In this document: piece after piece, positions 1 to 64,000 of the stretch
Layout of the letters: each line of letters begins with the position of its first letter
How positions within the stretch are numbered: position 1 is the first letter of the stretch
NCBI RefSeq assembly: GCF_900188235.1
Contig: NZ_FZNT01000006.1
Location: 1 to 64,000, forward strand
Source: Lutibacter agarilyticus
GTDB lineage: Bacteria > Bacteroidota > Bacteroidia > Flavobacteriales > Flavobacteriaceae
Length of the DNA: 64,000 nucleotides
Direction: 5' to 3'
Notes under the pieces: generated by a model
The model's input: only the letters and a program-made list of their open reading frames with translations
Databases searched by the model: none
Told to the model about the DNA's origin: nothing
Position numbers and translations under genes: made by a program

Positions 1-636
1 ACTGGAAATCTGTTTGTTCTGTGGTTCAAAAGTTTGTTTTTACTACTAATAGCAACAGCTCTCCACATACGTAAAAAATCGAAGATTCGACGGAGTCAAT
101 GATGTTGTTTTTGAGCTGTATGATTTGACTTTCAACTTAACAATAACATAAGGCGTGGTATTACGTTTTATTACTTAAGGTTTAAAACTTCTAATATTTA
201 ATATCAAACTTTGTATCTATTACACGGGGAGTTAATACGTCATTTCCAGCTTGACTGGAAATCTGTTTGTTCTGTGGTTCAAAGGGTGTTTTTATTACTA
301 GTAGCAACAGCCCCCCCCACATACGTAAGAAATCGAAGATTCGACGGAGTCAATGATGTTGTTTTTGAGCTGTATGATTTTAGACTTTCAACTTAACAAT
401 AACATAAGGCGTGGTATTACGTTAAATTACTTTAGGTATAAAACTTCTAATATTTAAGATCAAACTTTGTATCTATTACACACCCCTAACCCCTCTCAAG
501 AGGGGAGTTAATACGTCATTTCCAGCTCGACTGGAAATCTGTTTGTTCTGTGGTTCAAAGGGTGTTTTTATTACTAGTAGCAACAGATCCCCGCATACGC
601 GAGAAATCGAAGATTCGACGGAGTCAATGACTATTT
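1..636. repeat. Tandem repeat array, left part (copies 1-3)
   Basis: Three direct copies of one non-coding unit: copy 1 from the window edge to about 230 (its start is cut off), copy 2 about 231-506, copy 3 about 507-636 and truncated. The conserved core CATTTCCAGC starts at 241 and 517, a 276-bp period. Each unit has a short inverted repeat (TTTCCAG, spacer, CTGGAAA), the palindrome TCGAAGATTCGA and a segment AGGCGTGGTATTACG. Copy 2 has an insertion of about 20 bp near 482-505. The short ORF inside copy 2 is only repeat sequence. There is no gene in the first 750 bases apart from the higB start. Confidence 0.85.
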
Positions 637-708
637 GGTTGGTAGTTGTTGGTAGCTAGATACTGAATACTTAAAACTCTTTAGCAAAGAATTAAATAAA
701 TTACCGAA

Positions 709-731
709 TTGGGAACTTTTTATTATATTTG
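709..731 (+). promoter_or_regulatory. Probable higBA promoter
   Basis: TATATTTG at 724-731 matches the Bacteroidota -7 consensus TAnnTTTG and ends 19 bases before the higB start codon. A TTG at 709-711 is too close to be an ideal -33 element, so only the -7 box is well supported. Confidence 0.45.
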
Positions 732-750
732 CAGTATTAAAGAATAAAAT

Positions 751-1044
751 GTGAGAATAATATCAAGACGAACATTACGTGAATTTTGGGAAAAACACGC
801 AGATAGTGAAGAACAATTAAAAGCGTGGTTTCGTGAAACAGAAAAAGCATCTTGGAAAAATAGCAATGAGTTAAAATCTGAATATCCAAGTGCAAGTGTT
901 TTAAGAGATAACAAGATAGTTTTCAATATTAAAGGAAATAATTACAGGTTGATTGTTAAAATGAATTTTGAATTTCAAATATCTTGGATATTATTTATTG
1001 GAACTCACGCTGAATATGATAAAATAAATGCTAAAGATTTGTAA
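751..1044 (+). CDS. higB: HigB-family type II toxin (mRNA interferase)
   Basis: 97 aa, the usual length for the HigB-like toxin family, whose members cleave mRNA at the ribosome when unpaired. Seen: N-terminal RRTLREFWEKHAD segment, a central WKNSNELK block, a VFNIKGNNYRLIVK strand and a C-terminal FIGTHAEYDKI motif, all typical of this RelE-like fold. The start is GTG at 751; no in-frame ATG lies nearby and the -7 box is 20 bases upstream. The stop overlaps the start of the antitoxin gene (TAATG), so the two are translationally coupled. The pair sits inside a tandem repeat array, which suggests a mobile or stabilising cassette. The toxin-first order is the HigBA arrangement. Activity is inferred from family only. 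Confidence 0.85.
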   Translation: MRIISRRTLREFWEKHADSEEQLKAWFRETEKASWKNSNELKSEYPSASVLRDNKIVFNIKGNNYRLIVKMNFEFQISWILFIGTHAEYDKINAKDL

Positions 1045-1412
1045 TGATGGAAATTAAACCTATAAAAAACGAAGTAGATTATCAACAAGCACTTGACAGA
1101 CTTGAACTGATTTTTGATGCAACAAAAGGAACAAAAAAAGGAGATGAACTTGAAATACTTACGATTTTAATTGACAAATACGAAAATGAAAATTTCCCAA
1201 TTGGAATGCCCGATCCAATTGAGGCTATTAAATTTCGAATGGAACAAATGGGGATGAAACAAAAAGACCTTGCTGAACTTATTGGATTTAAAAGTCGTGT
1301 AAGTGAAATTTTAAATAAAAAAAGAAAATTGACTTTAGAAATGATTAGAAAAATAAGCATTTCTTTACATATTCCTACTGATATCTTAATACAGGAATAT
1401 ATTGTAGAATAA
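1044..1412 (+). CDS. higA: HigA-family antitoxin, HTH transcriptional regulator
   Basis: 122 aa. The N-terminal half (about 1-60) is an acidic helical region of the kind that binds toxin. Residues about 62-112 form a Cro/C1-type helix-turn-helix (EQMGMKQKDLAELIG, then SRVSEILNKKRKL, then a helix ending in LHIP). Members of this family neutralise HigB and repress their own promoter; the 20-base gap between the -7 box and higB leaves room for such an operator. Two adjacent ATG codons (1044 and 1047) are possible starts; the first overlaps the higB stop. The repeat array resumes about 20 bp after the stop codon. Confidence 0.88.
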   Translation: MMEIKPIKNEVDYQQALDRLELIFDATKGTKKGDELEILTILIDKYENENFPIGMPDPIEAIKFRMEQMGMKQKDLAELIGFKSRVSEILNKKRKLTLEMIRKISISLHIPTDILIQEYIVE

Positions 1413-1431
1413 TATTTACTGTGGCCTACAC

Positions 1432-2000
1432 AATAATTACGTCATTTTCAGCTTAACTGGAAATCTGTTGGTGCTGTGGTTCAAATGTTGTTTATATTGC
1501 TTGTAGCAACAGCACCCCACATACGTAAAAAATCGAAGATTCGACGGAGTCAATGATGTTGTTTTTGAGCTGTATGATTTGACTTTCAACTTAATAATAA
1601 CATAAGGCGTGGTATTACGTTAAATTACTTTAGGTATAAAACTTCTAATATTTAATATCAAACTTTGTGTCTATTACACGGGGAGTTAATACGTCATTTC
1701 CAGCTTGACTGGAAATCTGTTTGTTCTGTGGTTCAAATGTTGTTTTTACTACTAATAGCTACAGCTACCCACATACGTAAAAAATCGAAGATTCGACGGG
1801 GTCAATGATGTTGTTTTTGAGCTGTATGATTTTAGACTTTCAACTTAACAATAACATAAGGCGTGGTATTACGTTAAATTACTTTAGGTATAAAACTTCT
1901 AATATTTAATATCAAACTTTGTGTCTATTACACGGGGAGTTAATACGTCATTTCGGCTAAGCTCAATACAGCGCTCAAGAGGGGGAGTTAATACGTTGTA
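1432..2000. repeat. Tandem repeat array, right part (copies 4-6)
   Basis: Direct copies of the same unit as at 1-636. Copy 4 spans about 1432-1684 and copy 5 about 1685-1938; the CATTT core starts at 1443, 1695 and 1949, giving periods of 252 and 254 bp. Copy 6 is a short stub (about 1939-2000) that loses similarity after CATTTCGG. The TA pair 640-1430 replaces the rest of copy 3. No coding potential is seen. Confidence 0.85.
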
Positions 2001-2438
2001 ATCTTCCCCAAAAATGAGACAGTTTAGAAATAGAACATATTTTTTTAAATTTGAAGTGAAAATTTTAAAATTATTGATGCTTTGGAGAGCTCAATATTAT
2101 TAGAAAAAAACAGCACTATTTAGAACAAAAACAAATTAAAAAGAACAGATAAGTATTTAAATAATTTATTTAAATTTGACAAACCCTAAAAAAAATACTG
2201 AATTCATTTATATATTTAATTAGATTTCTGAACTAACAATCCGCTGTTTTTTTAAGTGATTTTTATGGGTTAAAAGTAGCTTAATTTTAAAGCTGGTTTG
2301 CTTTAAATTTCAGTTAAAATAACATAGAATTTGTTTTATGCAGTTTTATTAAAAGATAAATAATTGATTGTATAAAATGAGTTATATACAGGCTGAAAAC
2401 GGAATTTTTGATGAAGAAGAATCAATCAAATCAATAAA
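2001..2438. other. Gene-free AT-rich stretch
   Basis: No supported gene. A 25-codon ORF starting with ATG at 2377 overlaps the next start codon and has no recognisable features. Runs of A and T dominate and no clear -7 box was found. Confidence 0.5.
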
Positions 2439-2936
2439 ATGCAACCAAGAATAGAGAAACTTTCCGAAAAAAAATTAGTAGGAAAATCATTAAAAATGTC
2501 TTTAATTACTAATAAAACTACCGAATTATGGAAAGGTTTTATGCCTAAAGTAAAAATGATTCAAAACAAAGTTGGTTCAGATTTTATTTCAATGCAGATT
2601 TATGATAAATCTTTGAATTTTAAAGACTTTAATCCACAAACTGAATTTACAAAATATGCTATGATTGAGACATCTAAATTTGAGAATATTCCTGAAGAAA
2701 TGGAAACACGAATTTTGAAAGGTGGACTTTATGCAGTATTTGTACATAAAGGAATGGCAATAGATTTTCCGAAAACATCGCAATATATTTTTAATCAATG
2801 GCTACCGAATTCAGAATACGAATTAGACCAAAGAGAACATTTTGAACTTTTAGGAGCAAAATACAATCCTACCGATAAAAATTCGGAAGAGGAAGTTTGG
2901 ATTCCGATTAAATATCGTGAAAATATCAGCACATAA
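2439..2936 (+). CDS. GyrI-like / AraC effector-binding domain protein
   Basis: 165 aa, one domain. The sequence fits the SOUL/GyrI-like small-molecule-binding fold found free-standing or fused to AraC/MerR regulators: RKLVGKSLKMSL-type first strand, a WKGFMP segment, a central strand YAMIETSKFENIPEEMETRILKGG split by a loop, and the late block YIFNQWLPNSEYELDQREHFELLG, which is the most diagnostic part. Free-standing members are thought to bind or modify hydrophobic ligands; no ligand can be named here. There is no DNA-binding domain, so it is not a regulator on its own. It is followed by an intergenic repeat that also occurs at 13083. Confidence 0.75.
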   Translation: MQPRIEKLSEKKLVGKSLKMSLITNKTTELWKGFMPKVKMIQNKVGSDFISMQIYDKSLNFKDFNPQTEFTKYAMIETSKFENIPEEMETRILKGGLYAVFVHKGMAIDFPKTSQYIFNQWLPNSEYELDQREHFELLGAKYNPTDKNSEEEVWIPIKYRENIST

Positions 2937-3015
2937 TAACTCATAAAATCTATGCATACATTTCAACTAAATAACGAACAGACAAACATTTAATAAACGG
3001 TTTGCTACAACCAAA
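2934..3015 (+). repeat. Intergenic repeat shared with 13083-13165
   Basis: AACTCATAAAATCTATGC followed by an ATTTCAA-containing tract and GGTTTGCTACAACCAAAAAAA. The same order and most bases occur at 13087-13160 after another single accessory gene. The element follows the stop codon of one gene and ends just before the start of the next, as an integron attC site would, but no integrase is present. Confidence 0.5.
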
Positions 3016-3021
3016 AAAAAT

Positions 3022-3540
3022 ATGAAAAATTTTATAAAACACTTTATAGTATTAATTACTTTTATTTCATTGTTTGGTTGTCCGTCAGATGATGATGATT
3101 GTATGAAAACAATTACAATACCTCAATATTATATAAGTTTAGGCCAATCTTATAGTTATGACACTACACTAGAAGTTCCTTGTGACTTTGCTGAGCCTGA
3201 AGAACCTCAATTAATAGAGCCTCCAATATTAGAAAATTTTTCATTTGAAATATTAAATTTCAACTTTACACCTGACACAGGAAACAATACTTCTAGATTA
3301 CAGTTTCAAATCAAATTGAACAATTCAAATAATTATAGTATCAATGGTGTACCTATTATAACTATGAATTCAGATGGTTTAGAATATTCTGGTAGCTTTT
3401 CAAAAGACGCATCTGTTCCTTGTTATCAAATTGACGCTAATTCAGATTGTATATTGACTTATGATAAAGAAAGCTCTTTAGATTTGGGAATAATTAATTC
3501 AATTCAGATAATTAAGGTAGCGTACTATTTAACAAATTAA
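3022..3540 (+). CDS. Putative surface lipoprotein of unknown function
   Basis: 172 aa. A lysine-containing N-terminus and hydrophobic stretch end in a lipobox (SLFGC, Cys20), so signal peptidase II processing is expected. The four aspartates right after the cysteine (CPSDDDD) resemble the acidic lipoprotein export signal that takes Bacteroidota lipoproteins to the cell surface. The rest is a proline/glutamate-rich linker followed by a beta-rich domain (residues about 70-170) that I do not recognise. Three later cysteines may form disulfides. A hairpin that may act as a terminator follows. Confidence 0.7.
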   Translation: MKNFIKHFIVLITFISLFGCPSDDDDCMKTITIPQYYISLGQSYSYDTTLEVPCDFAEPEEPQLIEPPILENFSFEILNFNFTPDTGNNTSRLQFQIKLNNSNNYSINGVPIITMNSDGLEYSGSFSKDASVPCYQIDANSDCILTYDKESSLDLGIINSIQIIKVAYYLTN

Positions 3541-3556
3541 TAGAACAAAGAAAAGT

Positions 3557-3579
3557 AAAAGCTAATTGCAATAGCTTTT
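3557..3579 (+). terminator. Hairpin downstream of lipoprotein gene
   Basis: AAAAGCTA (3557-3564) and TAGCTTTT (3572-3579) form an 8-bp stem with a 7-base loop. The T tract is short, so termination strength is uncertain. Confidence 0.5.
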
Positions 3580-3693
3580 ATGATACGATATATAAAATAT
3601 GTTTAAGTGGAGTCCAGAACCCACGCTTAAAAAAACGGGGAGCAACTGAAAATCCATAAGAGTAGGGGAATTCAATCTAAAACAGAAACAAAA

Positions 3694-4032
3694 ATGGAAG
3701 CACAAAAGGTAGACATGTTTATCATGGCAAATGTCAAATACTTTGAAAGTCATCAAATTGCTCAAATCAGAGAAAAACTTATCCAAATGGATGACTCTAA
3801 ATGGGGTTTGGTTCAAACATTACAATTTAAAGAGCCAACAACAAGCCTTATTATTTCATTGCTTGCAGGTAGTTTAGGTATTGACCGTTTTATGATTGGA
3901 GATACTGGTTTAGGTATTGGTAAATTAATTACTTGTGGAGGATTTGGAATTTGGGCTATTATTGATTGGTTTTTAATTATGGGAGCTACCAGAGAGAAAA
4001 ATATGGCTAAACTTCAACAAGTTTTATATTAA
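3694..4032 (+). CDS. TM2 domain-containing membrane protein
   Basis: 112 aa. The N-terminal 45 residues are soluble (MANVKYFESHQIAQIREKL). Residues about 48-105 form a TM2 domain: two transmembrane helices joined by a short turn with the signature GSLGIDRFMIGDTGLGIGK, then a WAIIDWFLIMG second helix. The biochemical role of bacterial TM2 proteins is unknown. The stop codon overlaps the next start (TAATG), and the next three genes also overlap one another, so this is the first gene of a tight four-gene operon of membrane proteins ending in a metallopeptidase. Confidence 0.85.
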   Translation: MEAQKVDMFIMANVKYFESHQIAQIREKLIQMDDSKWGLVQTLQFKEPTTSLIISLLAGSLGIDRFMIGDTGLGIGKLITCGGFGIWAIIDWFLIMGATREKNMAKLQQVLY

Positions 4033-4448
4033 TGTCAATTAACAGGAATAAGTTATATACGCTATTATTTATTTCCTGTTTGGCGGGGTATATATATCTT
4101 TATATAAGTATGACTTCAAATTTTATAGAACCTAAATCAGTTGAAGTTTGCCCAATAAAGTTTACAACAAATATGCCCTGTCCCTCTTGTGGATCAACAC
4201 GCTCTGTTATTTCAATTGTTAACGGAAAATTTAGTGATGCATTAAGTATAAATCCTTTAGGTTATATTATTGCTGTTATAATGGTTTTAATACCTCTATG
4301 GCTGTTAATAGATGTTTTAATTAAAAAGAAATCACTATTTAAATTTTATATAAAAATGGAGACCTATTTAAAAAAGCCACAACTTGCAATTCCATTAATT
4401 GTGTTGGTACTTATTAATTGGATTTGGAATATTACAAAAGGACTATGA
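4032..4448 (+). CDS. DUF2752 family membrane protein
   Basis: 138 aa with about three transmembrane helices (residues about 8-26, 68-95 and 115-132). The loop after the first helix carries the family signature CPIKFTTNMPCPSCGSTR, a conserved cysteine cluster that may bind metal. Function of the family is unknown. The gene overlaps the TM2 gene before it by one base and the next gene by four bases (ATGA), so co-translation is likely. Confidence 0.85.
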   Translation: MSINRNKLYTLLFISCLAGYIYLYISMTSNFIEPKSVEVCPIKFTTNMPCPSCGSTRSVISIVNGKFSDALSINPLGYIIAVIMVLIPLWLLIDVLIKKKSLFKFYIKMETYLKKPQLAIPLIVLVLINWIWNITKGL

Positions 4449-4885
4449 TAAAAGTAACAAACTTTGCATATAAACCAGGGGAGCATGAAGCTGAAAAAGC
4501 CTCAAATAGTTACCTTATGTCATTAATTGCTATAATGGGAGGCTTACCCTTACCAATAATTAACCTTGTAGCTACTTTGATTTTTTATTTAGGAAATAGA
4601 AAGGGAACCTATTTTGTACGTTGGCACTGTACACAAGCCTTACTTTCTCAAATATCAGTACTTTTTATTAATAGCTATGGTTTTTGGTGGACAGTTTCAA
4701 TAGTTTTTACTTCAGATGAAAGCATTACAAATAACTATATAGCCTACATAATTGCAGCTTTAATTTTCAATCTTTCTGAATTTATAGCAACTATATATAC
4801 TGCAATTCAGGTACGAAAAGGTATTCACGTATCGTGGTGGTTTTACGGTAGTTTAAGTAATTTAATATGTAAACCAACATTATGA
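4445..4885 (+). CDS. DUF4870-like membrane protein
   Basis: 146 aa from the ATG at 4445, which overlaps the preceding stop codon (ATGA). A longer reading from 4418 would run 10 codons into the previous gene and is less likely. Three or four transmembrane helices are visible; the segment GNRKGTYFVRWHCTQALLSQ between them is the small polar loop typical of DUF4870-like proteins (a residue pattern like R-F-x-A-x-Q-A). A soluble N-terminus of about 25 residues precedes the first helix. Function is unknown. The gene ends with another ATGA overlap onto the peptidase gene. Confidence 0.65.
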   Translation: MIKVTNFAYKPGEHEAEKASNSYLMSLIAIMGGLPLPIINLVATLIFYLGNRKGTYFVRWHCTQALLSQISVLFINSYGFWWTVSIVFTSDESITNNYIAYIIAALIFNLSEFIATIYTAIQVRKGIHVSWWFYGSLSNLICKPTL

Positions 4886-5679
4886 AAAATATTTTTATAC
4901 AAGGTTTAACAATAGTAGTGCTGTTTTTCTCAACTTGGTTTGTTTTAACAAAGGTTGACTGGATGACTATTTTAAAAATCGAAAATAGAACCAATAAAAC
5001 TGAAGAAAAGCTTGGTGAATTCTTTTTGGAGACTTTCAAGCAGTCAGAACAAGAAAATACAAATCCATTTGTAGCCAATGCTATTGATAGTATTGTAAGT
5101 AAAATTTGCTCAGAAAATGAAATTGATAAAAAAATAATTAAGGTTCATATATTTGATAAAGATGAAGTAAACGCTTTCGCGTTACCTAATGGGCATCTTT
5201 TAATTTATAGTGGCTTGATTTTAGCATCAGACAATCAAGAAGAACTAAGCGGAGTAATTTGTCACGAAATAGCACATATTCAGTTAAATCATTTAATGAA
5301 GAAATTGATAAAGGAAGTGGGGCTTTCAGTGTTAATCTCCATGTCAACGGGCAATGGTGGACCTGAAATTATAGGAGAAACGTTAAGGTTACTATCATCA
5401 TCAGCTTTTGACAGAACTTTAGAGCAAGAAGCAGATATTAAAGCTGTGGAATATCTTATCAATGCAAAAATAAACCCTGAACCTTTTGCTAATTTCTTAT
5501 ACAAGTTATCAGATAACGAGAACGAAGCCATGAAATATGTGTCGTGGACAAGCACCCACCCAGACTCAAAAGAAAGAGCGGAATATATTATTGAAGATAG
5601 TAAAAATAACGCTACAGTTTATGAGTCTGTACTATCAATCAATACTTGGGGGCAATTGAAAGTAGCATTGGAGGAATGA
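4882..5679 (+). CDS. M48-family metallopeptidase, membrane-anchored
   Basis: 265 aa. One N-terminal transmembrane helix (residues about 6-22) anchors a peptidase domain. The zinc motif HEIAH is at residues 128-132 and the third ligand is probably the glutamate in the LEQEAD motif near 183. The NAFALPNGHLLIYSGLI block before the active site is typical of M48 (HtpX/Oma1/BepA-like) enzymes. Members degrade or process misfolded envelope proteins. As the last gene of the operon with TM2, DUF2752 and DUF4870-like proteins, it may act on, or be controlled by, these small membrane partners; that link is inferred from context. Confidence 0.85.
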   Translation: MKNIFIQGLTIVVLFFSTWFVLTKVDWMTILKIENRTNKTEEKLGEFFLETFKQSEQENTNPFVANAIDSIVSKICSENEIDKKIIKVHIFDKDEVNAFALPNGHLLIYSGLILASDNQEELSGVICHEIAHIQLNHLMKKLIKEVGLSVLISMSTGNGGPEIIGETLRLLSSSAFDRTLEQEADIKAVEYLINAKINPEPFANFLYKLSDNENEAMKYVSWTSTHPDSKERAEYIIEDSKNNATVYESVLSINTWGQLKVALEE

Positions 5680-5709
5680 AAAAAATGAAAATTTCTACAG
5701 GTAACACTG

Positions 5710-5875
5710 TAATTGAAAAGGTAGATTTAAATAATTTTAGGAACCGAACTTAGAATTTTAAAACCCTCAAGAATTATAAAAAGGGAAGAGCTTCATTTTT
5801 ACCATTTACTTGCTCATTAACAGAGTTGATGCTAAATTCTTAATGAATAAACATTATTCTGTCAAGTAGTTCTTA
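5710..5875 (+). pseudogene. Decayed 3' end of an McrC-like gene
   Basis: This stretch matches 37083-37247, the 3' end and downstream flank of the intact McrC-like gene, in the same orientation. The last 23 codons read NYKKGRASFLPFTCSLTELM plus LNS and stop, differing from the intact protein at one residue. Upstream of that the frame is broken by a stop (at about 5750) and small changes. Similarity continues past the stop codon to AGTAGTTCTTA. It is a remnant of a second copy lying outside the predicted island. Confidence 0.85.
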
Positions 5876-5910
5876 TTAGTTTGATGATTATTTTTTACTC
5901 ATAAAACAAC

Positions 5911-6279
5911 TTACTCATTAGCCCCTAAATAAACCCAATACTCATGCTCTTTACAAAACTTAGAGTTTTCGTGTATATGGTTAATAATACCATTTTCCTT
6001 AAAGAATGCTTTAAATTCAACGGTGTCTTCTGTAGTGTTTAATACTTCTAGTTTTACCCAATTCACAGATTTCGTCCATTTTTCAATGGCTCTTTTTTCT
6101 TGTTTGTTTGGTCGGGTAGAGGAATGATGACTTTTTTGTAAGTAGTTTACATTTGCCAACACAAATGCACTATACCTAGAACGCATTAATTGTGCTGCTG
6201 TGCTAACAGTATGAATATTTTTATGTGCTTTTTGGCAGCACTCACTATATTTTTTTTGAGGATTACAAGGACACTGCAT
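5911..6279 (-). CDS. ychJ: YchJ family protein (SEC-C metal-binding motif)
   Basis: 122 aa, the usual size of this family. The N-terminal motif CPCNPQKKYSECC is a SEC-C-like zinc-binding cluster; it is followed by MRSRYSAFVLANVNYLQKSHH, the family signature (R-S-R-Y-x-A), and a compact NTF2-like domain with WTKSVNWVKLEV and VEFKAFF strands. The precise biochemical role of YchJ proteins is not established. It lies 4 bp after a small conserved gene on the same strand and is probably co-transcribed with it. Confidence 0.85.
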   Translation of the reverse strand: MQCPCNPQKKYSECCQKAHKNIHTVSTAAQLMRSRYSAFVLANVNYLQKSHHSSTRPNKQEKRAIEKWTKSVNWVKLEVLNTTEDTVEFKAFFKENGIINHIHENSKFCKEHEYWVYLGANE

Positions 6280-6283
6280 ATAA

Positions 6284-6643
6284 TTAATTTACCAGTTCTT
6301 TTTTAGCTTTAATTCTGAAACAACGTTCTGAACCTAAATATAACGGATCTCCATATTCTTCAGACCAAAAACCATCTAAGACGTCATTTGATATACAACG
6401 ATAAACTACAACTCCTTTAAAAGTGTTTTCTTCTTCGCCTAAATAACTAAAATTAATCACTAAAATATTGTCTTTAAAAAAACCAGATCCAGTTTGTGTT
6501 TGGTCAGCGTGAATTAACCATTTAGCCAGTATTCTATTATTGGCATCCAGTGCTAAGGTTAATGTACCTTTATACGTGTTTTCAGAAGCATCTTGATTGC
6601 TCCCGATAATACTAAATGTTCCAACTAAATCTTCTACATTCAT
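6284..6643 (-). CDS. Conserved protein of unknown function, beta-rich
   Basis: 119 aa, no signal peptide or membrane segment. The sequence alternates short beta strands with glycine turns (GTFSIIGSNQDASENTYKGT, then VINFSYLGEEENTFKGVVVYR) and ends with a lysine-rich tail. This pattern suggests a small beta barrel or sandwich, but I do not recognise the family. It is upstream of ychJ with a 4-bp gap, so the two form a unit transcribed away from the transporter gene. Confidence 0.6.
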   Translation of the reverse strand: MNVEDLVGTFSIIGSNQDASENTYKGTLTLALDANNRILAKWLIHADQTQTGSGFFKDNILVINFSYLGEEENTFKGVVVYRCISNDVLDGFWSEEYGDPLYLGSERCFRIKAKKELVN

Positions 6644-6819
6644 ATAAACATCAAATTTAAAGAGTCAAAGATACTGTATCTATTAAATTGAACAATAAAA
6701 AGTTCTATTTGGGCATTAAATAAATTAATAGACCTGTGGCTAAATTAAACCAAGAATTTTAAAATAGAAAAGCTATATTTATTTTTTAATTTGTAGACTC
6801 CAAAAAATTATTTTAAATA

Positions 6820-9000
6820 ATGGCAGAAGGAAAAAAATTTGGAACGTTTGAAGGTGTTTTTACACCATCTATTCTTACTATTTTAGGGGTAATTATGTAT
6901 ATGAGATTGGGATGGGTAGTTGGTAATGCCGGCTTATTAGGTGCTATTATCATTATAGTTTTGGCTCATGTGATTGCTGTTACCACAGGTTTAAGTGTTT
7001 CGTCTATTGCAACTGATAAAAAAATTGGGGCAGGTGGTATTTACTATGTGTTATCTAGAAGTATGGGAATTCCCATTGGAGGTTCTATTGGTATTGCCCT
7101 TTATGTAGGTACTTCGCTCTCAATAGCATTGTATTTAATCGGATTTGCAGAAAGTTTTAATGATTATTTCGGCTTTGGCACAGCTATTAATGATATTCGT
7201 TTAACAGGAACTTTAGCACTAGTTAGTTTAACAATATTGGCTTTGATAAGTACTTCGCTAGCGTTAAAAACTCAATTTTTAATTCTATCAGCCATTATCA
7301 TTTCATTGATTGCTATATTTTTTGGGACTTCAAATTTTGAACCTCAAACGGTTCAATTATTAGCTCCTGAGCATGCGGTTTCTATGGAAGTTGTGTTTGC
7401 CATATTTTTCCCAGCTGTTACTGGTTTTACTGCAGGTATCGCCATGAGTGGCGATTTAAAAGATCCGAAAAGTTCCATTCCAAAAGGAACATTAATGGCT
7501 ATTGGTGTTGGACTTGTTGTTTACATAAGTCTTGCAGTTTTTCTTGCGAATAAGGTAAATTCAGAAGTATTAATTTCGGATTATAATATATTAATGAAAA
7601 TTGCTTTATTCTCTCCAGCAGTAGTTGCAGGTATTTGGGGTGCTACACTTTCATCTGCAATAGGTGGTATTCTGGGAGGTCCAAGAATTTTACAAGCCAT
7701 GTCAATTGATAAAATAACACCAAAAATATTTGGAAAAGGTAATGGGAAAAATAACGAACCAGTAAATGCTTTGTTGTTGGTATTTATAATTGCACAAGCG
7801 GGGATATTAATTGGTGAATTGGATGTTATTGCACGTGTAGTTTCTATGTTTTATTTAACGGCTTATGGTTTTATTAATATTTCCTATTTTTTAGAAAGTT
7901 GGGCAAACCCAGATTTTCAGCCTAGTTTTAAAATCAAACGTTGGATAGGCTTACTTGGTTTTATGGCTTGTTTTGGTGTCATGTTTAAATTGGATACCCT
8001 TGCAATGATGGGCGCTTTAATAGTTATTGGAGGCTTATATTTTTGGTTGCAACGCAAAGAAGTAAAATTACAAACCAATGACGTTTGGCAAAGTGTATGG
8101 GAAAATGTTGTAAATAAAGGATTGAAAAAAATTGACGATCAAGAAGTAGAAAAATCTAATTGGAACCCTAATATCATTCTATTTAGCGGACAAAGTGACC
8201 ATCAATCTTATTTATTACAGTTGGGTAAAACAGTTTCTGGGCGTACAGGAATTGTTACAAATTTTAAATTGATATTAGATACATCCAATTTACAACCGCT
8301 TAAAAAATCGGAGCAAATTGTAAAAAGTGAAGAGTTTAAGGAATTAGGAATATTTGGACGACAAATTAAAGTAAGTAACATTTATGATGGAATTACGACC
8401 ATTGCTTCTGCCTTTGGATTTTCGGGTGTAGAGCCAAATACTATTATGATGGGGTGGCCAAAAGGATTGGAAAATTCTAAGGAATATTCAAAAATGACAC
8501 AAACTTTGTTGTATTTAGATTATAACTTATTGTATTTAGATTTTGATAAAAAGGCCAAGTTTGGGAATTATGATACCGTAGATTTTTGGTGGAGAGAAAC
8601 AGATAGTAAAAATGCTGAAATGATGTTGAATATAGCACGTTTTATCATTGCATCTCCACGATGGAACAATACAAGTATTAGGGTATTATTTGTAAATAAT
8701 AACAATGTAGATAAAGCATTAATTCATGCTAAAATTTATAAATTGGTTGAAGATTTAAGGGTAAATGTTGAAATCATAATCATAAATAATGCTGTTGAAC
8801 AAAAACCTTTTTATAACTTAATTGAAGAAAAATCTAAAGCAACAGGTTTAACCATTATCGGTATACCAAATTATCAGATTGAAAAACAAGCTGAATTTGT
8901 ATTGAGAACAAATCATTTATTTGAAACTATAGGCTCAACTCTTTTGGTGAAAGCCTCAAATAATTTTAATGTGTTAGATTTAGATTTTGTAAATAGGTAA
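6820..9000 (+). CDS. SLC12-like APC-superfamily permease
   Basis: 726 aa. The N-terminal ~420 residues hold about 12 transmembrane helices beginning with GTFEGVFTPSILTILGVIMYMRLGWVVGNAG, the hallmark first helix of cation-chloride cotransporter-like (SLC12) proteins. Helix 3 contains KIGAGGIYYVLSRSMG. The C-terminal ~300 residues are cytoplasmic, as in SLC12 proteins, with alternating strands and helices (WNPNIILFSGQ, FSGVEPNTIMMGWPKG). It probably transports cations with chloride or amino acids; the substrate cannot be told from sequence. The proposed left attachment site of the island starts 25 bp after its stop codon, making it the probable native neighbour of mnmE. Confidence 0.8.
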   Translation: MAEGKKFGTFEGVFTPSILTILGVIMYMRLGWVVGNAGLLGAIIIIVLAHVIAVTTGLSVSSIATDKKIGAGGIYYVLSRSMGIPIGGSIGIALYVGTSLSIALYLIGFAESFNDYFGFGTAINDIRLTGTLALVSLTILALISTSLALKTQFLILSAIIISLIAIFFGTSNFEPQTVQLLAPEHAVSMEVVFAIFFPAVTGFTAGIAMSGDLKDPKSSIPKGTLMAIGVGLVVYISLAVFLANKVNSEVLISDYNILMKIALFSPAVVAGIWGATLSSAIGGILGGPRILQAMSIDKITPKIFGKGNGKNNEPVNALLLVFIIAQAGILIGELDVIARVVSMFYLTAYGFINISYFLESWANPDFQPSFKIKRWIGLLGFMACFGVMFKLDTLAMMGALIVIGGLYFWLQRKEVKLQTNDVWQSVWENVVNKGLKKIDDQEVEKSNWNPNIILFSGQSDHQSYLLQLGKTVSGRTGIVTNFKLILDTSNLQPLKKSEQIVKSEEFKELGIFGRQIKVSNIYDGITTIASAFGFSGVEPNTIMMGWPKGLENSKEYSKMTQTLLYLDYNLLYLDFDKKAKFGNYDTVDFWWRETDSKNAEMMLNIARFIIASPRWNNTSIRVLFVNNNNVDKALIHAKIYKLVEDLRVNVEIIIINNAVEQKPFYNLIEEKSKATGLTIIGIPNYQIEKQAEFVLRTNHLFETIGSTLLVKASNNFNVLDLDFVNR

Positions 9001-9024
9001 TCTTATTTTTTTACAGTTGGATTG

Positions 9025-9042
9025 TTACTTTCCGATACAACA
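9025..9042 (-). other. Candidate left attachment site (attL), mnmE-tail copy
   Basis: TTACTTTCCGATACAACA matches 15 of 18 bases of 40575-40592, the 3' end of mnmE, in the same orientation. Read on the minus strand it gives codons for C-C-I-G-K-stop, while the mnmE end reads F-C-I-G-K-stop; within CIGK-stop the changes are synonymous. This is what an element that rebuilds the mnmE 3' end would carry. Islands of the SGI1 type integrate at the last 18 bp of trmE (mnmE). Confidence 0.65.
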
Positions 9043-9736
9043 TTTATAAATCCTTATTTTATAGGGGTTTGAAAGAGATGAGGTACAAAAAGGCAAAACA
9101 TGTGACACGGAAATTAGCAATTGTTTGTAACTTTTTTCAAAGATAATCATTTCACCCGTGATTTCACCTCTCTGTAACCCCTTATTTCACTAGGATTTCA
9201 TAAAACTCTCACTTTTTAAGGGTGAAATGTTGACGCATAAAAATAATTAATTTTTTATCAAATTTTCAGCGTTTTTTGTTGGTTACATGTTGCACAAAAA
9301 TTAGAAAGTGAGCAAAATAAGGAAAAACTGAATTTTTTTGAGGTACAATAGGTACAACAAAATACGTAATTCATATAAAAATGCTTTTTTACGAAGTTGA
9401 TTATATAGCTACTTCTTTTTTAGTATTAAGGAATGAGGAAAATCCACACTAAATTACGGGAAACCCATCTTTAATAAGCCTACTGATATTTATCACAGCC
9501 TCTTTAATTTATTTTTTTTATTTTAGCATTGCTATGAATTACACTACGGAAAACCGTACGATTAATCGGATTAAACGTACTAATTTTCAATTTTATTTTG
9601 AAATTGAAAAGAAAGAAAATAGGTCCTCTAGCATAAAACATAAAAGAATAACAAAAAACTGTTTATCCAGTATTATTAAAGGATAAACATGAGTTTTTAA
9701 GGATATAACAAGTTACCTGCAAGCAAAAAAAATGAT
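9043..9736. promoter_or_regulatory. Island left-end region with repeated short motifs
   Basis: No gene is seen in this stretch. AGGTACAA occurs exactly at 9081-9088, 9341-9348 and 9350-9357, and again near the right end at 40447. ATTTCAC occurs at 9149, 9161 and 9184, with a partial copy at 9195 and an inverted copy GTGAAAT at 9222. The spacing and position just inside the attachment site suggest binding sites for recombinase or excisionase. Another small palindrome, ACGGAAAACCGT, lies at about 9546-9557. Confidence 0.5.
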
Positions 9737-11758
9737 ATGAGATTAATAAAAGCAAGAGTACAAAATTTTCGAAGTATAAAAGATACAGGAGAATTTGAAA
9801 TAGAAAAATTAAAAACAATTTTAGTTGGGCCAAATGAATCTGGTAAAACAGTATTATTAAGAGCTTTACAACAGCTTAACAAACCAGATGGTATAGACGG
9901 TTTTGATTTAATTAGGGATTATCCTCGTTCTTTATATAATGATATAACTACTGGCAGTGTAAAGGCCGAAAATATAGAAATAGTTCGTGGATATTTTGAA
10001 CTTGATGAAGAGGATAAAAAACTAGTTCCTGAAGAATATAAAAATTGTACTTATGTACTTTATAGGTTGCTTGACAACAAAGGTCGGCACTGGCTAGACA
10101 ATGCACCTAAAAAAAAAACATATAAAGATATAACAAAAGATTTATCTCGATTAAATGCTCATATTGATAAGCAATTTGAAAAAGATGAAGATTTTGATCC
10201 TGAAAAAAAACCAAGTATTAGATTAAAAATTGTTACAAATGTTTTCTCAGATTCAACCAATCTAACCAAAGAAAACACAACTAGTTTAATTAAAATATTA
10301 GAAGAATTTTATCCTTTAATTGATGAAGAAAATGAAAAAGAAGAAGACAGATACTCAAAGATTATTGAAATAATAGAATTTAATAATAAATATGATGAAG
10401 TACTTAAACTATTAGGTAGTCGTATTCCTGTATTTGTACTTTTTAATAATTATTTCAAAGTTAAACCATCGATTCATTTAGAACATTTAGCTGAACGAAT
10501 AGAAAGAAATCTTTTAGAAGACGATAAATTTTACGATTACGGAAACCTTTGCTTATTAAAATTCTTAGGTTTTAAAGTTCGAGAATTGGCTGATATTGGA
10601 AATACTACAAGTCCTGATAAAAATGATATAGATGAATTAAAAGAGTATAGAGACACTCTAGATAATAGAACTTATCAACTTAATGCTGCAAGTATTAAAT
10701 TAACAAAGGAAATAAAAAATATATGGAACCCTAATCCAAATAGACCTGAAGCTGAAAAAATTAGAATTACAGCTGACGGGCAATACTTAAAGGTGGTTGT
10801 AGAAGATGAAATTGGAGTAGAAATTGAACTTGATCAGCGTTCAGAAGGCTTTCAGTGGATAGTTTCATTTTTTGTAGTATTCTTTGCTGAAGCAATGGAT
10901 AAACATAAAAATGCAATACTTTTGTTAGATGAACCTGGTATGAGTTTACACGGATTAAAACAACGTGACTTTAGAGATACTCTTTCTAGATTATCTATTA
11001 CTAATCAAACTATTTACACAACCCACTCTCCTTTTCTAGTTGGAGCTAATGAATTAGATTTGGTAAGAGTTGTAGAATTAAAAGACCGAGAAGAAGGAAC
11101 AAAAGTTCACACCACATTATCTTCAAGTGACCCAGCAGGATTACTACCGCTTCAAGAAGCTTTGGGATATGATTTGGCACAAAGTTTATTCACTCATCAG
11201 AAAAATTTAATTTTAGAAGGTTTAACTGACTATTGGTATGTTGAAGCAACATCTACAATGTTAAGAGAATCTAATATTATTGATTTTGACAAGAAAATAG
11301 CTTTAGTATTTGCAAATTCAGCAGGGAAAGTTGTTTATTATGCTACAATTTTACATTCTCATAATTTAAAAATTGCGGCTTTATTAGATTCTGATGCAGC
11401 AGGTGACCAAGCAGCTCAACAAGAAAATTTAGTTCACACATTGGGAAATAAAAACATATTAAGAACTAAAGATTATTGTTTAGATGTTAATAAACCTGAA
11501 ATTGAAGATTTATTAAGAGAGACTTTAATAGAAATTGTTAAATCTGAATATTCAAAAGATGTAAAATCAATATCAGATTCTCAACCAACTAGACCAATTA
11601 TAGATATTTTCACTCAAGAAGTTCCAGATTTTTCAAAATATAAATTAGCTAAAGCTTATTTAAGATGGTGCAAAACTAATGAAGCTAAATCATTAACTGA
11701 ATCAGAAATAATATTTTGGAAAAAATTAATTGGAGCAGTAAATAAAGCATTGAAATAG
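9737..11758 (+). CDS. OLD-family ATPase/TOPRIM nuclease
   Basis: 673 aa. Residues 31-38 (GPNESGKT) are the Walker A motif after an SMC-like FRSIKD start. An ABC-type Walker B (AILLLDEPGMSLH) is near residue 394 and is followed by the THSPF switch motif. The C-terminal TOPRIM domain begins with LILEGLTDYWYVEA (near 490) and has LLDSDAAGD (near 549), providing the acidic metal-binding residues of overcoming-lysogenization-defect nucleases. Such proteins cut DNA and protect against phages, alone or with partners. No UvrD-like helicase follows, so it is not Gabija. A small membrane protein gene starts 4 bp downstream and is probably its partner. It is the first gene inside the left end of the island. 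Confidence 0.85.
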   Translation: MRLIKARVQNFRSIKDTGEFEIEKLKTILVGPNESGKTVLLRALQQLNKPDGIDGFDLIRDYPRSLYNDITTGSVKAENIEIVRGYFELDEEDKKLVPEEYKNCTYVLYRLLDNKGRHWLDNAPKKKTYKDITKDLSRLNAHIDKQFEKDEDFDPEKKPSIRLKIVTNVFSDSTNLTKENTTSLIKILEEFYPLIDEENEKEEDRYSKIIEIIEFNNKYDEVLKLLGSRIPVFVLFNNYFKVKPSIHLEHLAERIERNLLEDDKFYDYGNLCLLKFLGFKVRELADIGNTTSPDKNDIDELKEYRDTLDNRTYQLNAASIKLTKEIKNIWNPNPNRPEAEKIRITADGQYLKVVVEDEIGVEIELDQRSEGFQWIVSFFVVFFAEAMDKHKNAILLLDEPGMSLHGLKQRDFRDTLSRLSITNQTIYTTHSPFLVGANELDLVRVVELKDREEGTKVHTTLSSSDPAGLLPLQEALGYDLAQSLFTHQKNLILEGLTDYWYVEATSTMLRESNIIDFDKKIALVFANSAGKVVYYATILHSHNLKIAALLDSDAAGDQAAQQENLVHTLGNKNILRTKDYCLDVNKPEIEDLLRETLIEIVKSEYSKDVKSISDSQPTRPIIDIFTQEVPDFSKYKLAKAYLRWCKTNEAKSLTESEIIFWKKLIGAVNKALK

Positions 11759-11762
11759 TATT

Positions 11763-12242
11763 ATGGATGAAATTTTAAAACCTTCAGTTATTGCATCTTT
11801 TACGGCTTTATGTATATCATTAATTACTTTATATCAATTTTTCAAAAATCAACGTTTTCAACAAAAACAATTTGATAAAAATTTAAATAGAACATTGACT
11901 AATAAACTTTATGATTTGAGAATAGAAAATTATCCATTAGCGTATGAAATAACTGACATTATTTATAAGCATAAAGGAGGTAATTACGATTATCAAGAAT
12001 TAAAAACTGTATTAGAAAATTTAATTGTTTGGAAAAAAGGAATTGTTAATTTAATAATTTCCGTTGAGTGCCGTGATAGTTTTTATGATCTAAGAGATGT
12101 TTTAATGAAAAATCCTGCTAATAATCAGGAATATTCAAAAGAACAAATTGATAAGATATTTCAAGCAAATAAATTCTTTAGAAAACAACTAAGACGTGAT
12201 TTAGGATTTATGTATAGAGAAGAAAGATTAAGAAGGAAATAA
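11763..12242 (+). CDS. Small membrane-anchored protein next to OLD nuclease
   Basis: 159 aa, not recognised as a named family. Residues about 8-26 (VIASFTALCISLITLYQFF) form one transmembrane helix. A basic, glutamine-rich helix follows, then a soluble helical domain with YPLAYEITDIIYKHKGGNY and a charged C-terminus rich in arginine and lysine. It starts 4 bp after the OLD gene stop and ends just before an attC-like element, so the two genes look like one unit. A membrane partner could anchor or be triggered by the nuclease, as in other defence pairs; this is inference from gene order only. Confidence 0.6.
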   Translation: MDEILKPSVIASFTALCISLITLYQFFKNQRFQQKQFDKNLNRTLTNKLYDLRIENYPLAYEITDIIYKHKGGNYDYQELKTVLENLIVWKKGIVNLIISVECRDSFYDLRDVLMKNPANNQEYSKEQIDKIFQANKFFRKQLRRDLGFMYREERLRRK

Positions 12243-12381
12243 AGCCAGCAGGTAACATAGGGTATAAAAAATTGCTTAATTCAATAGAGTAGAATGTTTA
12301 TAAAACATAAAAAAATTAAATTTAAACATCGGAAAATTGCGGTTTCAAACCCGCAACTTTCCATACCCTAAACCGTTGGGC
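12243..12381 (+). repeat. attC-like element upstream of the cassette-like gene
   Basis: TAGGGTAT (12258-12265) is repeated inverted as ATACCCTA (12363-12370), directly followed by AAACC and GTTGGGC (12375-12381), which fits the attC R' consensus GTTRRRY. Inside is a second hairpin at about 12333-12362 (TTGCGG paired with CCGCAA, outer GGAAA with TTTCC). No integron integrase is in the window. Confidence 0.5.
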
Positions 12382-12400
12382 AAAATTAAAAAAAAGGAAA

Positions 12401-13069
12401 ATGACACTTTTAGAATCACTATATAAAATTTGTAAAGAAAACATCGATGAAACTAATGATTGGTATAATTGGAGAAAAATAAATGAATCATTTATTCCTG
12501 ATTCTATATCACTTCCCAAAGGCAATCAATACATCAAAAACATTTACTTGAAAAAGGAACTTAATTCCAAATGGGAGAATGAAATTGATTTAAAAAAACG
12601 AGGAATTTATATTGAGTATTATATAAAAACTTGGGGAGGAATAAAAGGAAATAAAAAAGATTCAATAATAGAATATCAGACAAAGAGTGCTGATGAATTA
12701 ATTAAAAAAGGAGTTAAAGGAATTGCTTCTTGGTCAAAAGCGTTAGTTCTACATAATTATAACAAATATGCTATTTTTGACGCTAGAGTTTCTTGCTCAT
12801 TGAATTGTTTACAGATTATTGATTCAGTTGATGATAAAATTTTATTTCCAATACTTGCAAGTCAAAATAAAACTATCATTACTGCAAATAAAAAATTAAA
12901 AAGAATATCTAAAATTGAGAAATGGGAGATAAGTAATGAAACTACTTTCTATAATCAATATTTGAATACCTTAAAAACTACATCTGAAAAATTAAACACT
13001 AATATTTCAACAGTAGAAATGCTACTCTTTGCAAAAGCTGAGGAATTAATAAATAAATCATCGCTCTGA
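12401..13069 (+). CDS. Unknown protein, possible helix-hairpin-helix glycosylase-like fold
   Basis: 222 aa. The central segment GVKGIASWSKALVLHNYNKY followed by AIFDARVSCSLN has the look of OGG/HhH glycosylase-like proteins that occur in accessory regions (a helix ending in a trp-ser-lys motif, then a D-A-R-V helix). This is a weak, memory-based likeness. The ends are helical, with a lysine-rich C-terminal part. The gene is alone between two inverted 10-base ends (GTTGGGCAAA at 12375 and TTTGCCCAAC at 13077), like an integron gene cassette: start codon about 20 bases after the first end, stop 7 bases before the second. Confidence 0.6.
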   Translation: MTLLESLYKICKENIDETNDWYNWRKINESFIPDSISLPKGNQYIKNIYLKKELNSKWENEIDLKKRGIYIEYYIKTWGGIKGNKKDSIIEYQTKSADELIKKGVKGIASWSKALVLHNYNKYAIFDARVSCSLNCLQIIDSVDDKILFPILASQNKTIITANKKLKRISKIEKWEISNETTFYNQYLNTLKTTSEKLNTNISTVEMLLFAKAEELINKSSL

Positions 13070-13076
13070 TAAAAAC

Positions 13077-13200
13077 TTTGCCCAACAACTCATAAAATTT
13101 ATGCTTAAATTTCAAATAGAACAAATGACAAATGATTTGCTTCGTCCAAAAAAATGTCCAATTTTACAAATGCTCAAATCATAACTTTAAACCGTTGTGA
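13077..13200 (+). repeat. attC-like element downstream of the cassette-like gene
   Basis: TTTGCCCAAC (13077-13086) is the exact reverse complement of GTTGGGCAAA at 12375-12384. GCCCAAC fits the attC R'' consensus RYYYAAC. About 100 bp later AAACCGTTGTGA (13189-13200) repeats the AAACCGTT seen at the left boundary. The stretch after the R'' box shares AACTCATAAAATTTATGC with 2937. Confidence 0.5.
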
Positions 13201-13312
13201 GTATACCATAAATCTAGACTAAATTTAACATTTGAAGAAAAAAACACAATGCTAAAATTGGATTGAGGAAATCCGTAAAGAAATAAACTAAAAAAGAGAT
13301 AATTTAGTCAAA

Positions 13313-13426
13313 TTGAAATATAAAGAACATATTAATCTTACTCATTTAATAAAAGCTTCTGAACAAATTGTTCCGCTAGCAGTAACAATGAGAACAAAAA
13401 TTGATGGGCTTAGAGAGTGTTTCTAA
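13313..13426 (+). pseudogene. Short gene remnant, unrecognised
   Basis: An open stretch of 37 codons ending in a normal stop reads HINLTHLIKASEQIVPLAV and TMRTKIDGLRECF. The residue choice looks like real protein (a helix-rich C-terminus), but there is no good start codon and nothing coding upstream, so it is likely the tail of a lost gene. The rest of 13201-13448 holds nothing else recognisable. Confidence 0.35.
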
Positions 13427-13448
13427 AACATAAAAATATATATCATCT

Positions 13449-13865
13449 ATGAATCTATTTCCTATTAAAAGTTTAAATTATAGTAAGTTAATTTTCCTTT
13501 TGTTTTTATCATTGAGTGCCTGTATGACTAGTTCTAAAATAGCAGAAACAGAAATTGAGTTCGTTCAATTTGGTACAGGTGGTGGTTTTACAGGTGAAAT
13601 AAAAACGTATATGCTAAATTCAAGAGGTGAGCTTTTTGAGAATGATAGTCTACTTAAAAGTATTGATTTAAAGGCAACCTTAACATTGTTCAAATTAGCA
13701 AAAGAAATAAGTGATTATGAATTTAAAGAAACTGGAAATATGTATTCGTATATCATAATTAAAAAAAGAGAAATTACTAATAGAATTGTTTGGTCTTTTG
13801 GTAACACGAAAGTTAATCAAGATGTTATTGAATTTTACAAAAAATTAAAAACGACAACAAAATAA
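13449..13865 (+). CDS. Putative lipoprotein of unknown function
   Basis: 138 aa. A hydrophobic N-terminal segment ends in the lipobox SLSAC (Cys25). The mature part starts with a FVQFGTGGGFTGEIKTYML segment, a small beta-rich domain seen in many short Bacteroidota lipoproteins, and continues with alternating strands and helices. Function unknown. It ends 7 bp before the M4 protease start, so the two may be co-transcribed. Confidence 0.65.
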   Translation: MNLFPIKSLNYSKLIFLLFLSLSACMTSSKIAETEIEFVQFGTGGGFTGEIKTYMLNSRGELFENDSLLKSIDLKATLTLFKLAKEISDYEFKETGNMYSYIIIKKREITNRIVWSFGNTKVNQDVIEFYKKLKTTTK

Positions 13866-13872
13866 ATAAACT

Positions 13873-16800
13873 TTGAAAAAAAATCACATTAAACCGTTAG
13901 GAATCATTTTATTAATCTTGATTTCTTCTTATTCTTTTGGACAAGTAAAACAGCAATCTGCTCCAAAATTTAAAAACCCATTCCAAAGTAAGTCTACTAA
14001 AGATACAGCTCAAATAAAATCGCCTATAATTGGTAATAAGACAGTACCTATTCCTCAAGGTAAACCAAAGATTAAATTGGATAATGGTTCTTTTTCAGTT
14101 AACCTTAAAAAGGATAAATTAGCTAAAGCAACGGCACTAAAAGAATTTAGCGCCTGGTTACCTATGAATGATAGCAAATATTCATTTGAACAAGTATCTG
14201 AAAAAACTGATAAACTTGGTTATACTCACACTAATTTACAACAGTTTTATAATGGTTACCCAATAGAGGGGAAGGTTGTTATGTTGCATTCTAAAAATAA
14301 TATGGTCACTGCAATGAATGGACAATTATCAGATTTACCAACTATTAAAACCATGTCAACTATTACTTCAGTACAAGCCACAGAAATAGCAAAAAACTAT
14401 TTAAATGTTACAGAGCTAATTCAAGAATATCCTGTGGAAAAGGTTATTACTCAAATTTCTGGGAGTGAAAAAAAGGAAACTAGGTTGGCTTATAAAATAA
14501 GAATTGATTCCAATGCTCCTTTTATGATGTATCATGTTTATATTGATGCCGAAACTGCGGTTGTACTTAAAAAAGTCAGTTTGATTGCTCATACGGATAC
14601 TCCTGGTACAGGTAAAACGCTTTATAGCGGTACACAAGACATTACAATTGATAGTTATTCTGGTGGATATCGTCTTAGAGAACAGGGAAGAAAAATTGAA
14701 ACATATGATGCCACGAATGCAACTTTTGTAAATAATACAGGTTTCACTGGGTCTTCAGATTATGTTAGTTCTTCAACTGATTGGGTTGGTGTTTCGAGAT
14801 TAAGCTCGTTTTCAATTTCAGCAGTTTCAAAGACTTGGTGGTATGCCGCTTTTGCTGATCAAATACCAGATTTATATATTGTTATCAAAGATGCTTCAAA
14901 TCAAAAAGTTTACACATCTAAGTATGTAAGTGATGCAAATCCACCTTTAACATTTAATAATATTAATTTAAATCTTACGAATGGACCTTATAAAGTAGAA
15001 ATTTGGGATTATGATACTTTTGGAGGGGATGATTTTGGTGGAAGTTATATTATTTCAGCTGATGTTGGAACTGGAAGTTGGTCCGGAAGTGGTAATGTTG
15101 GTACTTATGAGGTTGTAACATCTAGCTTAGCTTCTTTGGATGTTCATTGGGGGATGGAACAAACTTATGATTTTTATTTAAATGTTTTTGGTAGAGATAG
15201 TTATGATGGTTTAGGAAGTGTAATAAAGCAGTATATTAATCCGCCAGCTTTACAAAGTGAAAAAGGAGAAAGTCCTAATAATGCTTATGCTATGCCAGCA
15301 CCATATAATATGATGGCTTATGGACTTGGGGATGGTGTACGAATGAATCCAGTAGTTGGGCTTGATGTTGAGGGGCATGAGTTTACTCATATGGTTGTTG
15401 ATAACAATGGGAATGGAGGACTGGCTTATGAAGGTGAATCTGGAGCTTTGAACGAATCTTTTGCAGATATTTTTGGAGTTAGCGTAGAATTTTATTCAGG
15501 AGTAAATCCAGATTGGTTTATGGGAGAGGATATTATGGTGAGTGAACCTTTTTTGAGATCTATGTCAAATCCAAATGATAGCAATGGCCCAGATACTTAT
15601 AATGGTACACATTGGGTGGATCCTTCAAATTTGGATTATGATCACGGAGGGGTGCATACGAATAGTGGGGTTCAAAACTTTTGGTTTTACCTACTTAGTG
15701 AAGGAGGGACAGGAACTAATGATTTGGGTAATCCTTATGCTGTAACTGGTATTGGAATTTCTGAGGCTCAACAAATTACTTATAGAAATTTAATCACTTA
15801 TTTGGGGTCTAATGCTACTTATTTAGACGCATATTATGGCTCATTACAAGCAGCTGAAGATTTATATGGAAATGGATCTGTTCAATACAATTCTGTTAGA
15901 GAAGCTTGGTATGCAGTAGGGATTGGAAATGATGCAAGTGATTCTTGTAGTGGTGTAATAGAATTAACGGAGGTTAGCGGTACTGTTACAGATGGTAGTG
16001 GTTCTTCTAATTATATTAATAACGCAAATTGCACATGGGTTATAGCACCAGCAGGAGCTTCTCAGATTTCATTAGATTTTACGGAATTGAATACTGAATT
16101 AAATTTTGATACAGTATATCTGTATGATGGTCCAGATGAAACATATCCAGTGATAGCAACTTTGACTGGTACTGTTTTACCTTCAACTATTACAACAACT
16201 TTAGGAGTAGGAGCTATGTGCATAAAATTTGTTTCAGATGCTTACACTACAAGTAGCGGTTGGAGTGCAAATTATACAACGATTATTAAAGAAGGAGAAA
16301 CTTGTCATGGAAGTACTGTTTTTGCATCGAATTCAGGGAGTTTTAGAGTTGGATCAGATATTAGTGGTTATGGGAATAATCAAAATTGTTATTATTTTAT
16401 ATCACCTCCTTGTGCTGAATCGGTGACACTTTCATTTTCTGAGTTTGATACAGAATTGGATTATGATGGTGTTATTATTTATGACGATTGGGAAGGAAAT
16501 AATCAGTTAGCTGTTTATTCTGGTATAAGTATTCCAGCTTCAGTTACGTCAAACACAGGTCAAATGTTAGTGATTTTTGTTTCTGATCATTCTAATATAA
16601 TGAAAGGTTTTTCGGCAGATTATACTTCTACTGGTGCTGATAACTACGGTGAAATAACTGTTTTAAATACGACTGATTATGGAATCATTTCTGATGGTAG
16701 TGGTTTAAATAATTATTGTAATAATCAGGAAAATAGCTGGTTGATCCAACCACCACAAGCTACAAGTATTACGTTAACTTTTACTGAGTTTGCTGTAGAA

Positions 16801-17613
16801 GAAGCTTCTTCTGATGGGGCTACAATTTATGATGTGGTTGAGGTTTATGACGGAGCAACAACCAGCTCAACACTTTTAGGGCGATTTACCGGAGCAAACT
16901 TACCACCTGTTATCACTTCTTCAGGTAGTAGTTTATTAGTAAGATTCAATTCAGATTTAGACATTAATGACAAAGGCTGGGAAGCATATTACACTTCAAC
17001 ACAAAATTCGTATTGCTCAAATGGTATAGTATTATCAGCGGCAAATGGAACGTTTTCTGATGGTAGTAATACAGATAATTATACTAATAATAGTATTTGC
17101 TCCTGGCTTATACAACCATCTAATACAAGTTCTATTTCTCTTTCATTTACAGAATTTAATACCGAGATTGATTATGATGGAGTTGTTGTGTATGATGGAG
17201 CAGATAGTTCTGCACCAATTTTAGGTCAATTTTCAGGAACAAGCTTACCGCCTTCAATCAATTCTACTGGAGGTGTTATGTACATTGAATTTTTATCGGA
17301 TATAGCAAATAGGGAACAGGGGTGGACTGCAAGTTATACGTCTACTAGTACATTAGGGATTTCAGATAGCTTTTTTAAATCAAATTTAAAGGTTTTTCCA
17401 AATCCTTCAGATGGTATTTTTACCATTAAATCTAATTTTAATGAGCCAGTAAATTTTGAAATGTTTGACGTATTAGGTAGGGAAGTTTTAAAAATGAATA
17501 AATTAGATATAGGAATTAATGAAATTAATGCAACTAAATTGTCTTCAGGAACGTATTTAATTAAATTTACAAATGAATATGGGAGTTATATTGAGAAGTT
17601 AATTATCAATTAA
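13873..17613 (+). CDS. Secreted M4 (thermolysin-like) metalloprotease with four CUB domains and T9SS tail
   Basis: 1246 aa, TTG start at 13873 chosen because it gives a clean signal peptide (MKKNHIKPLGIILLILISS, cleavage near SFGQ). Residues about 75-240 are the FTP/PepSY propeptide. The catalytic domain has GHEFTH near 500, the glutamate in GALNESFAD near 526 and the catalytic histidine in GGVHTNSG near 594. A C2-like segment (PDLYIVIKDASNQKVYTSKY to WDYDTFGGDDFGG) appears inserted in the N-terminal catalytic lobe at about 320-395. Four CUB domains follow (about 695-800, 810-915, 920-1040, 1045-1155). The C-terminal ~75 residues (KVFPNPSDGIFTIKS, YLIKFTNEYG) are a type A sorting domain for type IX secretion. 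It probably degrades extracellular protein. Confidence 0.92.
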   Translation: MKKNHIKPLGIILLILISSYSFGQVKQQSAPKFKNPFQSKSTKDTAQIKSPIIGNKTVPIPQGKPKIKLDNGSFSVNLKKDKLAKATALKEFSAWLPMNDSKYSFEQVSEKTDKLGYTHTNLQQFYNGYPIEGKVVMLHSKNNMVTAMNGQLSDLPTIKTMSTITSVQATEIAKNYLNVTELIQEYPVEKVITQISGSEKKETRLAYKIRIDSNAPFMMYHVYIDAETAVVLKKVSLIAHTDTPGTGKTLYSGTQDITIDSYSGGYRLREQGRKIETYDATNATFVNNTGFTGSSDYVSSSTDWVGVSRLSSFSISAVSKTWWYAAFADQIPDLYIVIKDASNQKVYTSKYVSDANPPLTFNNINLNLTNGPYKVEIWDYDTFGGDDFGGSYIISADVGTGSWSGSGNVGTYEVVTSSLASLDVHWGMEQTYDFYLNVFGRDSYDGLGSVIKQYINPPALQSEKGESPNNAYAMPAPYNMMAYGLGDGVRMNPVVGLDVEGHEFTHMVVDNNGNGGLAYEGESGALNESFADIFGVSVEFYSGVNPDWFMGEDIMVSEPFLRSMSNPNDSNGPDTYNGTHWVDPSNLDYDHGGVHTNSGVQNFWFYLLSEGGTGTNDLGNPYAVTGIGISEAQQITYRNLITYLGSNATYLDAYYGSLQAAEDLYGNGSVQYNSVREAWYAVGIGNDASDSCSGVIELTEVSGTVTDGSGSSNYINNANCTWVIAPAGASQISLDFTELNTELNFDTVYLYDGPDETYPVIATLTGTVLPSTITTTLGVGAMCIKFVSDAYTTSSGWSANYTTIIKEGETCHGSTVFASNSGSFRVGSDISGYGNNQNCYYFISPPCAESVTLSFSEFDTELDYDGVIIYDDWEGNNQLAVYSGISIPASVTSNTGQMLVIFVSDHSNIMKGFSADYTSTGADNYGEITVLNTTDYGIISDGSGLNNYCNNQENSWLIQPPQATSITLTFTEFAVEEASSDGATIYDVVEVYDGATTSSTLLGRFTGANLPPVITSSGSSLLVRFNSDLDINDKGWEAYYTSTQNSYCSNGIVLSAANGTFSDGSNTDNYTNNSICSWLIQPSNTSSISLSFTEFNTEIDYDGVVVYDGADSSAPILGQFSGTSLPPSINSTGGVMYIEFLSDIANREQGWTASYTSTSTLGISDSFFKSNLKVFPNPSDGIFTIKSNFNEPVNFEMFDVLGREVLKMNKLDIGINEINATKLSSGTYLIKFTNEYGSYIEKLIIN

Positions 17614-17706
17614 TTTTATGAATAAAAATAAACTTCAAATACTAAAAAATTTAGTTCAAAATAGAGCAACATCAACTACAATTTAAAAATAAATAACCAT
17701 AAGAAT

Positions 17707-18447
17707 ATGAATAACAAGTTTTTATTATTAATTACACTAGTATTAACAAGTACTATATCAATTTCAAACACAAAAAATAATTTTGAATTAAAACCAAGTA
17801 AAGATCCTATGGCAGAATTTACTTTTGCTATAACTGGTCGTGCACCTGTAAGTGTACAATTTGTAAATCAATCTAAAAATGCTGAAATTTTTAATTGGGA
17901 TTTTGGAGATGGAACAACTTCAACTGAAGAAAACCCAGTTCATACATATAATGAAGGAGGTCCATATATTGTCACTTTAAGAGTTTCTTTAGGAGATAAA
18001 CATGACAAAATTCAATCTATTGTCAAAGTAGAAGAGAAACCTTCAAAAGTAATTATAAATAAAATTTCATTGAAAAAGATGCCTCTACTTCAACCAGATG
18101 GTAAACCTTGGGATAGAGATGGTGGAGTTGAGTTATACGTGAAAATTCTTGATGGTAATAATAACAACAATACTTTGTTAAAAAAATCAAATGTTCTTTG
18201 TGAAAATTTGAATATCAATAATCAACTTCAAGTGAATGCATTATTTAATAACCTGAAATTAAGAGTAATTAATGATACCTATTTTATTGTATTTATGGAA
18301 TATGATGAGTGGTCGGATAATGAACAGGTCGGTTTCTTAGGTGTAAATTTCAACAATTATGCAATAGTTGGTAAAGACCAATATCCAACAAATATATTTT
18401 TAGAGCAAAACGGAATGATAATAGATCTTGATCTTGATTGGGAGTAA
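17707..18447 (+). CDS. Secreted PKD-domain protein
   Basis: 246 aa with a signal peptide (about residues 1-22). A PKD domain spans about 35-112 and has the signature FNWDFGDGTTSTEENPVHTY. The C-terminal half (KISLKKMPLLQPDGKPWDRD, then VELYVKILDG and FMEYDEWSDNEQVGF) looks like a C2-like calcium-binding beta sandwich resembling the insert in the neighbouring M4 protease. Such proteins act in surface adhesion or binding. No sorting tail is visible, so it is probably periplasmic or exported by another route. It follows the protease with a 93-bp gap. Confidence 0.75.
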   Translation: MNNKFLLLITLVLTSTISISNTKNNFELKPSKDPMAEFTFAITGRAPVSVQFVNQSKNAEIFNWDFGDGTTSTEENPVHTYNEGGPYIVTLRVSLGDKHDKIQSIVKVEEKPSKVIINKISLKKMPLLQPDGKPWDRDGGVELYVKILDGNNNNNTLLKKSNVLCENLNINNQLQVNALFNNLKLRVINDTYFIVFMEYDEWSDNEQVGFLGVNFNNYAIVGKDQYPTNIFLEQNGMIIDLDLDWE

Positions 18448-18472
18448 ATGAAATAAATTTTAAAAATTAACT

Positions 18473-18850
18473 ATGGGATTACTAAACAAAATATTAGGAA
18501 ACGCAAGTGAAGTTTCTTCAGAAAGTTTAAATGAAAAATACGCAAGATTATTAGTTGATGGAGAACAAGTTGAACTTGGCTTTAAATTATTTAGAGATGT
18601 ATTTATGTTTACCAACAGAAGACTTGTGTTAATAGATGTTCAAGGGTTAACAGGAAGTAAGATAGAATACAAAAGTTTACCTTATAAACATATTTCAAGA
18701 TTTTCATTAGAAACAGCAGGTACATTTGATTTGGATGCTGAATTAAAAATTTGGATTTCCAGTGAAAACACACCAACAGTAAGTAAAAAGTTTAACAAAA
18801 GTATTAATGTTTATGAAGTTCAAAAATACTTGGCAGGTAAGGTAATGTAA
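18473..18850 (+). CDS. PH domain-containing protein (bacterial PH family)
   Basis: 125 aa, soluble. Residues about 22-120 form a bacterial pleckstrin-homology-like domain with the family marks ARLLVDGEQVELGFKLFRDVFMFTNRRLVLID split by strands, then SLPYKHISRFSLETAGTFDLDAELKIW. Proteins of this kind (YvbH-like) bind other proteins or membranes; the partner is unknown. Codon usage and spacing (24 bp from the gene before, 16 bp to the one after) suggest one transcript with its neighbours. Confidence 0.8.
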   Translation: MGLLNKILGNASEVSSESLNEKYARLLVDGEQVELGFKLFRDVFMFTNRRLVLIDVQGLTGSKIEYKSLPYKHISRFSLETAGTFDLDAELKIWISSENTPTVSKKFNKSINVYEVQKYLAGKVM

Positions 18851-18866
18851 TAATAATTTATATAAA

Positions 18867-19883
18867 ATGAAGAAACCCCTATTTTTATTGTTCCTAATTT
18901 GTGAACTGGCAATTTCACAAATTACTCCTATAACCATAATGTCCGGAAGTTTAAAATTACCTGGAATGCAATACAAACAATATACTTTTGCTTTTGCACA
19001 AGGAGATCGTATTGTATTTAATTATAAAGAGTTAAAAAATAAGGCGATAAATAAGATTGAAGTTTTTGAAATGCCTTCTAAACTAAAATTTTCAAGATTC
19101 AAGCCAACTAGTATTTCAAATGAAATAATAACAGTTCCTCAAACGGGTATTTATGTATTTAAATTCACCAATACTTCTTTAAGTAAAAGAGTTGCTGAAT
19201 TGTCAATTCAGCGAATGCCTAAAGATGTTTCAACGATCTATTTTAATACGACTCCTCAAAAAAGAATAGTCTCAGACACCACTTTTACTACCCGCATTGA
19301 AAAAAGATTGGTAAAAACTATTTATGAAACAAAGCCTATTATTGACAAACAGCAGTTTTATATCAATAGTGGTTCAAATGCAATGTTTAAAGGAGGTAAG
19401 TCTAGAATTGTGATTCCAATTTCACTTCCGGTAAATACTGTTGAGTGGTATTATACTTTTTCAGCATCTAGATCTGAAGCAGAAATAAATAAGATTTCAA
19501 GTAATATGCAGCTTGCTTCAGAGTTATCCCAATTAATAGATCAATCAGGGTTGCTTTCTTTTGGGATTGATCAATTGACCCAACCACCAGGAGCAGATTA
19601 TTGTGATGTTTATTTAATAGACCATGCTAATTATAGTAAATTTATAAATAAAGAGGGCTTTTCACATTATCCAATTGGTACTAGGGAAAATATTTTATCA
19701 GGTACGGTAAAGGTAAAAGCGAATTTACCTAATTCGTATTTAGGAATTAAAAATCCAGATTCAATGAATGGAATACACTTTGCTATTGAAGTAGTTGCGA
19801 TTGTAAAAGAAAATATTTATGAAACTGTAGAAGTGAAAGTACCACATATTACAACTCAAGAAATGCTGTTTATTGAAGACTGA
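18867..19883 (+). CDS. Exported protein of unknown function
   Basis: 338 aa. An N-terminal signal peptide (MKKPLFLLFLICELAISQ) is followed by a beta-rich part (about 25-120, strands KQYTFAFAQGDRIVFNYKEL and GIYVFKFTNTSL) like a pre-peptidase or carbohydrate-binding sandwich. The second half has WYYTFSASRSEAEINK and a helical stretch SELSQLIDQSG. I do not recognise the family. It lies in a run of secreted or envelope proteins with the PKD and PH genes. Confidence 0.6.
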   Translation: MKKPLFLLFLICELAISQITPITIMSGSLKLPGMQYKQYTFAFAQGDRIVFNYKELKNKAINKIEVFEMPSKLKFSRFKPTSISNEIITVPQTGIYVFKFTNTSLSKRVAELSIQRMPKDVSTIYFNTTPQKRIVSDTTFTTRIEKRLVKTIYETKPIIDKQQFYINSGSNAMFKGGKSRIVIPISLPVNTVEWYYTFSASRSEAEINKISSNMQLASELSQLIDQSGLLSFGIDQLTQPPGADYCDVYLIDHANYSKFINKEGFSHYPIGTRENILSGTVKVKANLPNSYLGIKNPDSMNGIHFAIEVVAIVKENIYETVEVKVPHITTQEMLFIED

Positions 19884-19907
19884 AAATGTAAATTTTAAAA
19901 CATTGAT

Positions 19908-20513
19908 ATGAATGAAAAAGACCTATTATCTCAGTTAAAGAAGAAATTTCCAGTACTCGTAAGTGATTTGTATCCTTTTCCAAAACCTTACCAAGGTAAA
20001 GAAAAGGTAAAAGCCATTGTTTTGGGTGCCGATCCTAGCCATATTGTTGATGGTTTACCTAAACCTCTTAAGGAAGTATTTCAGCTAGACAATCCAAGAT
20101 CTCCTTATTGGAGGTCTATTCAAAGGAATATTGACCACATTGATGGGGTGACTTTAGATAATTTATATGTTCAAAATCTATGTAGAAATTATTTCACTCA
20201 AGAAACAAGCGAAAATGAACATTGGTCTGAAATAGCTAGAAATTATTGGGCGCCATTTCTAAAACAAGAATTGGATGGGAAATTTGACGTTAGAGTTCCT
20301 GTTTTAATGACCACGGAGTTTATTTTGCATTCGCTTTTGAAAGACCCAACCATTAAATTAAAGGCAACGGATATTTATACGAATCATATTCTAATTAAAA
20401 AAGAAGATAATTTACTTGGAAGGGATTTGATTACTTTTTATCGACATCATCGATATTCTTTAACTAATTGGGATACTTATAAAGAATTTATTGAAAATAA
20501 AATTATAAATTAA
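19908..20513 (+). CDS. Uracil-DNA-glycosylase-like fold protein
   Basis: 201 aa. The N-terminal motif KVKAIVLGADPSHI resembles the GxDP motif of UDG-superfamily proteins, and DNLYVQNLCRNYF resembles their L-x-N-L-C helix; the rest is helical and ends with FYRHHRYSLTNWDTYKEF, where the H-H-R could match the late H of the superfamily (xxHPS). Because the usual catalytic residues are not all clear, glycosylase activity is uncertain. It sits just before the type I restriction genes, 48 bp upstream of hsdR. Confidence 0.5.
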   Translation: MNEKDLLSQLKKKFPVLVSDLYPFPKPYQGKEKVKAIVLGADPSHIVDGLPKPLKEVFQLDNPRSPYWRSIQRNIDHIDGVTLDNLYVQNLCRNYFTQETSENEHWSEIARNYWAPFLKQELDGKFDVRVPVLMTTEFILHSLLKDPTIKLKATDIYTNHILIKKEDNLLGRDLITFYRHHRYSLTNWDTYKEFIENKIIN

Positions 20514-20561
20514 GTTGCGGAATGTAATTCAAAGTTTACGTATATTTATTTTTTTAAAGCT

Positions 20562-22934
20562 ATGAATAAAAAAGACCTATCTGAAAGAGATATTTGCACT
20601 AAATTCATAAATCCAGCTATTGAAAAAGCAGGTTGGGATATGAAACGACAAGTAAGAGAAGAAGTTTCTTTTACGGATGGTAGAATTATAGTGCAAGGAA
20701 ATTTATATACAAGAGGAAAAAGCAAACGAGCAGATTACATTCTTTACTACAAATCCAATATTCCAATAGCTGTTATAGAAGCTAAAGACAATAAAAAACC
20801 TGTTGGAAATGGAATGCAACAAGCTCTAGATTATTCAGATATATTACAAATCCCTTTTGTATTTACTTCTAATGGAGATTCTTTTGTATTTCACGATAAG
20901 ACAAAAACGTCTGGAGCAGTTGAGCAAGAGATTCCGTTAGATGATTTCCCTTCACCAGAAACATTGTGGCAAAAATATTTAGCATTCACAAATATTGAAA
21001 CGCCTGAATCTAAAGAGATTGTAGAAAAAGATTATTTTGCTGACGATAGTGGAATGACTCCTAGGTACTATCAACAAAACGCCATAAATAGAACGATAGA
21101 AGCTGTTGCTAAAGGACAAGATAAAATAATACTTGTAATGGCAACTGGTACAGGAAAAACTTATACTGCATTTAATATTATTTGGCGTTTATGGAAAACA
21201 GGAATTAAGAAACGAATTTTATTTCTTGCGGATAGAAACGCTTTACTAACCCAAACTAAAAATGGGGATTTTTCTCCTTTTGGTAATGAGGTAATGCATA
21301 TTATTAAAAACCGAAAAATTGATAAATCATATCAAATATATTTTGCCCTTTATCAAGGGTTAACAAGTACTGATGAAGACAAAAATGCTTACAAAGAATT
21401 TAGCCAAGATTTTTTCGATTTAATAGTTATTGATGAGTGCCATAGAGGAAGTGCTTCCGAAGCATCTGCCTGGCGTGATGTATTAACGTATTTTAATACG
21501 GCAACACAAATAGGTTTAACAGCAACTCCAAAAGAAACAAAGGATGTTTCTAATATGGAATATTTTGGGAAGCCTGTGTACACGTACTCTTTAAAACAAG
21601 GTATTGACGATGGCTTTTTAGCACCTTATAAGGTAGTTAGAATTACCACCAATGTAGATGAAGGTTGGAGACCTACTGCTGGTTTAGTTGATAAATACGG
21701 AAATGAAGTTGAAGACCGTATTTACAATTTAAAAGATTATGACAGAAAACTAGCGATAGATGAGCGTACAGAAATTGTAGCAAAGAAAATTACAGAATAT
21801 CTAAAAGCAACAGATCGTTTTGCAAAAACCATTGTGTTTTGTGTAGACATAGACCACGCCAACAGAATGCGACAAGCATTAATAAATGAAAATGCAGATT
21901 TGGTGGCTAAAAACTGGAACTATTGTGTGAAGATTACGGGCGATGATGAAGTTGGAAAACAAGAATTAGATAATTTTACGGATGTTGAAGAACGTTTTCC
22001 GGTAATTGCAACCACGTCTAAAATGTTAACAACTGGTATTGATACTAAAATGGTGAAATTTATTGTTTTAGAATCTAACATACAATCGGTTACAGAATTT
22101 AAACAAATTATTGGTAGAGGAACAAGAATTAGAGAAGCAGAAGGTAAAGTGTTTTTTACCATAATGGACTTTAGAAAAGCGACCAATATTTTTGCAAGAC
22201 CTGATTTTGATGGAGATCCTGTTCAAATTTATGAACCTGCACCTGATGAACCTGTTGTGCCACCAATTGAAGATGATACAACACAACCAAATGATGATGG
22301 AGAACCTATAGATATAGAAGGGTTTAAACCCACAACACCAAATATAGATATTGACGATACGGAAGATGAAGTAAAAAAGTATTATGTAAATCATATACCT
22401 GTTTCAATAGTTAATGAACGTGTTCAGTATTACGGAAAAGATGGTAAATTGATTACAGAATCATTAAAAGATTATTCAAAAAAGAATATAGAAAAAGAAT
22501 TTACATCGCTTGATAAATTTATTCTACGATGGAATAATGCTGAAAAGAAAGAAGAGTTAATTAAAGAATTAGCAGAACACGGTGTTTTGCTAGAAGCGCT
22601 GCGTGAAGATGTTGGACAAGATTTAGATGATTTTGATTTAATATGTCACATTGCTTTCGACCAACCTGCTTTAACACGAAAAGAACGTGCTAACAGCGTA
22701 CGTAAACGTAATTACTTTACAAAGTATAGCGAAACTGCTCAAAAGGTTTTAAATAGCCTATTAGATAAATACGAACAAGAAGGGATTGTTTCAATAGAAC
22801 AAGGATCTGTACTTAAAGTACAACCTTTAAGTCAAATGGGTTCAGCAGTTGAATTGGTGAGAGCATTTGGTAAAAAGAAAGATTTTGATAAAGCCATAAA
22901 GGAATTAGAAAACGAAATTTATAATATCGCATAA
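20562..22934 (+). CDS. hsdR: Type I restriction enzyme, R subunit (HsdR)
   Basis: 790 aa. The N-terminal PD-(D/E)XK nuclease has KRADYILYYKSNIPIAVIEA followed by K (D in ADYIL, E-x-K in IEAK). The SF2 translocase has ATGTGKT (near 191), the DECHR box (near 292), the TATPK motif and motif VI IIGRGTRIR. The C-terminal region (about 650-790) is the EcoEI-type domain that joins the methylase complex. An acidic linker at about 575-610 is proline and aspartate rich. This subunit moves DNA and cuts it when HsdM/HsdS find an unmodified site. It is followed one base later by a Schlafen-like gene, then hsdM. Confidence 0.93.
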   Translation: MNKKDLSERDICTKFINPAIEKAGWDMKRQVREEVSFTDGRIIVQGNLYTRGKSKRADYILYYKSNIPIAVIEAKDNKKPVGNGMQQALDYSDILQIPFVFTSNGDSFVFHDKTKTSGAVEQEIPLDDFPSPETLWQKYLAFTNIETPESKEIVEKDYFADDSGMTPRYYQQNAINRTIEAVAKGQDKIILVMATGTGKTYTAFNIIWRLWKTGIKKRILFLADRNALLTQTKNGDFSPFGNEVMHIIKNRKIDKSYQIYFALYQGLTSTDEDKNAYKEFSQDFFDLIVIDECHRGSASEASAWRDVLTYFNTATQIGLTATPKETKDVSNMEYFGKPVYTYSLKQGIDDGFLAPYKVVRITTNVDEGWRPTAGLVDKYGNEVEDRIYNLKDYDRKLAIDERTEIVAKKITEYLKATDRFAKTIVFCVDIDHANRMRQALINENADLVAKNWNYCVKITGDDEVGKQELDNFTDVEERFPVIATTSKMLTTGIDTKMVKFIVLESNIQSVTEFKQIIGRGTRIREAEGKVFFTIMDFRKATNIFARPDFDGDPVQIYEPAPDEPVVPPIEDDTTQPNDDGEPIDIEGFKPTTPNIDIDDTEDEVKKYYVNHIPVSIVNERVQYYGKDGKLITESLKDYSKKNIEKEFTSLDKFILRWNNAEKKEELIKELAEHGVLLEALREDVGQDLDDFDLICHIAFDQPALTRKERANSVRKRNYFTKYSETAQKVLNSLLDKYEQEGIVSIEQGSVLKVQPLSQMGSAVELVRAFGKKKDFDKAIKELENEIYNIA

Positions 22935-22935
22935 A

Positions 22936-24441
22936 TTGATTATTCAAGACAAAATTAAATTACCAGAAGGAAGACGGCTAGAATTTAAAGAGATTTTACC
23001 TACTAATTCAGATTTAGCAAAAACAATTGTTTCTTTTGCTAATGATGCAGGTGGTGAACTATTTGTTGGGGTGAAAAATAATCCAAGAATTATTATTGGA
23101 ATTGAGGAGTTGCAGTTAGATAGTGTTGAAAATCAAATTAGTAATATTATAAATGATCAATGCGCACCTTCAATTTTTCCAGAAATTACTTTTATAAAAG
23201 ATAATGGTAAAAATATTATTCGCATTTATATTCATAAAGGTGGTAAACCTCCATATTTCATCAAATCTAAAGGAAAGGAAAGAGGAACTTTTATTAGAGT
23301 TGGTTCGTCTAATAGATTGGTCAACAATGAAATATTGAAAGAATTAGAAAGGCAAGGGAATAATATTTCATTTGACTCAGAATTATATTTCAAAAAAAAG
23401 CATGAAGATTTAATTTGTAAAGATTTTGATATTTTTTTCAAAGAAAAAACAAATGAAGATTTAACTATTGAGGTTTTAAAAAAGTTAGACTTAGTTAAAG
23501 AAGAACAAGGTCAGTTATTTCCTACGTATGCATTAGTTTTATTATCGGAAGATTTAGCTAAGAAGGAGTTGTTTCCGAACTCTAAAATTGAATGTGCACG
23601 TTTTAAAGGAACTATTCCTGGAAATTTTATTGATCAAAAAACTATTGATATAAGTATTGCTTTGCAAGCAGAGCAGGCTTATCAATTTGTAAAACGTCAT
23701 ATTTCTAAGGGTACAGAAGATTACGATGGAGTTTACAGAAATGATCGTTGGGAATATCCAATAATTGCTATTCGAGAAGTTATTAGAAATGCAATAATTC
23801 ATAGAGATTATTCTCTTACTGGAAAAGATATTAAAATTGCCATTTTTGATGATAAATTAGAAATAACTAGTCCAGGGAAATTATTACCTACTGTTGATTT
23901 TAACGAAATGGATGCAGGTCAATCAGATGTGCGTAATAAAGTACTTGCACCAGTTTTTAAGCGTTTAGGAATTATTGAGCAATGGGGAAACGGATTGCAG
24001 TTAATTGCGAATGATTTACAAGCATATCCAGAAATAGAACTTGCCTGGAAAGAACCTGGAGTAGCGTTTAGAGTATCGTTTATTAAGAAAAATTATAAGT
24101 TGCAGCAAGAGTTAGAGCACGAGTTAGAGCACGAGTTAGAGCACGAGTTAGAGCACGAGTTAAGGCACGAGTTAAGGCACGAGTTAGAGCACGAGTCTAT
24201 GTATACAGAAGTTTTAAAAATTATAGCAACCAAAACTACTGCTACTAAAGGGATTGCAATAGCTTTAGGACACAAAAGCATTTCTGGAGCGCTAAAGAAA
24301 ACGATTGCTAAACTACAAGAACACAGGCTCATAGAATGGACCATTCCAGATAAGCCAAAAAGCTCCAAACAACAATATAAAATAACAAATAAAGGAAACG
24401 TATTTCTACAAATTATAAAGAATAAAAAACTAAATGAGTAA
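22936..24441 (+). CDS. Schlafen AlbA_2-domain ATP-binding protein inside the type I RM operon
   Basis: 501 aa. TTG start at 22936, one base after the hsdR stop. Residues about 8-120 are a Schlafen AlbA_2 domain (EGRRLEFKEILP, SFANDAGGELFVGV). Residues about 270-370 are a GHKL-like ATP-binding region (REVIRNAIIHRDYS, LEITSPGKLLP, KRLGIIEQWGNGL). Residues about 390-418 are a highly charged ELEH repeat. A winged-helix-like end follows. It overlaps hsdM by 8 bp. Proteins of this type occur in restriction loci as regulators or accessory factors; no role is proven. The order hsdR, AlbA_2, hsdM, hsdS suggests a functional link with the restriction system. Confidence 0.85.
   Translation: MIIQDKIKLPEGRRLEFKEILPTNSDLAKTIVSFANDAGGELFVGVKNNPRIIIGIEELQLDSVENQISNIINDQCAPSIFPEITFIKDNGKNIIRIYIHKGGKPPYFIKSKGKERGTFIRVGSSNRLVNNEILKELERQGNNISFDSELYFKKKHEDLICKDFDIFFKEKTNEDLTIEVLKKLDLVKEEQGQLFPTYALVLLSEDLAKKELFPNSKIECARFKGTIPGNFIDQKTIDISIALQAEQAYQFVKRHISKGTEDYDGVYRNDRWEYPIIAIREVIRNAIIHRDYSLTGKDIKIAIFDDKLEITSPGKLLPTVDFNEMDAGQSDVRNKVLAPVFKRLGIIEQWGNGLQLIANDLQAYPEIELAWKEPGVAFRVSFIKKNYKLQQELEHELEHELEHELEHELRHELRHELEHESMYTEVLKIIATKTTATKGIAIALGHKSISGALKKTIAKLQEHRLIEWTIPDKPKSSKQQYKITNKGNVFLQIIKNKKLNE
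24109..24192 (+). repeat. In-frame 12-bp tandem repeat (7 copies)
   Basis: Seven units of GAGTTAGAGCAC, two of them GAGTTAAGGCAC (24157 and 24169), encode the tetrapeptide ELEH/ELRH. Because the unit is 12 bp, gain or loss of copies changes linker length without a frameshift. The next bases start a divergent unit (GAGTCT). Confidence 0.95.
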
Positions 24442-25864
24442 CATAACAACAAACATAAAAGGCATACGCGACATCATGCGTAAGGACACAGGAGTAGATG
24501 GAGATGCACAACGTATTTCTCAAATGGTATGGATGCTTTTCATGAAAATATTTGCAGACAAAGAAGAAGAATGGGAAATTACCATAGACGATTACGAATC
24601 ACCAATTCCTGAAAACCTAAAATGGCAAAACTGGGCAGCAGATGATGAAGGCTTAACAGGCGATGCTTTAATGGAATTTATAGAAATTGAACTGTTTCCT
24701 GCGTTGAAAGAGTTGGATATTACCATAAGTCCGCAAGCAAAAATTATTCGTTCGGTGTTTGACGATACTTATAACTTTATGAAAAACGGAACACTCTTCC
24801 GTCAAGTTATAAACGTAATCAACGAGATAGATTTTAATAGCACGAGTGAGCGTCATGTGTTTAATGATATTTACGAAACCATTTTAAAAGACCTACAATC
24901 TGCAGGTTCTTCAGGTGAATATTACACACCAAGAGCAGTTACGCAGTTTATGGTTGATATGATCAATCCACAATTAGGTGAAAGCGTATTAGATCCTGCT
25001 TGTGGTACAGGAGGTTTTTTAACTTGTACTATTGATGGGGTTCGTAGTCAAGTAAAAACATCAAAAGACAGAGACATATTACAAAAATCAATACGTGGTA
25101 TTGAGAAAAAACCATTACCACATTTACTGTGCACTACCAATTTAATGTTACACGGTTTTGATTTGCCAGCAGTGCGTAGAGATAATTTATTAAGCAAACC
25201 ATATGCAGATTGGGGAGCAAAAGACAAGTTAGATATTATACTCTCTAATCCACCTTTTGGAGGAGTTGAAGAAGATGGTACCGAAACCAACTTCCCTAAA
25301 AAGTTTAGAACCAAAGAAACTGCCGATTTATTCCTAGCCTTAATCATCAAGTTATTAAAAAATAAAGGTCGTTGTGCTATTGTATTACCTGATGGAACTT
25401 TGTTTGGCGAAGGAATGAAAACACGCCTAAAAGAAGAGTTGTTAGATAAATGCAACTTACATACTATTGTACGTTTACCAAATGGCGTATTTAACCCATA
25501 CACAAGTATTAAAACCAACTTATTGTTTTTTGAAAAAGGCACTCCAACCAAAGAAGTTTGGTATTACGAGCATCCTTATCCAGATGGTGTAAAAAGCTAT
25601 AATAAAGGCAAGCCTATTAACATTAAAGAGTTTGATACAGAAAAAGCTTGGTGGAACAATCGTGAAGAAAATACACAAGCTTGGAAAGTTTCTATTGAAG
25701 AGATTAAAAAACGAGGTTATAATTTAGATATTAAAAACCCTCATCAAGAGGTAGATACTTTAGCAAGTCCAAAAGTAATATTAGAAAAACTTATAACTAC
25801 GGAACAAAAGATTTCTACCATACAAGACGAAATTATAAATGTGTTAACTGAAGCTTTAAAATAA
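24434..25864 (+). CDS. hsdM: Type I restriction-modification, M subunit (HsdM, adenine methylase)
   Basis: 476 aa. The HsdM N-terminal helical domain (about 1-130) begins with NIKGIRDIMRKDTGVDG. The SAM-binding motif DPACGTGGF is near residue 184 and the catalytic NPPFGG is near 274, so it is an N6-adenine methylase. The C-terminal helix (residues 440-476) is the contact with HsdS. It starts 8 bp before the stop of the AlbA_2 gene and ends one base before hsdS, as in a coupled operon. Confidence 0.95.
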   Translation: MSNITTNIKGIRDIMRKDTGVDGDAQRISQMVWMLFMKIFADKEEEWEITIDDYESPIPENLKWQNWAADDEGLTGDALMEFIEIELFPALKELDITISPQAKIIRSVFDDTYNFMKNGTLFRQVINVINEIDFNSTSERHVFNDIYETILKDLQSAGSSGEYYTPRAVTQFMVDMINPQLGESVLDPACGTGGFLTCTIDGVRSQVKTSKDRDILQKSIRGIEKKPLPHLLCTTNLMLHGFDLPAVRRDNLLSKPYADWGAKDKLDIILSNPPFGGVEEDGTETNFPKKFRTKETADLFLALIIKLLKNKGRCAIVLPDGTLFGEGMKTRLKEELLDKCNLHTIVRLPNGVFNPYTSIKTNLLFFEKGTPTKEVWYYEHPYPDGVKSYNKGKPINIKEFDTEKAWWNNREENTQAWKVSIEEIKKRGYNLDIKNPHQEVDTLASPKVILEKLITTEQKISTIQDEIINVLTEALK

Positions 25865-25865
25865 T

Positions 25866-27602
25866 ATGCAGTTACTACAACATTTTAAAGAACTTACGGT
25901 TAATCCTAAAAATGCTCAAGAATTAAAAGGCTTGATTTTACAATTAGCAATACAAGGAAAATTAACAGCTAATTGGAGAACAGAAAACCCAAATATTGAA
26001 CCTGCTTCAGAATTATTACAGAAGACATTAAAAAAGAAGGAAGAACAAAGCAAGAATCAAAAAAAGAAAAAAGAAAGGGCTTTACCATCACTTACAGAAG
26101 ACGAAACACCTTTTGGCATTGCAAGAACTTGGGTTTGGACAAGACTTGGAGAAGTAGGAACAACAAATGTTGGATTAACTTATAAACCTGCACATAAAAA
26201 TGATTCAGGAGTTCCTGTTTTAAGGTCTTCAAATGTTCAAGAAGGAGAGTTATGCTTGAAAGATTTAGTTAGGGTAAATACTGATTATCGAGAAAAAGAT
26301 ATAATAAAAGAAGGTGATTTACTTATTTGTGCGAGAAATGGCAGTAGAAGACTTGTTGGGAAATGTACAATAATTGGACAGATTGATGAGATTATGGTTT
26401 TTGGTGCTTTTATGGCAATATTTAGGTCAGATTTTAATCCATACCTCCAATTATTCATTCAATCGCCTCAATATAGGTCAAAATTAGATGGAGTCGAAAC
26501 CACAACAATAAATCAAATTACGCAAGGGAATTTAAAAGCTACAGCGGTACCTCTTCCACCACTAGAAGAACAAAAAGAAATCGTAAAAGTAGTAGCAACG
26601 CTGTTTAAAGAAGTTGAACAATTAGAGCAATTAACTTTGGAACGTATTGCTTTAAAAGAGGACTTTGTGATTTCTGCATTAAACCAACTCACCACAAATA
26701 ATACAAAACAAGAATGGACTTTTCTACAAGACCATTTTAAAAGTTTCTTTAATCAAACTACCAACATTAAAAAGTTACGAGAAACGGTTTTACAGTTGGC
26801 AGTACAGGGAAAACTTACAGCAGATTGGCGCTCTCGTCATCCTGAACTTGTTTCAGGATCTCATCACGCGAGCGAACTCTTGAAAAGCATCCAAGAAGAG
26901 AAAACACAACTCATTTCAGACAAAAAAATAAAAAAGGAAAAATCGTTACCAAAAATAACCAAAGAGGAAATTCCTCATGAATTACCTGAAGGTTGGGTTT
27001 GGTGTAGGTTACAGGATTTAGTAAATGTAGGAACAGGTTCTACACCTGCAACTTCAAATTCGTCATACTATGGAGGTGAAATTCCTTGGTATACTAGTTC
27101 TGCTACTAATGATTTATTTGCAAAAGAATCAGAAAAACTAATAACAGAAAAAGCACTAAAAGAAACAAATTGTAAAGTTTTTCCAAAAGAAACATTAATA
27201 ATTGCAATGTATGGTCAAGGTAAAACTCGTGGACAAATTAGTGAATTAGTTATTCCTGGAGCAACTAACCAAGCAGTTGCAGCAATGGTTTTTTATAAAA
27301 CCTCAAAAGATTTTAAAGAATATATAAAATATTTCTTTAGAAAAATATATGATGAAATTAGACTTTTAGCAGAAGGAGGAGCACAACCTAATTTAAATGT
27401 TGGTAAAATTAAAAACACAATTCTACCACTCCCACCACTAGAAGAACAAAAAGCCATTGTTCAAAAAGTAAATGGGTTAATGGGTTTCTGTGATAAATTA
27501 GAGCTAGAAGTACAACAAAGCCAAAAACAAAGTGAGCAGCTAATGCAGAGTGTTTTAAGGGAGGTTTTTGAGAAAAAAAAAGCTTTTAAATATGAAGTAT
27601 AA
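25866..27602 (+). CDS. hsdS: Type I restriction-modification, S subunit (HsdS)
   Basis: 578 aa with two target-recognition domains (about 95-250 and 385-545). Each half begins with a conserved helix (LKGLILQLAIQGKLTANWR, then LRETVLQLAVQGKLTADWR) and each domain ends with PLPPLEEQK and a coiled-coil helix. It selects the two halves of the DNA target. Between the halves, at about 323-332, HPELVSGSH is an in-frame palindromic repeat insertion. The extreme C-terminus EQLMQSVLREVFE recurs in decayed form at 28234 and 29103. No second hsdS or invertase was seen. Confidence 0.94.
   Translation: MQLLQHFKELTVNPKNAQELKGLILQLAIQGKLTANWRTENPNIEPASELLQKTLKKKEEQSKNQKKKKERALPSLTEDETPFGIARTWVWTRLGEVGTTNVGLTYKPAHKNDSGVPVLRSSNVQEGELCLKDLVRVNTDYREKDIIKEGDLLICARNGSRRLVGKCTIIGQIDEIMVFGAFMAIFRSDFNPYLQLFIQSPQYRSKLDGVETTTINQITQGNLKATAVPLPPLEEQKEIVKVVATLFKEVEQLEQLTLERIALKEDFVISALNQLTTNNTKQEWTFLQDHFKSFFNQTTNIKKLRETVLQLAVQGKLTADWRSRHPELVSGSHHASELLKSIQEEKTQLISDKKIKKEKSLPKITKEEIPHELPEGWVWCRLQDLVNVGTGSTPATSNSSYYGGEIPWYTSSATNDLFAKESEKLITEKALKETNCKVFPKETLIIAMYGQGKTRGQISELVIPGATNQAVAAMVFYKTSKDFKEYIKYFFRKIYDEIRLLAEGGAQPNLNVGKIKNTILPLPPLEEQKAIVQKVNGLMGFCDKLELEVQQSQKQSEQLMQSVLREVFEKKKAFKYEV
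26835..26863 (+). repeat. Palindromic interspersed repeat inside hsdS
   Basis: ATCCTGAA, spacer, TTCAGGAT (within 26839-26859) is the common flavobacterial interspersed repeat that translates as HPELVSGS. It lies in frame in the linker between the two HsdS halves, so it seems tolerated in the protein. Confidence 0.7.
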
Positions 27603-28197
27603 TATAGTTTTGATTGGTGCAATGGGAATTGGTAAGACCACTATTTCTAACCTTATTTGTGAACAAAATAACGCTTATTCAGTACTTGACTCAGACGCCA
27701 TAAAAGGAGGGCTAGTTGAAAAATTAGGGTTTGATGAGAAAGAGTATCAAGAAATACTTGATCAGAAAGGTTGGTTAGAAAGTAATAATTATGCTCGGAA
27801 TTTTTTGAAGCCAGAGCATTTAAATGTAATTCTAGATGTAGCTAGCAGTAACAAGATTATTAATCTGGGAGGCGATTTTATAGACTGGAATAATGAAGAA
27901 GATTTTGAAAAATGTCACAAATATTTAAGAGATTATCCAAATGTTATAATGTTAAGATACTCTAATGATTTGAAAGAAAATTATGATGAACTATCAAAAA
28001 GGATTAAAAAACGAATAAATAAAGACACATCTGAATCATTACAGCAACAAGTTGAATATAATTTGACTTATATCCAGAGTGATTTGTTTAGTAAGGTGGC
28101 AAAACATGTAATTGAAACAAAGGGGAAAACAGAAGATGAGGTCGCTATGGAAATAATTAAAATTTATAGTGACTCAATTCCTAAAATAGATGATTGA
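27592..28197 (+). CDS. P-loop nucleotide/shikimate-kinase-like protein
   Basis: 201 aa from the ATG at 27592, which lies 11 bp inside the end of hsdS; the longer reading from 27568 would add eight lysine-rich residues and is less likely. The Walker A motif GAMGIGKTT is at about residues 8-16. A lid-like basic region (LSKRIKKRINKD) follows the Walker B area, and YSNDLKENYDELSKRI is typical of small kinase folds. The substrate cannot be named. It is the first cargo gene after hsdS and is followed by a decayed hsdS tail. Confidence 0.7.
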   Translation: MKYNIVLIGAMGIGKTTISNLICEQNNAYSVLDSDAIKGGLVEKLGFDEKEYQEILDQKGWLESNNYARNFLKPEHLNVILDVASSNKIINLGGDFIDWNNEEDFEKCHKYLRDYPNVIMLRYSNDLKENYDELSKRIKKRINKDTSESLQQQVEYNLTYIQSDLFSKVAKHVIETKGKTEDEVAMEIIKIYSDSIPKIDD

Positions 28198-28202
28198 TTT
28201 AA

Positions 28203-28296
28203 AGAAGCAATAGAATACGATTAAACCCATTTAGAACAAATCATGCAAAGTTGTTTGAGGGAGGTTTTTGAGGGAGAAGTAGCTGTTGCTAAGTAA
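28203..28296 (+). pseudogene. Decayed copy of the hsdS 3' tail (first)
   Basis: Codons 28234-28296 read EQIMQSCLREVFEGEVAVAK then stop, matching the hsdS end EQLMQSVLREVFE (27535-27573). The same upstream bases (AATAGAATACG) recur at 29093. It lies right after the kinase gene and overlaps the upstream reading of the next gene. Confidence 0.8.
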
Positions 28297-28315
28297 AATT
28301 AAATTAAGAAAACTA

Positions 28316-29080
28316 ATGGATGATAAAAGCTATGACTTAAATAAATTATTTGAGTTTTTTAAATATTGGAAAGATTACACACACTCAACAGAATTTTATA
28401 ATGAAGGTTGGTTACTAAAATTGTTAGTGTATGCAATTACAGATTTTGGTTTAAAAGAGCATCCGCTATATGTAAATGAAAATGAGAAGTTTTTTAGTGA
28501 GGGGTTACTGCCTAGTCCATTCTTAACGGAAGGTAAAAAAAATCCTTTTGCTGAAAGTCATACTCATGCAGATGGTGCAATAGGTAATTTTACTATTGGA
28601 AACAACAGTAGTAAAGGTCTTTTAGAATTAAAAGGAAACAAATTAAATATTTTTGAAGCTAAAATTAATTCTGGATTTTCAACAGGTGTTACTAATGCTT
28701 CATTTTATAATCAAGCTGCGAGGAATGTTGCCTGTATAGCAGAAACAATTGATAAAGCAGATAAACTCGAAAATTTAGACAGCTTATCAATTGGTTTTTA
28801 TTTAGTGGTTCCCAAAGATCAATATGAAAAAAAGAAGAGTTTTGAAGAGTTCTTAGATAGAGACCATATTTTAAAAACCGTTAAAAAAAGGGTTGATCAA
28901 TATAAAAATGAAGGTGATTATGTAGAAAGAAAAGACTGGTTTGATACAAAGTTTACACTAGTTCTTAAACACTTAGAAAGAAAGCCTCTTTTTTATGAAG
29001 ATGTAATTACTGAGTTAAAAGGTTCTGTCTATATAAAGAAGATTAAGGACTTTTATAATTCCTGTATTGAATACAACTAA
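28316..29080 (+). CDS. Putative PD-(D/E)XK-type nuclease-like protein
   Basis: 254 aa from the ATG at 28316; the ORF can be read from a TTG at 28286, but that falls in the preceding hsdS remnant. The segment HTHADGAIGNF followed by LNIFEAKINSGFS gives the D...E-x-K pattern of the PD-(D/E)XK fold, and NQAARNVACIAET resembles the helix that follows it in restriction enzymes. The rest is helical and lysine-rich. A nuclease role is an inference from the motif spacing. It is flanked by two decayed hsdS tails. Confidence 0.55.
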   Translation: MDDKSYDLNKLFEFFKYWKDYTHSTEFYNEGWLLKLLVYAITDFGLKEHPLYVNENEKFFSEGLLPSPFLTEGKKNPFAESHTHADGAIGNFTIGNNSSKGLLELKGNKLNIFEAKINSGFSTGVTNASFYNQAARNVACIAETIDKADKLENLDSLSIGFYLVVPKDQYEKKKSFEEFLDRDHILKTVKKRVDQYKNEGDYVERKDWFDTKFTLVLKHLERKPLFYEDVITELKGSVYIKKIKDFYNSCIEYN

Positions 29081-29084
29081 ACAA

Positions 29085-29141
29085 AGAATAGAGTACGCAG
29101 TTAAAACAAAGTAGTTTAGGGAGGTTTTTTGAAAATTAGTA
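29085..29141 (+). pseudogene. Decayed copy of the hsdS 3' tail (second)
   Basis: GTTTAGGGAGGTTTTTTGA (29113-29131) corresponds to GTTTTAAGGGAGGTTTTTGA at the end of hsdS, and AATAGAGTACG (29097) to AATAGAATACG (28211). The frame is broken by a stop and an extra T. It separates the putative nuclease gene from the Cys/His protein gene. Confidence 0.7.
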
Positions 29142-29153
29142 AATAAAAATATT

Positions 29154-29741
29154 ATGAAAAGATTAATATCACATTCAAATTTCAGCTACGCTAACCTTAG
29201 GGATGAAACTATACAGTTCCAAGTTCAAGCAATTTATAAGAGTGAAATTGATTCTGGAATTGAATTATTAAGTTATCAAGAATTTAAAGGAATAACCATA
29301 GATCATATTGACAATGAAAATATTAATAATCCGATTTATTTCAATGATCGTTTAAATAATATTTTGACAAAATATCAATTGGATCCAAATTGGGAGGATA
29401 ACTTAAAATACAATTGTCATTATTATTCTTTTTTTCAAGATACAGATTATTGGTTAGATGATATAGATGGTTTTCTAAGAGTTAGTGAAGCTAAGTTTGT
29501 AATTTCTGAATATTCATTAGAAGAAGTTTTTGTTGAAAGTGATATTATATTATTTATTGATAAAGATGACAAGATTATTCATTCTTGCAGATTTGAGAAT
29601 AATCAGTTTATTCATAAATGTGGTACTAGAGGGCTTCATCATTTCAATAGCTTAGAAGATTGGAGAAACTGTGAAGAATGTAAATACGATGAAACAAAAA
29701 ATTATAAAGTTTGTAGGTTAAATTTGAAATATAAAAAATGA
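29154..29741 (+). CDS. Unknown Cys/His protein paired with KAP NTPase
   Basis: 195 aa, no membrane segment. Cys88 (in KYNCHYYSF) and His143 (DKIIHSCRFENNQFIHKCG) followed by GLHHFNSLEDW suggest a Cys-His peptidase-like (NlpC/P60 or DUF7689-like) layout, where the C-H-x spacing would give a catalytic dyad. This is motif reasoning only. Several more cysteines (145, 156, 173, 176, 187) could bind zinc instead. The stop overlaps the start of the KAP NTPase by four bases (ATGA), so the two proteins are made together. Confidence 0.5.
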   Translation: MKRLISHSNFSYANLRDETIQFQVQAIYKSEIDSGIELLSYQEFKGITIDHIDNENINNPIYFNDRLNNILTKYQLDPNWEDNLKYNCHYYSFFQDTDYWLDDIDGFLRVSEAKFVISEYSLEEVFVESDIILFIDKDDKIIHSCRFENNQFIHKCGTRGLHHFNSLEDWRNCEECKYDETKNYKVCRLNLKYKK

Positions 29742-32404
29742 AATTTTACACAAAAAATAAGCAAGTAATTTTAACCTTTCTGTTTATTATTGTTTTAGCT
29801 CTTTTATTCAATAAAAATTTGGCTAATATCCTTTTAGAAATTGGAAGATTAATTAATTATCATTCTGCTTCATTCTTTATTGCTTATATCATTATTTTGA
29901 TTCTTATAATATCAGGTTATTTATATGTATTTATTAAACCTTATGTTTTAAATAAAAAAGTTTCTCTTATTGTAGGGATATCAGTTTCAATTTATATGAT
30001 TTTATTATTAGCAGATAATAATCTTCATTTTGAAACATTTATTGAAAAAAACAAATATTTCAGATACGCTAATATTTTATTTTTAGTTGGTATAACTCAG
30101 TTTATTTATTTAATTATAAATATCAATTTGAAAAAATCAAGTAAACTTGAATCTGAAAAATTCAATAATGATATAGAACAGTTTAAAGATTCTAGTTTTA
30201 TTGAAGATGGGTTATTTGTAGACGGAGAAATAGATAATGAATTAATTTTAAATCGTCTTTTAGGAATGCTTAATAATTTTAAGCCAAATTCTTCCTTTTG
30301 TGTTGGTTTAAATGCCGTTTGGGGTCATGGTAAAAGTAGTTTTCTTAAACGTTTTGAATATAAGTACAGAGCAACAAGTGCTAATAATATTATATTTTGG
30401 TATAACATATGGAAGAATCGTGAATCAACTGCTATTATTGAGAATTTCTTTGATGAACTTAAAAACAACTTGACTCCACACTCAGGAGAATTAAGTAATT
30501 CTATTGATTGTTATGTAGAAGCTATTTTAGCATTATCAAGTTCTCAAACCCAAACAATCTTAAATGCAGGAAACAAACTGCTTAGTCAAGATAAAACTTT
30601 AGAAACTTATTACAATGAAATTAATGAAAGTATTAAAAAGATTGATAAGCAAGTAGTAATTATCCTAGATGATTTAGATCGTTTAGAAAAAAATGAAATA
30701 TTAAGTTCGCTAAAGCTAATTAGAACTTTGTCGGATTTTAATAATGTTATTTTTATTGCAGGATATGACAGAAGCTATATCACTAAAAAATTAGGACCAG
30801 ATTATAAAGGTTATATTGATAAAATATTTAATGTAGAAATTAATTTTTTACCATCAGATCGAAATTTATTGTCTCAATTTTTAATTAATGAAATTGAAAA
30901 AATTGAAAATAATTCTAATAGAAATGAAGTAGATAAAACTCTTTCAGAATCGTTCAAAAATTTATTTTCAAATTTCAATGATTTAAGTTATTCAGATTTT
31001 TTCTCAACATATAGAGGTGTAAAACGTTTTATTAATGAATTTAAATTCAACTTAACATTTTTAGAGAATATTAATGATGTCCAATTAGATCAGTACATTC
31101 TTTTGAAACTTTGCACATATAAATTTAGATTTACTCAAAATTTAATTTTTAATGATTTAGATAAATTACTTACACTAAAGTCTGTCGATAAAGTAAATGA
31201 AAAATTACAATTTGCATCTTTTGAAAATCAAAATATTTATGTCTTTGATAAAGAGGCTAAAGAAAAAATCAACCAATTATTAGAGAAAAATAAAATTGAT
31301 CCTGAAGATGTTATAATTATTAATGCGGTTTTAGTTTCTCTATTTAGTGAGAGGAATGATATTCAATACTACGAGGATAGAAATACAGCAATTTCAAAAA
31401 TATATTATACAGAACTATACGTTAAAAATGATATTGCTACAGGTAAATATAAAGTTTCGAAATTTCAAGAATTATTTGAATCTAATGAACTTCATTCAAT
31501 AGGTAGCGAGATTGAAGATTTGCCTAGTCAACTTAAGGGGCAAATAAAGAATGAGATAATGAATTTTATTTTTTCAAAGGTTAAAATTGATTCAGTTGAT
31601 CGATTTATAGATGTGTTAAAAACCATCAACTTTAGTATGATTTCTTATTCTATTAGTGAGGATAACAAAATATTAAGTCTTATTGATGAAAAGTCTAATG
31701 AGTTATTTAATAGTGATGAAAAATTTATTGAATCTTTTGAAGCCATTCTAGTAGAGGCTAAAATTGGTTATTTAGCTAATCTGATAAGTGAAGTAAATAT
31801 AAATGAAAAGCGAACTATAAATGGAACTTATAGTGCTAGTAGCATAGCTAATTATTCAAGTTCTACTTTTAATGATAGAACCATAAAAAGAGTCTCTTTG
31901 AAAATATTAAATGAATTAATTGATAAATCTGCGAATGTTGATATTATTTTGAATGCCTACCACTTATATACTCAGGCTATAGTTCAAGATAAAAAAATAT
32001 TTAGATCATTTGAAGCTAATGAGCTAGTAAAAAAAGACATATGGAATAGATTTGAAAATTACATAGATACAGGACTATTAGACTATTCTCATGATGGTCC
32101 AACAGTAGGATTTGAAGACATAAGATATTATTATCCTCCTCATTTTTTCATTCAAATATTTTCAACAAAACAAACATATCAGACAGTGATAGAGAATCCT
32201 TTAAAAAAGTCTGTTTTTAATCTGTATGTAGAAATGGGATGTGCAAGTTATATTACTTTTTTAAGAGATTATTTAAGTAATAATGAAGTATCAAATGAAA
32301 TAGAATTGAAGGTAAATAATATGATCTCCCTTTTAGATTACACTATAGCTAATCCAAATACTAAATTGATTGATGACGTATATGTGCAAATAGTAGGTTC
32401 TTAA
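29738..32404 (+). CDS. KAP-family P-loop NTPase with N-terminal membrane helices
   Basis: 888 aa. Four membrane helices lie at about residues 9-26, 44-66, 76-92 and 111-130. The NTPase domain has Walker A AVWGHGKSS (193-201), a downstream WYNIWKNRES motif and Walker B VVIILDDLDRLEKNE (near 303), the pattern of KAP NTPases such as the T7 exclusion protein PifA. The rest (about 450-888) is helical without recognised domains. KAP proteins often act at the membrane in phage defence. It is coupled to the Cys/His protein gene by an ATGA overlap. Inside a restriction island it is likely a separate two-gene defence unit. Confidence 0.85.
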   Translation: MKFYTKNKQVILTFLFIIVLALLFNKNLANILLEIGRLINYHSASFFIAYIIILILIISGYLYVFIKPYVLNKKVSLIVGISVSIYMILLLADNNLHFETFIEKNKYFRYANILFLVGITQFIYLIININLKKSSKLESEKFNNDIEQFKDSSFIEDGLFVDGEIDNELILNRLLGMLNNFKPNSSFCVGLNAVWGHGKSSFLKRFEYKYRATSANNIIFWYNIWKNRESTAIIENFFDELKNNLTPHSGELSNSIDCYVEAILALSSSQTQTILNAGNKLLSQDKTLETYYNEINESIKKIDKQVVIILDDLDRLEKNEILSSLKLIRTLSDFNNVIFIAGYDRSYITKKLGPDYKGYIDKIFNVEINFLPSDRNLLSQFLINEIEKIENNSNRNEVDKTLSESFKNLFSNFNDLSYSDFFSTYRGVKRFINEFKFNLTFLENINDVQLDQYILLKLCTYKFRFTQNLIFNDLDKLLTLKSVDKVNEKLQFASFENQNIYVFDKEAKEKINQLLEKNKIDPEDVIIINAVLVSLFSERNDIQYYEDRNTAISKIYYTELYVKNDIATGKYKVSKFQELFESNELHSIGSEIEDLPSQLKGQIKNEIMNFIFSKVKIDSVDRFIDVLKTINFSMISYSISEDNKILSLIDEKSNELFNSDEKFIESFEAILVEAKIGYLANLISEVNINEKRTINGTYSASSIANYSSSTFNDRTIKRVSLKILNELIDKSANVDIILNAYHLYTQAIVQDKKIFRSFEANELVKKDIWNRFENYIDTGLLDYSHDGPTVGFEDIRYYYPPHFFIQIFSTKQTYQTVIENPLKKSVFNLYVEMGCASYITFLRDYLSNNEVSNEIELKVNNMISLLDYTIANPNTKLIDDVYVQIVGS

Positions 32405-32660
32405 TTAATATTTTAATGTTTAAGGAGGAAAGTATTGGGGGTATTAATGAATTAATAGAATTACACATTAAAGATTTTAAAAAAAACAAGAGTTTACTAT
32501 TGAGGATGGTGAGCAATATCAGGTGATAAATTAGAACTAAGAAATAGGTAAATGAATATCAAATCATGGAAGAATACACAAATAGAATTAATTAAAAATG
32601 ACTAAACCACAAACCATACAAATATTTTTACCAGTCGGTTCACCAATTAATTTAAAATAA
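32405..32660 (+). pseudogene. GIY-YIG nuclease gene remnant
   Basis: An ATG at 32598 starts MTKPQTIQIFLPVGSPINLK then stops at 32658. This is the typical N-terminal start of GIY-YIG nuclease family proteins that occur in restriction loci, so 90% or more of the gene is gone. The stretch 32405-32597 shows scraps of open frames (for example an IEDGEQYQVIN segment near 32500) but no gene. Confidence 0.55.
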
Positions 32661-32662
32661 AT

Positions 32663-34939
32663 ATGGCTAAATCAGATAATATGTTATTCAGTACTGTAAC
32701 CCTTGAAAATATAAAAACTGCAGTTGACGAATTCAATGAAAAAGGAACTCCTGATGGTTTTAGTACTTCAAAATATTATGATGTAAAAATTGATGGAGTT
32801 TTATATCCACCAATGCCCATCATGGCCATTGCCAATTATTATGCTACTGATAGAAAAGTGGAGAATTATTTTTCAGGAGGTGAAAATACACCTTGCTTTA
32901 AAGCATATCAAAGATTAGGAATTGAAATTATAACAAAGTCAAATAATATGTTAGAAAAGTTCAAATACCAATATTTATCACTCCCTATTTATCTGTTAAT
33001 TAGACTTTCTAAAGAGAAATTTAGTATAGACAATATAGATAATATTGTAAGAGATCTGCAAAATTTTCGAAATACGGAGAAGGGAACCATCACTCAAAAC
33101 CTTTTTCAAAAAGCATTTGATTGGGGAAGTGAAGATAAAAACAAAGCCATCAATTTATATCGATTAATGTTGAATGGTGATGAAAATGCTTTTAATCAAT
33201 TAAGAGTTAGTGAAATTCTAGAATTCTCGAAATTGAAAGATATTAGTTTAGAGGAATTGGAAGCCAAAATTAATAAAAATAAGGGAAGTTGGATTATACC
33301 ATCCGGATTCGAAAACAAATTTGACTTTCCTGAAATGCTTTCTAAATTTTTAGAACAAGCTAAAACCAATAATTTAAAAACGAAGCAGTATCCAAAAACA
33401 TACGGAGAACTTAAAGTTAAAGTAAGTTTTGGAGCAGGAAATCAAGCTGAAATTCCTTGGATAGCCTTGTTAAAAGAACCTAATAGAGTTACTGAAGGGA
33501 TTTATCCGGTTTATCTATATTTCAAAAAAGAACAAACGATCATTTTAGCTTATGGATTAAGTGAAACGATTAACCCAACTGCTATATGGAATATTGAGGA
33601 TCCAACGACTATCACTAATTATTTTTATAAAAATGGTCTTGGAACCCCTAAACATTATGGTAGTTCTTATGTTTACAAGGTATATGATGTGAACGATTTA
33701 CCAGATGAAGCGATTTTAAATGATGATTTAGATGGGATATTATCTATTTACAACCACCAAGAGGAGCCTATTTCAATTGTAGTAGATACCGAAGGTTTAG
33801 TAGAGCCTGAAACAATTATTGAACAAGAAGATTTTAAACTCTCAAAATTAATAGAAGATGCAGCAATATCAGGTTTGTTATTTAGTGATAAACTACTTAC
33901 ACGTTTTGTGAGTTCCTTAATTACTAAGCCATTTGTTTTATTAAGTGGCTTGTCTGGTTCTGGAAAGACAAAATTGGCACAAACATTTGCAAAATGGATA
34001 TGTGAAAGCGATCAACAATATTGCGTTGTACCAGTTGGAGCAGATTGGACCAATAGAGAGCCTTTATTAGGGTATGAAAACGCACTAGATAGTAAAGAAT
34101 ATGTTTTACCTGAAAATGGTGCTTTACAATTGGTTATCAATGCGAATAAGAAACTTCATAAACCTCATTTTTTAATTTTAGATGAAATGAATTTGAGTCA
34201 TGTAGAGCGTTATTTTGCAGACTTTTTAAGTGTTATGGAGTCTAAAGAAAAGTTTAAGTTGCACAGTGATCAAGAGGTTCTAAAATCAAAGGTTCCATTT
34301 GAATTGCAATGGCCAAAAAATTTGTTTGTAATAGGAACTGTAAATATTGATGAGACTACATATATGTTTAGTCCGAAAGTATTGGATAGAGCCAATGTTA
34401 TTGAATTTAGAGTGCAAGAGGAAGAAATAGCTACCTTTTTAAACGCACCAAACGATATTAATTTCGAACATTTAATTGGGAAAGGAAGTACTATGTCCCA
34501 AGATTTTATTGGAATGGCGGCGAATGGTACTAATAGTATAATTTCTGAAAATTTAAACACTGCGTTGGTTTCATTTTTTGGACAATTGAAAAAAACAGGT
34601 ACTGAATTTGGTTATAGAACAGCGATGGAAATACACAGGTTGTTTCATCAACTGGCTGTTGTAAACCCAGATTTGTCTGAAAATGAACAAATAGATATTG
34701 CGATAATGCAGAAACTATTGCCAAAATTACATGGTTCTAGACGTAAACTTTGTCCGGTGTTAGAAAGTTTAGGGAAGTTATGCGTGGATAACGTAGATGT
34801 TAAAAAAGCCTACTTTGAAAATTCTACAGATCTAAATTATGATACTGAATCTGTTATTTATCCTTTATCGCTTGAAAAGATCACCAGAATGTATAAAGGA
34901 TCCATTGATAATGGTTTTGCTAGTTACGCTGAAGCATAA
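32663..34939 (+). CDS. McrB-like AAA+ GTPase/ATPase of type IV restriction
   Basis: 758 aa. An N-terminal domain (about 1-90) with YYDVKIDGVLYPPMPIMAIA resembles the modified-DNA sensor domains of McrA/McrB-like proteins. A DUF3578 (MrcB_N) domain follows at about 230-355 (EIPWIALL to VYLYFKKEQTIILAYG). The AAA domain has Walker A SGLSGSGKT near 433 and Walker B LILDEMNLSHVERYF near 505, then NIDETTYMFSPKVLDRANV, the sensor region. McrB hydrolyses nucleotide and drives the partner nuclease. The partner gene follows after 3 bp. Modification specificity is unknown. Confidence 0.9.
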   Translation: MAKSDNMLFSTVTLENIKTAVDEFNEKGTPDGFSTSKYYDVKIDGVLYPPMPIMAIANYYATDRKVENYFSGGENTPCFKAYQRLGIEIITKSNNMLEKFKYQYLSLPIYLLIRLSKEKFSIDNIDNIVRDLQNFRNTEKGTITQNLFQKAFDWGSEDKNKAINLYRLMLNGDENAFNQLRVSEILEFSKLKDISLEELEAKINKNKGSWIIPSGFENKFDFPEMLSKFLEQAKTNNLKTKQYPKTYGELKVKVSFGAGNQAEIPWIALLKEPNRVTEGIYPVYLYFKKEQTIILAYGLSETINPTAIWNIEDPTTITNYFYKNGLGTPKHYGSSYVYKVYDVNDLPDEAILNDDLDGILSIYNHQEEPISIVVDTEGLVEPETIIEQEDFKLSKLIEDAAISGLLFSDKLLTRFVSSLITKPFVLLSGLSGSGKTKLAQTFAKWICESDQQYCVVPVGADWTNREPLLGYENALDSKEYVLPENGALQLVINANKKLHKPHFLILDEMNLSHVERYFADFLSVMESKEKFKLHSDQEVLKSKVPFELQWPKNLFVIGTVNIDETTYMFSPKVLDRANVIEFRVQEEEIATFLNAPNDINFEHLIGKGSTMSQDFIGMAANGTNSIISENLNTALVSFFGQLKKTGTEFGYRTAMEIHRLFHQLAVVNPDLSENEQIDIAIMQKLLPKLHGSRRKLCPVLESLGKLCVDNVDVKKAYFENSTDLNYDTESVIYPLSLEKITRMYKGSIDNGFASYAEA

Positions 34940-34942
34940 ATT

Positions 34943-37216
34943 ATGACAGGAAAAAGCTCCATTATTATTCCATTAGATTTTATAGAACAGGATCTAAATC
35001 TTTTTATAGATGATAAAAGGAATGAAACCTTGTTTTACGCAGAGGATGCCTTACGTAATAATGAAGCCCCTTTTCAAATTCAAGAAGGGAATTTTTACGA
35101 TTATGAGTTTAGTAGTGAGGACTTTTATTTTCAAAAAACTGAAACGATACAACCACATAGAAGAAAGGCTTATACTGGGCAAATAGCACCCAATATTTAT
35201 GTAGGTACTTTAACGCTGGAGATTTATAAAAAAGACATTGATAAGTCCGTTGGAACATTAAAATTAGAAGTACAATCTATCAAATCTGAATATCGCGAGG
35301 ATTATAGGTATATGTTGGAAAGTATTACTGAGAAATGTACCGATTTAATTTTGCAATCGAACTCACCAGTTAGTCATTCTTTTCAAACAGATTATAATAT
35401 TGATAGTAAGACTTTATACCAGCGCTTTGCTTTTATAAAATCTATTATCCAGTCGGATGACTTTGAAGAGGCTATTCATAGAATTATTACATCACCAACA
35501 ACCATTTGGAAAGAAAAAGAAGAAAAGGTTGATGTTAGGAAAATGAAACGATTTAATGCTAACGCTGTAAAGCAGTTGGTTAATGGTTCTAATAGGGTTT
35601 CTTTAAACTCTGGGCATCCGTTATCCAGAAGAGGTCTTACTACGGTGTCCGACAAGATAAATTCAACTAAGAAAACTGAAAATGTTGATACCAATGAAAA
35701 TAGGTTTATAAAACATGCCTTAAATACTTTTTTAAAGTTTTGTATTGATTTACAGTCACATCCGAAAGCGGGAGACCGATTGAAGAAGGAAGCTGATCTT
35801 GTGATCAATACTTTGGAGAACCATTTACAACATAGTTTATTTAAGGAAATATCTAGACCAGAAACCTTGAAATTGAATAGTCCTATTTTACAGCGAAAAG
35901 AAGGGTATAGAGAGGTTTTGAAAGTGTGGTTGATGTTTGATTTGGCGGCTAAATTAATTTGGGAAGGTGGTGAGGATATTTATAGTGGCGGTAAAAAAGA
36001 TATTGCCACATTATATGAATATTGGTTGTTTTTTACACTCTTAGACATATTTCAGAAGAAGTTTGAAATTGAACCAAAGGAATTAGAGAAATTAACAAAT
36101 TACAATTCTAAAACTAAAAACTTAAATCTTCAATTAAAGCAGGGGAGATTCACAGCTTTAAAAGGGGTTTATATCTCTCATTCCAGAGCCTTGAATGTGA
36201 AATTTAATTACAATCGAAGTTTTTCAGGAGCTTCTGTTTACCCTAGTGCAGGTAGTTGGACTACCACTATGCGACCAGATTATACACTTTCATTTTGGCC
36301 TAAAGAATTAAAAGAAAAGGAGGCAGAACAAACAGAGCAAATCGTTCATATTCATTTTGATGCAAAGTATAAGATTAATAAAGTTGATGAAATTATAGGA
36401 AATAGATCAGGTGCCACTGAAGTGGAACTAAATGAAGAAAAGTTAGCACAAAAAAAGGGAACTTATAAAAATGCAGATTTGTTGAAAATGCACGCTTATA
36501 AAGATGCTATTAGAAGAACAGGCGGTGCTTACGTATTATATCCTGGAACTGAACAGACAACCAAAATTGGATTTCATGAGATATTACCTGGACTTGGGGC
36601 TTTTTCAGTAAAACCATCAAAAATAAATGTGGAAACAAGTCATGTGGAAGCATTCATAGATAAAGTAATTGCACATTTTGTCAATAGATCTACTCAGCGT
36701 GAAAACCTAGCTACTAAGACCTATGATATTCATAATACAGCGATTATTAATAAACTGAAACAACCTATACCAGAGTATTTAAATAATAGAAAATTAATTC
36801 CTGATGAAACTTTTGTACTGGTAGGGTATTACAATTCAGTAGAGCAATATAATTGGATAAACACAAAAAAATTATATAATTTTAGAATGGGAAGTACCGC
36901 AGGGTCTTTAATATTGGATAAAGAAACTGTAGATGCAAAATTTTTACTATTACATGGTAGAGGAGATCAACATTCAAATGAGTTATGGGAAATAAAAAGT
37001 AAAGGGCCTAAAGTATATTCAAAAGATAATTTGATTTCAAAAGGCTATATCAATCCTTCCTCAGATCATTATCTAGTGATTGAAATTGAAAAGGTAGATC
37101 TAAATAATTTTGGAAATCAAAATTGGAACTTTAAAAAACTCAAAAATTATAAAAAGGGAAGGGCTTCATCTTTGCCGTTTACCTGCTCATTAACAGAGTT
37201 GATGTTAAATTCTTAA
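34943..37216 (+). CDS. McrC-like DUF2357/DUF524 nuclease
   Basis: 757 aa. The N-terminal region is DUF2357-like (RKAYTGQIAPNIYVGTLTLEI, then ENRFIKHALNTFLKFCIDL). The nuclease region has HFDAKYKINKVDEI near 470 and KMHAYKDAIRRTGGAYVLYPG, the PD-(D/E)XK motif of DUF524. The last ~140 residues (LIPDETFVLVGYYNS, KFLLLHGRGDQHSNELWEI) form an extra domain not in minimal McrC, possibly a second DNA-recognition module. With McrB it should cut modified DNA. Its 3' end is duplicated as a remnant at 5710-5875. Confidence 0.85.
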   Translation: MTGKSSIIIPLDFIEQDLNLFIDDKRNETLFYAEDALRNNEAPFQIQEGNFYDYEFSSEDFYFQKTETIQPHRRKAYTGQIAPNIYVGTLTLEIYKKDIDKSVGTLKLEVQSIKSEYREDYRYMLESITEKCTDLILQSNSPVSHSFQTDYNIDSKTLYQRFAFIKSIIQSDDFEEAIHRIITSPTTIWKEKEEKVDVRKMKRFNANAVKQLVNGSNRVSLNSGHPLSRRGLTTVSDKINSTKKTENVDTNENRFIKHALNTFLKFCIDLQSHPKAGDRLKKEADLVINTLENHLQHSLFKEISRPETLKLNSPILQRKEGYREVLKVWLMFDLAAKLIWEGGEDIYSGGKKDIATLYEYWLFFTLLDIFQKKFEIEPKELEKLTNYNSKTKNLNLQLKQGRFTALKGVYISHSRALNVKFNYNRSFSGASVYPSAGSWTTTMRPDYTLSFWPKELKEKEAEQTEQIVHIHFDAKYKINKVDEIIGNRSGATEVELNEEKLAQKKGTYKNADLLKMHAYKDAIRRTGGAYVLYPGTEQTTKIGFHEILPGLGAFSVKPSKINVETSHVEAFIDKVIAHFVNRSTQRENLATKTYDIHNTAIINKLKQPIPEYLNNRKLIPDETFVLVGYYNSVEQYNWINTKKLYNFRMGSTAGSLILDKETVDAKFLLLHGRGDQHSNELWEIKSKGPKVYSKDNLISKGYINPSSDHYLVIEIEKVDLNNFGNQNWNFKKLKNYKKGRASSLPFTCSLTELMLNS

Positions 37217-37315
37217 TGAAAAACATTATTCGGCCAAGTAGTTCTTAAACACTTTACGCGATAATGCCATTTTATAGCTCAAAATTCACTCATTGTTTAT
37301 TTTTCCTAATACGAA

Positions 37316-37786
37316 TTAAACAATATTATCTAATGAGTTTATATAATTTGGATCTTCTAAATATATTAATGAACTGGTTGCCATATCAAAATAGGGCAGG
37401 GCACCATCATATCTACGATCCATATTTTGTATTAAAAAAAATCGAGTGCTAATTAACCTTTTAATTTCATCTAAATCACCTTTGGTTGCTGGTTTATTTT
37501 CCTTTGAAACAAATAAGTTTTTTGCGTATGCTGTTGCAGCATTTGCAGCTAATGTACCAGCCATAGCATTTCCAACCCCAGCTGCACTCATAGCTTCAAC
37601 TTTCATTTTTTCCTGTTGTACAGCAAGTGCTTCAGAGAGGTGGTCTATAGGTTTTTTAATAGCTTTCTTTTTCTTGTGTTGGTGGTTTTTGTTTCTACAA
37701 GTATCAGAACAAAATTTTTGAGCTTTTCGTCTTGTAGGTATAAATTCATTTTGGCAAAATTGACAGGTATAGTATTTTTCTTCCAT
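37316..37786 (-). CDS. Zinc-ribbon protein of the recombinase operon
   Basis: 156 aa. The N-terminus has CQFCQNEF and FCSDTCRNKNHQHKKKK, a C4 zinc ribbon with a basic tail. A small hydrophobic, alanine-rich stretch (MSAAGVGNAMAGTLAANAAT) follows. Function unknown; such proteins accompany recombinase genes in Bacteroidota islands. It is the last gene of the four-gene recombinase cluster and lies between McrC and the HTH protein. Confidence 0.6.
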   Translation of the reverse strand: MEEKYYTCQFCQNEFIPTRRKAQKFCSDTCRNKNHQHKKKKAIKKPIDHLSEALAVQQEKMKVEAMSAAGVGNAMAGTLAANAATAYAKNLFVSKENKPATKGDLDEIKRLISTRFFLIQNMDRRYDGALPYFDMATSSLIYLEDPNYINSLDNIV

Positions 37787-37838
37787 GGGGTTTTTAATAT
37801 TAAGCGTAAAGGAAACGTTTGTTTTACGTATAATTGTT

Positions 37839-38612
37839 TTAGAAACGGTGTTTTAATAAGTATTCGTTGGCTTTGTCTTCAATATCATCTTTAGTTGTTC
37901 CCTTTCCTTTTTCTAGCCAGTCTATAATTTCTGATTTCTTAAATTGCAACTTAGCACCATTTTTATAAAACGGAATTTTACCTTTATGTCTTAAATCATA
38001 AATAGTAGGAACTGCATAATTTGTGAGTTCAGAAACTTCTTTTACGCTTAAAAAAACATCCTTTATTTGCTCATCTTTTTTGATAGGAGCTTTTGAAGGT
38101 TTTGGTGTAGGATACAATTTTTCTCCCAGTTGTTTATATAATGGAGTATTATAAACAGATCCGCCATAGTTTTTTATTTCAAACTTTTTAAAGTTATTCA
38201 ACTCGTACATTAATTTGTAAATAGGATGGTAGTTACTAAACAAATTAGCTGTTTTACTTATGGCATCATAAATGGCTATAGATTTGATAAAACCTTCCAG
38301 ATTAAAACTTTTTTGTTGATTGTTTTTCTTCAGAAGAGGAATAATTTTATGATTTAAAATTTTATTTATAGCATCATCTTCAAACATAATCTCACGATCA
38401 TTAAATAGCGTTAAATACTCAGATTTACGAGCTACAGGAATGTTGTTTAATGCGCGTTGTTTGTAATGAGAAACTTGATCTGATAATTCTCTATAACTAT
38501 AATCATAAGTGTAACCAATATTTTTTAACTTGATGAGGTTTCTTTTGAGTAACTTTTCTGAAATAGAAAGATAGCTGTTTAGTGTATTGTTATATAATTT
38601 GTTATAATCCAT
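37839..38612 (-). CDS. HTH (excisionase-like) protein
   Basis: 257 aa. The N-terminal ~190 residues are helical and basic, unrecognised. The C-terminal segment DVFLSVKEVSELTNYAVPTI followed by YDLRHKGKIPFYKNGAKLQF is a MerR/Xis-type helix-turn-helix (HTH_17), the fold of recombination directionality factors. It overlaps the end of the integrase gene by 11 bp. It may act as the excisionase. Confidence 0.75.
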   Translation of the reverse strand: MDYNKLYNNTLNSYLSISEKLLKRNLIKLKNIGYTYDYSYRELSDQVSHYKQRALNNIPVARKSEYLTLFNDREIMFEDDAINKILNHKIIPLLKKNNQQKSFNLEGFIKSIAIYDAISKTANLFSNYHPIYKLMYELNNFKKFEIKNYGGSVYNTPLYKQLGEKLYPTPKPSKAPIKKDEQIKDVFLSVKEVSELTNYAVPTIYDLRHKGKIPFYKNGAKLQFKKSEIIDWLEKGKGTTKDDIEDKANEYLLKHRF

Positions 38613-39738
38613 TCAAGTTTAATTTTATGCGGTTAGCAGCTTCAATCTTATTTTTATTAATAACCTTAGTGTAGATTTGAGTTGTATTCACATTTTTATG
38701 CCCCAATAATTTTGAAACAGTATAAATATCTGTTCCATTGGCTAATTGGAGGGTAGCATAACTATGCCTAAAATTATGGAAGCTAATTTTTTTATGAATT
38801 TTTGCTTTTTCAATCCAAGGTTTTAAATACCGAGCAACGTCATTATAATTCAAACTAGTAAAAACTTTACCCTCGGTTGTTCCTTCTTGTTTTAGTATAT
38901 CGTGGGCATCATTAGCAATTGGATGATTGTGAATGTTGCCAGTTTTTTGTTCTTTTAGTTTTATATAATATCCTTGATGAATGTCTCCAAAGATAGTTTC
39001 CCATGTTAAATTTTTAATATCAACAAAGCGTAAACCCGTTAAAGCCGAAAATAAAGCCGCTCTTTTAATTTGTGGAAATTTAATATCTGTATTCCATAAT
39101 TTAATTAATTCTTCTTCCGTAAGGTATTCCCTAAAAGTTTGCTCTTGCTTAATATATTCAGTTTGTTTAGCAAGATCTATTGAGATGATATTTTCTTTGA
39201 AAGCTCTTTTTAGTACAAATATGAAATGTTTGTAATATGTTGCAGCTGTATTTTGTGCTAATTTACTTTTACTAGATTTTAAACTAGTTGTTGTTAAAAG
39301 AAACTCTCGATATTTATAGGCTATTGCCAGTGTTAAATTTTGTGAGCTGATTTTGTTACCAATAAATGATTTAAAATAGTTAAATGAAGCCTGCCAACTC
39401 AAAGCATTGTTTTTAGATCCATTATTGAAGTACTCCAGAACAATAGCGTAATAGTAATCTACAAAATTAATATTGACTTCAATATTTTCCTTAAAACCGA
39501 ATTCTTTGTTTTTTAACTGTACCAGTCTTTTTGCCCTAATCACTTCTGCTAACTCAATGGTAGTTTTATTGTGTTCTCTTTCAAATTGGTTTTTTGGATA
39601 GTCGTGAATTTTTAATTTTAAAAACTCACGTCTGGTTTCTTTACCAGTTTTAGGACTTATGATAGGAGGAAAGTAGTCTAAATATAAACTAGTTTTATCA
39701 TTTGCTATTTTTTTATGTCGTAGGGTTACATTAGCCAT
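38602..39738 (-). CDS. Tyrosine recombinase (integrase)
   Basis: 378 aa. The N-terminal ~100 residues are an Arm_DNA_bind-like domain, then a SAM-like core-binding domain (FNYFKSFIGNKISS to AYKYREFLL). The catalytic domain has the first arginine in ALTGLRFVDIKNLTW (near 236), HNFRHSYATL near 320 (H-x-x-R), LLGHKNVNTT and the nucleophile tyrosine in QIYTKV near 357. All key residues are present, so it should be active. The gene lies within 1 kb of the candidate right attachment site at the mnmE 3' end. Confidence 0.93.
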   Translation of the reverse strand: MANVTLRHKKIANDKTSLYLDYFPPIISPKTGKETRREFLKLKIHDYPKNQFEREHNKTTIELAEVIRAKRLVQLKNKEFGFKENIEVNINFVDYYYAIVLEYFNNGSKNNALSWQASFNYFKSFIGNKISSQNLTLAIAYKYREFLLTTTSLKSSKSKLAQNTAATYYKHFIFVLKRAFKENIISIDLAKQTEYIKQEQTFREYLTEEELIKLWNTDIKFPQIKRAALFSALTGLRFVDIKNLTWETIFGDIHQGYYIKLKEQKTGNIHNHPIANDAHDILKQEGTTEGKVFTSLNYNDVARYLKPWIEKAKIHKKISFHNFRHSYATLQLANGTDIYTVSKLLGHKNVNTTQIYTKVINKNKIEAANRIKLNLNGL

Positions 39739-40415
39739 TATTGTTCGGGGTTTTTAGGTTTACCAAATAATTTTATAATATCTTTTTTTAGCACATAAAC
39801 AAACCTTCCTTTTTTTATTTTTTCTATGCTATTCTTTTTAATATGACGATCAATGGAGCGGTTTGATAAATTATAATATCTTGATATTTCACCTACGCTA
39901 AAATAACTATTATTATCATCTTTCTTGCCTTCATTTAAAATAATTTCCTCTGAATATTCATTTTCAAATTGATTGGTGATCAAGTTTTTCAAGTCTTTTT
40001 TTCTAATGATTACTCTAGCTCCAAATTTTGCTGCTTTCAGGTGTTTGTTTTTTATTAATCTTTGTACTGAAGACATGCTAATTCCTAATAGAACCATTAC
40101 ATCTTTCATACTTAACAAATCTTTTGCTTTTATAGTTTTTAGATGAGTATCATAAGGGATGATTTCATCATTTTGAATTAATGGTTTTTCACTGTCATTT
40201 TTTTTCTTTTTTCGTGCTTTTTTTCTGTAGTGCTCCTGATTACACTTGTGGCTACAATATTTGGTTTTTAATGTTTGTGCCATGAATTGCTTACCACAAT
40301 AGCTACATTTTTTTGCGATTTTCATACAGTACGTTTTTAGATTTTTATGGTCCTTTTTAGTCCTGATAAGTCCATACAAGTCTGGATCGGTCAGAAACTC
40401 CTCAACACTCGTCAA
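39738..40415 (-). CDS. Double HTH_17 protein with zinc ribbon
   Basis: 225 aa from a TTG at 40415; an internal ATG at 40325 (codon 31) just before the zinc ribbon is an equally possible start. The zinc ribbon is KCSYCGKQFMAQTLKTKYCS then HKC. Two helix-turn-helix domains follow (LLSMKDVMVLLGISMSSVQR and YFSVGEISRYYNLSNRSIDR). Two such domains suggest binding to paired sites at the element end. The stop overlaps the integrase start by one base, so the two are coupled. Likely a regulator or directionality factor. Confidence 0.7.
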   Translation of the reverse strand: MTSVEEFLTDPDLYGLIRTKKDHKNLKTYCMKIAKKCSYCGKQFMAQTLKTKYCSHKCNQEHYRKKARKKKKNDSEKPLIQNDEIIPYDTHLKTIKAKDLLSMKDVMVLLGISMSSVQRLIKNKHLKAAKFGARVIIRKKDLKNLITNQFENEYSEEIILNEGKKDDNNSYFSVGEISRYYNLSNRSIDRHIKKNSIEKIKKGRFVYVLKKDIIKLFGKPKNPEQ

Positions 40416-40446
40416 GCAATGTAATTTTTCATACTTTTTTTAAAAA

Positions 40447-40465
40447 AGGTACAATAAATGTACAA
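40447..40465 (+). promoter_or_regulatory. Right-end copies of the AGGTACAA motif
   Basis: AGGTACAA at 40447-40454 and ATGTACAA at 40458-40465 repeat the motif found three times near the left attachment site, in the same orientation. They lie between the recombinase operon and attR, as arm-type sites would. Confidence 0.5.
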
Positions 40466-40503
40466 AAACAATCTAAATATTACGTTTTTTTACAAAATGG
40501 AAA

Positions 40504-40559
40504 GGTCCGAAAACAAAGAGAAACTGTTGATAACTCTAGGTTTTCGGACCTTTTTTTTT
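40504..40559. terminator. Bidirectional terminator downstream of mnmE
   Basis: GGTCCGAAAAC (40504-40514) pairs with GTTTTCGGACC (40540-40550), an 11-bp stem with a 25-base loop, followed on the plus strand by nine T. On the minus strand it sits 16 bases after the mnmE stop and could stop mnmE transcription just inside the island. Confidence 0.75.
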
Positions 40560-40574
40560 GTAATTTTTTGTAAA

Positions 40575-40592
40575 TTATTTGCCGATACAAAA
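40575..40592 (-). other. Candidate right attachment site (attR) at mnmE 3' end
   Basis: The last 18 bp of mnmE, reading F-C-I-G-K-stop on the minus strand, match 9025-9042 at 15 of 18 positions, with CCGATACAA identical. It is the chromosomal half-site position expected for mnmE-targeting islands. Confidence 0.65.
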
Positions 40593-41960
40593 ATTAGCAA
40601 AAATATTACCTAGTAAGTCTTCAGTAGTTACTTCTCCAGTAATTTCACCTAAATAAAACAATGCTTGTCTAATATCAATTGCAAATAAATCTGTACTAAC
40701 GTTTAGGTCTATGCTTTGTTGAATTTCCTTGATCGAAGTATAAGCATTATTCAAGGCTTCAAAATGTCGAGAGTTACTTACAATGGTTTCATTATTACTC
40801 AATGCTCCTTTATTTGCTAATTGAGTAAGTGTGCTAATAAGCTCATTAATTCCTGTTTTATTTTTTGCTGAAAGTATAATTAAATCGGTGTAGTTTGTGT
40901 TTAGTTCTGTGATTTGATTATTGTCTAACAAATCAGCTTTATTAACAATTGTCAATATTTTTTTAGCAGGATATTTTTCTTTCAGTTCTGTAATTTGTTG
41001 TTGAAGCGAATCAATTTTAGAAGCATCAATTAAATGCAATACCAATTGTGCTTTTTCAATATTTTCAAATGTTTTTTGAATTCCGATGCTTTCTACCACA
41101 TCTTTTGTAGCTCTTATTCCAGCTGTATCAATAAAACGGTAAGCTACACCTTCAATAATCAATTCATCTTCAATAGCATCTCTTGTAGTTCCTGCAATAT
41201 CACTTACAATGGCTCTTTCTTCATTTAATAGCGCATTTAATAAGGTCGATTTCCCTACATTTGGTTCCCCTACAATTGCAATTGGAATTCCGTTTTTCAA
41301 TACATTTCCAAGCGCAAAAGAATCTATTAATTGTTTTAAAACAGCGCTAATTTCATTCACTAATTTTGTAAACGCTGTTCTGTCTGCAAATTCAACATCT
41401 TCTTCAGCAAAATCTAATTCTAATTCAATTAAACTCGCAAAATTTAACAATTGTTCTCGAAGTTTTTCAATTTCACTTCTAAAACCACCACGCATTTGTT
41501 GTAATGCAACTTGGTGTGACGCTGCTGAGTTTGACGAAATTAAATCGGCAACAGCTTCTGCCTGACTTAAATCCATTTTTCCGTTTAAAAATGCACGTAG
41601 TGTAAATTCTCCACCATTGGCATTTCTAACGCCATTTTTTAAGAATAATTGTAATATTTCTTGTTGAATATATACGGATCCATGGCAATTTATTTCAACC
41701 ACATTTTCTCCTGTATACGAATTAGGATTTTTGAATACAGAAACCAATACTTCATCAATAATTCTAGTGTTATCAATAATATTTCCTAAATGAATGGTGT
41801 GCGATTTTACGGTTGTTAAATCTTTATTTCCAAATTTAGATTGAAAATGTTGATTCACAATTTTAATGGCATCTTCACCAGATAAGCGAATAACAGCAAT
41901 GGCTCCAACTCCTGAAGATGTTGCCAATGCAATAATAGTATCGTTTTGTATTGTATTCAT
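40575..41960 (-). CDS. mnmE: tRNA modification GTPase MnmE
   Basis: 461 aa, full length. The N-terminal tetrahydrofolate-binding domain starts TIIALATSSGVGAIAVIRLSG. The G domain (about 225-370) has GEPNVGKST, DTAGIR and NKADLL. The C-terminus ends in FCIGK, the conserved C-I-G-K motif. With MnmG it makes the 5-carboxymethylaminomethyl group on U34 of tRNAs. The start ATG at 41960 lies only a few bases after a -7 box, so the mRNA may be nearly leaderless. The gene is intact despite the adjacent island, whose attR rebuilds its 3' end. Confidence 0.97.
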   Translation of the reverse strand: MNTIQNDTIIALATSSGVGAIAVIRLSGEDAIKIVNQHFQSKFGNKDLTTVKSHTIHLGNIIDNTRIIDEVLVSVFKNPNSYTGENVVEINCHGSVYIQQEILQLFLKNGVRNANGGEFTLRAFLNGKMDLSQAEAVADLISSNSAASHQVALQQMRGGFRSEIEKLREQLLNFASLIELELDFAEEDVEFADRTAFTKLVNEISAVLKQLIDSFALGNVLKNGIPIAIVGEPNVGKSTLLNALLNEERAIVSDIAGTTRDAIEDELIIEGVAYRFIDTAGIRATKDVVESIGIQKTFENIEKAQLVLHLIDASKIDSLQQQITELKEKYPAKKILTIVNKADLLDNNQITELNTNYTDLIILSAKNKTGINELISTLTQLANKGALSNNETIVSNSRHFEALNNAYTSIKEIQQSIDLNVSTDLFAIDIRQALFYLGEITGEVTTEDLLGNIFANFCIGK

Positions 41961-41964
41961 TGTG

Positions 41965-41972
41965 CAAAGATA
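41965..41972 (-). promoter_or_regulatory. mnmE promoter -7 box
   Basis: On the minus strand the bases read TATCTTTG (TAnnTTTG), four bases upstream of the mnmE ATG. Transcription would begin within or next to the start codon. The heptamer repeat starting at 41981 occupies the expected -33 position. Confidence 0.65.
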
Positions 41973-41980
41973 TATTTTTT

Positions 41981-42053
41981 AAGTGAGAAGTGAGAAGTGA
42001 GAAGTGAGAAGTGAGAAGTGAGAAGTGAGAAGTGAGAAGTGAGAAGTGAGAAG
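41981..42053. repeat. Heptanucleotide tandem repeat at mnmE promoter
   Basis: AAGTGAG is repeated about 10 times in perfect tandem, ending in AAGATGCTTCG. It begins 9 bases upstream of the -7 box. A short interspersed-repeat fragment (ATGCTTCGCAGGCTCAGCAATG) follows at 42053-42075 without coding potential. Such repeats vary in copy number by slippage. Confidence 0.95.
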
Positions 42054-42205
42054 ATGCTTCGCAGGCTCAGCAATGAACAGTTAATAAAACAATTATATGA
42101 CTATACTTGAAAATAGGGTTCAACTATGATAAATTGAACCCTATAAAGAAGTTTACACACTTTATAGGATAGTGTCGCTAACTGCTAAAATCGAACTGAC
42201 AACAG

Positions 42206-42646
42206 CTAATATATAGCACGTTTTATAAAATCTTCAAAGTCTTCATAAAACTCTTCAAACTGATGCATTGCTTCATTAAAAAACAAGAATACGCCTTGCC
42301 AAGTATTTTTATTATGTATGTTAAATTCACCATTGTAGGTAACATACACTCTATGAATCAATTTTCCGTTTTCTAAAGGGTATAATTCGTCAAAAACAGC
42401 ATCAGGTATATAGTCTTCTAATAAATTACTTTTAACTTCAAGTAGTTGTTCAAATAGCAATTCATTTTTGGTTTTGTCGTACGATTCAATATCTAAACAA
42501 ACCATTGCTTTTTTTTGATCGGCTACAAATTTAAAACTGAACCCTTTTATTTGTGTATTGTATAACAACCATTTTCGCGGAAACGATTTTCCGTAACTTG
42601 TCCAAAATTCCTTTCTAAGACTTGCAGATTCTTCTTTACTAAACAT
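42206..42646 (-). CDS. DUF4268 domain-containing protein
   Basis: 146 aa. KEFWTSYGKSFPRKWLLYNT and FSFKFVADQKKAMVCLDIES fit DUF4268, a PD-(D/E)XK-like domain of unknown role that is common in Bacteroidota. No nuclease residues stand out. It follows miaE without a gap and is the last gene of the antiporter-miaE-DUF4268 run. Confidence 0.8.
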   Translation of the reverse strand: MFSKEESASLRKEFWTSYGKSFPRKWLLYNTQIKGFSFKFVADQKKAMVCLDIESYDKTKNELLFEQLLEVKSNLLEDYIPDAVFDELYPLENGKLIHRVYVTYNGEFNIHNKNTWQGVFLFFNEAMHQFEEFYEDFEDFIKRAIY

Positions 42647-43231
42647 TTATCCGTGTATTTTTGCTTTAAACCCTCTTGATTTCATAAATTCAGCTTCATA
42701 TTCCAACAATCCTTTCCATTTTTCATCAACAATTACTCTATCTTGATATTTGCGTGCAAAATTTAAAAATGTGGTATAATGATTTGCTTCCGAAGCCATT
42801 AAATCTAAATAAAATTTTGATAATTCTTCATCTTTCATATTATCAGCAAACACCTTAAAGCGCTCACAACTTCTAGCTTCAATTAAAGCCGCAACTAATA
42901 AACGTTGAATTAGGCTTTCATTACGGTCTTTTGTCTTTGGAAAATAATTTTGCAAATGTGCCGCATAATCATTTTTTTGACCTCTTCCTAACACCATACC
43001 GCGCTTTACCATAATGTCATGAACCATTTTAAAATGTTCCATTTCTTCAATAGCAATTAACGCCATTTCTTGAACCAACTCCGTTTCTTCAGAATAATTA
43101 ATTATGATTGAAGTTGCATTTGCGGATGCTTTTTGTTCAGCATACGCGTGATCGGTTAATATTTGTTGCAAGTCGTTTTTTGCAATTTCAGCCCAAGAGG
43201 TTTCAGTTTCAAACTTTAGTCCTAACATCAT
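42647..43231 (-). CDS. miaE: tRNA-(ms2io6A)-hydroxylase, MiaE-like
   Basis: 194 aa. The diiron ferritin-like helices carry the ligands EQKASANA, IEEMEHFKM, EARSCERF and EANHYTTF. The enzyme hydroxylates the isopentenyl group of ms2i6A at tRNA position 37 with oxygen. Two ATG codons (43231, 43228); the first overlaps the antiporter stop (TAATG), so the two genes are translationally coupled. Located two genes from mnmE, another tRNA modification gene. Confidence 0.9.
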   Translation of the reverse strand: MMLGLKFETETSWAEIAKNDLQQILTDHAYAEQKASANATSIIINYSEETELVQEMALIAIEEMEHFKMVHDIMVKRGMVLGRGQKNDYAAHLQNYFPKTKDRNESLIQRLLVAALIEARSCERFKVFADNMKDEELSKFYLDLMASEANHYTTFLNFARKYQDRVIVDEKWKGLLEYEAEFMKSRGFKAKIHG

Positions 43232-45150
43232 TATGTATCAAATTTAAATTTAAGTTCTTCTAAACTATTTTCAGCTCCAACCAAGGTTATAGTGTCGCCC
43301 AATCGCATACGTGTATAACCGTGAGAAACCAATAATTGTCCTTTACGTTTTATTGATAAAACCAACACATCTGCAGGTAAACGTAAATCTCTTAAACGTA
43401 TACCGTGAATGTCTTCATTTCTAATTTCTATATCCATAGAATCTTGTCCTTCATCCATTCCTAACAATAATGAAGTAGCATTAGGAGAACGTACAAAGTG
43501 ATCTAATAGGCTAACAATTGCCGTTGCAGGTTCTATAATTAATGCACCAAGTTTGTGGAATTTTTCAAAATACTCACGATTTTCTAATCGTACTACAACG
43601 TCTTTTATTCCAATATGTTCGTATATTAATTCAGCCAATTTATAATTATCTTCATCAGATAGCATTAAAATTACAGCTTCGCTATTCTCTAAATTTAGTT
43701 CTTTTAACGATTTATAGGTGATAGATGGTAAATTTATAATTTCAAAATCATTTACCTCTTTTTTATTCGTAACATCAAAATTGATGATTCTAGACTCCCA
43801 ATTTTGTTTTTTTAGTTGATTTGCCAATGAAATGGATTGATCTTCTAATCCAAATATTACAGAATCTCTTGTGCTCTTAACAACAGGCGTTTTAGCTCTT
43901 AAATGACTTTCTTTCACATAATTTAACGACCATTTAAACAATGGAGGTCCAATTAACTGATTGATAACAATAATGGCAATAACAATGGTTTCAAACTGTT
44001 GTCCCCAAACAGGAAAAACATCGGATATTACGGTAGCTAAACCTAATGCAACACCCGCTTGTGTTAAATAAGGCATCCACGCTATAAAGGCATATTTTTT
44101 AAAATCGTTTGCCGCATACACCCCAAAAATTCCTCCAAAAAACATAGTGATTAATCTTAAAAAGAAAAGCGCAATAGCAATTCCAAATACACTCATTAAT
44201 GTTTGAATAGAAAGTGATGCACCTGTTAATGTAAAGAAAATGATATATATAATTGGACTAATTTCTTCTAAAGCTTCTGAAAATTCTATTCGGTGTTTGC
44301 TGTAATTTGTTAAAACAAAACTTCCAATAATACAGATCAAAAGCGGTTCTAAAATAAACTCATGCTGAAATAATTCAACAGATTTTATATTTACATAATA
44401 GGCAAATAAATAAGTGCAATAACCAATTATTAAAATGGCAATTCCTTTCATTTTAATATCAGCCTTCGTTAAAAATGGTACTTGTAAAATTTTACCAACT
44501 AGGTATCCAAGTGCAAAGGAAGTGATTAATTCAAACAATAAGATCACAAAGAAAAGGATGTCGGTTGTTTCGTCATTAATCAATGCTTTTGCTACAGACA
44601 AACAAATGGCAAACAATATAATTACCAGCACATCTTTTACAACGGTAACACCCATTACAGTTTTTGTAAAGGGGCCGTTAGCTCTCATTTCATTGATAAC
44701 CGCTATTGCGGAAGAAGGTGAACGTGCAACAAATATGGTGGCAAATAATATAGCAACCCCAATTTTATGTGTTGCAGGCATTTTAGCCATAAAAGGAATA
44801 TAACCAGCTATAAAATATATGACAATTGAACTCATTACAAATGTAATTACCAATTGGCCAATGGTCATCCATTTAATACTGTTAATTCGACTTCGTAAAT
44901 CGTTTAAATACAACTCTGAACCAGCAGAGAATGCAATAACAGAAAGTGCTATCTCGTTTAAAAAATTTAAATCGTGAATAGCGGTAGGTGAAATAAAATT
45001 TAAGACTGAAGAACCGGCAATAATTCCGGTAATTATTAATCCTGTAATTAGTGGAAATTTAATTTTTTGAAAAACTTTAGCAATTTCATTAGCTGCAATG
45101 GCAACAATTAAAAAGCCTACTAAAAATGTTATTAATAATTTGATGTCCAA
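43231..45150 (-). CDS. CPA2-type cation:proton antiporter with TrkA domains
   Basis: 639 aa. The first ~400 residues have about 12 transmembrane helices typical of Kef/NhaS-like CPA2 antiporters (KFPLITGLIITGIIAGSSVL; FAGSELYLNDL-like region SAGSELYLNDLRSRI; FVARSPSSAIAVINE). The C-terminal part contains a TrkA-N (RCK) domain (VIFGLEDQSISLANQLKKQ) at about 410-520 and a TrkA-C domain (HGIRLRDLRLPADVLVLSIK) at about 560-635. It probably exchanges K+ or Na+ for protons and is gated by nucleotide or ions. First gene of a coupled operon with miaE. Confidence 0.88.
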   Translation of the reverse strand: MDIKLLITFLVGFLIVAIAANEIAKVFQKIKFPLITGLIITGIIAGSSVLNFISPTAIHDLNFLNEIALSVIAFSAGSELYLNDLRSRINSIKWMTIGQLVITFVMSSIVIYFIAGYIPFMAKMPATHKIGVAILFATIFVARSPSSAIAVINEMRANGPFTKTVMGVTVVKDVLVIILFAICLSVAKALINDETTDILFFVILLFELITSFALGYLVGKILQVPFLTKADIKMKGIAILIIGYCTYLFAYYVNIKSVELFQHEFILEPLLICIIGSFVLTNYSKHRIEFSEALEEISPIIYIIFFTLTGASLSIQTLMSVFGIAIALFFLRLITMFFGGIFGVYAANDFKKYAFIAWMPYLTQAGVALGLATVISDVFPVWGQQFETIVIAIIVINQLIGPPLFKWSLNYVKESHLRAKTPVVKSTRDSVIFGLEDQSISLANQLKKQNWESRIINFDVTNKKEVNDFEIINLPSITYKSLKELNLENSEAVILMLSDEDNYKLAELIYEHIGIKDVVVRLENREYFEKFHKLGALIIEPATAIVSLLDHFVRSPNATSLLLGMDEGQDSMDIEIRNEDIHGIRLRDLRLPADVLVLSIKRKGQLLVSHGYTRMRLGDTITLVGAENSLEELKFKFDT

Positions 45151-45197
45151 AAGCTACGGGATTTAAATTTTTAATTCATTATAAATAGTTGCTATAA

Positions 45198-46898
45198 TTA
45201 CAAATCTAAATCAAAAGTCTTCTTAAACAATTCTAAGGCACTATTTTTTTCTTTTAATTTTTCATAGCGTTCTTGTGGTGTGTAAGCGAATTTTTTTGTT
45301 TCAGATTCATTTACATGAATTATCAAATCAGTTTTAAAGTTATTAAGACATTCACGTAAAAATTTCATTAAATATGTTTTTTCACGTGTTAACTGATCCT
45401 TCATCAATAAGTTAGGAAGGGTATAATGCAATTCATTTCCTTTTGCAGTAGGTACATCAGCTTTCATAATAGAAGCAACACTTTTATGGCCTTTTTTTAA
45501 TAATTTTTCAATATAAGCGTTCCACAATTCAACAGCCTGTGTTTGTGTAAAAGGGTCAGAAGGTAAGCCTTCAACTTCTTCAAACTCAACTTCAGTTTCT
45601 GCAATTTCCTTTTTTAAATGAATGCTTTTAAGCGTTAAGGCTGAAGTTCTTCTAGGTCGTGTATTTAGAGTTGGCTTTGCTAGTGCTGGTTTTGCTACCT
45701 CTTCAACACTTTTTTTAGTGATTTCTTGTTTTACCTCGGCTAATTTAACTTCTTGAGGTTGCTTATTTTTTACAGTTCTTTTTATTTTTTGTCGGTAATG
45801 AATTGCTGCAATTATGTAAGGTTTGCTATTTTTTTTTTCTCCATCAAAAGTGATAGAGGCTAATTGCATTAGGGCAAGTTCAACTAATAATCGCTGATTT
45901 TTACTAGCCTTATATTTTAAATCACAATCGTTTGCAAGGTCAATTGCTTGCAGTAAAAAACGCATTTCACATTTTTTAGATTGCTCTAAGTATTTCTTTT
46001 TAGCATTGTCTCCAACTTCTAATAAATCGATTGTAATTTGATCTTTAGCCACCAATAAATCTCTAAAATGTGAAGCCAAACCACTAATAAAATGATGTCC
46101 TTCAAACCCTTTTGCTAAAATGGTATTAAAATGAATTAAAACTTCAGGAATTTTATTTTGCAATAAAAAATCGGTGGTTATAAAATATTCATCGTAATCT
46201 AATACGTTTAAATTTTCAGTAACCGCTTTTCTAGTTAATTCATTTCCCGAAAAACTTACAACTCTATCAAAAATAGATAAAGCATCACGCATAGCACCAT
46301 CAGCTTTTTGCGCAATAATATGTAGCGCATCATCTTCAGCATTGATATTTTCTTCTTTGGCTATTTTTTCTAAGTATTTTTTAGCGTCTAAAACTCCTAT
46401 TCTTTTGAAGTCGAATATTTGACAACGTGATAAAATAGTCGGAATTATTTTGTGTTTTTCAGTAGTTGCTAATATAAAAATTGCGTGCGCTGGTGGCTCT
46501 TCTAATGTTTTTAAAAAGGCATTAAAGGCTGCTTGCGACAGCATGTGAACCTCATCAATAATATAAACTTTATATTTTCCTGTTTGTGGTGGAATTCTAA
46601 CCTGATCGGTTAAACTTCTAATGTCATCAACAGAGTTATTTGAAGCCGCATCTAATTCAAAAATATTAAATGCAAAGTCATCTTCACTAGTTTCTCCAGC
46701 GTTTTCATTTATTTTTTTAGCCAAAATTCGGGCGCAAGTTGTTTTACCAACACCACGGGGACCGGTAAACAATAAAGCTTGCGCTAAATGGTTGTTTTTT
46801 ATAGCATTTTCAAGCGTGTTTGTAATTGCTTGTTGCCCAACAACTTCCTCAAAAGTTTGAGGTCTGTATTTTCGAGCTGATACTATAAATTGTTCCAT
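45198..46898 (-). CDS. dnaX: DNA polymerase III subunit gamma/tau
   Basis: 566 aa. Starts with SARKYRPQTFEEVVGQQAI, then Walker A GPRGVGKTT, DEVHMLS Walker B and the ATTEKHKIIPTILSRCQ sensor. The usual four zinc cysteines after Walker A are absent (region KKINENAGETSEDDFAFN), as is common in flavobacteria. The C-terminal part (about 370-566) is a basic linker and a tau-type domain that binds polymerase. It is the clamp loader ATPase. No frameshift site for gamma was sought. Confidence 0.95.
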   Translation of the reverse strand: MEQFIVSARKYRPQTFEEVVGQQAITNTLENAIKNNHLAQALLFTGPRGVGKTTCARILAKKINENAGETSEDDFAFNIFELDAASNNSVDDIRSLTDQVRIPPQTGKYKVYIIDEVHMLSQAAFNAFLKTLEEPPAHAIFILATTEKHKIIPTILSRCQIFDFKRIGVLDAKKYLEKIAKEENINAEDDALHIIAQKADGAMRDALSIFDRVVSFSGNELTRKAVTENLNVLDYDEYFITTDFLLQNKIPEVLIHFNTILAKGFEGHHFISGLASHFRDLLVAKDQITIDLLEVGDNAKKKYLEQSKKCEMRFLLQAIDLANDCDLKYKASKNQRLLVELALMQLASITFDGEKKNSKPYIIAAIHYRQKIKRTVKNKQPQEVKLAEVKQEITKKSVEEVAKPALAKPTLNTRPRRTSALTLKSIHLKKEIAETEVEFEEVEGLPSDPFTQTQAVELWNAYIEKLLKKGHKSVASIMKADVPTAKGNELHYTLPNLLMKDQLTREKTYLMKFLRECLNNFKTDLIIHVNESETKKFAYTPQERYEKLKEKNSALELFKKTFDLDL

Positions 46899-46920
46899 TT
46901 ATTGAATGTTGGTTATTTTA

Positions 46921-46928
46921 CAAAAATA
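46921..46928 (-). promoter_or_regulatory. dnaX promoter -7 box
   Basis: The minus strand reads TATTTTTG (TAnnTTTG) 23 bases upstream of the dnaX ATG. Matches the Bacteroidota consensus; no -33 box was assigned. Confidence 0.5.
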
Positions 46929-46952
46929 TAAAAACGAATGGTTTTTGAATGC

Positions 46953-48740
46953 TTATCGTGGATTATTTTCATAAATTTTATTATACAAATGAAGGTATTT
47001 TTTTAATATTTCAGTACGCTTAGGTTTCATTGTAGGTGTTAATAAATTATTTTCAATACTCCACACATCAGGTGTTAGCTCAAAGCGTTTAATGGTTTCC
47101 CATTTCCCAAAACTTTTATTCCCTTTTTTAATCTCTTTTTCTATTCTTTTAACCACATGTGGATTGTCAATTAATTCCTGATTGTTTCCAGGGATTGGCT
47201 CGTGATGAATGCGTGCCCATTCTCGTAAAAAATCAAAATTTGGTTGTATTAAAGCAGCAGGCATTTTTTGACCTTCACCTACAACTAATATTTGCTCAAT
47301 AAAACGAGATTGTTTCATTTCGTTTTCTAAAAGGGCAGGGGCAATGTATTTTCCTCCTGAAGTTTTAAATATTTCTTTTTTACGACCTGTAATTGAAAGA
47401 AAACCATTGCTATCAAATTCACCTTTATCACCGGTATGAAAAAAGTCGCCAGTCATTACACTTTTTGTACGTTCAGGATCTTTGTAATACCCTTGCATAA
47501 CATTAGGCCCTTTTACTAAAATTTCACCATCATCAGCTATTTTCACTGTTACATTGTCTATAGTTTTACCAATGGTTCCTATTTTAAACATATCGCCTTC
47601 AATCATATTTACCGAAATAACTGGAGACGTTTCTGTTAATCCGTAACCTTCCATAACGGGCATTTGAGCAGCAGCAAATACTCTTGCCAAACGTGGTTGT
47701 AAAGCAGCGCTTCCTGAAACCATTGTTTTTAAATTTCCACCTAAAGCTTCACGCCATTTAATGAAAATTAATTTATTGGCAACTTTAAGTTTTTGTTCGT
47801 ACCACCAACCATTAGCTTGGTATGGTTCATATTTTAAACCTAAATCAACGGCCCAAAAGAACAGCATTTTTTTGATTCCTTTTAATTCAGATCCTTTATT
47901 GATAATGCCATCGTACACTTTCTCTAATAAACGAGGAACAACGGTCATAAATTCAGGTTTCACCTCTTTTATATTTTCACCAATTTTGTCCATTCCTTCC
48001 GCAAAATAAACCGAAGTTCCAGTAAATTGATATAAATAATGCAGCATACGTTCAAAAATATGGCAAACAGGTAAAAAACTCAATGCTTTAATTTTTCCGT
48101 GTTCTAAGGGAAGTCTAGGTGTGCTATCAATAACATTGGTAACAACGTTTCTGTGCGAAAGCATCACACCTTTTGGTTTTCCTGTTGTTCCTGAAGTATA
48201 AATTATGGTTGCTAAATCGTCTGTATTTATGGATTCTTTTAGTTGTTCAACTTCACTCTGTAAGCTTTCATCACTACCTAATTCAATAACTTCTTTCCAG
48301 TTTTTACATTTTTTCACTTCGTCGAAAGAATAAATTTCTTGTAAAGTTGGGACGTCCTTTTTAATGGATTTTACTTTTTTGAATAAATCTTTATCAGAAA
48401 GGAAACAGTGAGTAACTTCAGCATGATTAAAGATGTATAAAAAATCTTCTTCGGAAATAGTAGGATAAATAGGTACATTGATAGCCCCTATTTGAAGCAT
48501 TCCAAAATCTAAAATATTCCATTCAGTCCTATTGTTGGTTGAAATTACGGCTATTTTATCACCGGGTTTTACACCTAGTTTTAATAATCCACGACTTATA
48601 GCATTTCCTTTTGCAATAAATTCTTGCGAAGAAGTAGCTTCCCAGTTTCCATTGTATTTGGTGTTGTAAGCCTTAGGTAAATTAAAGGTGTCGAGTTGAT
48701 GGTAGGCAAACTCGAATATCTTAGTTATTTTTTTTGACAT
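46953..48740 (-). CDS. Long-chain acyl-CoA synthetase (AMP-forming)
   Basis: 595 aa. The AMP-binding signature TIIYTSGTTGKPKGVMLSHR is near residue 183. GYGLTETSPVISVN and the FHTGDKGEFDSNGFLSITGR hinge are present, as is the C-terminal catalytic lysine region GGKYIAPALLENE. It activates fatty acids for beta-oxidation or lipid synthesis, FadD15-like. A shortened paralogue follows upstream in the genome (48825-49313). Confidence 0.93.
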   Translation of the reverse strand: MSKKITKIFEFAYHQLDTFNLPKAYNTKYNGNWEATSSQEFIAKGNAISRGLLKLGVKPGDKIAVISTNNRTEWNILDFGMLQIGAINVPIYPTISEEDFLYIFNHAEVTHCFLSDKDLFKKVKSIKKDVPTLQEIYSFDEVKKCKNWKEVIELGSDESLQSEVEQLKESINTDDLATIIYTSGTTGKPKGVMLSHRNVVTNVIDSTPRLPLEHGKIKALSFLPVCHIFERMLHYLYQFTGTSVYFAEGMDKIGENIKEVKPEFMTVVPRLLEKVYDGIINKGSELKGIKKMLFFWAVDLGLKYEPYQANGWWYEQKLKVANKLIFIKWREALGGNLKTMVSGSAALQPRLARVFAAAQMPVMEGYGLTETSPVISVNMIEGDMFKIGTIGKTIDNVTVKIADDGEILVKGPNVMQGYYKDPERTKSVMTGDFFHTGDKGEFDSNGFLSITGRKKEIFKTSGGKYIAPALLENEMKQSRFIEQILVVGEGQKMPAALIQPNFDFLREWARIHHEPIPGNNQELIDNPHVVKRIEKEIKKGNKSFGKWETIKRFELTPDVWSIENNLLTPTMKPKRTEILKKYLHLYNKIYENNPR

Positions 48741-48824
48741 TTGATTTGGTTTAAATGAAGTATTGCAAAGTATAAAATATAAAATGATTACACAAGAATG
48801 TAAGTTGCTTAGCTATCATATTAA

Positions 48825-49313
48825 TTAGTTGTTATAAATTTTATCGAATAACTGTTTGTATTTAATTTTTATTGCACTGCGTTTTAATTTTAACGTTGGT
48901 GTTAACAGTCCGTTCTCAACAGACCAAATATCAGCGGTTAATTCAAACGCTTTTATTTGTTCCCATTGGCCAAAATTTTTATTGGCACTATCAATTTCTT
49001 TTTGAATGCGGTTAATTACTTTTTTATTTGAAATTAAGGAAGTGTATGCTTCATTAGTCTCAATATTTTTTCTTTTACACCATTCAATTAAAAATTCAAT
49101 TCTGTTTGTAGTTGTTACTACGGCAATTTTATCATTTGGTTTTATACTAAGCCTTAATAATGCTCTGCTTATGGTGTTGGCAAGTTTTAAATACTCTTGT
49201 ACAGAAGTAGCTATCCAACTATTATTTAACTTCGTGTTAAACAGTTTTGGTTGCTTATTGTTTTTCAACAGTAAATAAGCAAAATCAAATAGTCGAGTTG
49301 CATTTTCAGTCAT
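48825..49313 (-). pseudogene. Acyl-CoA synthetase paralogue collapsed to its two ends
   Basis: 162 aa open frame. Residues 1-72 align with the first 72 of the neighbouring synthetase (ATRLFDFAYLLLKNNKQPKL; KPNDKIAVVTTTNRIEF). Residues 73-162 align with its last ~90 (EKEIKKGNKSFGKWETIK against QKEIDSANKNFGQWEQIK; ENGLLTPTLKLKRS). About 430 residues, including the whole catalytic core, are missing in frame. A -7 box remains upstream. It can no longer activate acyl groups but may still be translated. Confidence 0.85.
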
Positions 49314-49362
49314 TAATAATATTGGTTGGTTTCTGCAAAATAGAAATTAATAACTGATTTTG

Positions 49363-49370
49363 CAAAACTA
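49363..49370 (-). promoter_or_regulatory. -7 box of the collapsed synthetase gene
   Basis: Minus strand TAGTTTTG (TAnnTTTG) 50 bases upstream of the ATG at 49313, so the remnant may still be transcribed. Confidence 0.4.
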
Positions 49371-49739
49371 TATATAGGACTGAATTTATGAATGATGAAA
49401 AATGAGCAATTAAATAAGTTAAATTTTTACAAATAATGTTTTTTATGCACTTGTTTTAATCTAATAAATGAAATTTCTAATACTTTTTACGCATTTTTCA
49501 GTATTATTATGAATTGTTTTGTAGCTTATTTTAACCCAAAAATATGCTAAATTATTTTCTAAAGTATCAAAACTGTTAATATTTTAATGAATTCTATACG
49601 CTAGCTATATACTTCAAACGTTTTAGTAAAAAAGCCAACAATAGCAGTCTAATTAGTCCTAAAATCTAAGGTTTAAGGGGTTTTTAGTCGTATTTTTGTA
49701 TTTTAAAAATCGAAGGTTATACATTAAAAATATAAGCAC
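49371..49739 (+). promoter_or_regulatory. pflB upstream region
   Basis: No gene is seen in this 370-bp stretch. TATTTTTG at 49691-49698 (TAnnTTTG) is a likely -7 box 42 bases before pflB. I saw no clear FNR-like palindrome, though TTGAT-type half sites cannot be excluded. Confidence 0.45.
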
Positions 49740-51965
49740 ATGAAAACAGTAAGTTTTAAAAAAGGAATTTGGGAAAGTACGATTAACGTAAGAGATTTTG
49801 TATTAAAAAATATAACTCCATACCATGGAACTCACGACTTTTTAGAAGGTCCTAGTGAAAAAACTAATAAATTATGGGACACTTGTAAAGAAGCAACGCA
49901 AGAAGAAAGAGATAGAAATGGTGTTCGTTCTGTAGATACTGAAACAATCTCAACAATTAGTGCTTTTGCAGCAGGTTATATTGATAAAGAAAATGAAGTA
50001 ATTGTTGGTTTACAAACCGATGAATTATTAAAAAGAACAATGAAACCTTTTGGAGGTTTTAAAGTTGTTCAAAAAGCATTGTCTGAGCAAGGTGTTGCGC
50101 CTAATAAAGATTTAACCGCTTTATTTTCGAAATTTGTTAAAACCCATAACGATGGTGTTTTTGATGCCTATACGCCTGAAATTAAAAAATTCCGTTCTTT
50201 AGGATTTTTAACAGGATTGCCAGATAATTATGCGCGTGGTAGAATAATTGGAGATTATAGAAGAATTGCTTTATACGGTGTTGATAAATTAATTGAAGCT
50301 AAAAAAGCAGATCAAGCTGCAATTACTGGCCCAATGACTGATGCTGTTATTCGTTTACGTGAAGAAGTAGCTGAGCAAATTAAAGCTTTAAAAGAAATTG
50401 TTGAATTAGGTAATATTTACAATCTTGAATTAAACCGTCCGGCTACAAATGCTCAAGAGGCTGTACAATGGACTTATATGGCTTATTTAGCAGCTGTAAA
50501 AGAGCAAGATGGTGCAGCAATGTCTTTAGGTAATGTTTCTACATTTTTAGATATTTATATTGAAGAAGATTTAGCTAAAGGTATTATTACTGAAGTTGAA
50601 GCCCAAGAATATATTGATCAAATGGTGATGAAATTACGTATGGTACGTCATTTACGTATGGCTGCTTACGATGAAATTTTTGCAGGAGATCCAACGTGGG
50701 TTACTGAAGCTATTGGAGGTATGTTTTCTGACGGAAGAACTAAGGTTACAAAAACATCATTCCGTTTCTTACATACATTGTACAATTTAGGACCATCACC
50801 TGAACCTAATATGACTGTTTTATGGTCTAATGATTTACCTGAAAACTTTAAAAGATATTGTGCAAAAGTATCTATTGATACATCTTCAATTCAATTTGAA
50901 AATGATACGTTAATGGTTGCTAGTCGTGGTTCTGATGATTACGGAATTGCTTGTTGTGTTTCTTACCAAGAATTAGGAAAATCTATTCAGTTTTTTGGAG
51001 CACGTACCAACTTAGCAAAAACATTATTATTAGCGTTAAATGGTGGTCGTTGTGAATTTACAGGAACACAAGTAATCAATGGAATTCCAGCATATACGGA
51101 TGAGTATTTAGATTTCGACAAAGTAATGGCAAACTTTAAAGTTGCTATGAAAGAAGTAGCGCGTGTGTATAACGATTCAATGAATATTATTCATTATATG
51201 CATGATAAATACTACTACGAAAAATCTCAAATGGCTTTAATTGATACCAACCCAACAATAAACATTGCCTATGGTATTGCAGGATTATCAATTGTTGCCG
51301 ATTCACTTTCAGCTATTAAATATGCAAAAGTAAAACCTATTAGAAATGAAGAAGGTTTAACGATAGATTTTAAAATTGAAGGAGAATTTCCTTGTTACGG
51401 AAACGACGATGATAAAGCAGATATGATTGCAGCAAAAGCAGTAGCAGATTTTAACGATGAGTTAAAAAAGTTACCAGTGTATAAAAATGCTACACCAACA
51501 ATGTCTGTATTAACAATTACATCAAACGTTTCTTACGGTAAAAAAACAGGTGCTACACCTGATGGAAGACCTCACGGAATTGCTTTTGCACCAGGAGCTA
51601 ACCCAATGCACGGTCGTGATAAAAACGGAGCAATTGCCTCTTTAAATTCAGTAGCGAAAATTAGTTACGAAGATTCTCAAGATGGTATTTCTAATACGTT
51701 CTCTATTGTGCCTAAATCATTAGGAGCAAATGAAGAAGATAGAATTGAGAATTTAACAGCTACTATTGATGGTTATTTCTTAAACAATGCACAGCATTTA
51801 AATGTAAATGTATTAGACAAAGAAACATTAATTGATGCAATGGAACGTCCAGAAGAATATCCGCAATTAACAATTCGTGTTTCAGGATATGCTGTTAACT
51901 TTGTTCGATTAACAAAAGAACAACAAATTGAAGTTATTACACGTTCGTTCCACGATTCCATGTAA
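49740..51965 (+). CDS. pflB: Pyruvate formate-lyase (formate C-acetyltransferase)
   Basis: 741 aa. The adjacent catalytic cysteines are in [11 protein letters not shown] (near 407) and the glycyl-radical loop is [11 protein letters not shown] near the C-terminus. It splits pyruvate into acetyl-CoA and formate without oxygen, so the organism probably ferments or survives anoxia. The activating enzyme gene follows after a hairpin and the formate channel follows that. Confidence 0.97.
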
Positions 51966-51989
51966 TATTAAATATAAATTGTATTATTG

Positions 51990-52025
51990 GTGTCCAAAAG
52001 GTTAATTCGTTAATTTTTTGGACAC
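51990..52025 (+). terminator. Hairpin between pflB and pflA
   Basis: GTGTCCAAAA (51990-51999) pairs perfectly with TTTTGGACAC (52016-52025), a 10-bp stem with a 16-base loop. The T tract after it is short (TTTAATTC), so it may attenuate rather than fully stop transcription, keeping PflA lower than PflB. Confidence 0.6.
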
Positions 52026-52046
52026 TTTAATTCAAAAACTACGCTT

Positions 52047-52796
52047 ATCAAAACTACTAAAACTAAACTAAGAGTTCATTCCATAGAATCATTCGGTACC
52101 CACGATGGTCCGGGGATTCGATTTGTAATTTTTTTACAAGGCTGTAAATTAAAATGTTTGTATTGCCACAACCCTGATACTATTGAAACTTCAGGAGGAA
52201 CGGAGTACGAGGTTGAAGAATTGGTAAAAATGGCAAAACGAATGAAACCTTATTTTAGAGCCAATGGTGGCGTTACGGTTTCAGGAGGAGAACCTTTATT
52301 GCAGTCAAAAGAATTAATTCCTTTTTTTAAGCGATTGAAAGAAGAAGGTATTCATACAAATATTGATACCAACGGAAGAATCTTAAATAATTCAGCAAAG
52401 GAGTTGTTAGATGAGTATGCCGATTTGGTAATGCTTGACATTAAGCATATGACTGAAGATGGTTACGAAGCACTTACAGGAATGCGAAATAAAGAAACCA
52501 CCTTTAATTTTGCAGCTTATAGAGAAGCATCAGGTAAAAAAATGTGGTTGCGTTATGTATTAATTCCAGGAATCACTAATAAACCTGAATTATTACACGC
52601 AATGGGAGAACACTTTAAAGAGTATAAAACCATTGAAAAAATTGAAATTCAACCGTATCACAAGCTAGGAGTTCACAAGTGGGAAGCTTTAGGTTGGGAA
52701 TACCAGTTAAAAGACGCCCGTGAAAACACCCAAGAAGAAATAGAGGAAGCTGCGGCAATTTTATCGAAGTATTTCAAAGAAGTAAAAATAAATTAA
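52047..52796 (+). CDS. pflA: Pyruvate formate-lyase activating enzyme (radical SAM)
   Basis: About 249 aa. The reading frame is open from 52014 and has no ATG, GTG or TTG before the conserved N-terminus, so the start shown (ATC at 52047) is a guess; ACG at 52041 is another option. The essential N-terminal motif HSIESFGTHDGPGIR and the iron-sulfur motif CKLKCLYC lie upstream of the first TTG (52158), which would remove two of the three cluster cysteines. The protein uses SAM to make the PflB glycyl radical. The rest includes GGEPLLQ and the usual partial barrel (DTNGR, LDIKHMTEDGYEALTG). Clustered with pflB and focA. Confidence 0.85.
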   Translation: MKTTKTKLRVHSIESFGTHDGPGIRFVIFLQGCKLKCLYCHNPDTIETSGGTEYEVEELVKMAKRMKPYFRANGGVTVSGGEPLLQSKELIPFFKRLKEEGIHTNIDTNGRILNNSAKELLDEYADLVMLDIKHMTEDGYEALTGMRNKETTFNFAAYREASGKKMWLRYVLIPGITNKPELLHAMGEHFKEYKTIEKIEIQPYHKLGVHKWEALGWEYQLKDARENTQEEIEEAAAILSKYFKEVKIN

Positions 52797-52830
52797 AAAG
52801 TGTTGTTAGAAGCAACAAGATATTTTCAAA

Positions 52831-53610
52831 ATGAATACCCCAAAAGAAGTAATAAGTATCGTAAGTAAATTAGCCTTAAACAAAGGAAATTATACAATAA
52901 ATAAAACATTAATACTTGCATTTTTAGCAGGAGCATACATTGCATTTGGAGGCTTGTTAGCTTTAATTGTAGGTGGAGGTACACCCGGAATTGCAGCTTC
53001 AAACCCTGGAATTACTAAATTCTTATTTGGAGCAACTTTCCCAATAGGGCTGATTCTTGTGGTAGTTGTAGGAGCAGAACTTTTTACAGGTAACAATGCT
53101 TATTTTATTCCAAACTTAATCAATAAAAAACAAGGTATTCAGGCGTTGCTTAAAAATTGGGGTTTGGTATATGTTGGTAACTTTGTTGGCGCAGTTTTTG
53201 TAGCTTATGTTATTACACATTTAACGCATATTGTAAGTGGTTCTCCATTTCAAGACGCCGTACATAAAGTCGCAATTGGTAAAACTAGTCATACGTTTTT
53301 AGTTACCTTTTTAAAAGGAATTGGTGCAAACTGGTTGGTTTGTTTAGCCGTTTGGCAAGGAATGGCAGCTAAAGACACTACAGGTAAAATACTGGCTATT
53401 TGGTTACCAGTAATGGCATTTGTTACCATGGGGTTTGAGCATAGTATTGCAAATATGTATTTTATTCCGTTGGCTATTTTTGAAGGCGCAGATATTACGT
53501 GGACTACTTTTATAGTAAAAAACCTAATTCCAGCAACTTTAGGGAATATTGTTGGAGGCGTGCTGTTTGTCGGTTTGCCGTATGGTTATTTATTTGGAAA
53601 GAATCAATAA
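52831..53610 (+). CDS. focA: Formate/nitrite transporter FocA-like
   Basis: 259 aa, six membrane helices. KTLILAFLAGAYIAFGGLLA opens helix 1, VVVGAELFTGNNAYF holds the family motif, and FVTMGFEHSIANMYFIPL is the second signature. It exports formate made by PflB or imports it. It lies 34 bp after pflA and belongs to the same anaerobic unit. Confidence 0.93.
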   Translation: MNTPKEVISIVSKLALNKGNYTINKTLILAFLAGAYIAFGGLLALIVGGGTPGIAASNPGITKFLFGATFPIGLILVVVVGAELFTGNNAYFIPNLINKKQGIQALLKNWGLVYVGNFVGAVFVAYVITHLTHIVSGSPFQDAVHKVAIGKTSHTFLVTFLKGIGANWLVCLAVWQGMAAKDTTGKILAIWLPVMAFVTMGFEHSIANMYFIPLAIFEGADITWTTFIVKNLIPATLGNIVGGVLFVGLPYGYLFGKNQ

Positions 53611-53700
53611 AAATAGCTAAGCCGTTCAGGAGCATTGATTCAAAATCTTACCATACTAAAAATTAATTAGTATAAGAATCTGAAATTTTAAGTCAATTAT

Positions 53701-53801
53701 TTGGGCGTTCCCTTTCAGGTCGCGTCTTCACTACTCGCTTTTTTTAAGTTGCTAAAAAGCAACAAAAAAAGAGCTCAAACATGCCGTTCAACCGCTAACG
53801 C
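53701..53801. repeat. Flavobacterial interspersed repeat
   Basis: GGGCGTTCCCTTTCAGGTCG through AACCGCTAACGC is the form of a long intergenic repeat common in flavobacteria. Its centre is a hairpin: CTTTTTTTAAGTTGC then GCAACAAAAAAAG (about 53738-53771). It lies between convergent focA and thrE and may double as a terminator for both. Confidence 0.65.
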
Positions 53802-53843
53802 AAAAGCAAGTTTGCATCCTGTTTTTTAGTGATAGCTAATAAA

Positions 53844-55037
53844 TCACCGTTTTCTAAAGACACCTGAAAACAATAAACCACCAATAATTCCCATCAAGGT
53901 AAAAGCAACTTGTTCGTAAATATTCCCTGCAATAATAATAGATGAGTTTAAAAACGAATTGCTTAATCCCATAAAAGATTTACTACCTGGCACAAGCATT
54001 ACAATGCCTTGCATTAAATACACCGTTTTTGGTGTTTTTGTAATTCTATTGAATAAATTACTAATAGCTACTGCGGCAATTGTTCCTATAAAAGTGCTAA
54101 ATAATACACCATAACCTGAAAATAGTACGGTAAGAAAGAAAACCAAAACAGCTGTAACAACTCCTAAAAACATGTCTTTTTTTCGAACCTGAAAAATAGG
54201 TAATAAGCTCATTGAAAATAAAGGAATACCGCAAAACATAATCCATTGTGGTAAATCAGATATATGAACTAATTGCTTAAAATCAATAATTGAAGACATC
54301 AAAGCCAAGCCGAGTAAAACCCCGAAAAATTGTTTAAATAGCGTAATAATGGAATCAAATAATTTAGCACCTCCAGAAACTAAGTTTTTTGAAGTGATTT
54401 CTTCTAAAGAGGTGGTTATGGATAATCCTGGTATAAATATAATAATGGCAGACAAAATGGTAATACCAACATTCAAATCAGGAAATACCAAATGTAATAA
54501 ACTGGCAATAATAGTTACAGCAAATGAGGTTAACGATTCTAAAATGGTTTCAAAATAATTAGACTTTGTAGAGATATAAACAAATGGGTAAATCAAAGCA
54601 CCTAATAGCAAAGCAACAATTAACGAGATCCAATTGGTGCCAATCATTAAGCTAAACCCTGCTGATGCAAGGGCATAAGATAATGTTAGTATAAAATGAT
54701 TTGTTTTTTTAGTTTCATCGTTGATTAATTTTAACTCGTGAATCACTTCTGAACTGTCAATTTCTTTTGAAATTACTTTATTGGTAACTTCATCAACACT
54801 TGATAATCCGCCTAAGTTTAAAATTCCGGGAGGAATACACTCTATATAATTATAGGTTTGATCGTCTTCATAAAACACATAATTTATCCAAGTAGGTAAG
54901 TCCATAAATACACCATTAATACCTTCGGTTTTAGAAACTTTGGTTAAATAAGATTGTATTTTATAAGAAGGCACACCGTAGATATGTAGCGCTTTACCTA
55001 ATTCAATAATATGTTTGTATTTATCAGGAATTTTCAT
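53844..55037 (-). CDS. ThrE-family threonine/serine exporter
   Basis: 397 aa. The first ~115 residues are cytoplasmic (HIYGVPSYKIQSYLTKVSK, the ThrE N-terminal domain) and are followed by about ten membrane helices; the second half (YLMQGIVMLVPGSKSFMGLS) is the other domain, so both ThrE parts are in one chain. It exports threonine or serine. It stands alone, convergent with focA. Confidence 0.85.
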   Translation of the reverse strand: MKIPDKYKHIIELGKALHIYGVPSYKIQSYLTKVSKTEGINGVFMDLPTWINYVFYEDDQTYNYIECIPPGILNLGGLSSVDEVTNKVISKEIDSSEVIHELKLINDETKKTNHFILTLSYALASAGFSLMIGTNWISLIVALLLGALIYPFVYISTKSNYFETILESLTSFAVTIIASLLHLVFPDLNVGITILSAIIIFIPGLSITTSLEEITSKNLVSGGAKLFDSIITLFKQFFGVLLGLALMSSIIDFKQLVHISDLPQWIMFCGIPLFSMSLLPIFQVRKKDMFLGVVTAVLVFFLTVLFSGYGVLFSTFIGTIAAVAISNLFNRITKTPKTVYLMQGIVMLVPGSKSFMGLSNSFLNSSIIIAGNIYEQVAFTLMGIIGGLLFSGVFRKR

Positions 55038-55256
55038 TTGTTGCTATTCAATTAAAAATGCAAATGTAAACTATTGATGTATATGTATTTAACTCGTTGT
55101 GAATTTTAAATAAATATCATGAATGTTCGTGAATTTTAGCATTTTGTAGCCTTAAATAGCAATGTACATAGAAACTTCATTAAAAAAAGTGATATTCTCG
55201 ATACATTTATTATTCAGATATCAGTTGAAATGATGTTGATTAATAAACTTTTAAGT

Positions 55257-55288
55257 AAAAAAAAGGCTTTCAAATGAAAGCCTTTTTT
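55257..55288 (-). terminator. purL terminator
   Basis: AAAAGGCTTTC, four-base loop, GAAAGCCTTTT: a strong 11-bp stem. On the minus strand it follows the purL stop by about 17 bases and is followed by a T-rich tract. Confidence 0.85.
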
Positions 55289-55304
55289 AGATACTATATG
55301 TTAC

Positions 55305-58300
55305 TTATTTAGTTAACCAATTTTTAGCATTTACAAAAGCTTCGGCCCAAGGCGAAACTTCATCTTTTCTTCCGTTAGGATAATTAGCCCAGTTCCATTG
55401 AAAAATAGAACGTTCAATATGAGGCATCATTACTAAATGTCTACCATCTTTACTGCTCATCATTGCCGTGTTGTAATCAGAACCATTTGGATTTGCAGGA
55501 TACCCTTCATACGCATATTTAGCAACAATATTATAAGCACTTTCTTCCATAGGTAAGTTAAATTTACCTTCACCATGAGAAATCCAAACGCCTAAAGTAC
55601 TTCCAGCTAAGTTAGAAAGCATTACAGAATTATTTTCTTGAATGGTTACAGAAGTAAAATTACTTTCGTGTTTATGAGAATTATTATGTAACATTTTTCC
55701 GTGAACTTCGTGTTCAGGATTGATTTCTTCTAATTCCATAAATAACTGACAACCATTACAAATACCAACAGATAAGGTATCTTTTCTTTTGAAGAAGTTT
55801 TGTAAAGATGTATTGGCTTTTTCGTTGTATAAGAATGCACCTGCCCAACCTTTTGCTGAACCTAACACATCCGAATTACTAAATCCACCAACAGCACCTA
55901 CAAACTGAATGTCTTCTAAGTTTTCACGCCCAGAAATTAAATCGGTCATATGTACATCTTTTACATCAAAACCAGCTAAGTACATGGCATTTGCCATTTC
56001 ACGCTCAGAATTTGATCCTTTTTCACGAATAATAGCCGCTTTAGGTCTTGGTTTTGTAGCATCAATTTCAGGAAGTTTTCCTGTAAAATGTGTTGGGAAT
56101 GTATATTTTAATGGTTGATTTTTGTAATTGTCAAAACGATCTTTCGCCAAACCATTTGCAGTTTGTTTGTCATCTAACAAATAAGAAGTTTCAAACCAAA
56201 CATCACGTAATTCAGGGATGTTAAATTCTAAAACTTCGCCATTGTTGTTAATTTTTACAGTTTCACTTCTAACAGCATTTCCTAATTCAAAGAATTCAAC
56301 GTTGTTATTTGCTAAAATTACAGGAACATCTTCTGAAATACTTTGGAAAATAATTCCGCTGTTTTCAGCAAATAAAACTTTTACAGCATCACTTTCACCT
56401 AAAGCAGAAATATCAATGTTTAAGCCTATCATTTCTTCAGAGAAACATAATTCTAATAAGGTAGTTAACATTCCTCCAGCAGAAATATCATGACCCGCTA
56501 AAATTTTATCGTCTTTAATTAATTGTTGAATGGTGTTAAAAGCATTTTTGAATTTAGCAGCATCCTTAATTGTAGGAGTTTCTGTTCCAATTTTGTTTTG
56601 CGTTTGTGCAAAAGAAGAACCGCCTAATTTATAAGCATCATTTGATAAGTTGATGTAATAAATTTTGTTCATTCCACTTTTTTGAAGCACAGGTTCTACA
56701 ACCTTTGTAATATCGTTACAATGACCAGCAGCTGTAATAATTACAGTACCGGGAGATATAACATCTTCATTAGGATATTTTTGTTTCATTGATAAAGAAT
56801 CTTTACCTGTTGGAACATTGATACCTAATTCAATAGAAAAATCTGAAACAGCTTGAACAGCTTTGTATAAACGCGCATCTTCACCTTCGTTTTTACAAGG
56901 CCACATCCAGTTTGCAGATAATGAAATTGAAGCTAAATTATCTTGTAAAGGTGCCCAAATAATGTTTGTTAATGATTCTGCAATGGCATTTTTACTACCA
57001 GCAGCAGGATCAATTAAAGCACTTATAGGAGCATGTCCCATAGCCGTAGCAATTCCTTCTTTACCATTATAATCTAAGGCCATTACACCAACATTATTTA
57101 ATGGCAATTGTAAAGGTCCGGCATTTTGTTGTTTGGCAACCTTTCCACCAACACAACGGTCTACTTTATTTGTCAACCAATCTTTACAAGCAACAGCTTC
57201 TAACTGCAATACTTGTTTAATGTAGTTGTAAATTTTATCTTGAGTATAAGAAATTTCTTGGTAATTTCTTACAACTGTTTTATCAGTCATAATGGTTTTA
57301 GGAGAACTTCCAAACATATCATTCATTTCTAAATCCATTGGTTTTTCACCAGTAGTTTTAGATTCAAATGTAAAACGATGATCATTAGTTACTTCACCAA
57401 CTTCATAATAAGGAGCACGCTCACGATCTGCAATTCTATGCAAATATTCAGCATCTTTTTCTCCAATAACCAATCCCATACGTTCTTGAGATTCGTTTCC
57501 TATAATTTCTTTTGCTGAAAGGGTAGGGTCACCTACAGGTAATTTATCTAGGTCAATTAATCCACCAGTATCTTCAACTAATTCTGACAAACAGTTTAAA
57601 TGTCCACCTGCACCGTGATCGTGAATAGAAACAATGGTGTTTACATCACTTTCTACCATACCACGAATGGCGTTGGCAGCTCTTTTTTGCATTTCAGGAT
57701 TTGAACGTTGTACCGCATTTAATTCAATACCACTTTCAAATTCTCCAGTATCTGCAGAAGAAACCGCAGCACCTCCCATACCAATTCTATAATTATCACC
57801 ACCTAAAATCACAATTTTATCGTGTTCTTTTGGCGTGTCTTTTAATGCTTGTTCTTCTTTTCCGTAACCAATTCCACCAGCTTGCATAATCACTTTATCA
57901 AAGCCAAGTTTACGAGCATTTGTCATGCTGAGCTTGTCGAAGCATTCTTCGTGTTCAAAAGTTAATACTGAACCATTAATTAATGGTTGTCCAAATTTAT
58001 TTCCAAAATCTGAAGCTCCGTTAGAAGCTTTGATTAAAATATCCATTGGAGTTTGGTATAGCCACTCACGTTCTTTCATACCGTTTTCCCAAGGTCTATT
58101 ATGGTTGCTGAGCGAAGTCGAAGCATCTTTTAAACGAGAATAAGAAGTCATATAAACTGCAGTTCCAGCTAAAGGTAAAGAACCTTTTCCACCAGCCAAA
58201 CGGTCTCTAATTTCTCCACCAGCACCAGTTGCAGCTCCGTTAAAAGGCTCAACAGTTGTTGGGAAGTTATGTGTTTCAGCTTTTATTGAAATAACCGATT

Positions 58301-59012
58301 TAAAATCTTTTTTCTCATAGAAATCAGGTTTATCGGCAGATTTTGGTGCAAATTGCTCTACAACAGGTCCTTTTACAAAAGCAACATTATCTTTATACGC
58401 TGAAACAATTCCGTTAGGGTGTGTTTCAGAAGTTTTACGGATGAGTTTAAATAAAGAGGAAGGCATTTCTTCTCCATCAATAATAAAAGTTCCGTTAAAT
58501 ATTTTATGGCGACAGTGTTCGGAGTTTACTTGTGAAAACCCAAACACTTCAGAATCAGTTAATTTTCTTCCAATTTTTTCACTAATTCCATTCAAATATT
58601 CAACTTCTTCATCGCTTAATGAAAGTCCTTCTTGTTGATTGTAAGCTGCAATATCTTCAATATCTAAAACAGCTTCAGGTTGAATGTGAATATCAAAAAT
58701 TTCTTGATCTAATTCTTCAAACTTCTGAAAAATCATTGGGTCAAATGATTCTTTTTCGTTTGAAGCTGTAAATTCTTCAATTCTTATGATGTCATTAATC
58801 CCCATATTTTGGGTAATTTCAACCGCGTTTGTACTCCAAGGAGTAATCATAGCAGCACGTGGGCCAATAAAATAAGCTTTGATTGAAGAAGCAGCAACTT
58901 TTGTTTGATTTCCAAAAAGCCAATTTAATTTGTCAGTAGTTTCTTGCGAAATATCTTTTGACGTTTGCACAGCATAAATTTTGCTGTTTTGGTTTCCAAA
59001 GAAATGAATCAT
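55305..59012 (-). CDS. purL: Phosphoribosylformylglycinamidine synthase
   Basis: 1235 aa, the single-chain form. Key blocks: SEHCRHKIFNG, KAETHNFPTTVEPFNGAATG, the central VCKDWLTNKVDRCVGG-type region (ACKDWLTNKVDRCVGG) and, in the C-terminal glutaminase, VGICNGCQLFMEL (the nucleophile Cys) and HGEGKF. It converts FGAR to FGAM in purine synthesis. Two short in-frame palindromic-repeat insertions (near residues 295-302 and 354-364) are visible in otherwise conserved regions. A -7 box lies 35-42 bases upstream and a terminator follows. Confidence 0.96.
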   Translation of the reverse strand: MIHFFGNQNSKIYAVQTSKDISQETTDKLNWLFGNQTKVAASSIKAYFIGPRAAMITPWSTNAVEITQNMGINDIIRIEEFTASNEKESFDPMIFQKFEELDQEIFDIHIQPEAVLDIEDIAAYNQQEGLSLSDEEVEYLNGISEKIGRKLTDSEVFGFSQVNSEHCRHKIFNGTFIIDGEEMPSSLFKLIRKTSETHPNGIVSAYKDNVAFVKGPVVEQFAPKSADKPDFYEKKDFKSVISIKAETHNFPTTVEPFNGAATGAGGEIRDRLAGGKGSLPLAGTAVYMTSYSRLKDASTSLSNHNRPWENGMKEREWLYQTPMDILIKASNGASDFGNKFGQPLINGSVLTFEHEECFDKLSMTNARKLGFDKVIMQAGGIGYGKEEQALKDTPKEHDKIVILGGDNYRIGMGGAAVSSADTGEFESGIELNAVQRSNPEMQKRAANAIRGMVESDVNTIVSIHDHGAGGHLNCLSELVEDTGGLIDLDKLPVGDPTLSAKEIIGNESQERMGLVIGEKDAEYLHRIADRERAPYYEVGEVTNDHRFTFESKTTGEKPMDLEMNDMFGSSPKTIMTDKTVVRNYQEISYTQDKIYNYIKQVLQLEAVACKDWLTNKVDRCVGGKVAKQQNAGPLQLPLNNVGVMALDYNGKEGIATAMGHAPISALIDPAAGSKNAIAESLTNIIWAPLQDNLASISLSANWMWPCKNEGEDARLYKAVQAVSDFSIELGINVPTGKDSLSMKQKYPNEDVISPGTVIITAAGHCNDITKVVEPVLQKSGMNKIYYINLSNDAYKLGGSSFAQTQNKIGTETPTIKDAAKFKNAFNTIQQLIKDDKILAGHDISAGGMLTTLLELCFSEEMIGLNIDISALGESDAVKVLFAENSGIIFQSISEDVPVILANNNVEFFELGNAVRSETVKINNNGEVLEFNIPELRDVWFETSYLLDDKQTANGLAKDRFDNYKNQPLKYTFPTHFTGKLPEIDATKPRPKAAIIREKGSNSEREMANAMYLAGFDVKDVHMTDLISGRENLEDIQFVGAVGGFSNSDVLGSAKGWAGAFLYNEKANTSLQNFFKRKDTLSVGICNGCQLFMELEEINPEHEVHGKMLHNNSHKHESNFTSVTIQENNSVMLSNLAGSTLGVWISHGEGKFNLPMEESAYNIVAKYAYEGYPANPNGSDYNTAMMSSKDGRHLVMMPHIERSIFQWNWANYPNGRKDEVSPWAEAFVNAKNWLTK
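57921..57948 (-). repeat. Palindromic repeat inside purL (first)
   Basis: TGTCATGCTGAGCTTGTCGA is the flavobacterial interspersed repeat; on the minus strand it adds ECFDKLSMTNA to PurL between FEHE and RKLGFDKV. In frame. Confidence 0.7.
58105..58127 (-). repeat. Palindromic repeat inside purL (second)
   Basis: TTGCTGAGCGAAGTCGAAGC is another member of the same repeat class; on the minus strand it adds DASTSLSNH between RLK and NRPWEN. In frame. Confidence 0.7.
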
Positions 59013-59046
59013 ATATAGATTGTTTTTAGTGTATTGTTAGAAAGCG

Positions 59047-59054
59047 CAAATTTA
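59047..59054 (-). promoter_or_regulatory. purL promoter -7 box
   Basis: Minus strand TAAATTTG (TAnnTTTG), 35 bases upstream of the purL ATG. A TTG about 16 bases further upstream could be the -33 element. Confidence 0.55.
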
Positions 59055-59205
59055 ACTAATTTATTAGAAACAATGCTGTTAGTTATTACTGAATTTAAAC
59101 ACTTATTAATGAGTTTTAAACAATTTTTTTCAAAGCTAAATTTCTTTGCTTTTTTTGTTAAATAGTTAACAAAGCATTACTTTATGTAAATATTTGAAAA
59201 ATGTA

Positions 59206-59237
59206 TTGGGTTAGTTTTAAACAATTGTATATATTTG
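59206..59237 (+). promoter_or_regulatory. his operon promoter
   Basis: TTG at 59206-59208 and TATATTTG at 59230-59237 (21-base spacing) match the Bacteroidota -33/-7 consensus. The leader peptide starts 19 bases after the -7 box. Confidence 0.7.
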
Positions 59238-59256
59238 TGCTGTTAAAATAAAAGAA

Positions 59257-59313
59257 ATGAAATCAATTCAATTACATCATCATCATCATACTACTGGCAA
59301 TCAAGCGAGCTAA
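59257..59313 (+). CDS. hisL: his leader peptide
   Basis: 18 codons: MKSIQL, five consecutive histidines (59275-59289), TTGNQAS, stop. This is the layout of a histidine attenuator leader. If charged His-tRNA is scarce, the ribosome stalls on the His run, leaving 59299-59307 (AATCAAGCG) free to pair with 59349-59357 (CGTTTGATT), which prevents the terminator. If not, the ribosome covers that segment and the terminator forms. Confidence 0.92.
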   Translation: MKSIQLHHHHHTTGNQAS

Positions 59314-59344
59314 TGATGTATTGAATAAACTAAAATATATGTTA

Positions 59345-59376
59345 AACCCGTTTGATTAATTCAAGCGGGTTTTTTA
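59345..59376 (+). terminator. his attenuator terminator
   Basis: AACCCGTTTGA (59345-59355) pairs with TCAAGCGGGTT (59361-59371) with one G-T pair, loop TTAAT, then a T run. Its left arm can alternatively pair with the leader segment 59299-59307. Confidence 0.88.
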
Positions 59377-59417
59377 TTTAAAACTGTTTGAATTTTTCAA
59401 GCAAAAAAATAAAAAAA

Positions 59418-60275
59418 ATGAATAAAATTAAAATTGCAGTACAAAAATCAGGGAGATTAAATGAAGATTCTCTAAAATTATTAAAAGATTGTGGAATTTC
59501 TATAGACAATGGAAAAGATCAATTAAAAGCTTCAGCAAGTAATTTTCCTTTAGAAGTATTGTATTTAAGAAACGGTGATATTCCACAATATTTAAGAGAT
59601 GGTGTGGTTGATATTGCGATTATTGGAGAAAATGTATTGATTGAAAAAGGCACAGATATTAATATTGCAGAGCGTTTAGGTTTTTCAAAATGTAGAGTTT
59701 CTATTGCAATTCCTAAAGATGTGGAATACAAAAGTATTCAGGATTTAGATGGCGCTCGTATTGCAACATCGTATCCAAATACAGTGTTAAATTATTTCAA
59801 ACAATTTAACGTGAAACCAGATATTCACTTAATTAACGGTTCGGTTGAAATTGCTCCAAATATTGGTTTGGCTGATGCAATTTGTGATATTGTTTCTAGT
59901 GGAAGTACCTTGTTTAAAAACAATTTAAAGGAGGTTGAAAAAATGTTGACTAGTGAAGCTGTATTAGCTGCTTCACCAAATATTTCTGAAGAAAATCAGA
60001 AAATTTTAGACAAATTACAATTCAGAATTCAATCTGTTTTAAAAGGAAGAAAATCTAAATATGTATTAATGAATGCGCCTAACGATAAGGTTGAAAGCAT
60101 TATTAAATTATTACCAGGTATGCGAAGCCCAACGGTTTTACCTTTAGCAGAACCAGGTTGGAGCTCAATTCACACAGTAGTTGAAAAAAATTCGTTTTGG
60201 GAAGTTATTGACGAGTTAAAAGCAAACGGAGCAGAAGGTTTATTGGTAGTTCCAATTGAAAAAATGGTACTTTAA
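59418..60275 (+). CDS. hisG: ATP phosphoribosyltransferase, long form
   Basis: 285 aa from the ATG at 59418; the ORF extends upstream to 59388 but those codons lie just after the attenuator and look non-coding. KIKIAVQKSGRLNEDSLKLL opens the protein, DIVSSGSTL is the phosphate-binding loop, and the C-terminal ~75 residues (LPGMRSPTVLPLAEPGWSSI, then HTVVEKNSFWEVIDEL) are the histidine-sensing domain of the long form. First step of histidine synthesis; feedback-inhibited. First gene of the operon. Confidence 0.95.
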   Translation: MNKIKIAVQKSGRLNEDSLKLLKDCGISIDNGKDQLKASASNFPLEVLYLRNGDIPQYLRDGVVDIAIIGENVLIEKGTDINIAERLGFSKCRVSIAIPKDVEYKSIQDLDGARIATSYPNTVLNYFKQFNVKPDIHLINGSVEIAPNIGLADAICDIVSSGSTLFKNNLKEVEKMLTSEAVLAASPNISEENQKILDKLQFRIQSVLKGRKSKYVLMNAPNDKVESIIKLLPGMRSPTVLPLAEPGWSSIHTVVEKNSFWEVIDELKANGAEGLLVVPIEKMVL

Positions 60276-60319
60276 AAAAAGGTTTAAGAGTTTAAAAGTT
60301 GAATAGTTAAAGTTATACC

Positions 60320-61603
60320 ATGAAAAAAATAATAAATCCTGCAAAAAGTGAATGGTCTCAAATTTTAGAACGACCAACGCAAACTGTTGAAGCAATTGAA
60401 GAAACGGTAACCTCAATTTTTGATGATATTAGAAGAAATGGAAATGACGGTGTAAAACGCTACACTTCTATTTTTGACGGTGTTGAGTTAGATGATATTT
60501 TTGTTTCAGAAGCTGAAGTTGTTGAAGCTGAACAATTGGTTTCAGAAGATTTAAAAGAAGCTATAAATACAGCAAAGGCTAATATTTATAAGTTTCACGC
60601 TGCACAAAAAACAGGTAAGATAGTAACAGAAACTACAGAAGGGGTTGAATGCTGGCAAGAAAAACGTCCGATTCAAAAAGTTGGATTGTACATTCCAGGA
60701 GGAACAGCACCTTTATTTTCATCGGTTTTAATGTTAGCGATTCCAGCACAAATTGCGGGTTGTAGAGAAATTATTTTAGCAACTCCACCAAATAAAAGAG
60801 GTAAAATTCATCCTGCAATAATTTATGCAGCACAACAATGTGGTGTTACCAAAATTATAAAAGTAGGAGGAATTCAGGCAATTGCAGGTTTAACCTTTGG
60901 AACAGAAACAATTCCGCAGGTGTATAAAATATTTGGACCTGGAAATCAATACGTAACTGTAGCTAAACAATTGGCAACTAAATACGGTGTTGCCATTGAT
61001 ATGCCAGCAGGACCAAGTGAATTGTTGGTAGTTGCTGATGCAACAGCAAACGCTAGTTTTGTCGCCTCTGATTTATTAAGTCAGGCAGAACACGGAACAG
61101 ATAGTCAGGTGATTTTAGTATCAACTTCAAAAGAAAAATTAGCAGCAGTTGAAATTGAAATAGAAAAGCAAATAGAACTACTTTCAAGAAAAAAAATAGC
61201 CAAAAAAGCCATTGATAATTCAAAATTATTATTTGTTGAAACCAAAGAAATTGCATTGCAATTAATTAATGAATACGGTCCAGAGCATTTTATTGTTTGT
61301 ACGGCTGATAATGATTTTTATGTAAACGGTGTAGAGAATGCAGGTTCGGTATTTATAGGTGATTACACTCCTGAAAGTGCTGGTGATTATGCTTCAGGAA
61401 CCAATCATACCTTGCCAACAAATGGGTATTCAAAAGCCTATTCGGGTGTAAATTTAGATTCGTTTTTAAAATCCATTTCATTTCAAAAAATATCAGAAAA
61501 AGGAATTCAAAAAATTGGAGAAACCATTGAGATTTTAGCAGCTGCAGAAGGCTTAGATGCCCATAAAAATGCAGTTACTTTAAGGTTAAACAGTTTAAAA
61601 TAA
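60320..61603 (+). CDS. hisD: Histidinol dehydrogenase
   Basis: 427 aa. GLYIPGGTAPLFSSVLMLAI, IFGPGNQYVTVAKQ and DMPAGPSELLV are the family blocks, and the zinc/catalytic ligands are in LSQAEHGTDSQ and YGPEHF. It oxidises histidinol to histidine in two NAD-dependent steps. It lies 44 bp after hisG and 19 bp before the hisC ATG. Confidence 0.97.
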   Translation: MKKIINPAKSEWSQILERPTQTVEAIEETVTSIFDDIRRNGNDGVKRYTSIFDGVELDDIFVSEAEVVEAEQLVSEDLKEAINTAKANIYKFHAAQKTGKIVTETTEGVECWQEKRPIQKVGLYIPGGTAPLFSSVLMLAIPAQIAGCREIILATPPNKRGKIHPAIIYAAQQCGVTKIIKVGGIQAIAGLTFGTETIPQVYKIFGPGNQYVTVAKQLATKYGVAIDMPAGPSELLVVADATANASFVASDLLSQAEHGTDSQVILVSTSKEKLAAVEIEIEKQIELLSRKKIAKKAIDNSKLLFVETKEIALQLINEYGPEHFIVCTADNDFYVNGVENAGSVFIGDYTPESAGDYASGTNHTLPTNGYSKAYSGVNLDSFLKSISFQKISEKGIQKIGETIEILAAAEGLDAHKNAVTLRLNSLK

Positions 61604-61622
61604 ATTGCAAATAGTTATAAAA

Positions 61623-62657
61623 ATGAAAATTGAACAATTAATTAGAAAAAACATTCAAGCTTTAAAACCGTATTCTTCTGCAAGAGATGAATACAAAGAG
61701 TTAGGGACTGATATGATTTTCTTAGATGCGAATGAGAATCCGCATGAAAATGGTGTAAACAGGTATCCAGATCCTCAACAAACAACCGTTAAAAGTGAAT
61801 TAGCAAAAATTAAAGGTGTTAAAGAAACTCAAATTTTGTTAGGAAATGGGAGCGATGAGGTGTTAGACCTAGTGTTTAGAGCCTTTTGCGAACCAAAAGT
61901 AGATAATGTAATTACCTTGCCGCCAACTTATGGAATGTACAAAGTATTGGCAAATATTAACAATATTGAAGAAAAAGAAGTACTGTTAACCAACGATTTT
62001 GAGCCTAGTGTAAAGAAAATTTTGGAAGCTGCCGATAAAAACTCTAAAATCTTGTTTTTATGTTCGCCTAATAATCCTACAGGAAATACTTTTTCTAAAG
62101 AATCGGTAGAGGTTTTATTAAACATGTTCAACGGTTTGGTAGTAATTGATGAAGCTTATATTGATTTTTCAAAAGAGAAAAGTTGGTTGAAAAGATTGCA
62201 TGAATTTCCGAATTTGGTAATTACTCAAACCTTGTCTAAAGCCTACGGAATGGCAGGTATTCGCTTGGGTATTTGTTATGCTTCCGAAGAAATTATTGCA
62301 GTTTTAAATAAAATTAAACCCCCTTATAACGTAAACGAACTAACTCAAAAAAGAGCCATAAAACGTTTACTAGATGTTAAAAAGGTGAAAAGTGAGATTC
62401 ATAAAATTTTAAAAGAGCGTACTCGATTAATTGAAAAGTTAAAAGACATTTCATTTATAAAAGAAATTTACAATACCGATGCTAATTTTGTGTTGGTTAA
62501 AGTAGATGATGCAAACAAAAGGTATAGCCAATTAATTGATAAAGGAATTGTAATTAGAAATAGAACAACTCAACCATTATGTGAAAACACATTAAGGTTA
62601 ACAGTTGGTACTAAAAGAGAAACAAAGATTTTAATACAAGCATTAAGCGAAATATAA
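61623..62657 (+). CDS. hisC: Histidinol-phosphate aminotransferase
   Basis: 344 aa from the ATG at 61623; the upstream TTG at 61605 is unlikely. [37 protein letters not shown] and the PLP lysine in [14 protein letters not shown] are all present. It transfers the amino group to imidazole-acetol phosphate. It ends one base before hisB. Confidence 0.96.
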
Positions 62658-62658
62658 A

Positions 62659-63795
62659 ATGAGAAAAAAAGTTTTATTTATTGATCGAGATGGGACGATG
62701 ATTAAAGAACCTGCCGATGAACAAATTGATGCATTTGATAAATTAGTATTTTATCCACAAGTATTTACATATTTAGGTAAAATTGCAAAAGAATTAGATT
62801 TTGAATTAGCCATGATAACCAATCAAGATGGTTTGGGAACCGATGTGTATCCTGAAGATACTTTTTGGCCAGTTCATAATTTTATAATGGATTCTTTTGA
62901 AAATGAAGGTGTTATGTTTTCGGATGTATTTATTGATAAAACTTTTCCTCACGAAAATGCAGATACACGTAAACCAAAAACAGGTTTGTTAACCAAATAT
63001 TTTTCTGATGAATATGATTTGGAAAATTCATTTGTAATTGGCGATCGTTTAACCGATGTTGAATTGGCAAAAAATTTGGGTGCTAAAGCAATTTTCATCA
63101 ATGATGACACAAATTTAGGAACCGATGAAATTTCTGTAAAAAGAAATGAATTAGACGAATTTATTGGTTTAGAAAGTAACGATTGGGAAAGAATTTACGA
63201 GTTTTTAAAGCTTGAAAATAGAACGGCTGAATTAACCAGAAATACCAACGAAACAAAGATTTATATCAAATTAAATTTAGACGGAACTGGTAAAAGCGAC
63301 ATTTCAACAGGAATTGCATTTTTTGATCATATGCTAGATCAAATTGCGCGACACGGAAATATGGATTTAACCATAAAAGTAAAGGGAGATTTAGAAGTTG
63401 ATGAACATCATACGGTTGAAGATACGATGATTGCTTTAGGTGAAGTTTTTGCCAAAGCATTAGGTAATAAATTAGGGATTGAACGTTATGGTTTTTGCTT
63501 GCCAATGGATGATTGTTTAGCACAAGTAGCTATTGATTTTGGAGGAAGAAACTGGTTGGTTTGGGATGCTGATTTTAAGCGTGAAATGATTGGTGCTATG
63601 CCAACTGAAATGTTTTACCACTTGTTTAAATCTTTTACTGATGGAGCGCGTTGTAATTTAAATATCAAAGCTGAAGGTGTAAACGAACACCATAAAATTG
63701 AAGGCATATTTAAAGCCTTTGCAAAAGCTATGAAAGCTGCTGTAAAAAGAGATTCAGAAAAAATGATTTTGCCAAGTACAAAAGGACTTTTATAA
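62659..63795 (+). CDS. hisB: Bifunctional histidinol-phosphatase / imidazoleglycerol-phosphate dehydratase
   Basis: 378 aa. Residues 1-165 are a HAD phosphatase with the nucleophile motif FIDRDGT. Residues about 185-378 are the dehydratase, with [22 protein letters not shown] and [11 protein letters not shown], the manganese-binding histidine clusters. It catalyses two non-adjacent steps. Fused HisB is usual in flavobacteria. A large palindrome separates it from hisH. Confidence 0.96.
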
Positions 63796-63808
63796 TGTAA
63801 GATATTAA

Positions 63809-63859
63809 ATATTAGAAGTTAAAAGTTAAGCATACAATTAAACTTTTAACTTCTAATAT
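63809..63859. repeat. Long palindrome between hisB and hisH
   Basis: ATATTAGAAGTTAAAAG (63809-63825) is complementary to CTTTTAACTTCTAATAT (63843-63859), a 17-bp perfect stem; the flanks add weaker pairs and AACTTTTAA follows. There is no T run, so it is more likely an mRNA stabiliser or a repeat element than a terminator. Confidence 0.75.
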
Positions 63860-63880
63860 CTAACTTTTAAAATCAAAAAA

Positions 63881-64000
63881 TTGAAAATAGTTATAATTAA
63901 TTACGGAGCAGGAAATATTCAGTCTATAAAATTCGCTATAAAGCGTTTAGGCTACGAAGCTGTGTTATCGCATGATGAAGAAGAAATAAGAAATGCCGAT
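63881..64000 (+). CDS. hisH: Imidazole glycerol phosphate synthase subunit HisH (partial)
   Basis: The first 40 codons, cut by the window end, from a TTG at 63881: KIVIINYGAGNIQSIKFAIK then RLGYEAVL. NYGAGN is the conserved start of the HisH glutaminase. It gives ammonia to HisF. Too short for the translated list but clearly the next gene of the his operon. Confidence 0.9.
   Translation, partial: MKIVIINYGAGNIQSIKFAIKRLGYEAVLSHDEEEIRNAD

Follow-up and report, generated by a model that had tools for sequence, protein, structure and literature searches.

Behind the mnmE gene of Lutibacter agarilyticus, in the 64,000-bp stretch of DNA analyzed here (the window), lies a block of 31,532 bp (9043..40574) that raises the question of whether its genes entered the chromosome as an island at the mnmE 3′ end. 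A sequence-only reading had proposed such an island, bounded by copies of the last codons and moved by the adjoining recombinase. Our analysis supports this proposal through the linkage of recombinase and mnmE across relatives, recurrent far copies of the last codons, island ends shared with sister islands, and an empty site seen in one relative. We therefore regard the block, with high confidence, as an integrated genomic island whose own recombinase acts on the final codons of mnmE.

The reading frame of mnmE (40575..41960, minus strand; TrmE_N, MMR_HSR1, and MnmE_helical domains) is whole at the insertion. Its last 18 bp (40575..40592, minus strand), encoding F-C-I-G-K-stop, are the mnmE-proximal attachment copy. 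The far copy (9025..9042, minus strand; C-C-I-G-K-stop) matches at 15/18 positions in the same orientation and starts 25 positions past the last base (9000) of a transporter ORF, the positions, identity, and spacing all being as originally claimed. C-I-G-K-stop is likewise confirmed in both 18-mers, where the GGC/GGA and AAA/AAG differences are synonymous; the third difference, directly before C-I-G-K-stop, exchanges Phe in the near copy for Cys in the far one. The two have an identical run of 9 bp, CCGATACAA (plus strand). On both strands of the 64-kb window, the far copy is the sole 15/18 match besides mnmE itself, followed by three matches at 14/18. When the 40.5 kb following mnmE were dinucleotide-shuffled 200 times, a same-orientation match of at least 15/18 arose in 20 of 200 cases and the C-I-G-K-stop codons in 3 of 200. 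Because of this chance level, the window’s repeat taken alone is modest evidence for an island, and comparative data carry the case. Direct-repeat attachment copies are nonetheless present at both ends, as in genomic islands of the tyrosine-recombinase type.

The recombinase and helix-turn-helix (HTH) partners said to lie just inside the mnmE end were found, the former full-length and the latter as two HTH_17 proteins. The tyrosine recombinase (38602..39738, minus strand, 378 aa) combines a SAM-like core-binding domain (Phage_int_SAM_5, PF13102) with a catalytic domain (Phage_integrase, PF00589), the layout of the IntCTnDOT subgroup, and its roughly 90 N-terminal residues have no Pfam match. 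Residues R237, K265, H321, R324, H347, and Y356 are invariant among 31 aligned relatives and are presumably the catalytic set; judged by this alignment, the protein is a full-length tyrosine recombinase. An RKHRH pentad is mentioned for tyrosine recombinases in the available part of PMC8138268. On the mnmE side lies a Cys-rich, excisionase-like protein with two HTH_17 stretches (39738..40415, minus strand; phrog_66, TIGR01764), whose homologues mostly align from about residue 31, so that its start may be near 40325. Behind the recombinase follow an HTH_17 protein with an excisionase-family domain (37839..38612, minus strand) and a small Cys-motif protein (37316..37786, minus strand), the fourth gene of a recombinase module common to relatives.

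These features suggest how the island may move. The recombinase (38602-39738) would join the attachment site of a circular island with the C-I-G-K-stop DNA of mnmE, probably within TTGTATCGG, the common stretch in which the crossover most likely falls. Integration would bring island-borne final codons and thereby leave mnmE whole, while the displaced chromosomal end of the gene would come to lie 31.5 kb away, beside the transporter. The HTH_17 proteins next to the recombinase are probably directionality factors. The motif TTGTACCT, a candidate arm site, occurs in the window once at the mnmE end (40447..40454, minus strand, 121 bp inside) and three times at the far end (9081..9088, minus strand, 46 bp inside the far copy, and twice in 9341..9357, minus strand, 306-315 bp inside), and nowhere else. 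In three islands taken together, 11 of its 12 copies are no more than 330 bp from an end, always on the same strand, and the putative N-terminal arm domain of the recombinase probably binds them at both inner ends. A hairpin followed by a T run, noted by eye just inside the mnmE end (40501..40559, plus strand), is a candidate terminator that could shield mnmE from island transcription.

The cargo appears from its predicted protein families to be rich in anti-phage genes. A type I restriction-modification set (20562..27602, plus strand) consists of hsdR (20562-22934), hsdM (24434-25864), and hsdS (25866-27602), with an AlbA_2/HATPase gene inside it (22936-24441, plus strand). Other candidates on the plus strand are an McrB-like AAA protein (MrcB_N, AAA_5; PADLOC PDC-M26A) paired with a DUF2357/PDDEXK_7 nuclease that had no PADLOC match (32663..37216), a PifA-like KAP NTPase (29738..32404), and an AriA/OLD/GajA-like AAA_15 ATPase (9737..11758). 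Also present are an M4 (thermolysin-like) peptidase (13873..17613, plus strand), which has four CUB stretches and a tail for secretion sorting, and a PKD protein.

This mixture, in which defense-type genes stand beside the PKD protein and the secreted CUB peptidase, is what might be expected if the module were real and the cargo had accreted stepwise, leaving a composite or stranded block that no longer moves as one. Such a history agrees with the preferred reading on the origin of the block and departs from it on present mobility. It also fits the attachment copies, which are 15/18 identical here vs 17/18 in two sister islands, and the lack of recognized transfer genes among the 23 island proteins searched against Pfam. 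However, the recombinase is full-length with conserved presumed catalytic residues, and arm-like sites are kept at both inner ends in places resembling those of the sister islands; we consider a composite or stranded island possible but somewhat doubtful. Since no transfer gene was recognized, the island would need the help of another element to pass between cells, or it no longer moves.

It is quite unlikely that the block is instead an integrative and conjugative element (ICE), self-transmissible or mobilizable (IME), or a prophage at mnmE. Insertion at a gene 3′ end is a strategy shared with SGI1-type elements (PMC9035990 and PMC8409611, both in excerpt), a primase-like DUF3987/PriCT_2 gene is present in one carrier that is more distant, and relatives of the recombinase, with at most 39% identity over most of its length, occur, among the matches listed, in plasmid records of Bacteroidota and in phage-labelled records. 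However, a Pfam search of the 23 island proteins, covering ORFs of at least 90 aa rather than DNA sites such as oriT, recognized neither relaxase or conjugation families nor phage structural ones. PHROGs, applied to ten island proteins, gave only integration/excision, HTH, HNH-like, and unknown families, or nothing, and one IMG/VR scan returned a single partial relative at 29%.

The integrated-island reading gains most from relatives, which show that mnmE serves as a site well beyond this genome. The recombinase lies directly behind mnmE, on the same strand, in 11/11 genus matches (the window’s included) and in 12/12 full-length named relatives from Lutibacter, Aestuariibaculum, Tamlana, Flavobacterium, and Chryseobacterium, three of them genomes of the genus set. 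It lies directly behind mnmE in 57 of 64 family matches examined (65 found, G103 being left out as a match at a contig start) and in 20 of 30 phylum matches examined (40 found, 10 without loci); these sets overlap, and two partial matches from other phyla (L126, L127) were excluded. In the remaining 7/64 family and 10/30 phylum matches mnmE was not seen adjoining the recombinase, the phylum loci showing only about 1.5 kb upstream and L248 less than 400 bp. At E 1e-55 or better, a recombinase relative is carried by 63 of 397 sampled family genomes, the window’s included. A tree of 106 recombinases, labelled by neighboring gene (90 mnmE, 13 other, 3 dnaK, the last presumed by eye from translations), required 6 label changes vs a shuffled mean of 15.4, with a value as low in 0/200 shuffles; its deep branches are weak and its rows were picked by similarity to the window’s recombinase. 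The tree left out one protein that was too short (L297, 241 aa), two that were the same genes as others (L285 and L298, as L241 and L266), and three from the same genomes as others (L114-L116, as L092-L094). One recombinase, L274, is close to L125, yet no mnmE lies inside its 1.5-kb flank.

Far copies recur as well. Downstream DNA was covered for 20 carriers, 18 of them with more than 19 kb, and exactly one far C-I-G-K-stop copy in mnmE orientation was present in 15 of these 18, at 8.6-34.7 kb from mnmE; three (G006, G017, and G042) had no far copy within 33-59 kb. Among non-carrier controls, 2/12 had such a copy. One of them (G012) has a type III CRISPR-Cas set in that region; in the other (G024), the sequence past the copy aligns with that following mnmE in G022 (78% over 1349 bp), so that the insertion in G024 is probably of a different kind. 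Because non-carriers were covered over only 14-35 kb, below most carrier distances, the opposite strand serves better as a control, and in 32 regions it had no C-I-G-K-stop copy. By eye, three Lutibacter islands resemble one another at their far inner ends as far as TGTTGTATCGG and diverge past it. An empty site is represented in Flavobacterium, where bases 59-856 behind the F. aquaticum far copy match bases 59-856 behind mnmE of G467 at 81%, although the 58 bp nearest each site do not align; compared in this way, the two genomes appear as a filled and an empty site. Coincidence between the 18-mers, with ordinary chromosome between them, could draw on the 20 of 200 shuffles and on G+C without contrast (0.300 inside the island vs 0.306 and 0.319 outside), but it has next to no chance of being right and is already contradicted by the comparative data, given the rarity of the codon match in shuffles, its recurrence in carriers on one strand, and the ends common to three sister islands.

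One expectation of the sequence-only reading failed, namely that the transporter would be the direct neighbor of mnmE in relatives. This amino-acid-permease family gene (6820..9000, plus strand), which flanks the far copy on the chromosomal side, was not seen to adjoin mnmE for any of its 10 orthologues elsewhere in the genus (E 1e-150 or better), and no empty site for the window’s own locus was found among these. The two genes share a contig, about 174-305 kb apart, in four relatives (G009, G011, G019, and G040) and lie on separate contigs in five, where a contig break between them is possible; in G016 the transporter was present and no mnmE was found. Beyond the transporter lie a YchJ-like gene and a 119-aa gene (5911..6643, minus strand). 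This pair is near mnmE in 2 of 8 other YchJ genomes (G009 and G020, in the latter beyond the far copy), separated from it by about 79 kb of one contig in G023, and off mnmE’s contig, or with mnmE not found, in 5 of 8.

The claim that an SGI1-like site is in use is borne out, the insertion falling on the final 18 bp of trmE/mnmE. SGI1, PGI1, PGI2, AGI1, and MGIVchHai6-like elements of Gammaproteobacteria likewise pair a tyrosine recombinase with the trmE/mnmE 3′ end, SGI1-related elements having 18-bp attachment sites as here; the E. coli mnmE end reads TTCTGTATTGGTAAGTAA. Type I restriction systems are predicted in several of the trmE islands, and tandem islands are possible there (PMC7449626, PMC9035990, in excerpt). 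In contrast to the SGI1 group, the present host belongs to another phylum, and SGI1-type transfer, replication, and regulator genes were not recognized, by Pfam families alone, among the 23 island proteins. Three E. coli genomes with interrupted sequence downstream of mnmE were rejected as a source of an SGI1 recombinase, the insertion being of a different kind; plasmid and phage protein searches, the former capped at 5000 records, gave Bacteroidota and integron integrases among the matches listed. The IntCTnDOT subgroup, with arm-binding domains, is described as comprising both Bacteroidetes integrases and SGI1 recombinases (PMC8138268, section 11, in part). CTnDOT and NBU1 of this subgroup share the core-binding and catalytic layout, a likeness of layout and description only; the differences would be the island's target, the mnmE end, and its lack of recognized conjugation genes. 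Islands with dusA-specific integrases are similar in devoting recombinases to one tRNA-modification gene and in their varied cargo, but they use the dusA 5′ end rather than a 3′ end (PMC4482086, PMC8409611, in excerpt).

In Flavobacteriales, a Riemerella island with 19-bp repeats follows a tRNA gene (PMC9745183) and one Riemerella ICE is placed near an arginyl-tRNA synthetase gene (PMC6491836); a word search of these two papers and of PMC5395568 found no mention of mnmE or trmE, and in PMC5395568 none of the other words sought either. The excerpted text of PMC5704250 lists trmE as a site for SGI1 and MGIVchHai6 only. Among the matches listed, literature searches found no mnmE (trmE, thdF) integration site in Flavobacterium, Bacteroides, or Bacteroidetes, and the TIGER/Islander announcement refers to a table in which islands of this kind may already be included (PMC12424338).

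On the best reading, a Bacteroidota recombinase lineage mostly uses mnmE and the island sits at the SGI1 site, which widens this integration hot spot of Gammaproteobacteria to include Bacteroidota. Ends are now given for a set of defense-rich islands, so that their cargo can be catalogued. A rather unlikely but broader conjecture is that Bacteroidota carry an old recombinase lineage, mostly landing at the mnmE C-I-G-K-stop codons and shuttling defense genes, from which the SGI1 recombinases may have inherited their target instead of arriving at it on their own. The finding thereby raises the question of whether the common use of mnmE reflects shared descent of the recombinases, or merely a highly conserved gene end that makes a good landing site.

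The minus-strand mnmE gene (40575-41960) ends in 18 bases (40575-40592) that recur in the same orientation at 9025-9042 (hereafter the far copy), and inspection of the sequence confirmed the 15 of 18 matches reported by the sequence-only reading, as well as the presence of C-I-G-K-stop in both copies on the mnmE strand (F-C-I-G-K-stop and C-C-I-G-K-stop). By itself this pair is modest evidence for an island, because, when the 40.5 kb behind mnmE was shuffled 200 times, a match of at least 15/18 arose in 20 cases and the C-I-G-K-stop codons in 3. The MnmE C-terminus was C-[I/V]-G-K at 30 loci (the window and 29 relatives; I in 29, V in one), found with a pattern that required C-x-G-K and that shows presence without measuring conservation. 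Directly upstream of the mnmE start codon, at 41981-42053, the 7-bp unit AAGTGAG is repeated perfectly in tandem (10.4 copies).

The tyrosine recombinase of the window (38602-39738, minus strand) is linked to mnmE well beyond this genome. Within the genus, a cutoff of E 1e-30 was reached in 11 of 38 genomes (that of the window counted), and all 11 matches lie directly behind mnmE on its strand, as do all 12 full-length relatives in the named genomes (43-77% identical). At family level 63 of 397 genomes gave 65 matches at 1e-55 or better; of 64 examined, 57 were located 186-1048 bp behind mnmE, two lay behind a dnaK-like gene, and for five, near-identical, mnmE was not seen. At phylum level 34 of 395 genomes gave 40 matches at 1e-50 or better, and the 30 examined comprised 20 behind mnmE, two behind dnaK and eight without mnmE in the flank examined. 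These sets overlap, and their counts are not additive. Nine further matches in the window's 4.1-Mb genome were much weaker, with 27-46% identity across part or most of the protein, and relatives in Bacteroidota plasmid records and records labelled phage were at most 39% identical over most of the length. The mnmE label, borne by 90 of 106 rows in a recombinase tree, was clustered (6 changes vs. a shuffled mean of 15.4, three labels), although the rows were sampled for their similarity and the deep branches are weak, which limits the weight of this tree. Relatives at three loci (L258, L266, and L299) lie not behind mnmE but behind a dnaK-like gene, which we take by eye to be dnaK; their position suggests a switch to the end of another protein gene. 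In a more distant carrier of the recombinase at mnmE (locus L068, genome G008), the recombinase is followed by DUF6617, BT4734-like, and DUF3987/PriCT_2 genes, perhaps a replication module; such genes were not seen in the window island (9043-40574).

DNA downstream of mnmE was read in 32 regions, 20 from carriers of a recombinase relative at mnmE and 12 from non-carriers. Exactly one further C-I-G-K-stop copy, in the mnmE orientation and 8.6-34.7 kb distant, was present in 15 of the 18 carriers with more than 19 kb of downstream DNA and absent from the other three (G006, G017, and G042); the opposite strand had none in any of the 32 regions. In one carrier (G010; loci L075/L110), the DNA behind the far copy resembles that behind mnmE (57 bp, 88%), and this copy may be a joint between two tandem elements. 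Two of the 12 non-carriers also had a copy on the mnmE strand. One of them (G012, locus L067) has a type III CRISPR-Cas set at about 2392-14910 of that locus, flanked by mnmE and by a copy of the mnmE end that matches at 18/18, with Cas10, RAMPs, a weak Cas6b match, reverse transcriptase, Cas1, and Cas2; none of the ten genes scanned was a recombinase. In the other (G024, locus L071), the stretch past the copy matches DNA behind mnmE at L018 of genome G022 (78% over 1349 bp), and this region probably holds a different kind of insertion at mnmE.

When the window, L. maritimus, and Lutibacter MAG13 are compared by eye, the final tens of bases ahead of the far copy are similar as far as TGTTGTATCGG and diverge past it. 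This sets the island boundary at the far copy without reliance on the 15/18 match. Across the three islands, about 95 kb in all, TTGTACCT has 12 copies, all on one strand and 11 of them at most 330 bp from an island end; the window has only four, every one at the two island ends, and we regard these copies as candidate arm sites. Directly inside the mnmE end, a plus-strand hairpin followed by a T run, in a region where a minus-strand stretch folded at z -7.25, may halt island transcription ahead of mnmE. The sequence behind the far copy in F. aquaticum matches that behind the mnmE stop of genome G467 over bases 59-856 of each (81%), with no alignment over the first 58, consistent with a filled site in F. 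aquaticum and an empty one in G467. The sequence-only reading also expected the transporter gene (6820-9000, plus strand) to adjoin mnmE in relatives, but none of ten other genus orthologues was seen beside mnmE. The YchJ pair beyond the transporter gene (5911-6643, minus strand) lies behind the far copy both in the window, at 2.3-3.1 kb, and in G020, at 8.1-8.9 kb; it lies 6.9-7.6 kb behind mnmE in G009, a genome without such a recombinase. Among eight other genomes with YchJ, only these two have it near mnmE; in G023 the distance is about 79 kb, and the remainder either carry it on a contig without mnmE or yielded no mnmE. This varied placement indicates that the neighborhood turns over between species. 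Elsewhere in the window, two arrays of ~250-bp repeats occupy the contig start (1-630 and 1438-1954), and by eye an ORF at 48825-49313 resembles both ends, with the middle missing, of its neighbor at 46953-48740, presumably AMP-dependent synthetase-like.

Strand exchange by the recombinase would probably fall within TTGTATCGG, and mnmE would stay whole because the island supplies final codons of its own. Proteins encoded at 37839-38612 and 39738-40415 have excisionase-type HTH_17 domains, and their counterparts adjoin the recombinase in relatives. Among 23 island proteins, none was recognized as belonging to a relaxase, conjugation, or phage structural family; for the window island we infer excision, crossover point, transfer, and defense activity. 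Its cargo comprises type I restriction-modification genes, an AAA_15 ATPase, a KAP NTPase, a McrB-like/PDDEXK pair, a secreted CUB peptidase, and an AlbA_2/HATPase gene between hsdR and hsdM that contains a 12-bp tandem repeat (24104-24196, 7.8 copies). Fourteen relatives' islands were mapped and nine used, from which 97 of 133 ORFs (at least 150 aa) were taken after 36 adjoining the recombinase were excluded by hand; these gave 8 N6_Mtase, 4 HSDR_N, 3 RAMP, and 2 McrBC matches. The best-represented PADLOC model (E 1e-25) matched 8 of 97 cargo proteins vs. 2 of 97 flanking proteins (chosen from 108) of the same genomes; the flanks also gave one match each to a type I system and to type IIG. 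PADLOC counts are per model and therefore do not give the number of defense genes.

The mnmE site is that of SGI1-related islands, as the sequence-only reading proposed, and of MGIVchHai6-like islands; several islands of these groups carry predicted type I restriction systems as the window island does (PMC7449626, PMC9035990, PMC8409611). A further report assigns SGI1 recombinases to the IntCTnDOT subgroup, together with integrases of Bacteroidetes (PMC8138268). The window element appears to behave as an SGI1-type site-specific island; however, it is not classed as an SGI1 member, because SGI1 transfer and regulator genes were not recognized in it. This kind of element is already known, and in the part of the broader literature covered, the Bacteroidota host group with this recombinase lineage at mnmE was not found in print. 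Overall, the integrated island at mnmE that the sequence alone had pointed to is very probably real, and its recombinase very probably belongs to a lineage present in many Bacteroidota that has mostly kept mnmE as its target.
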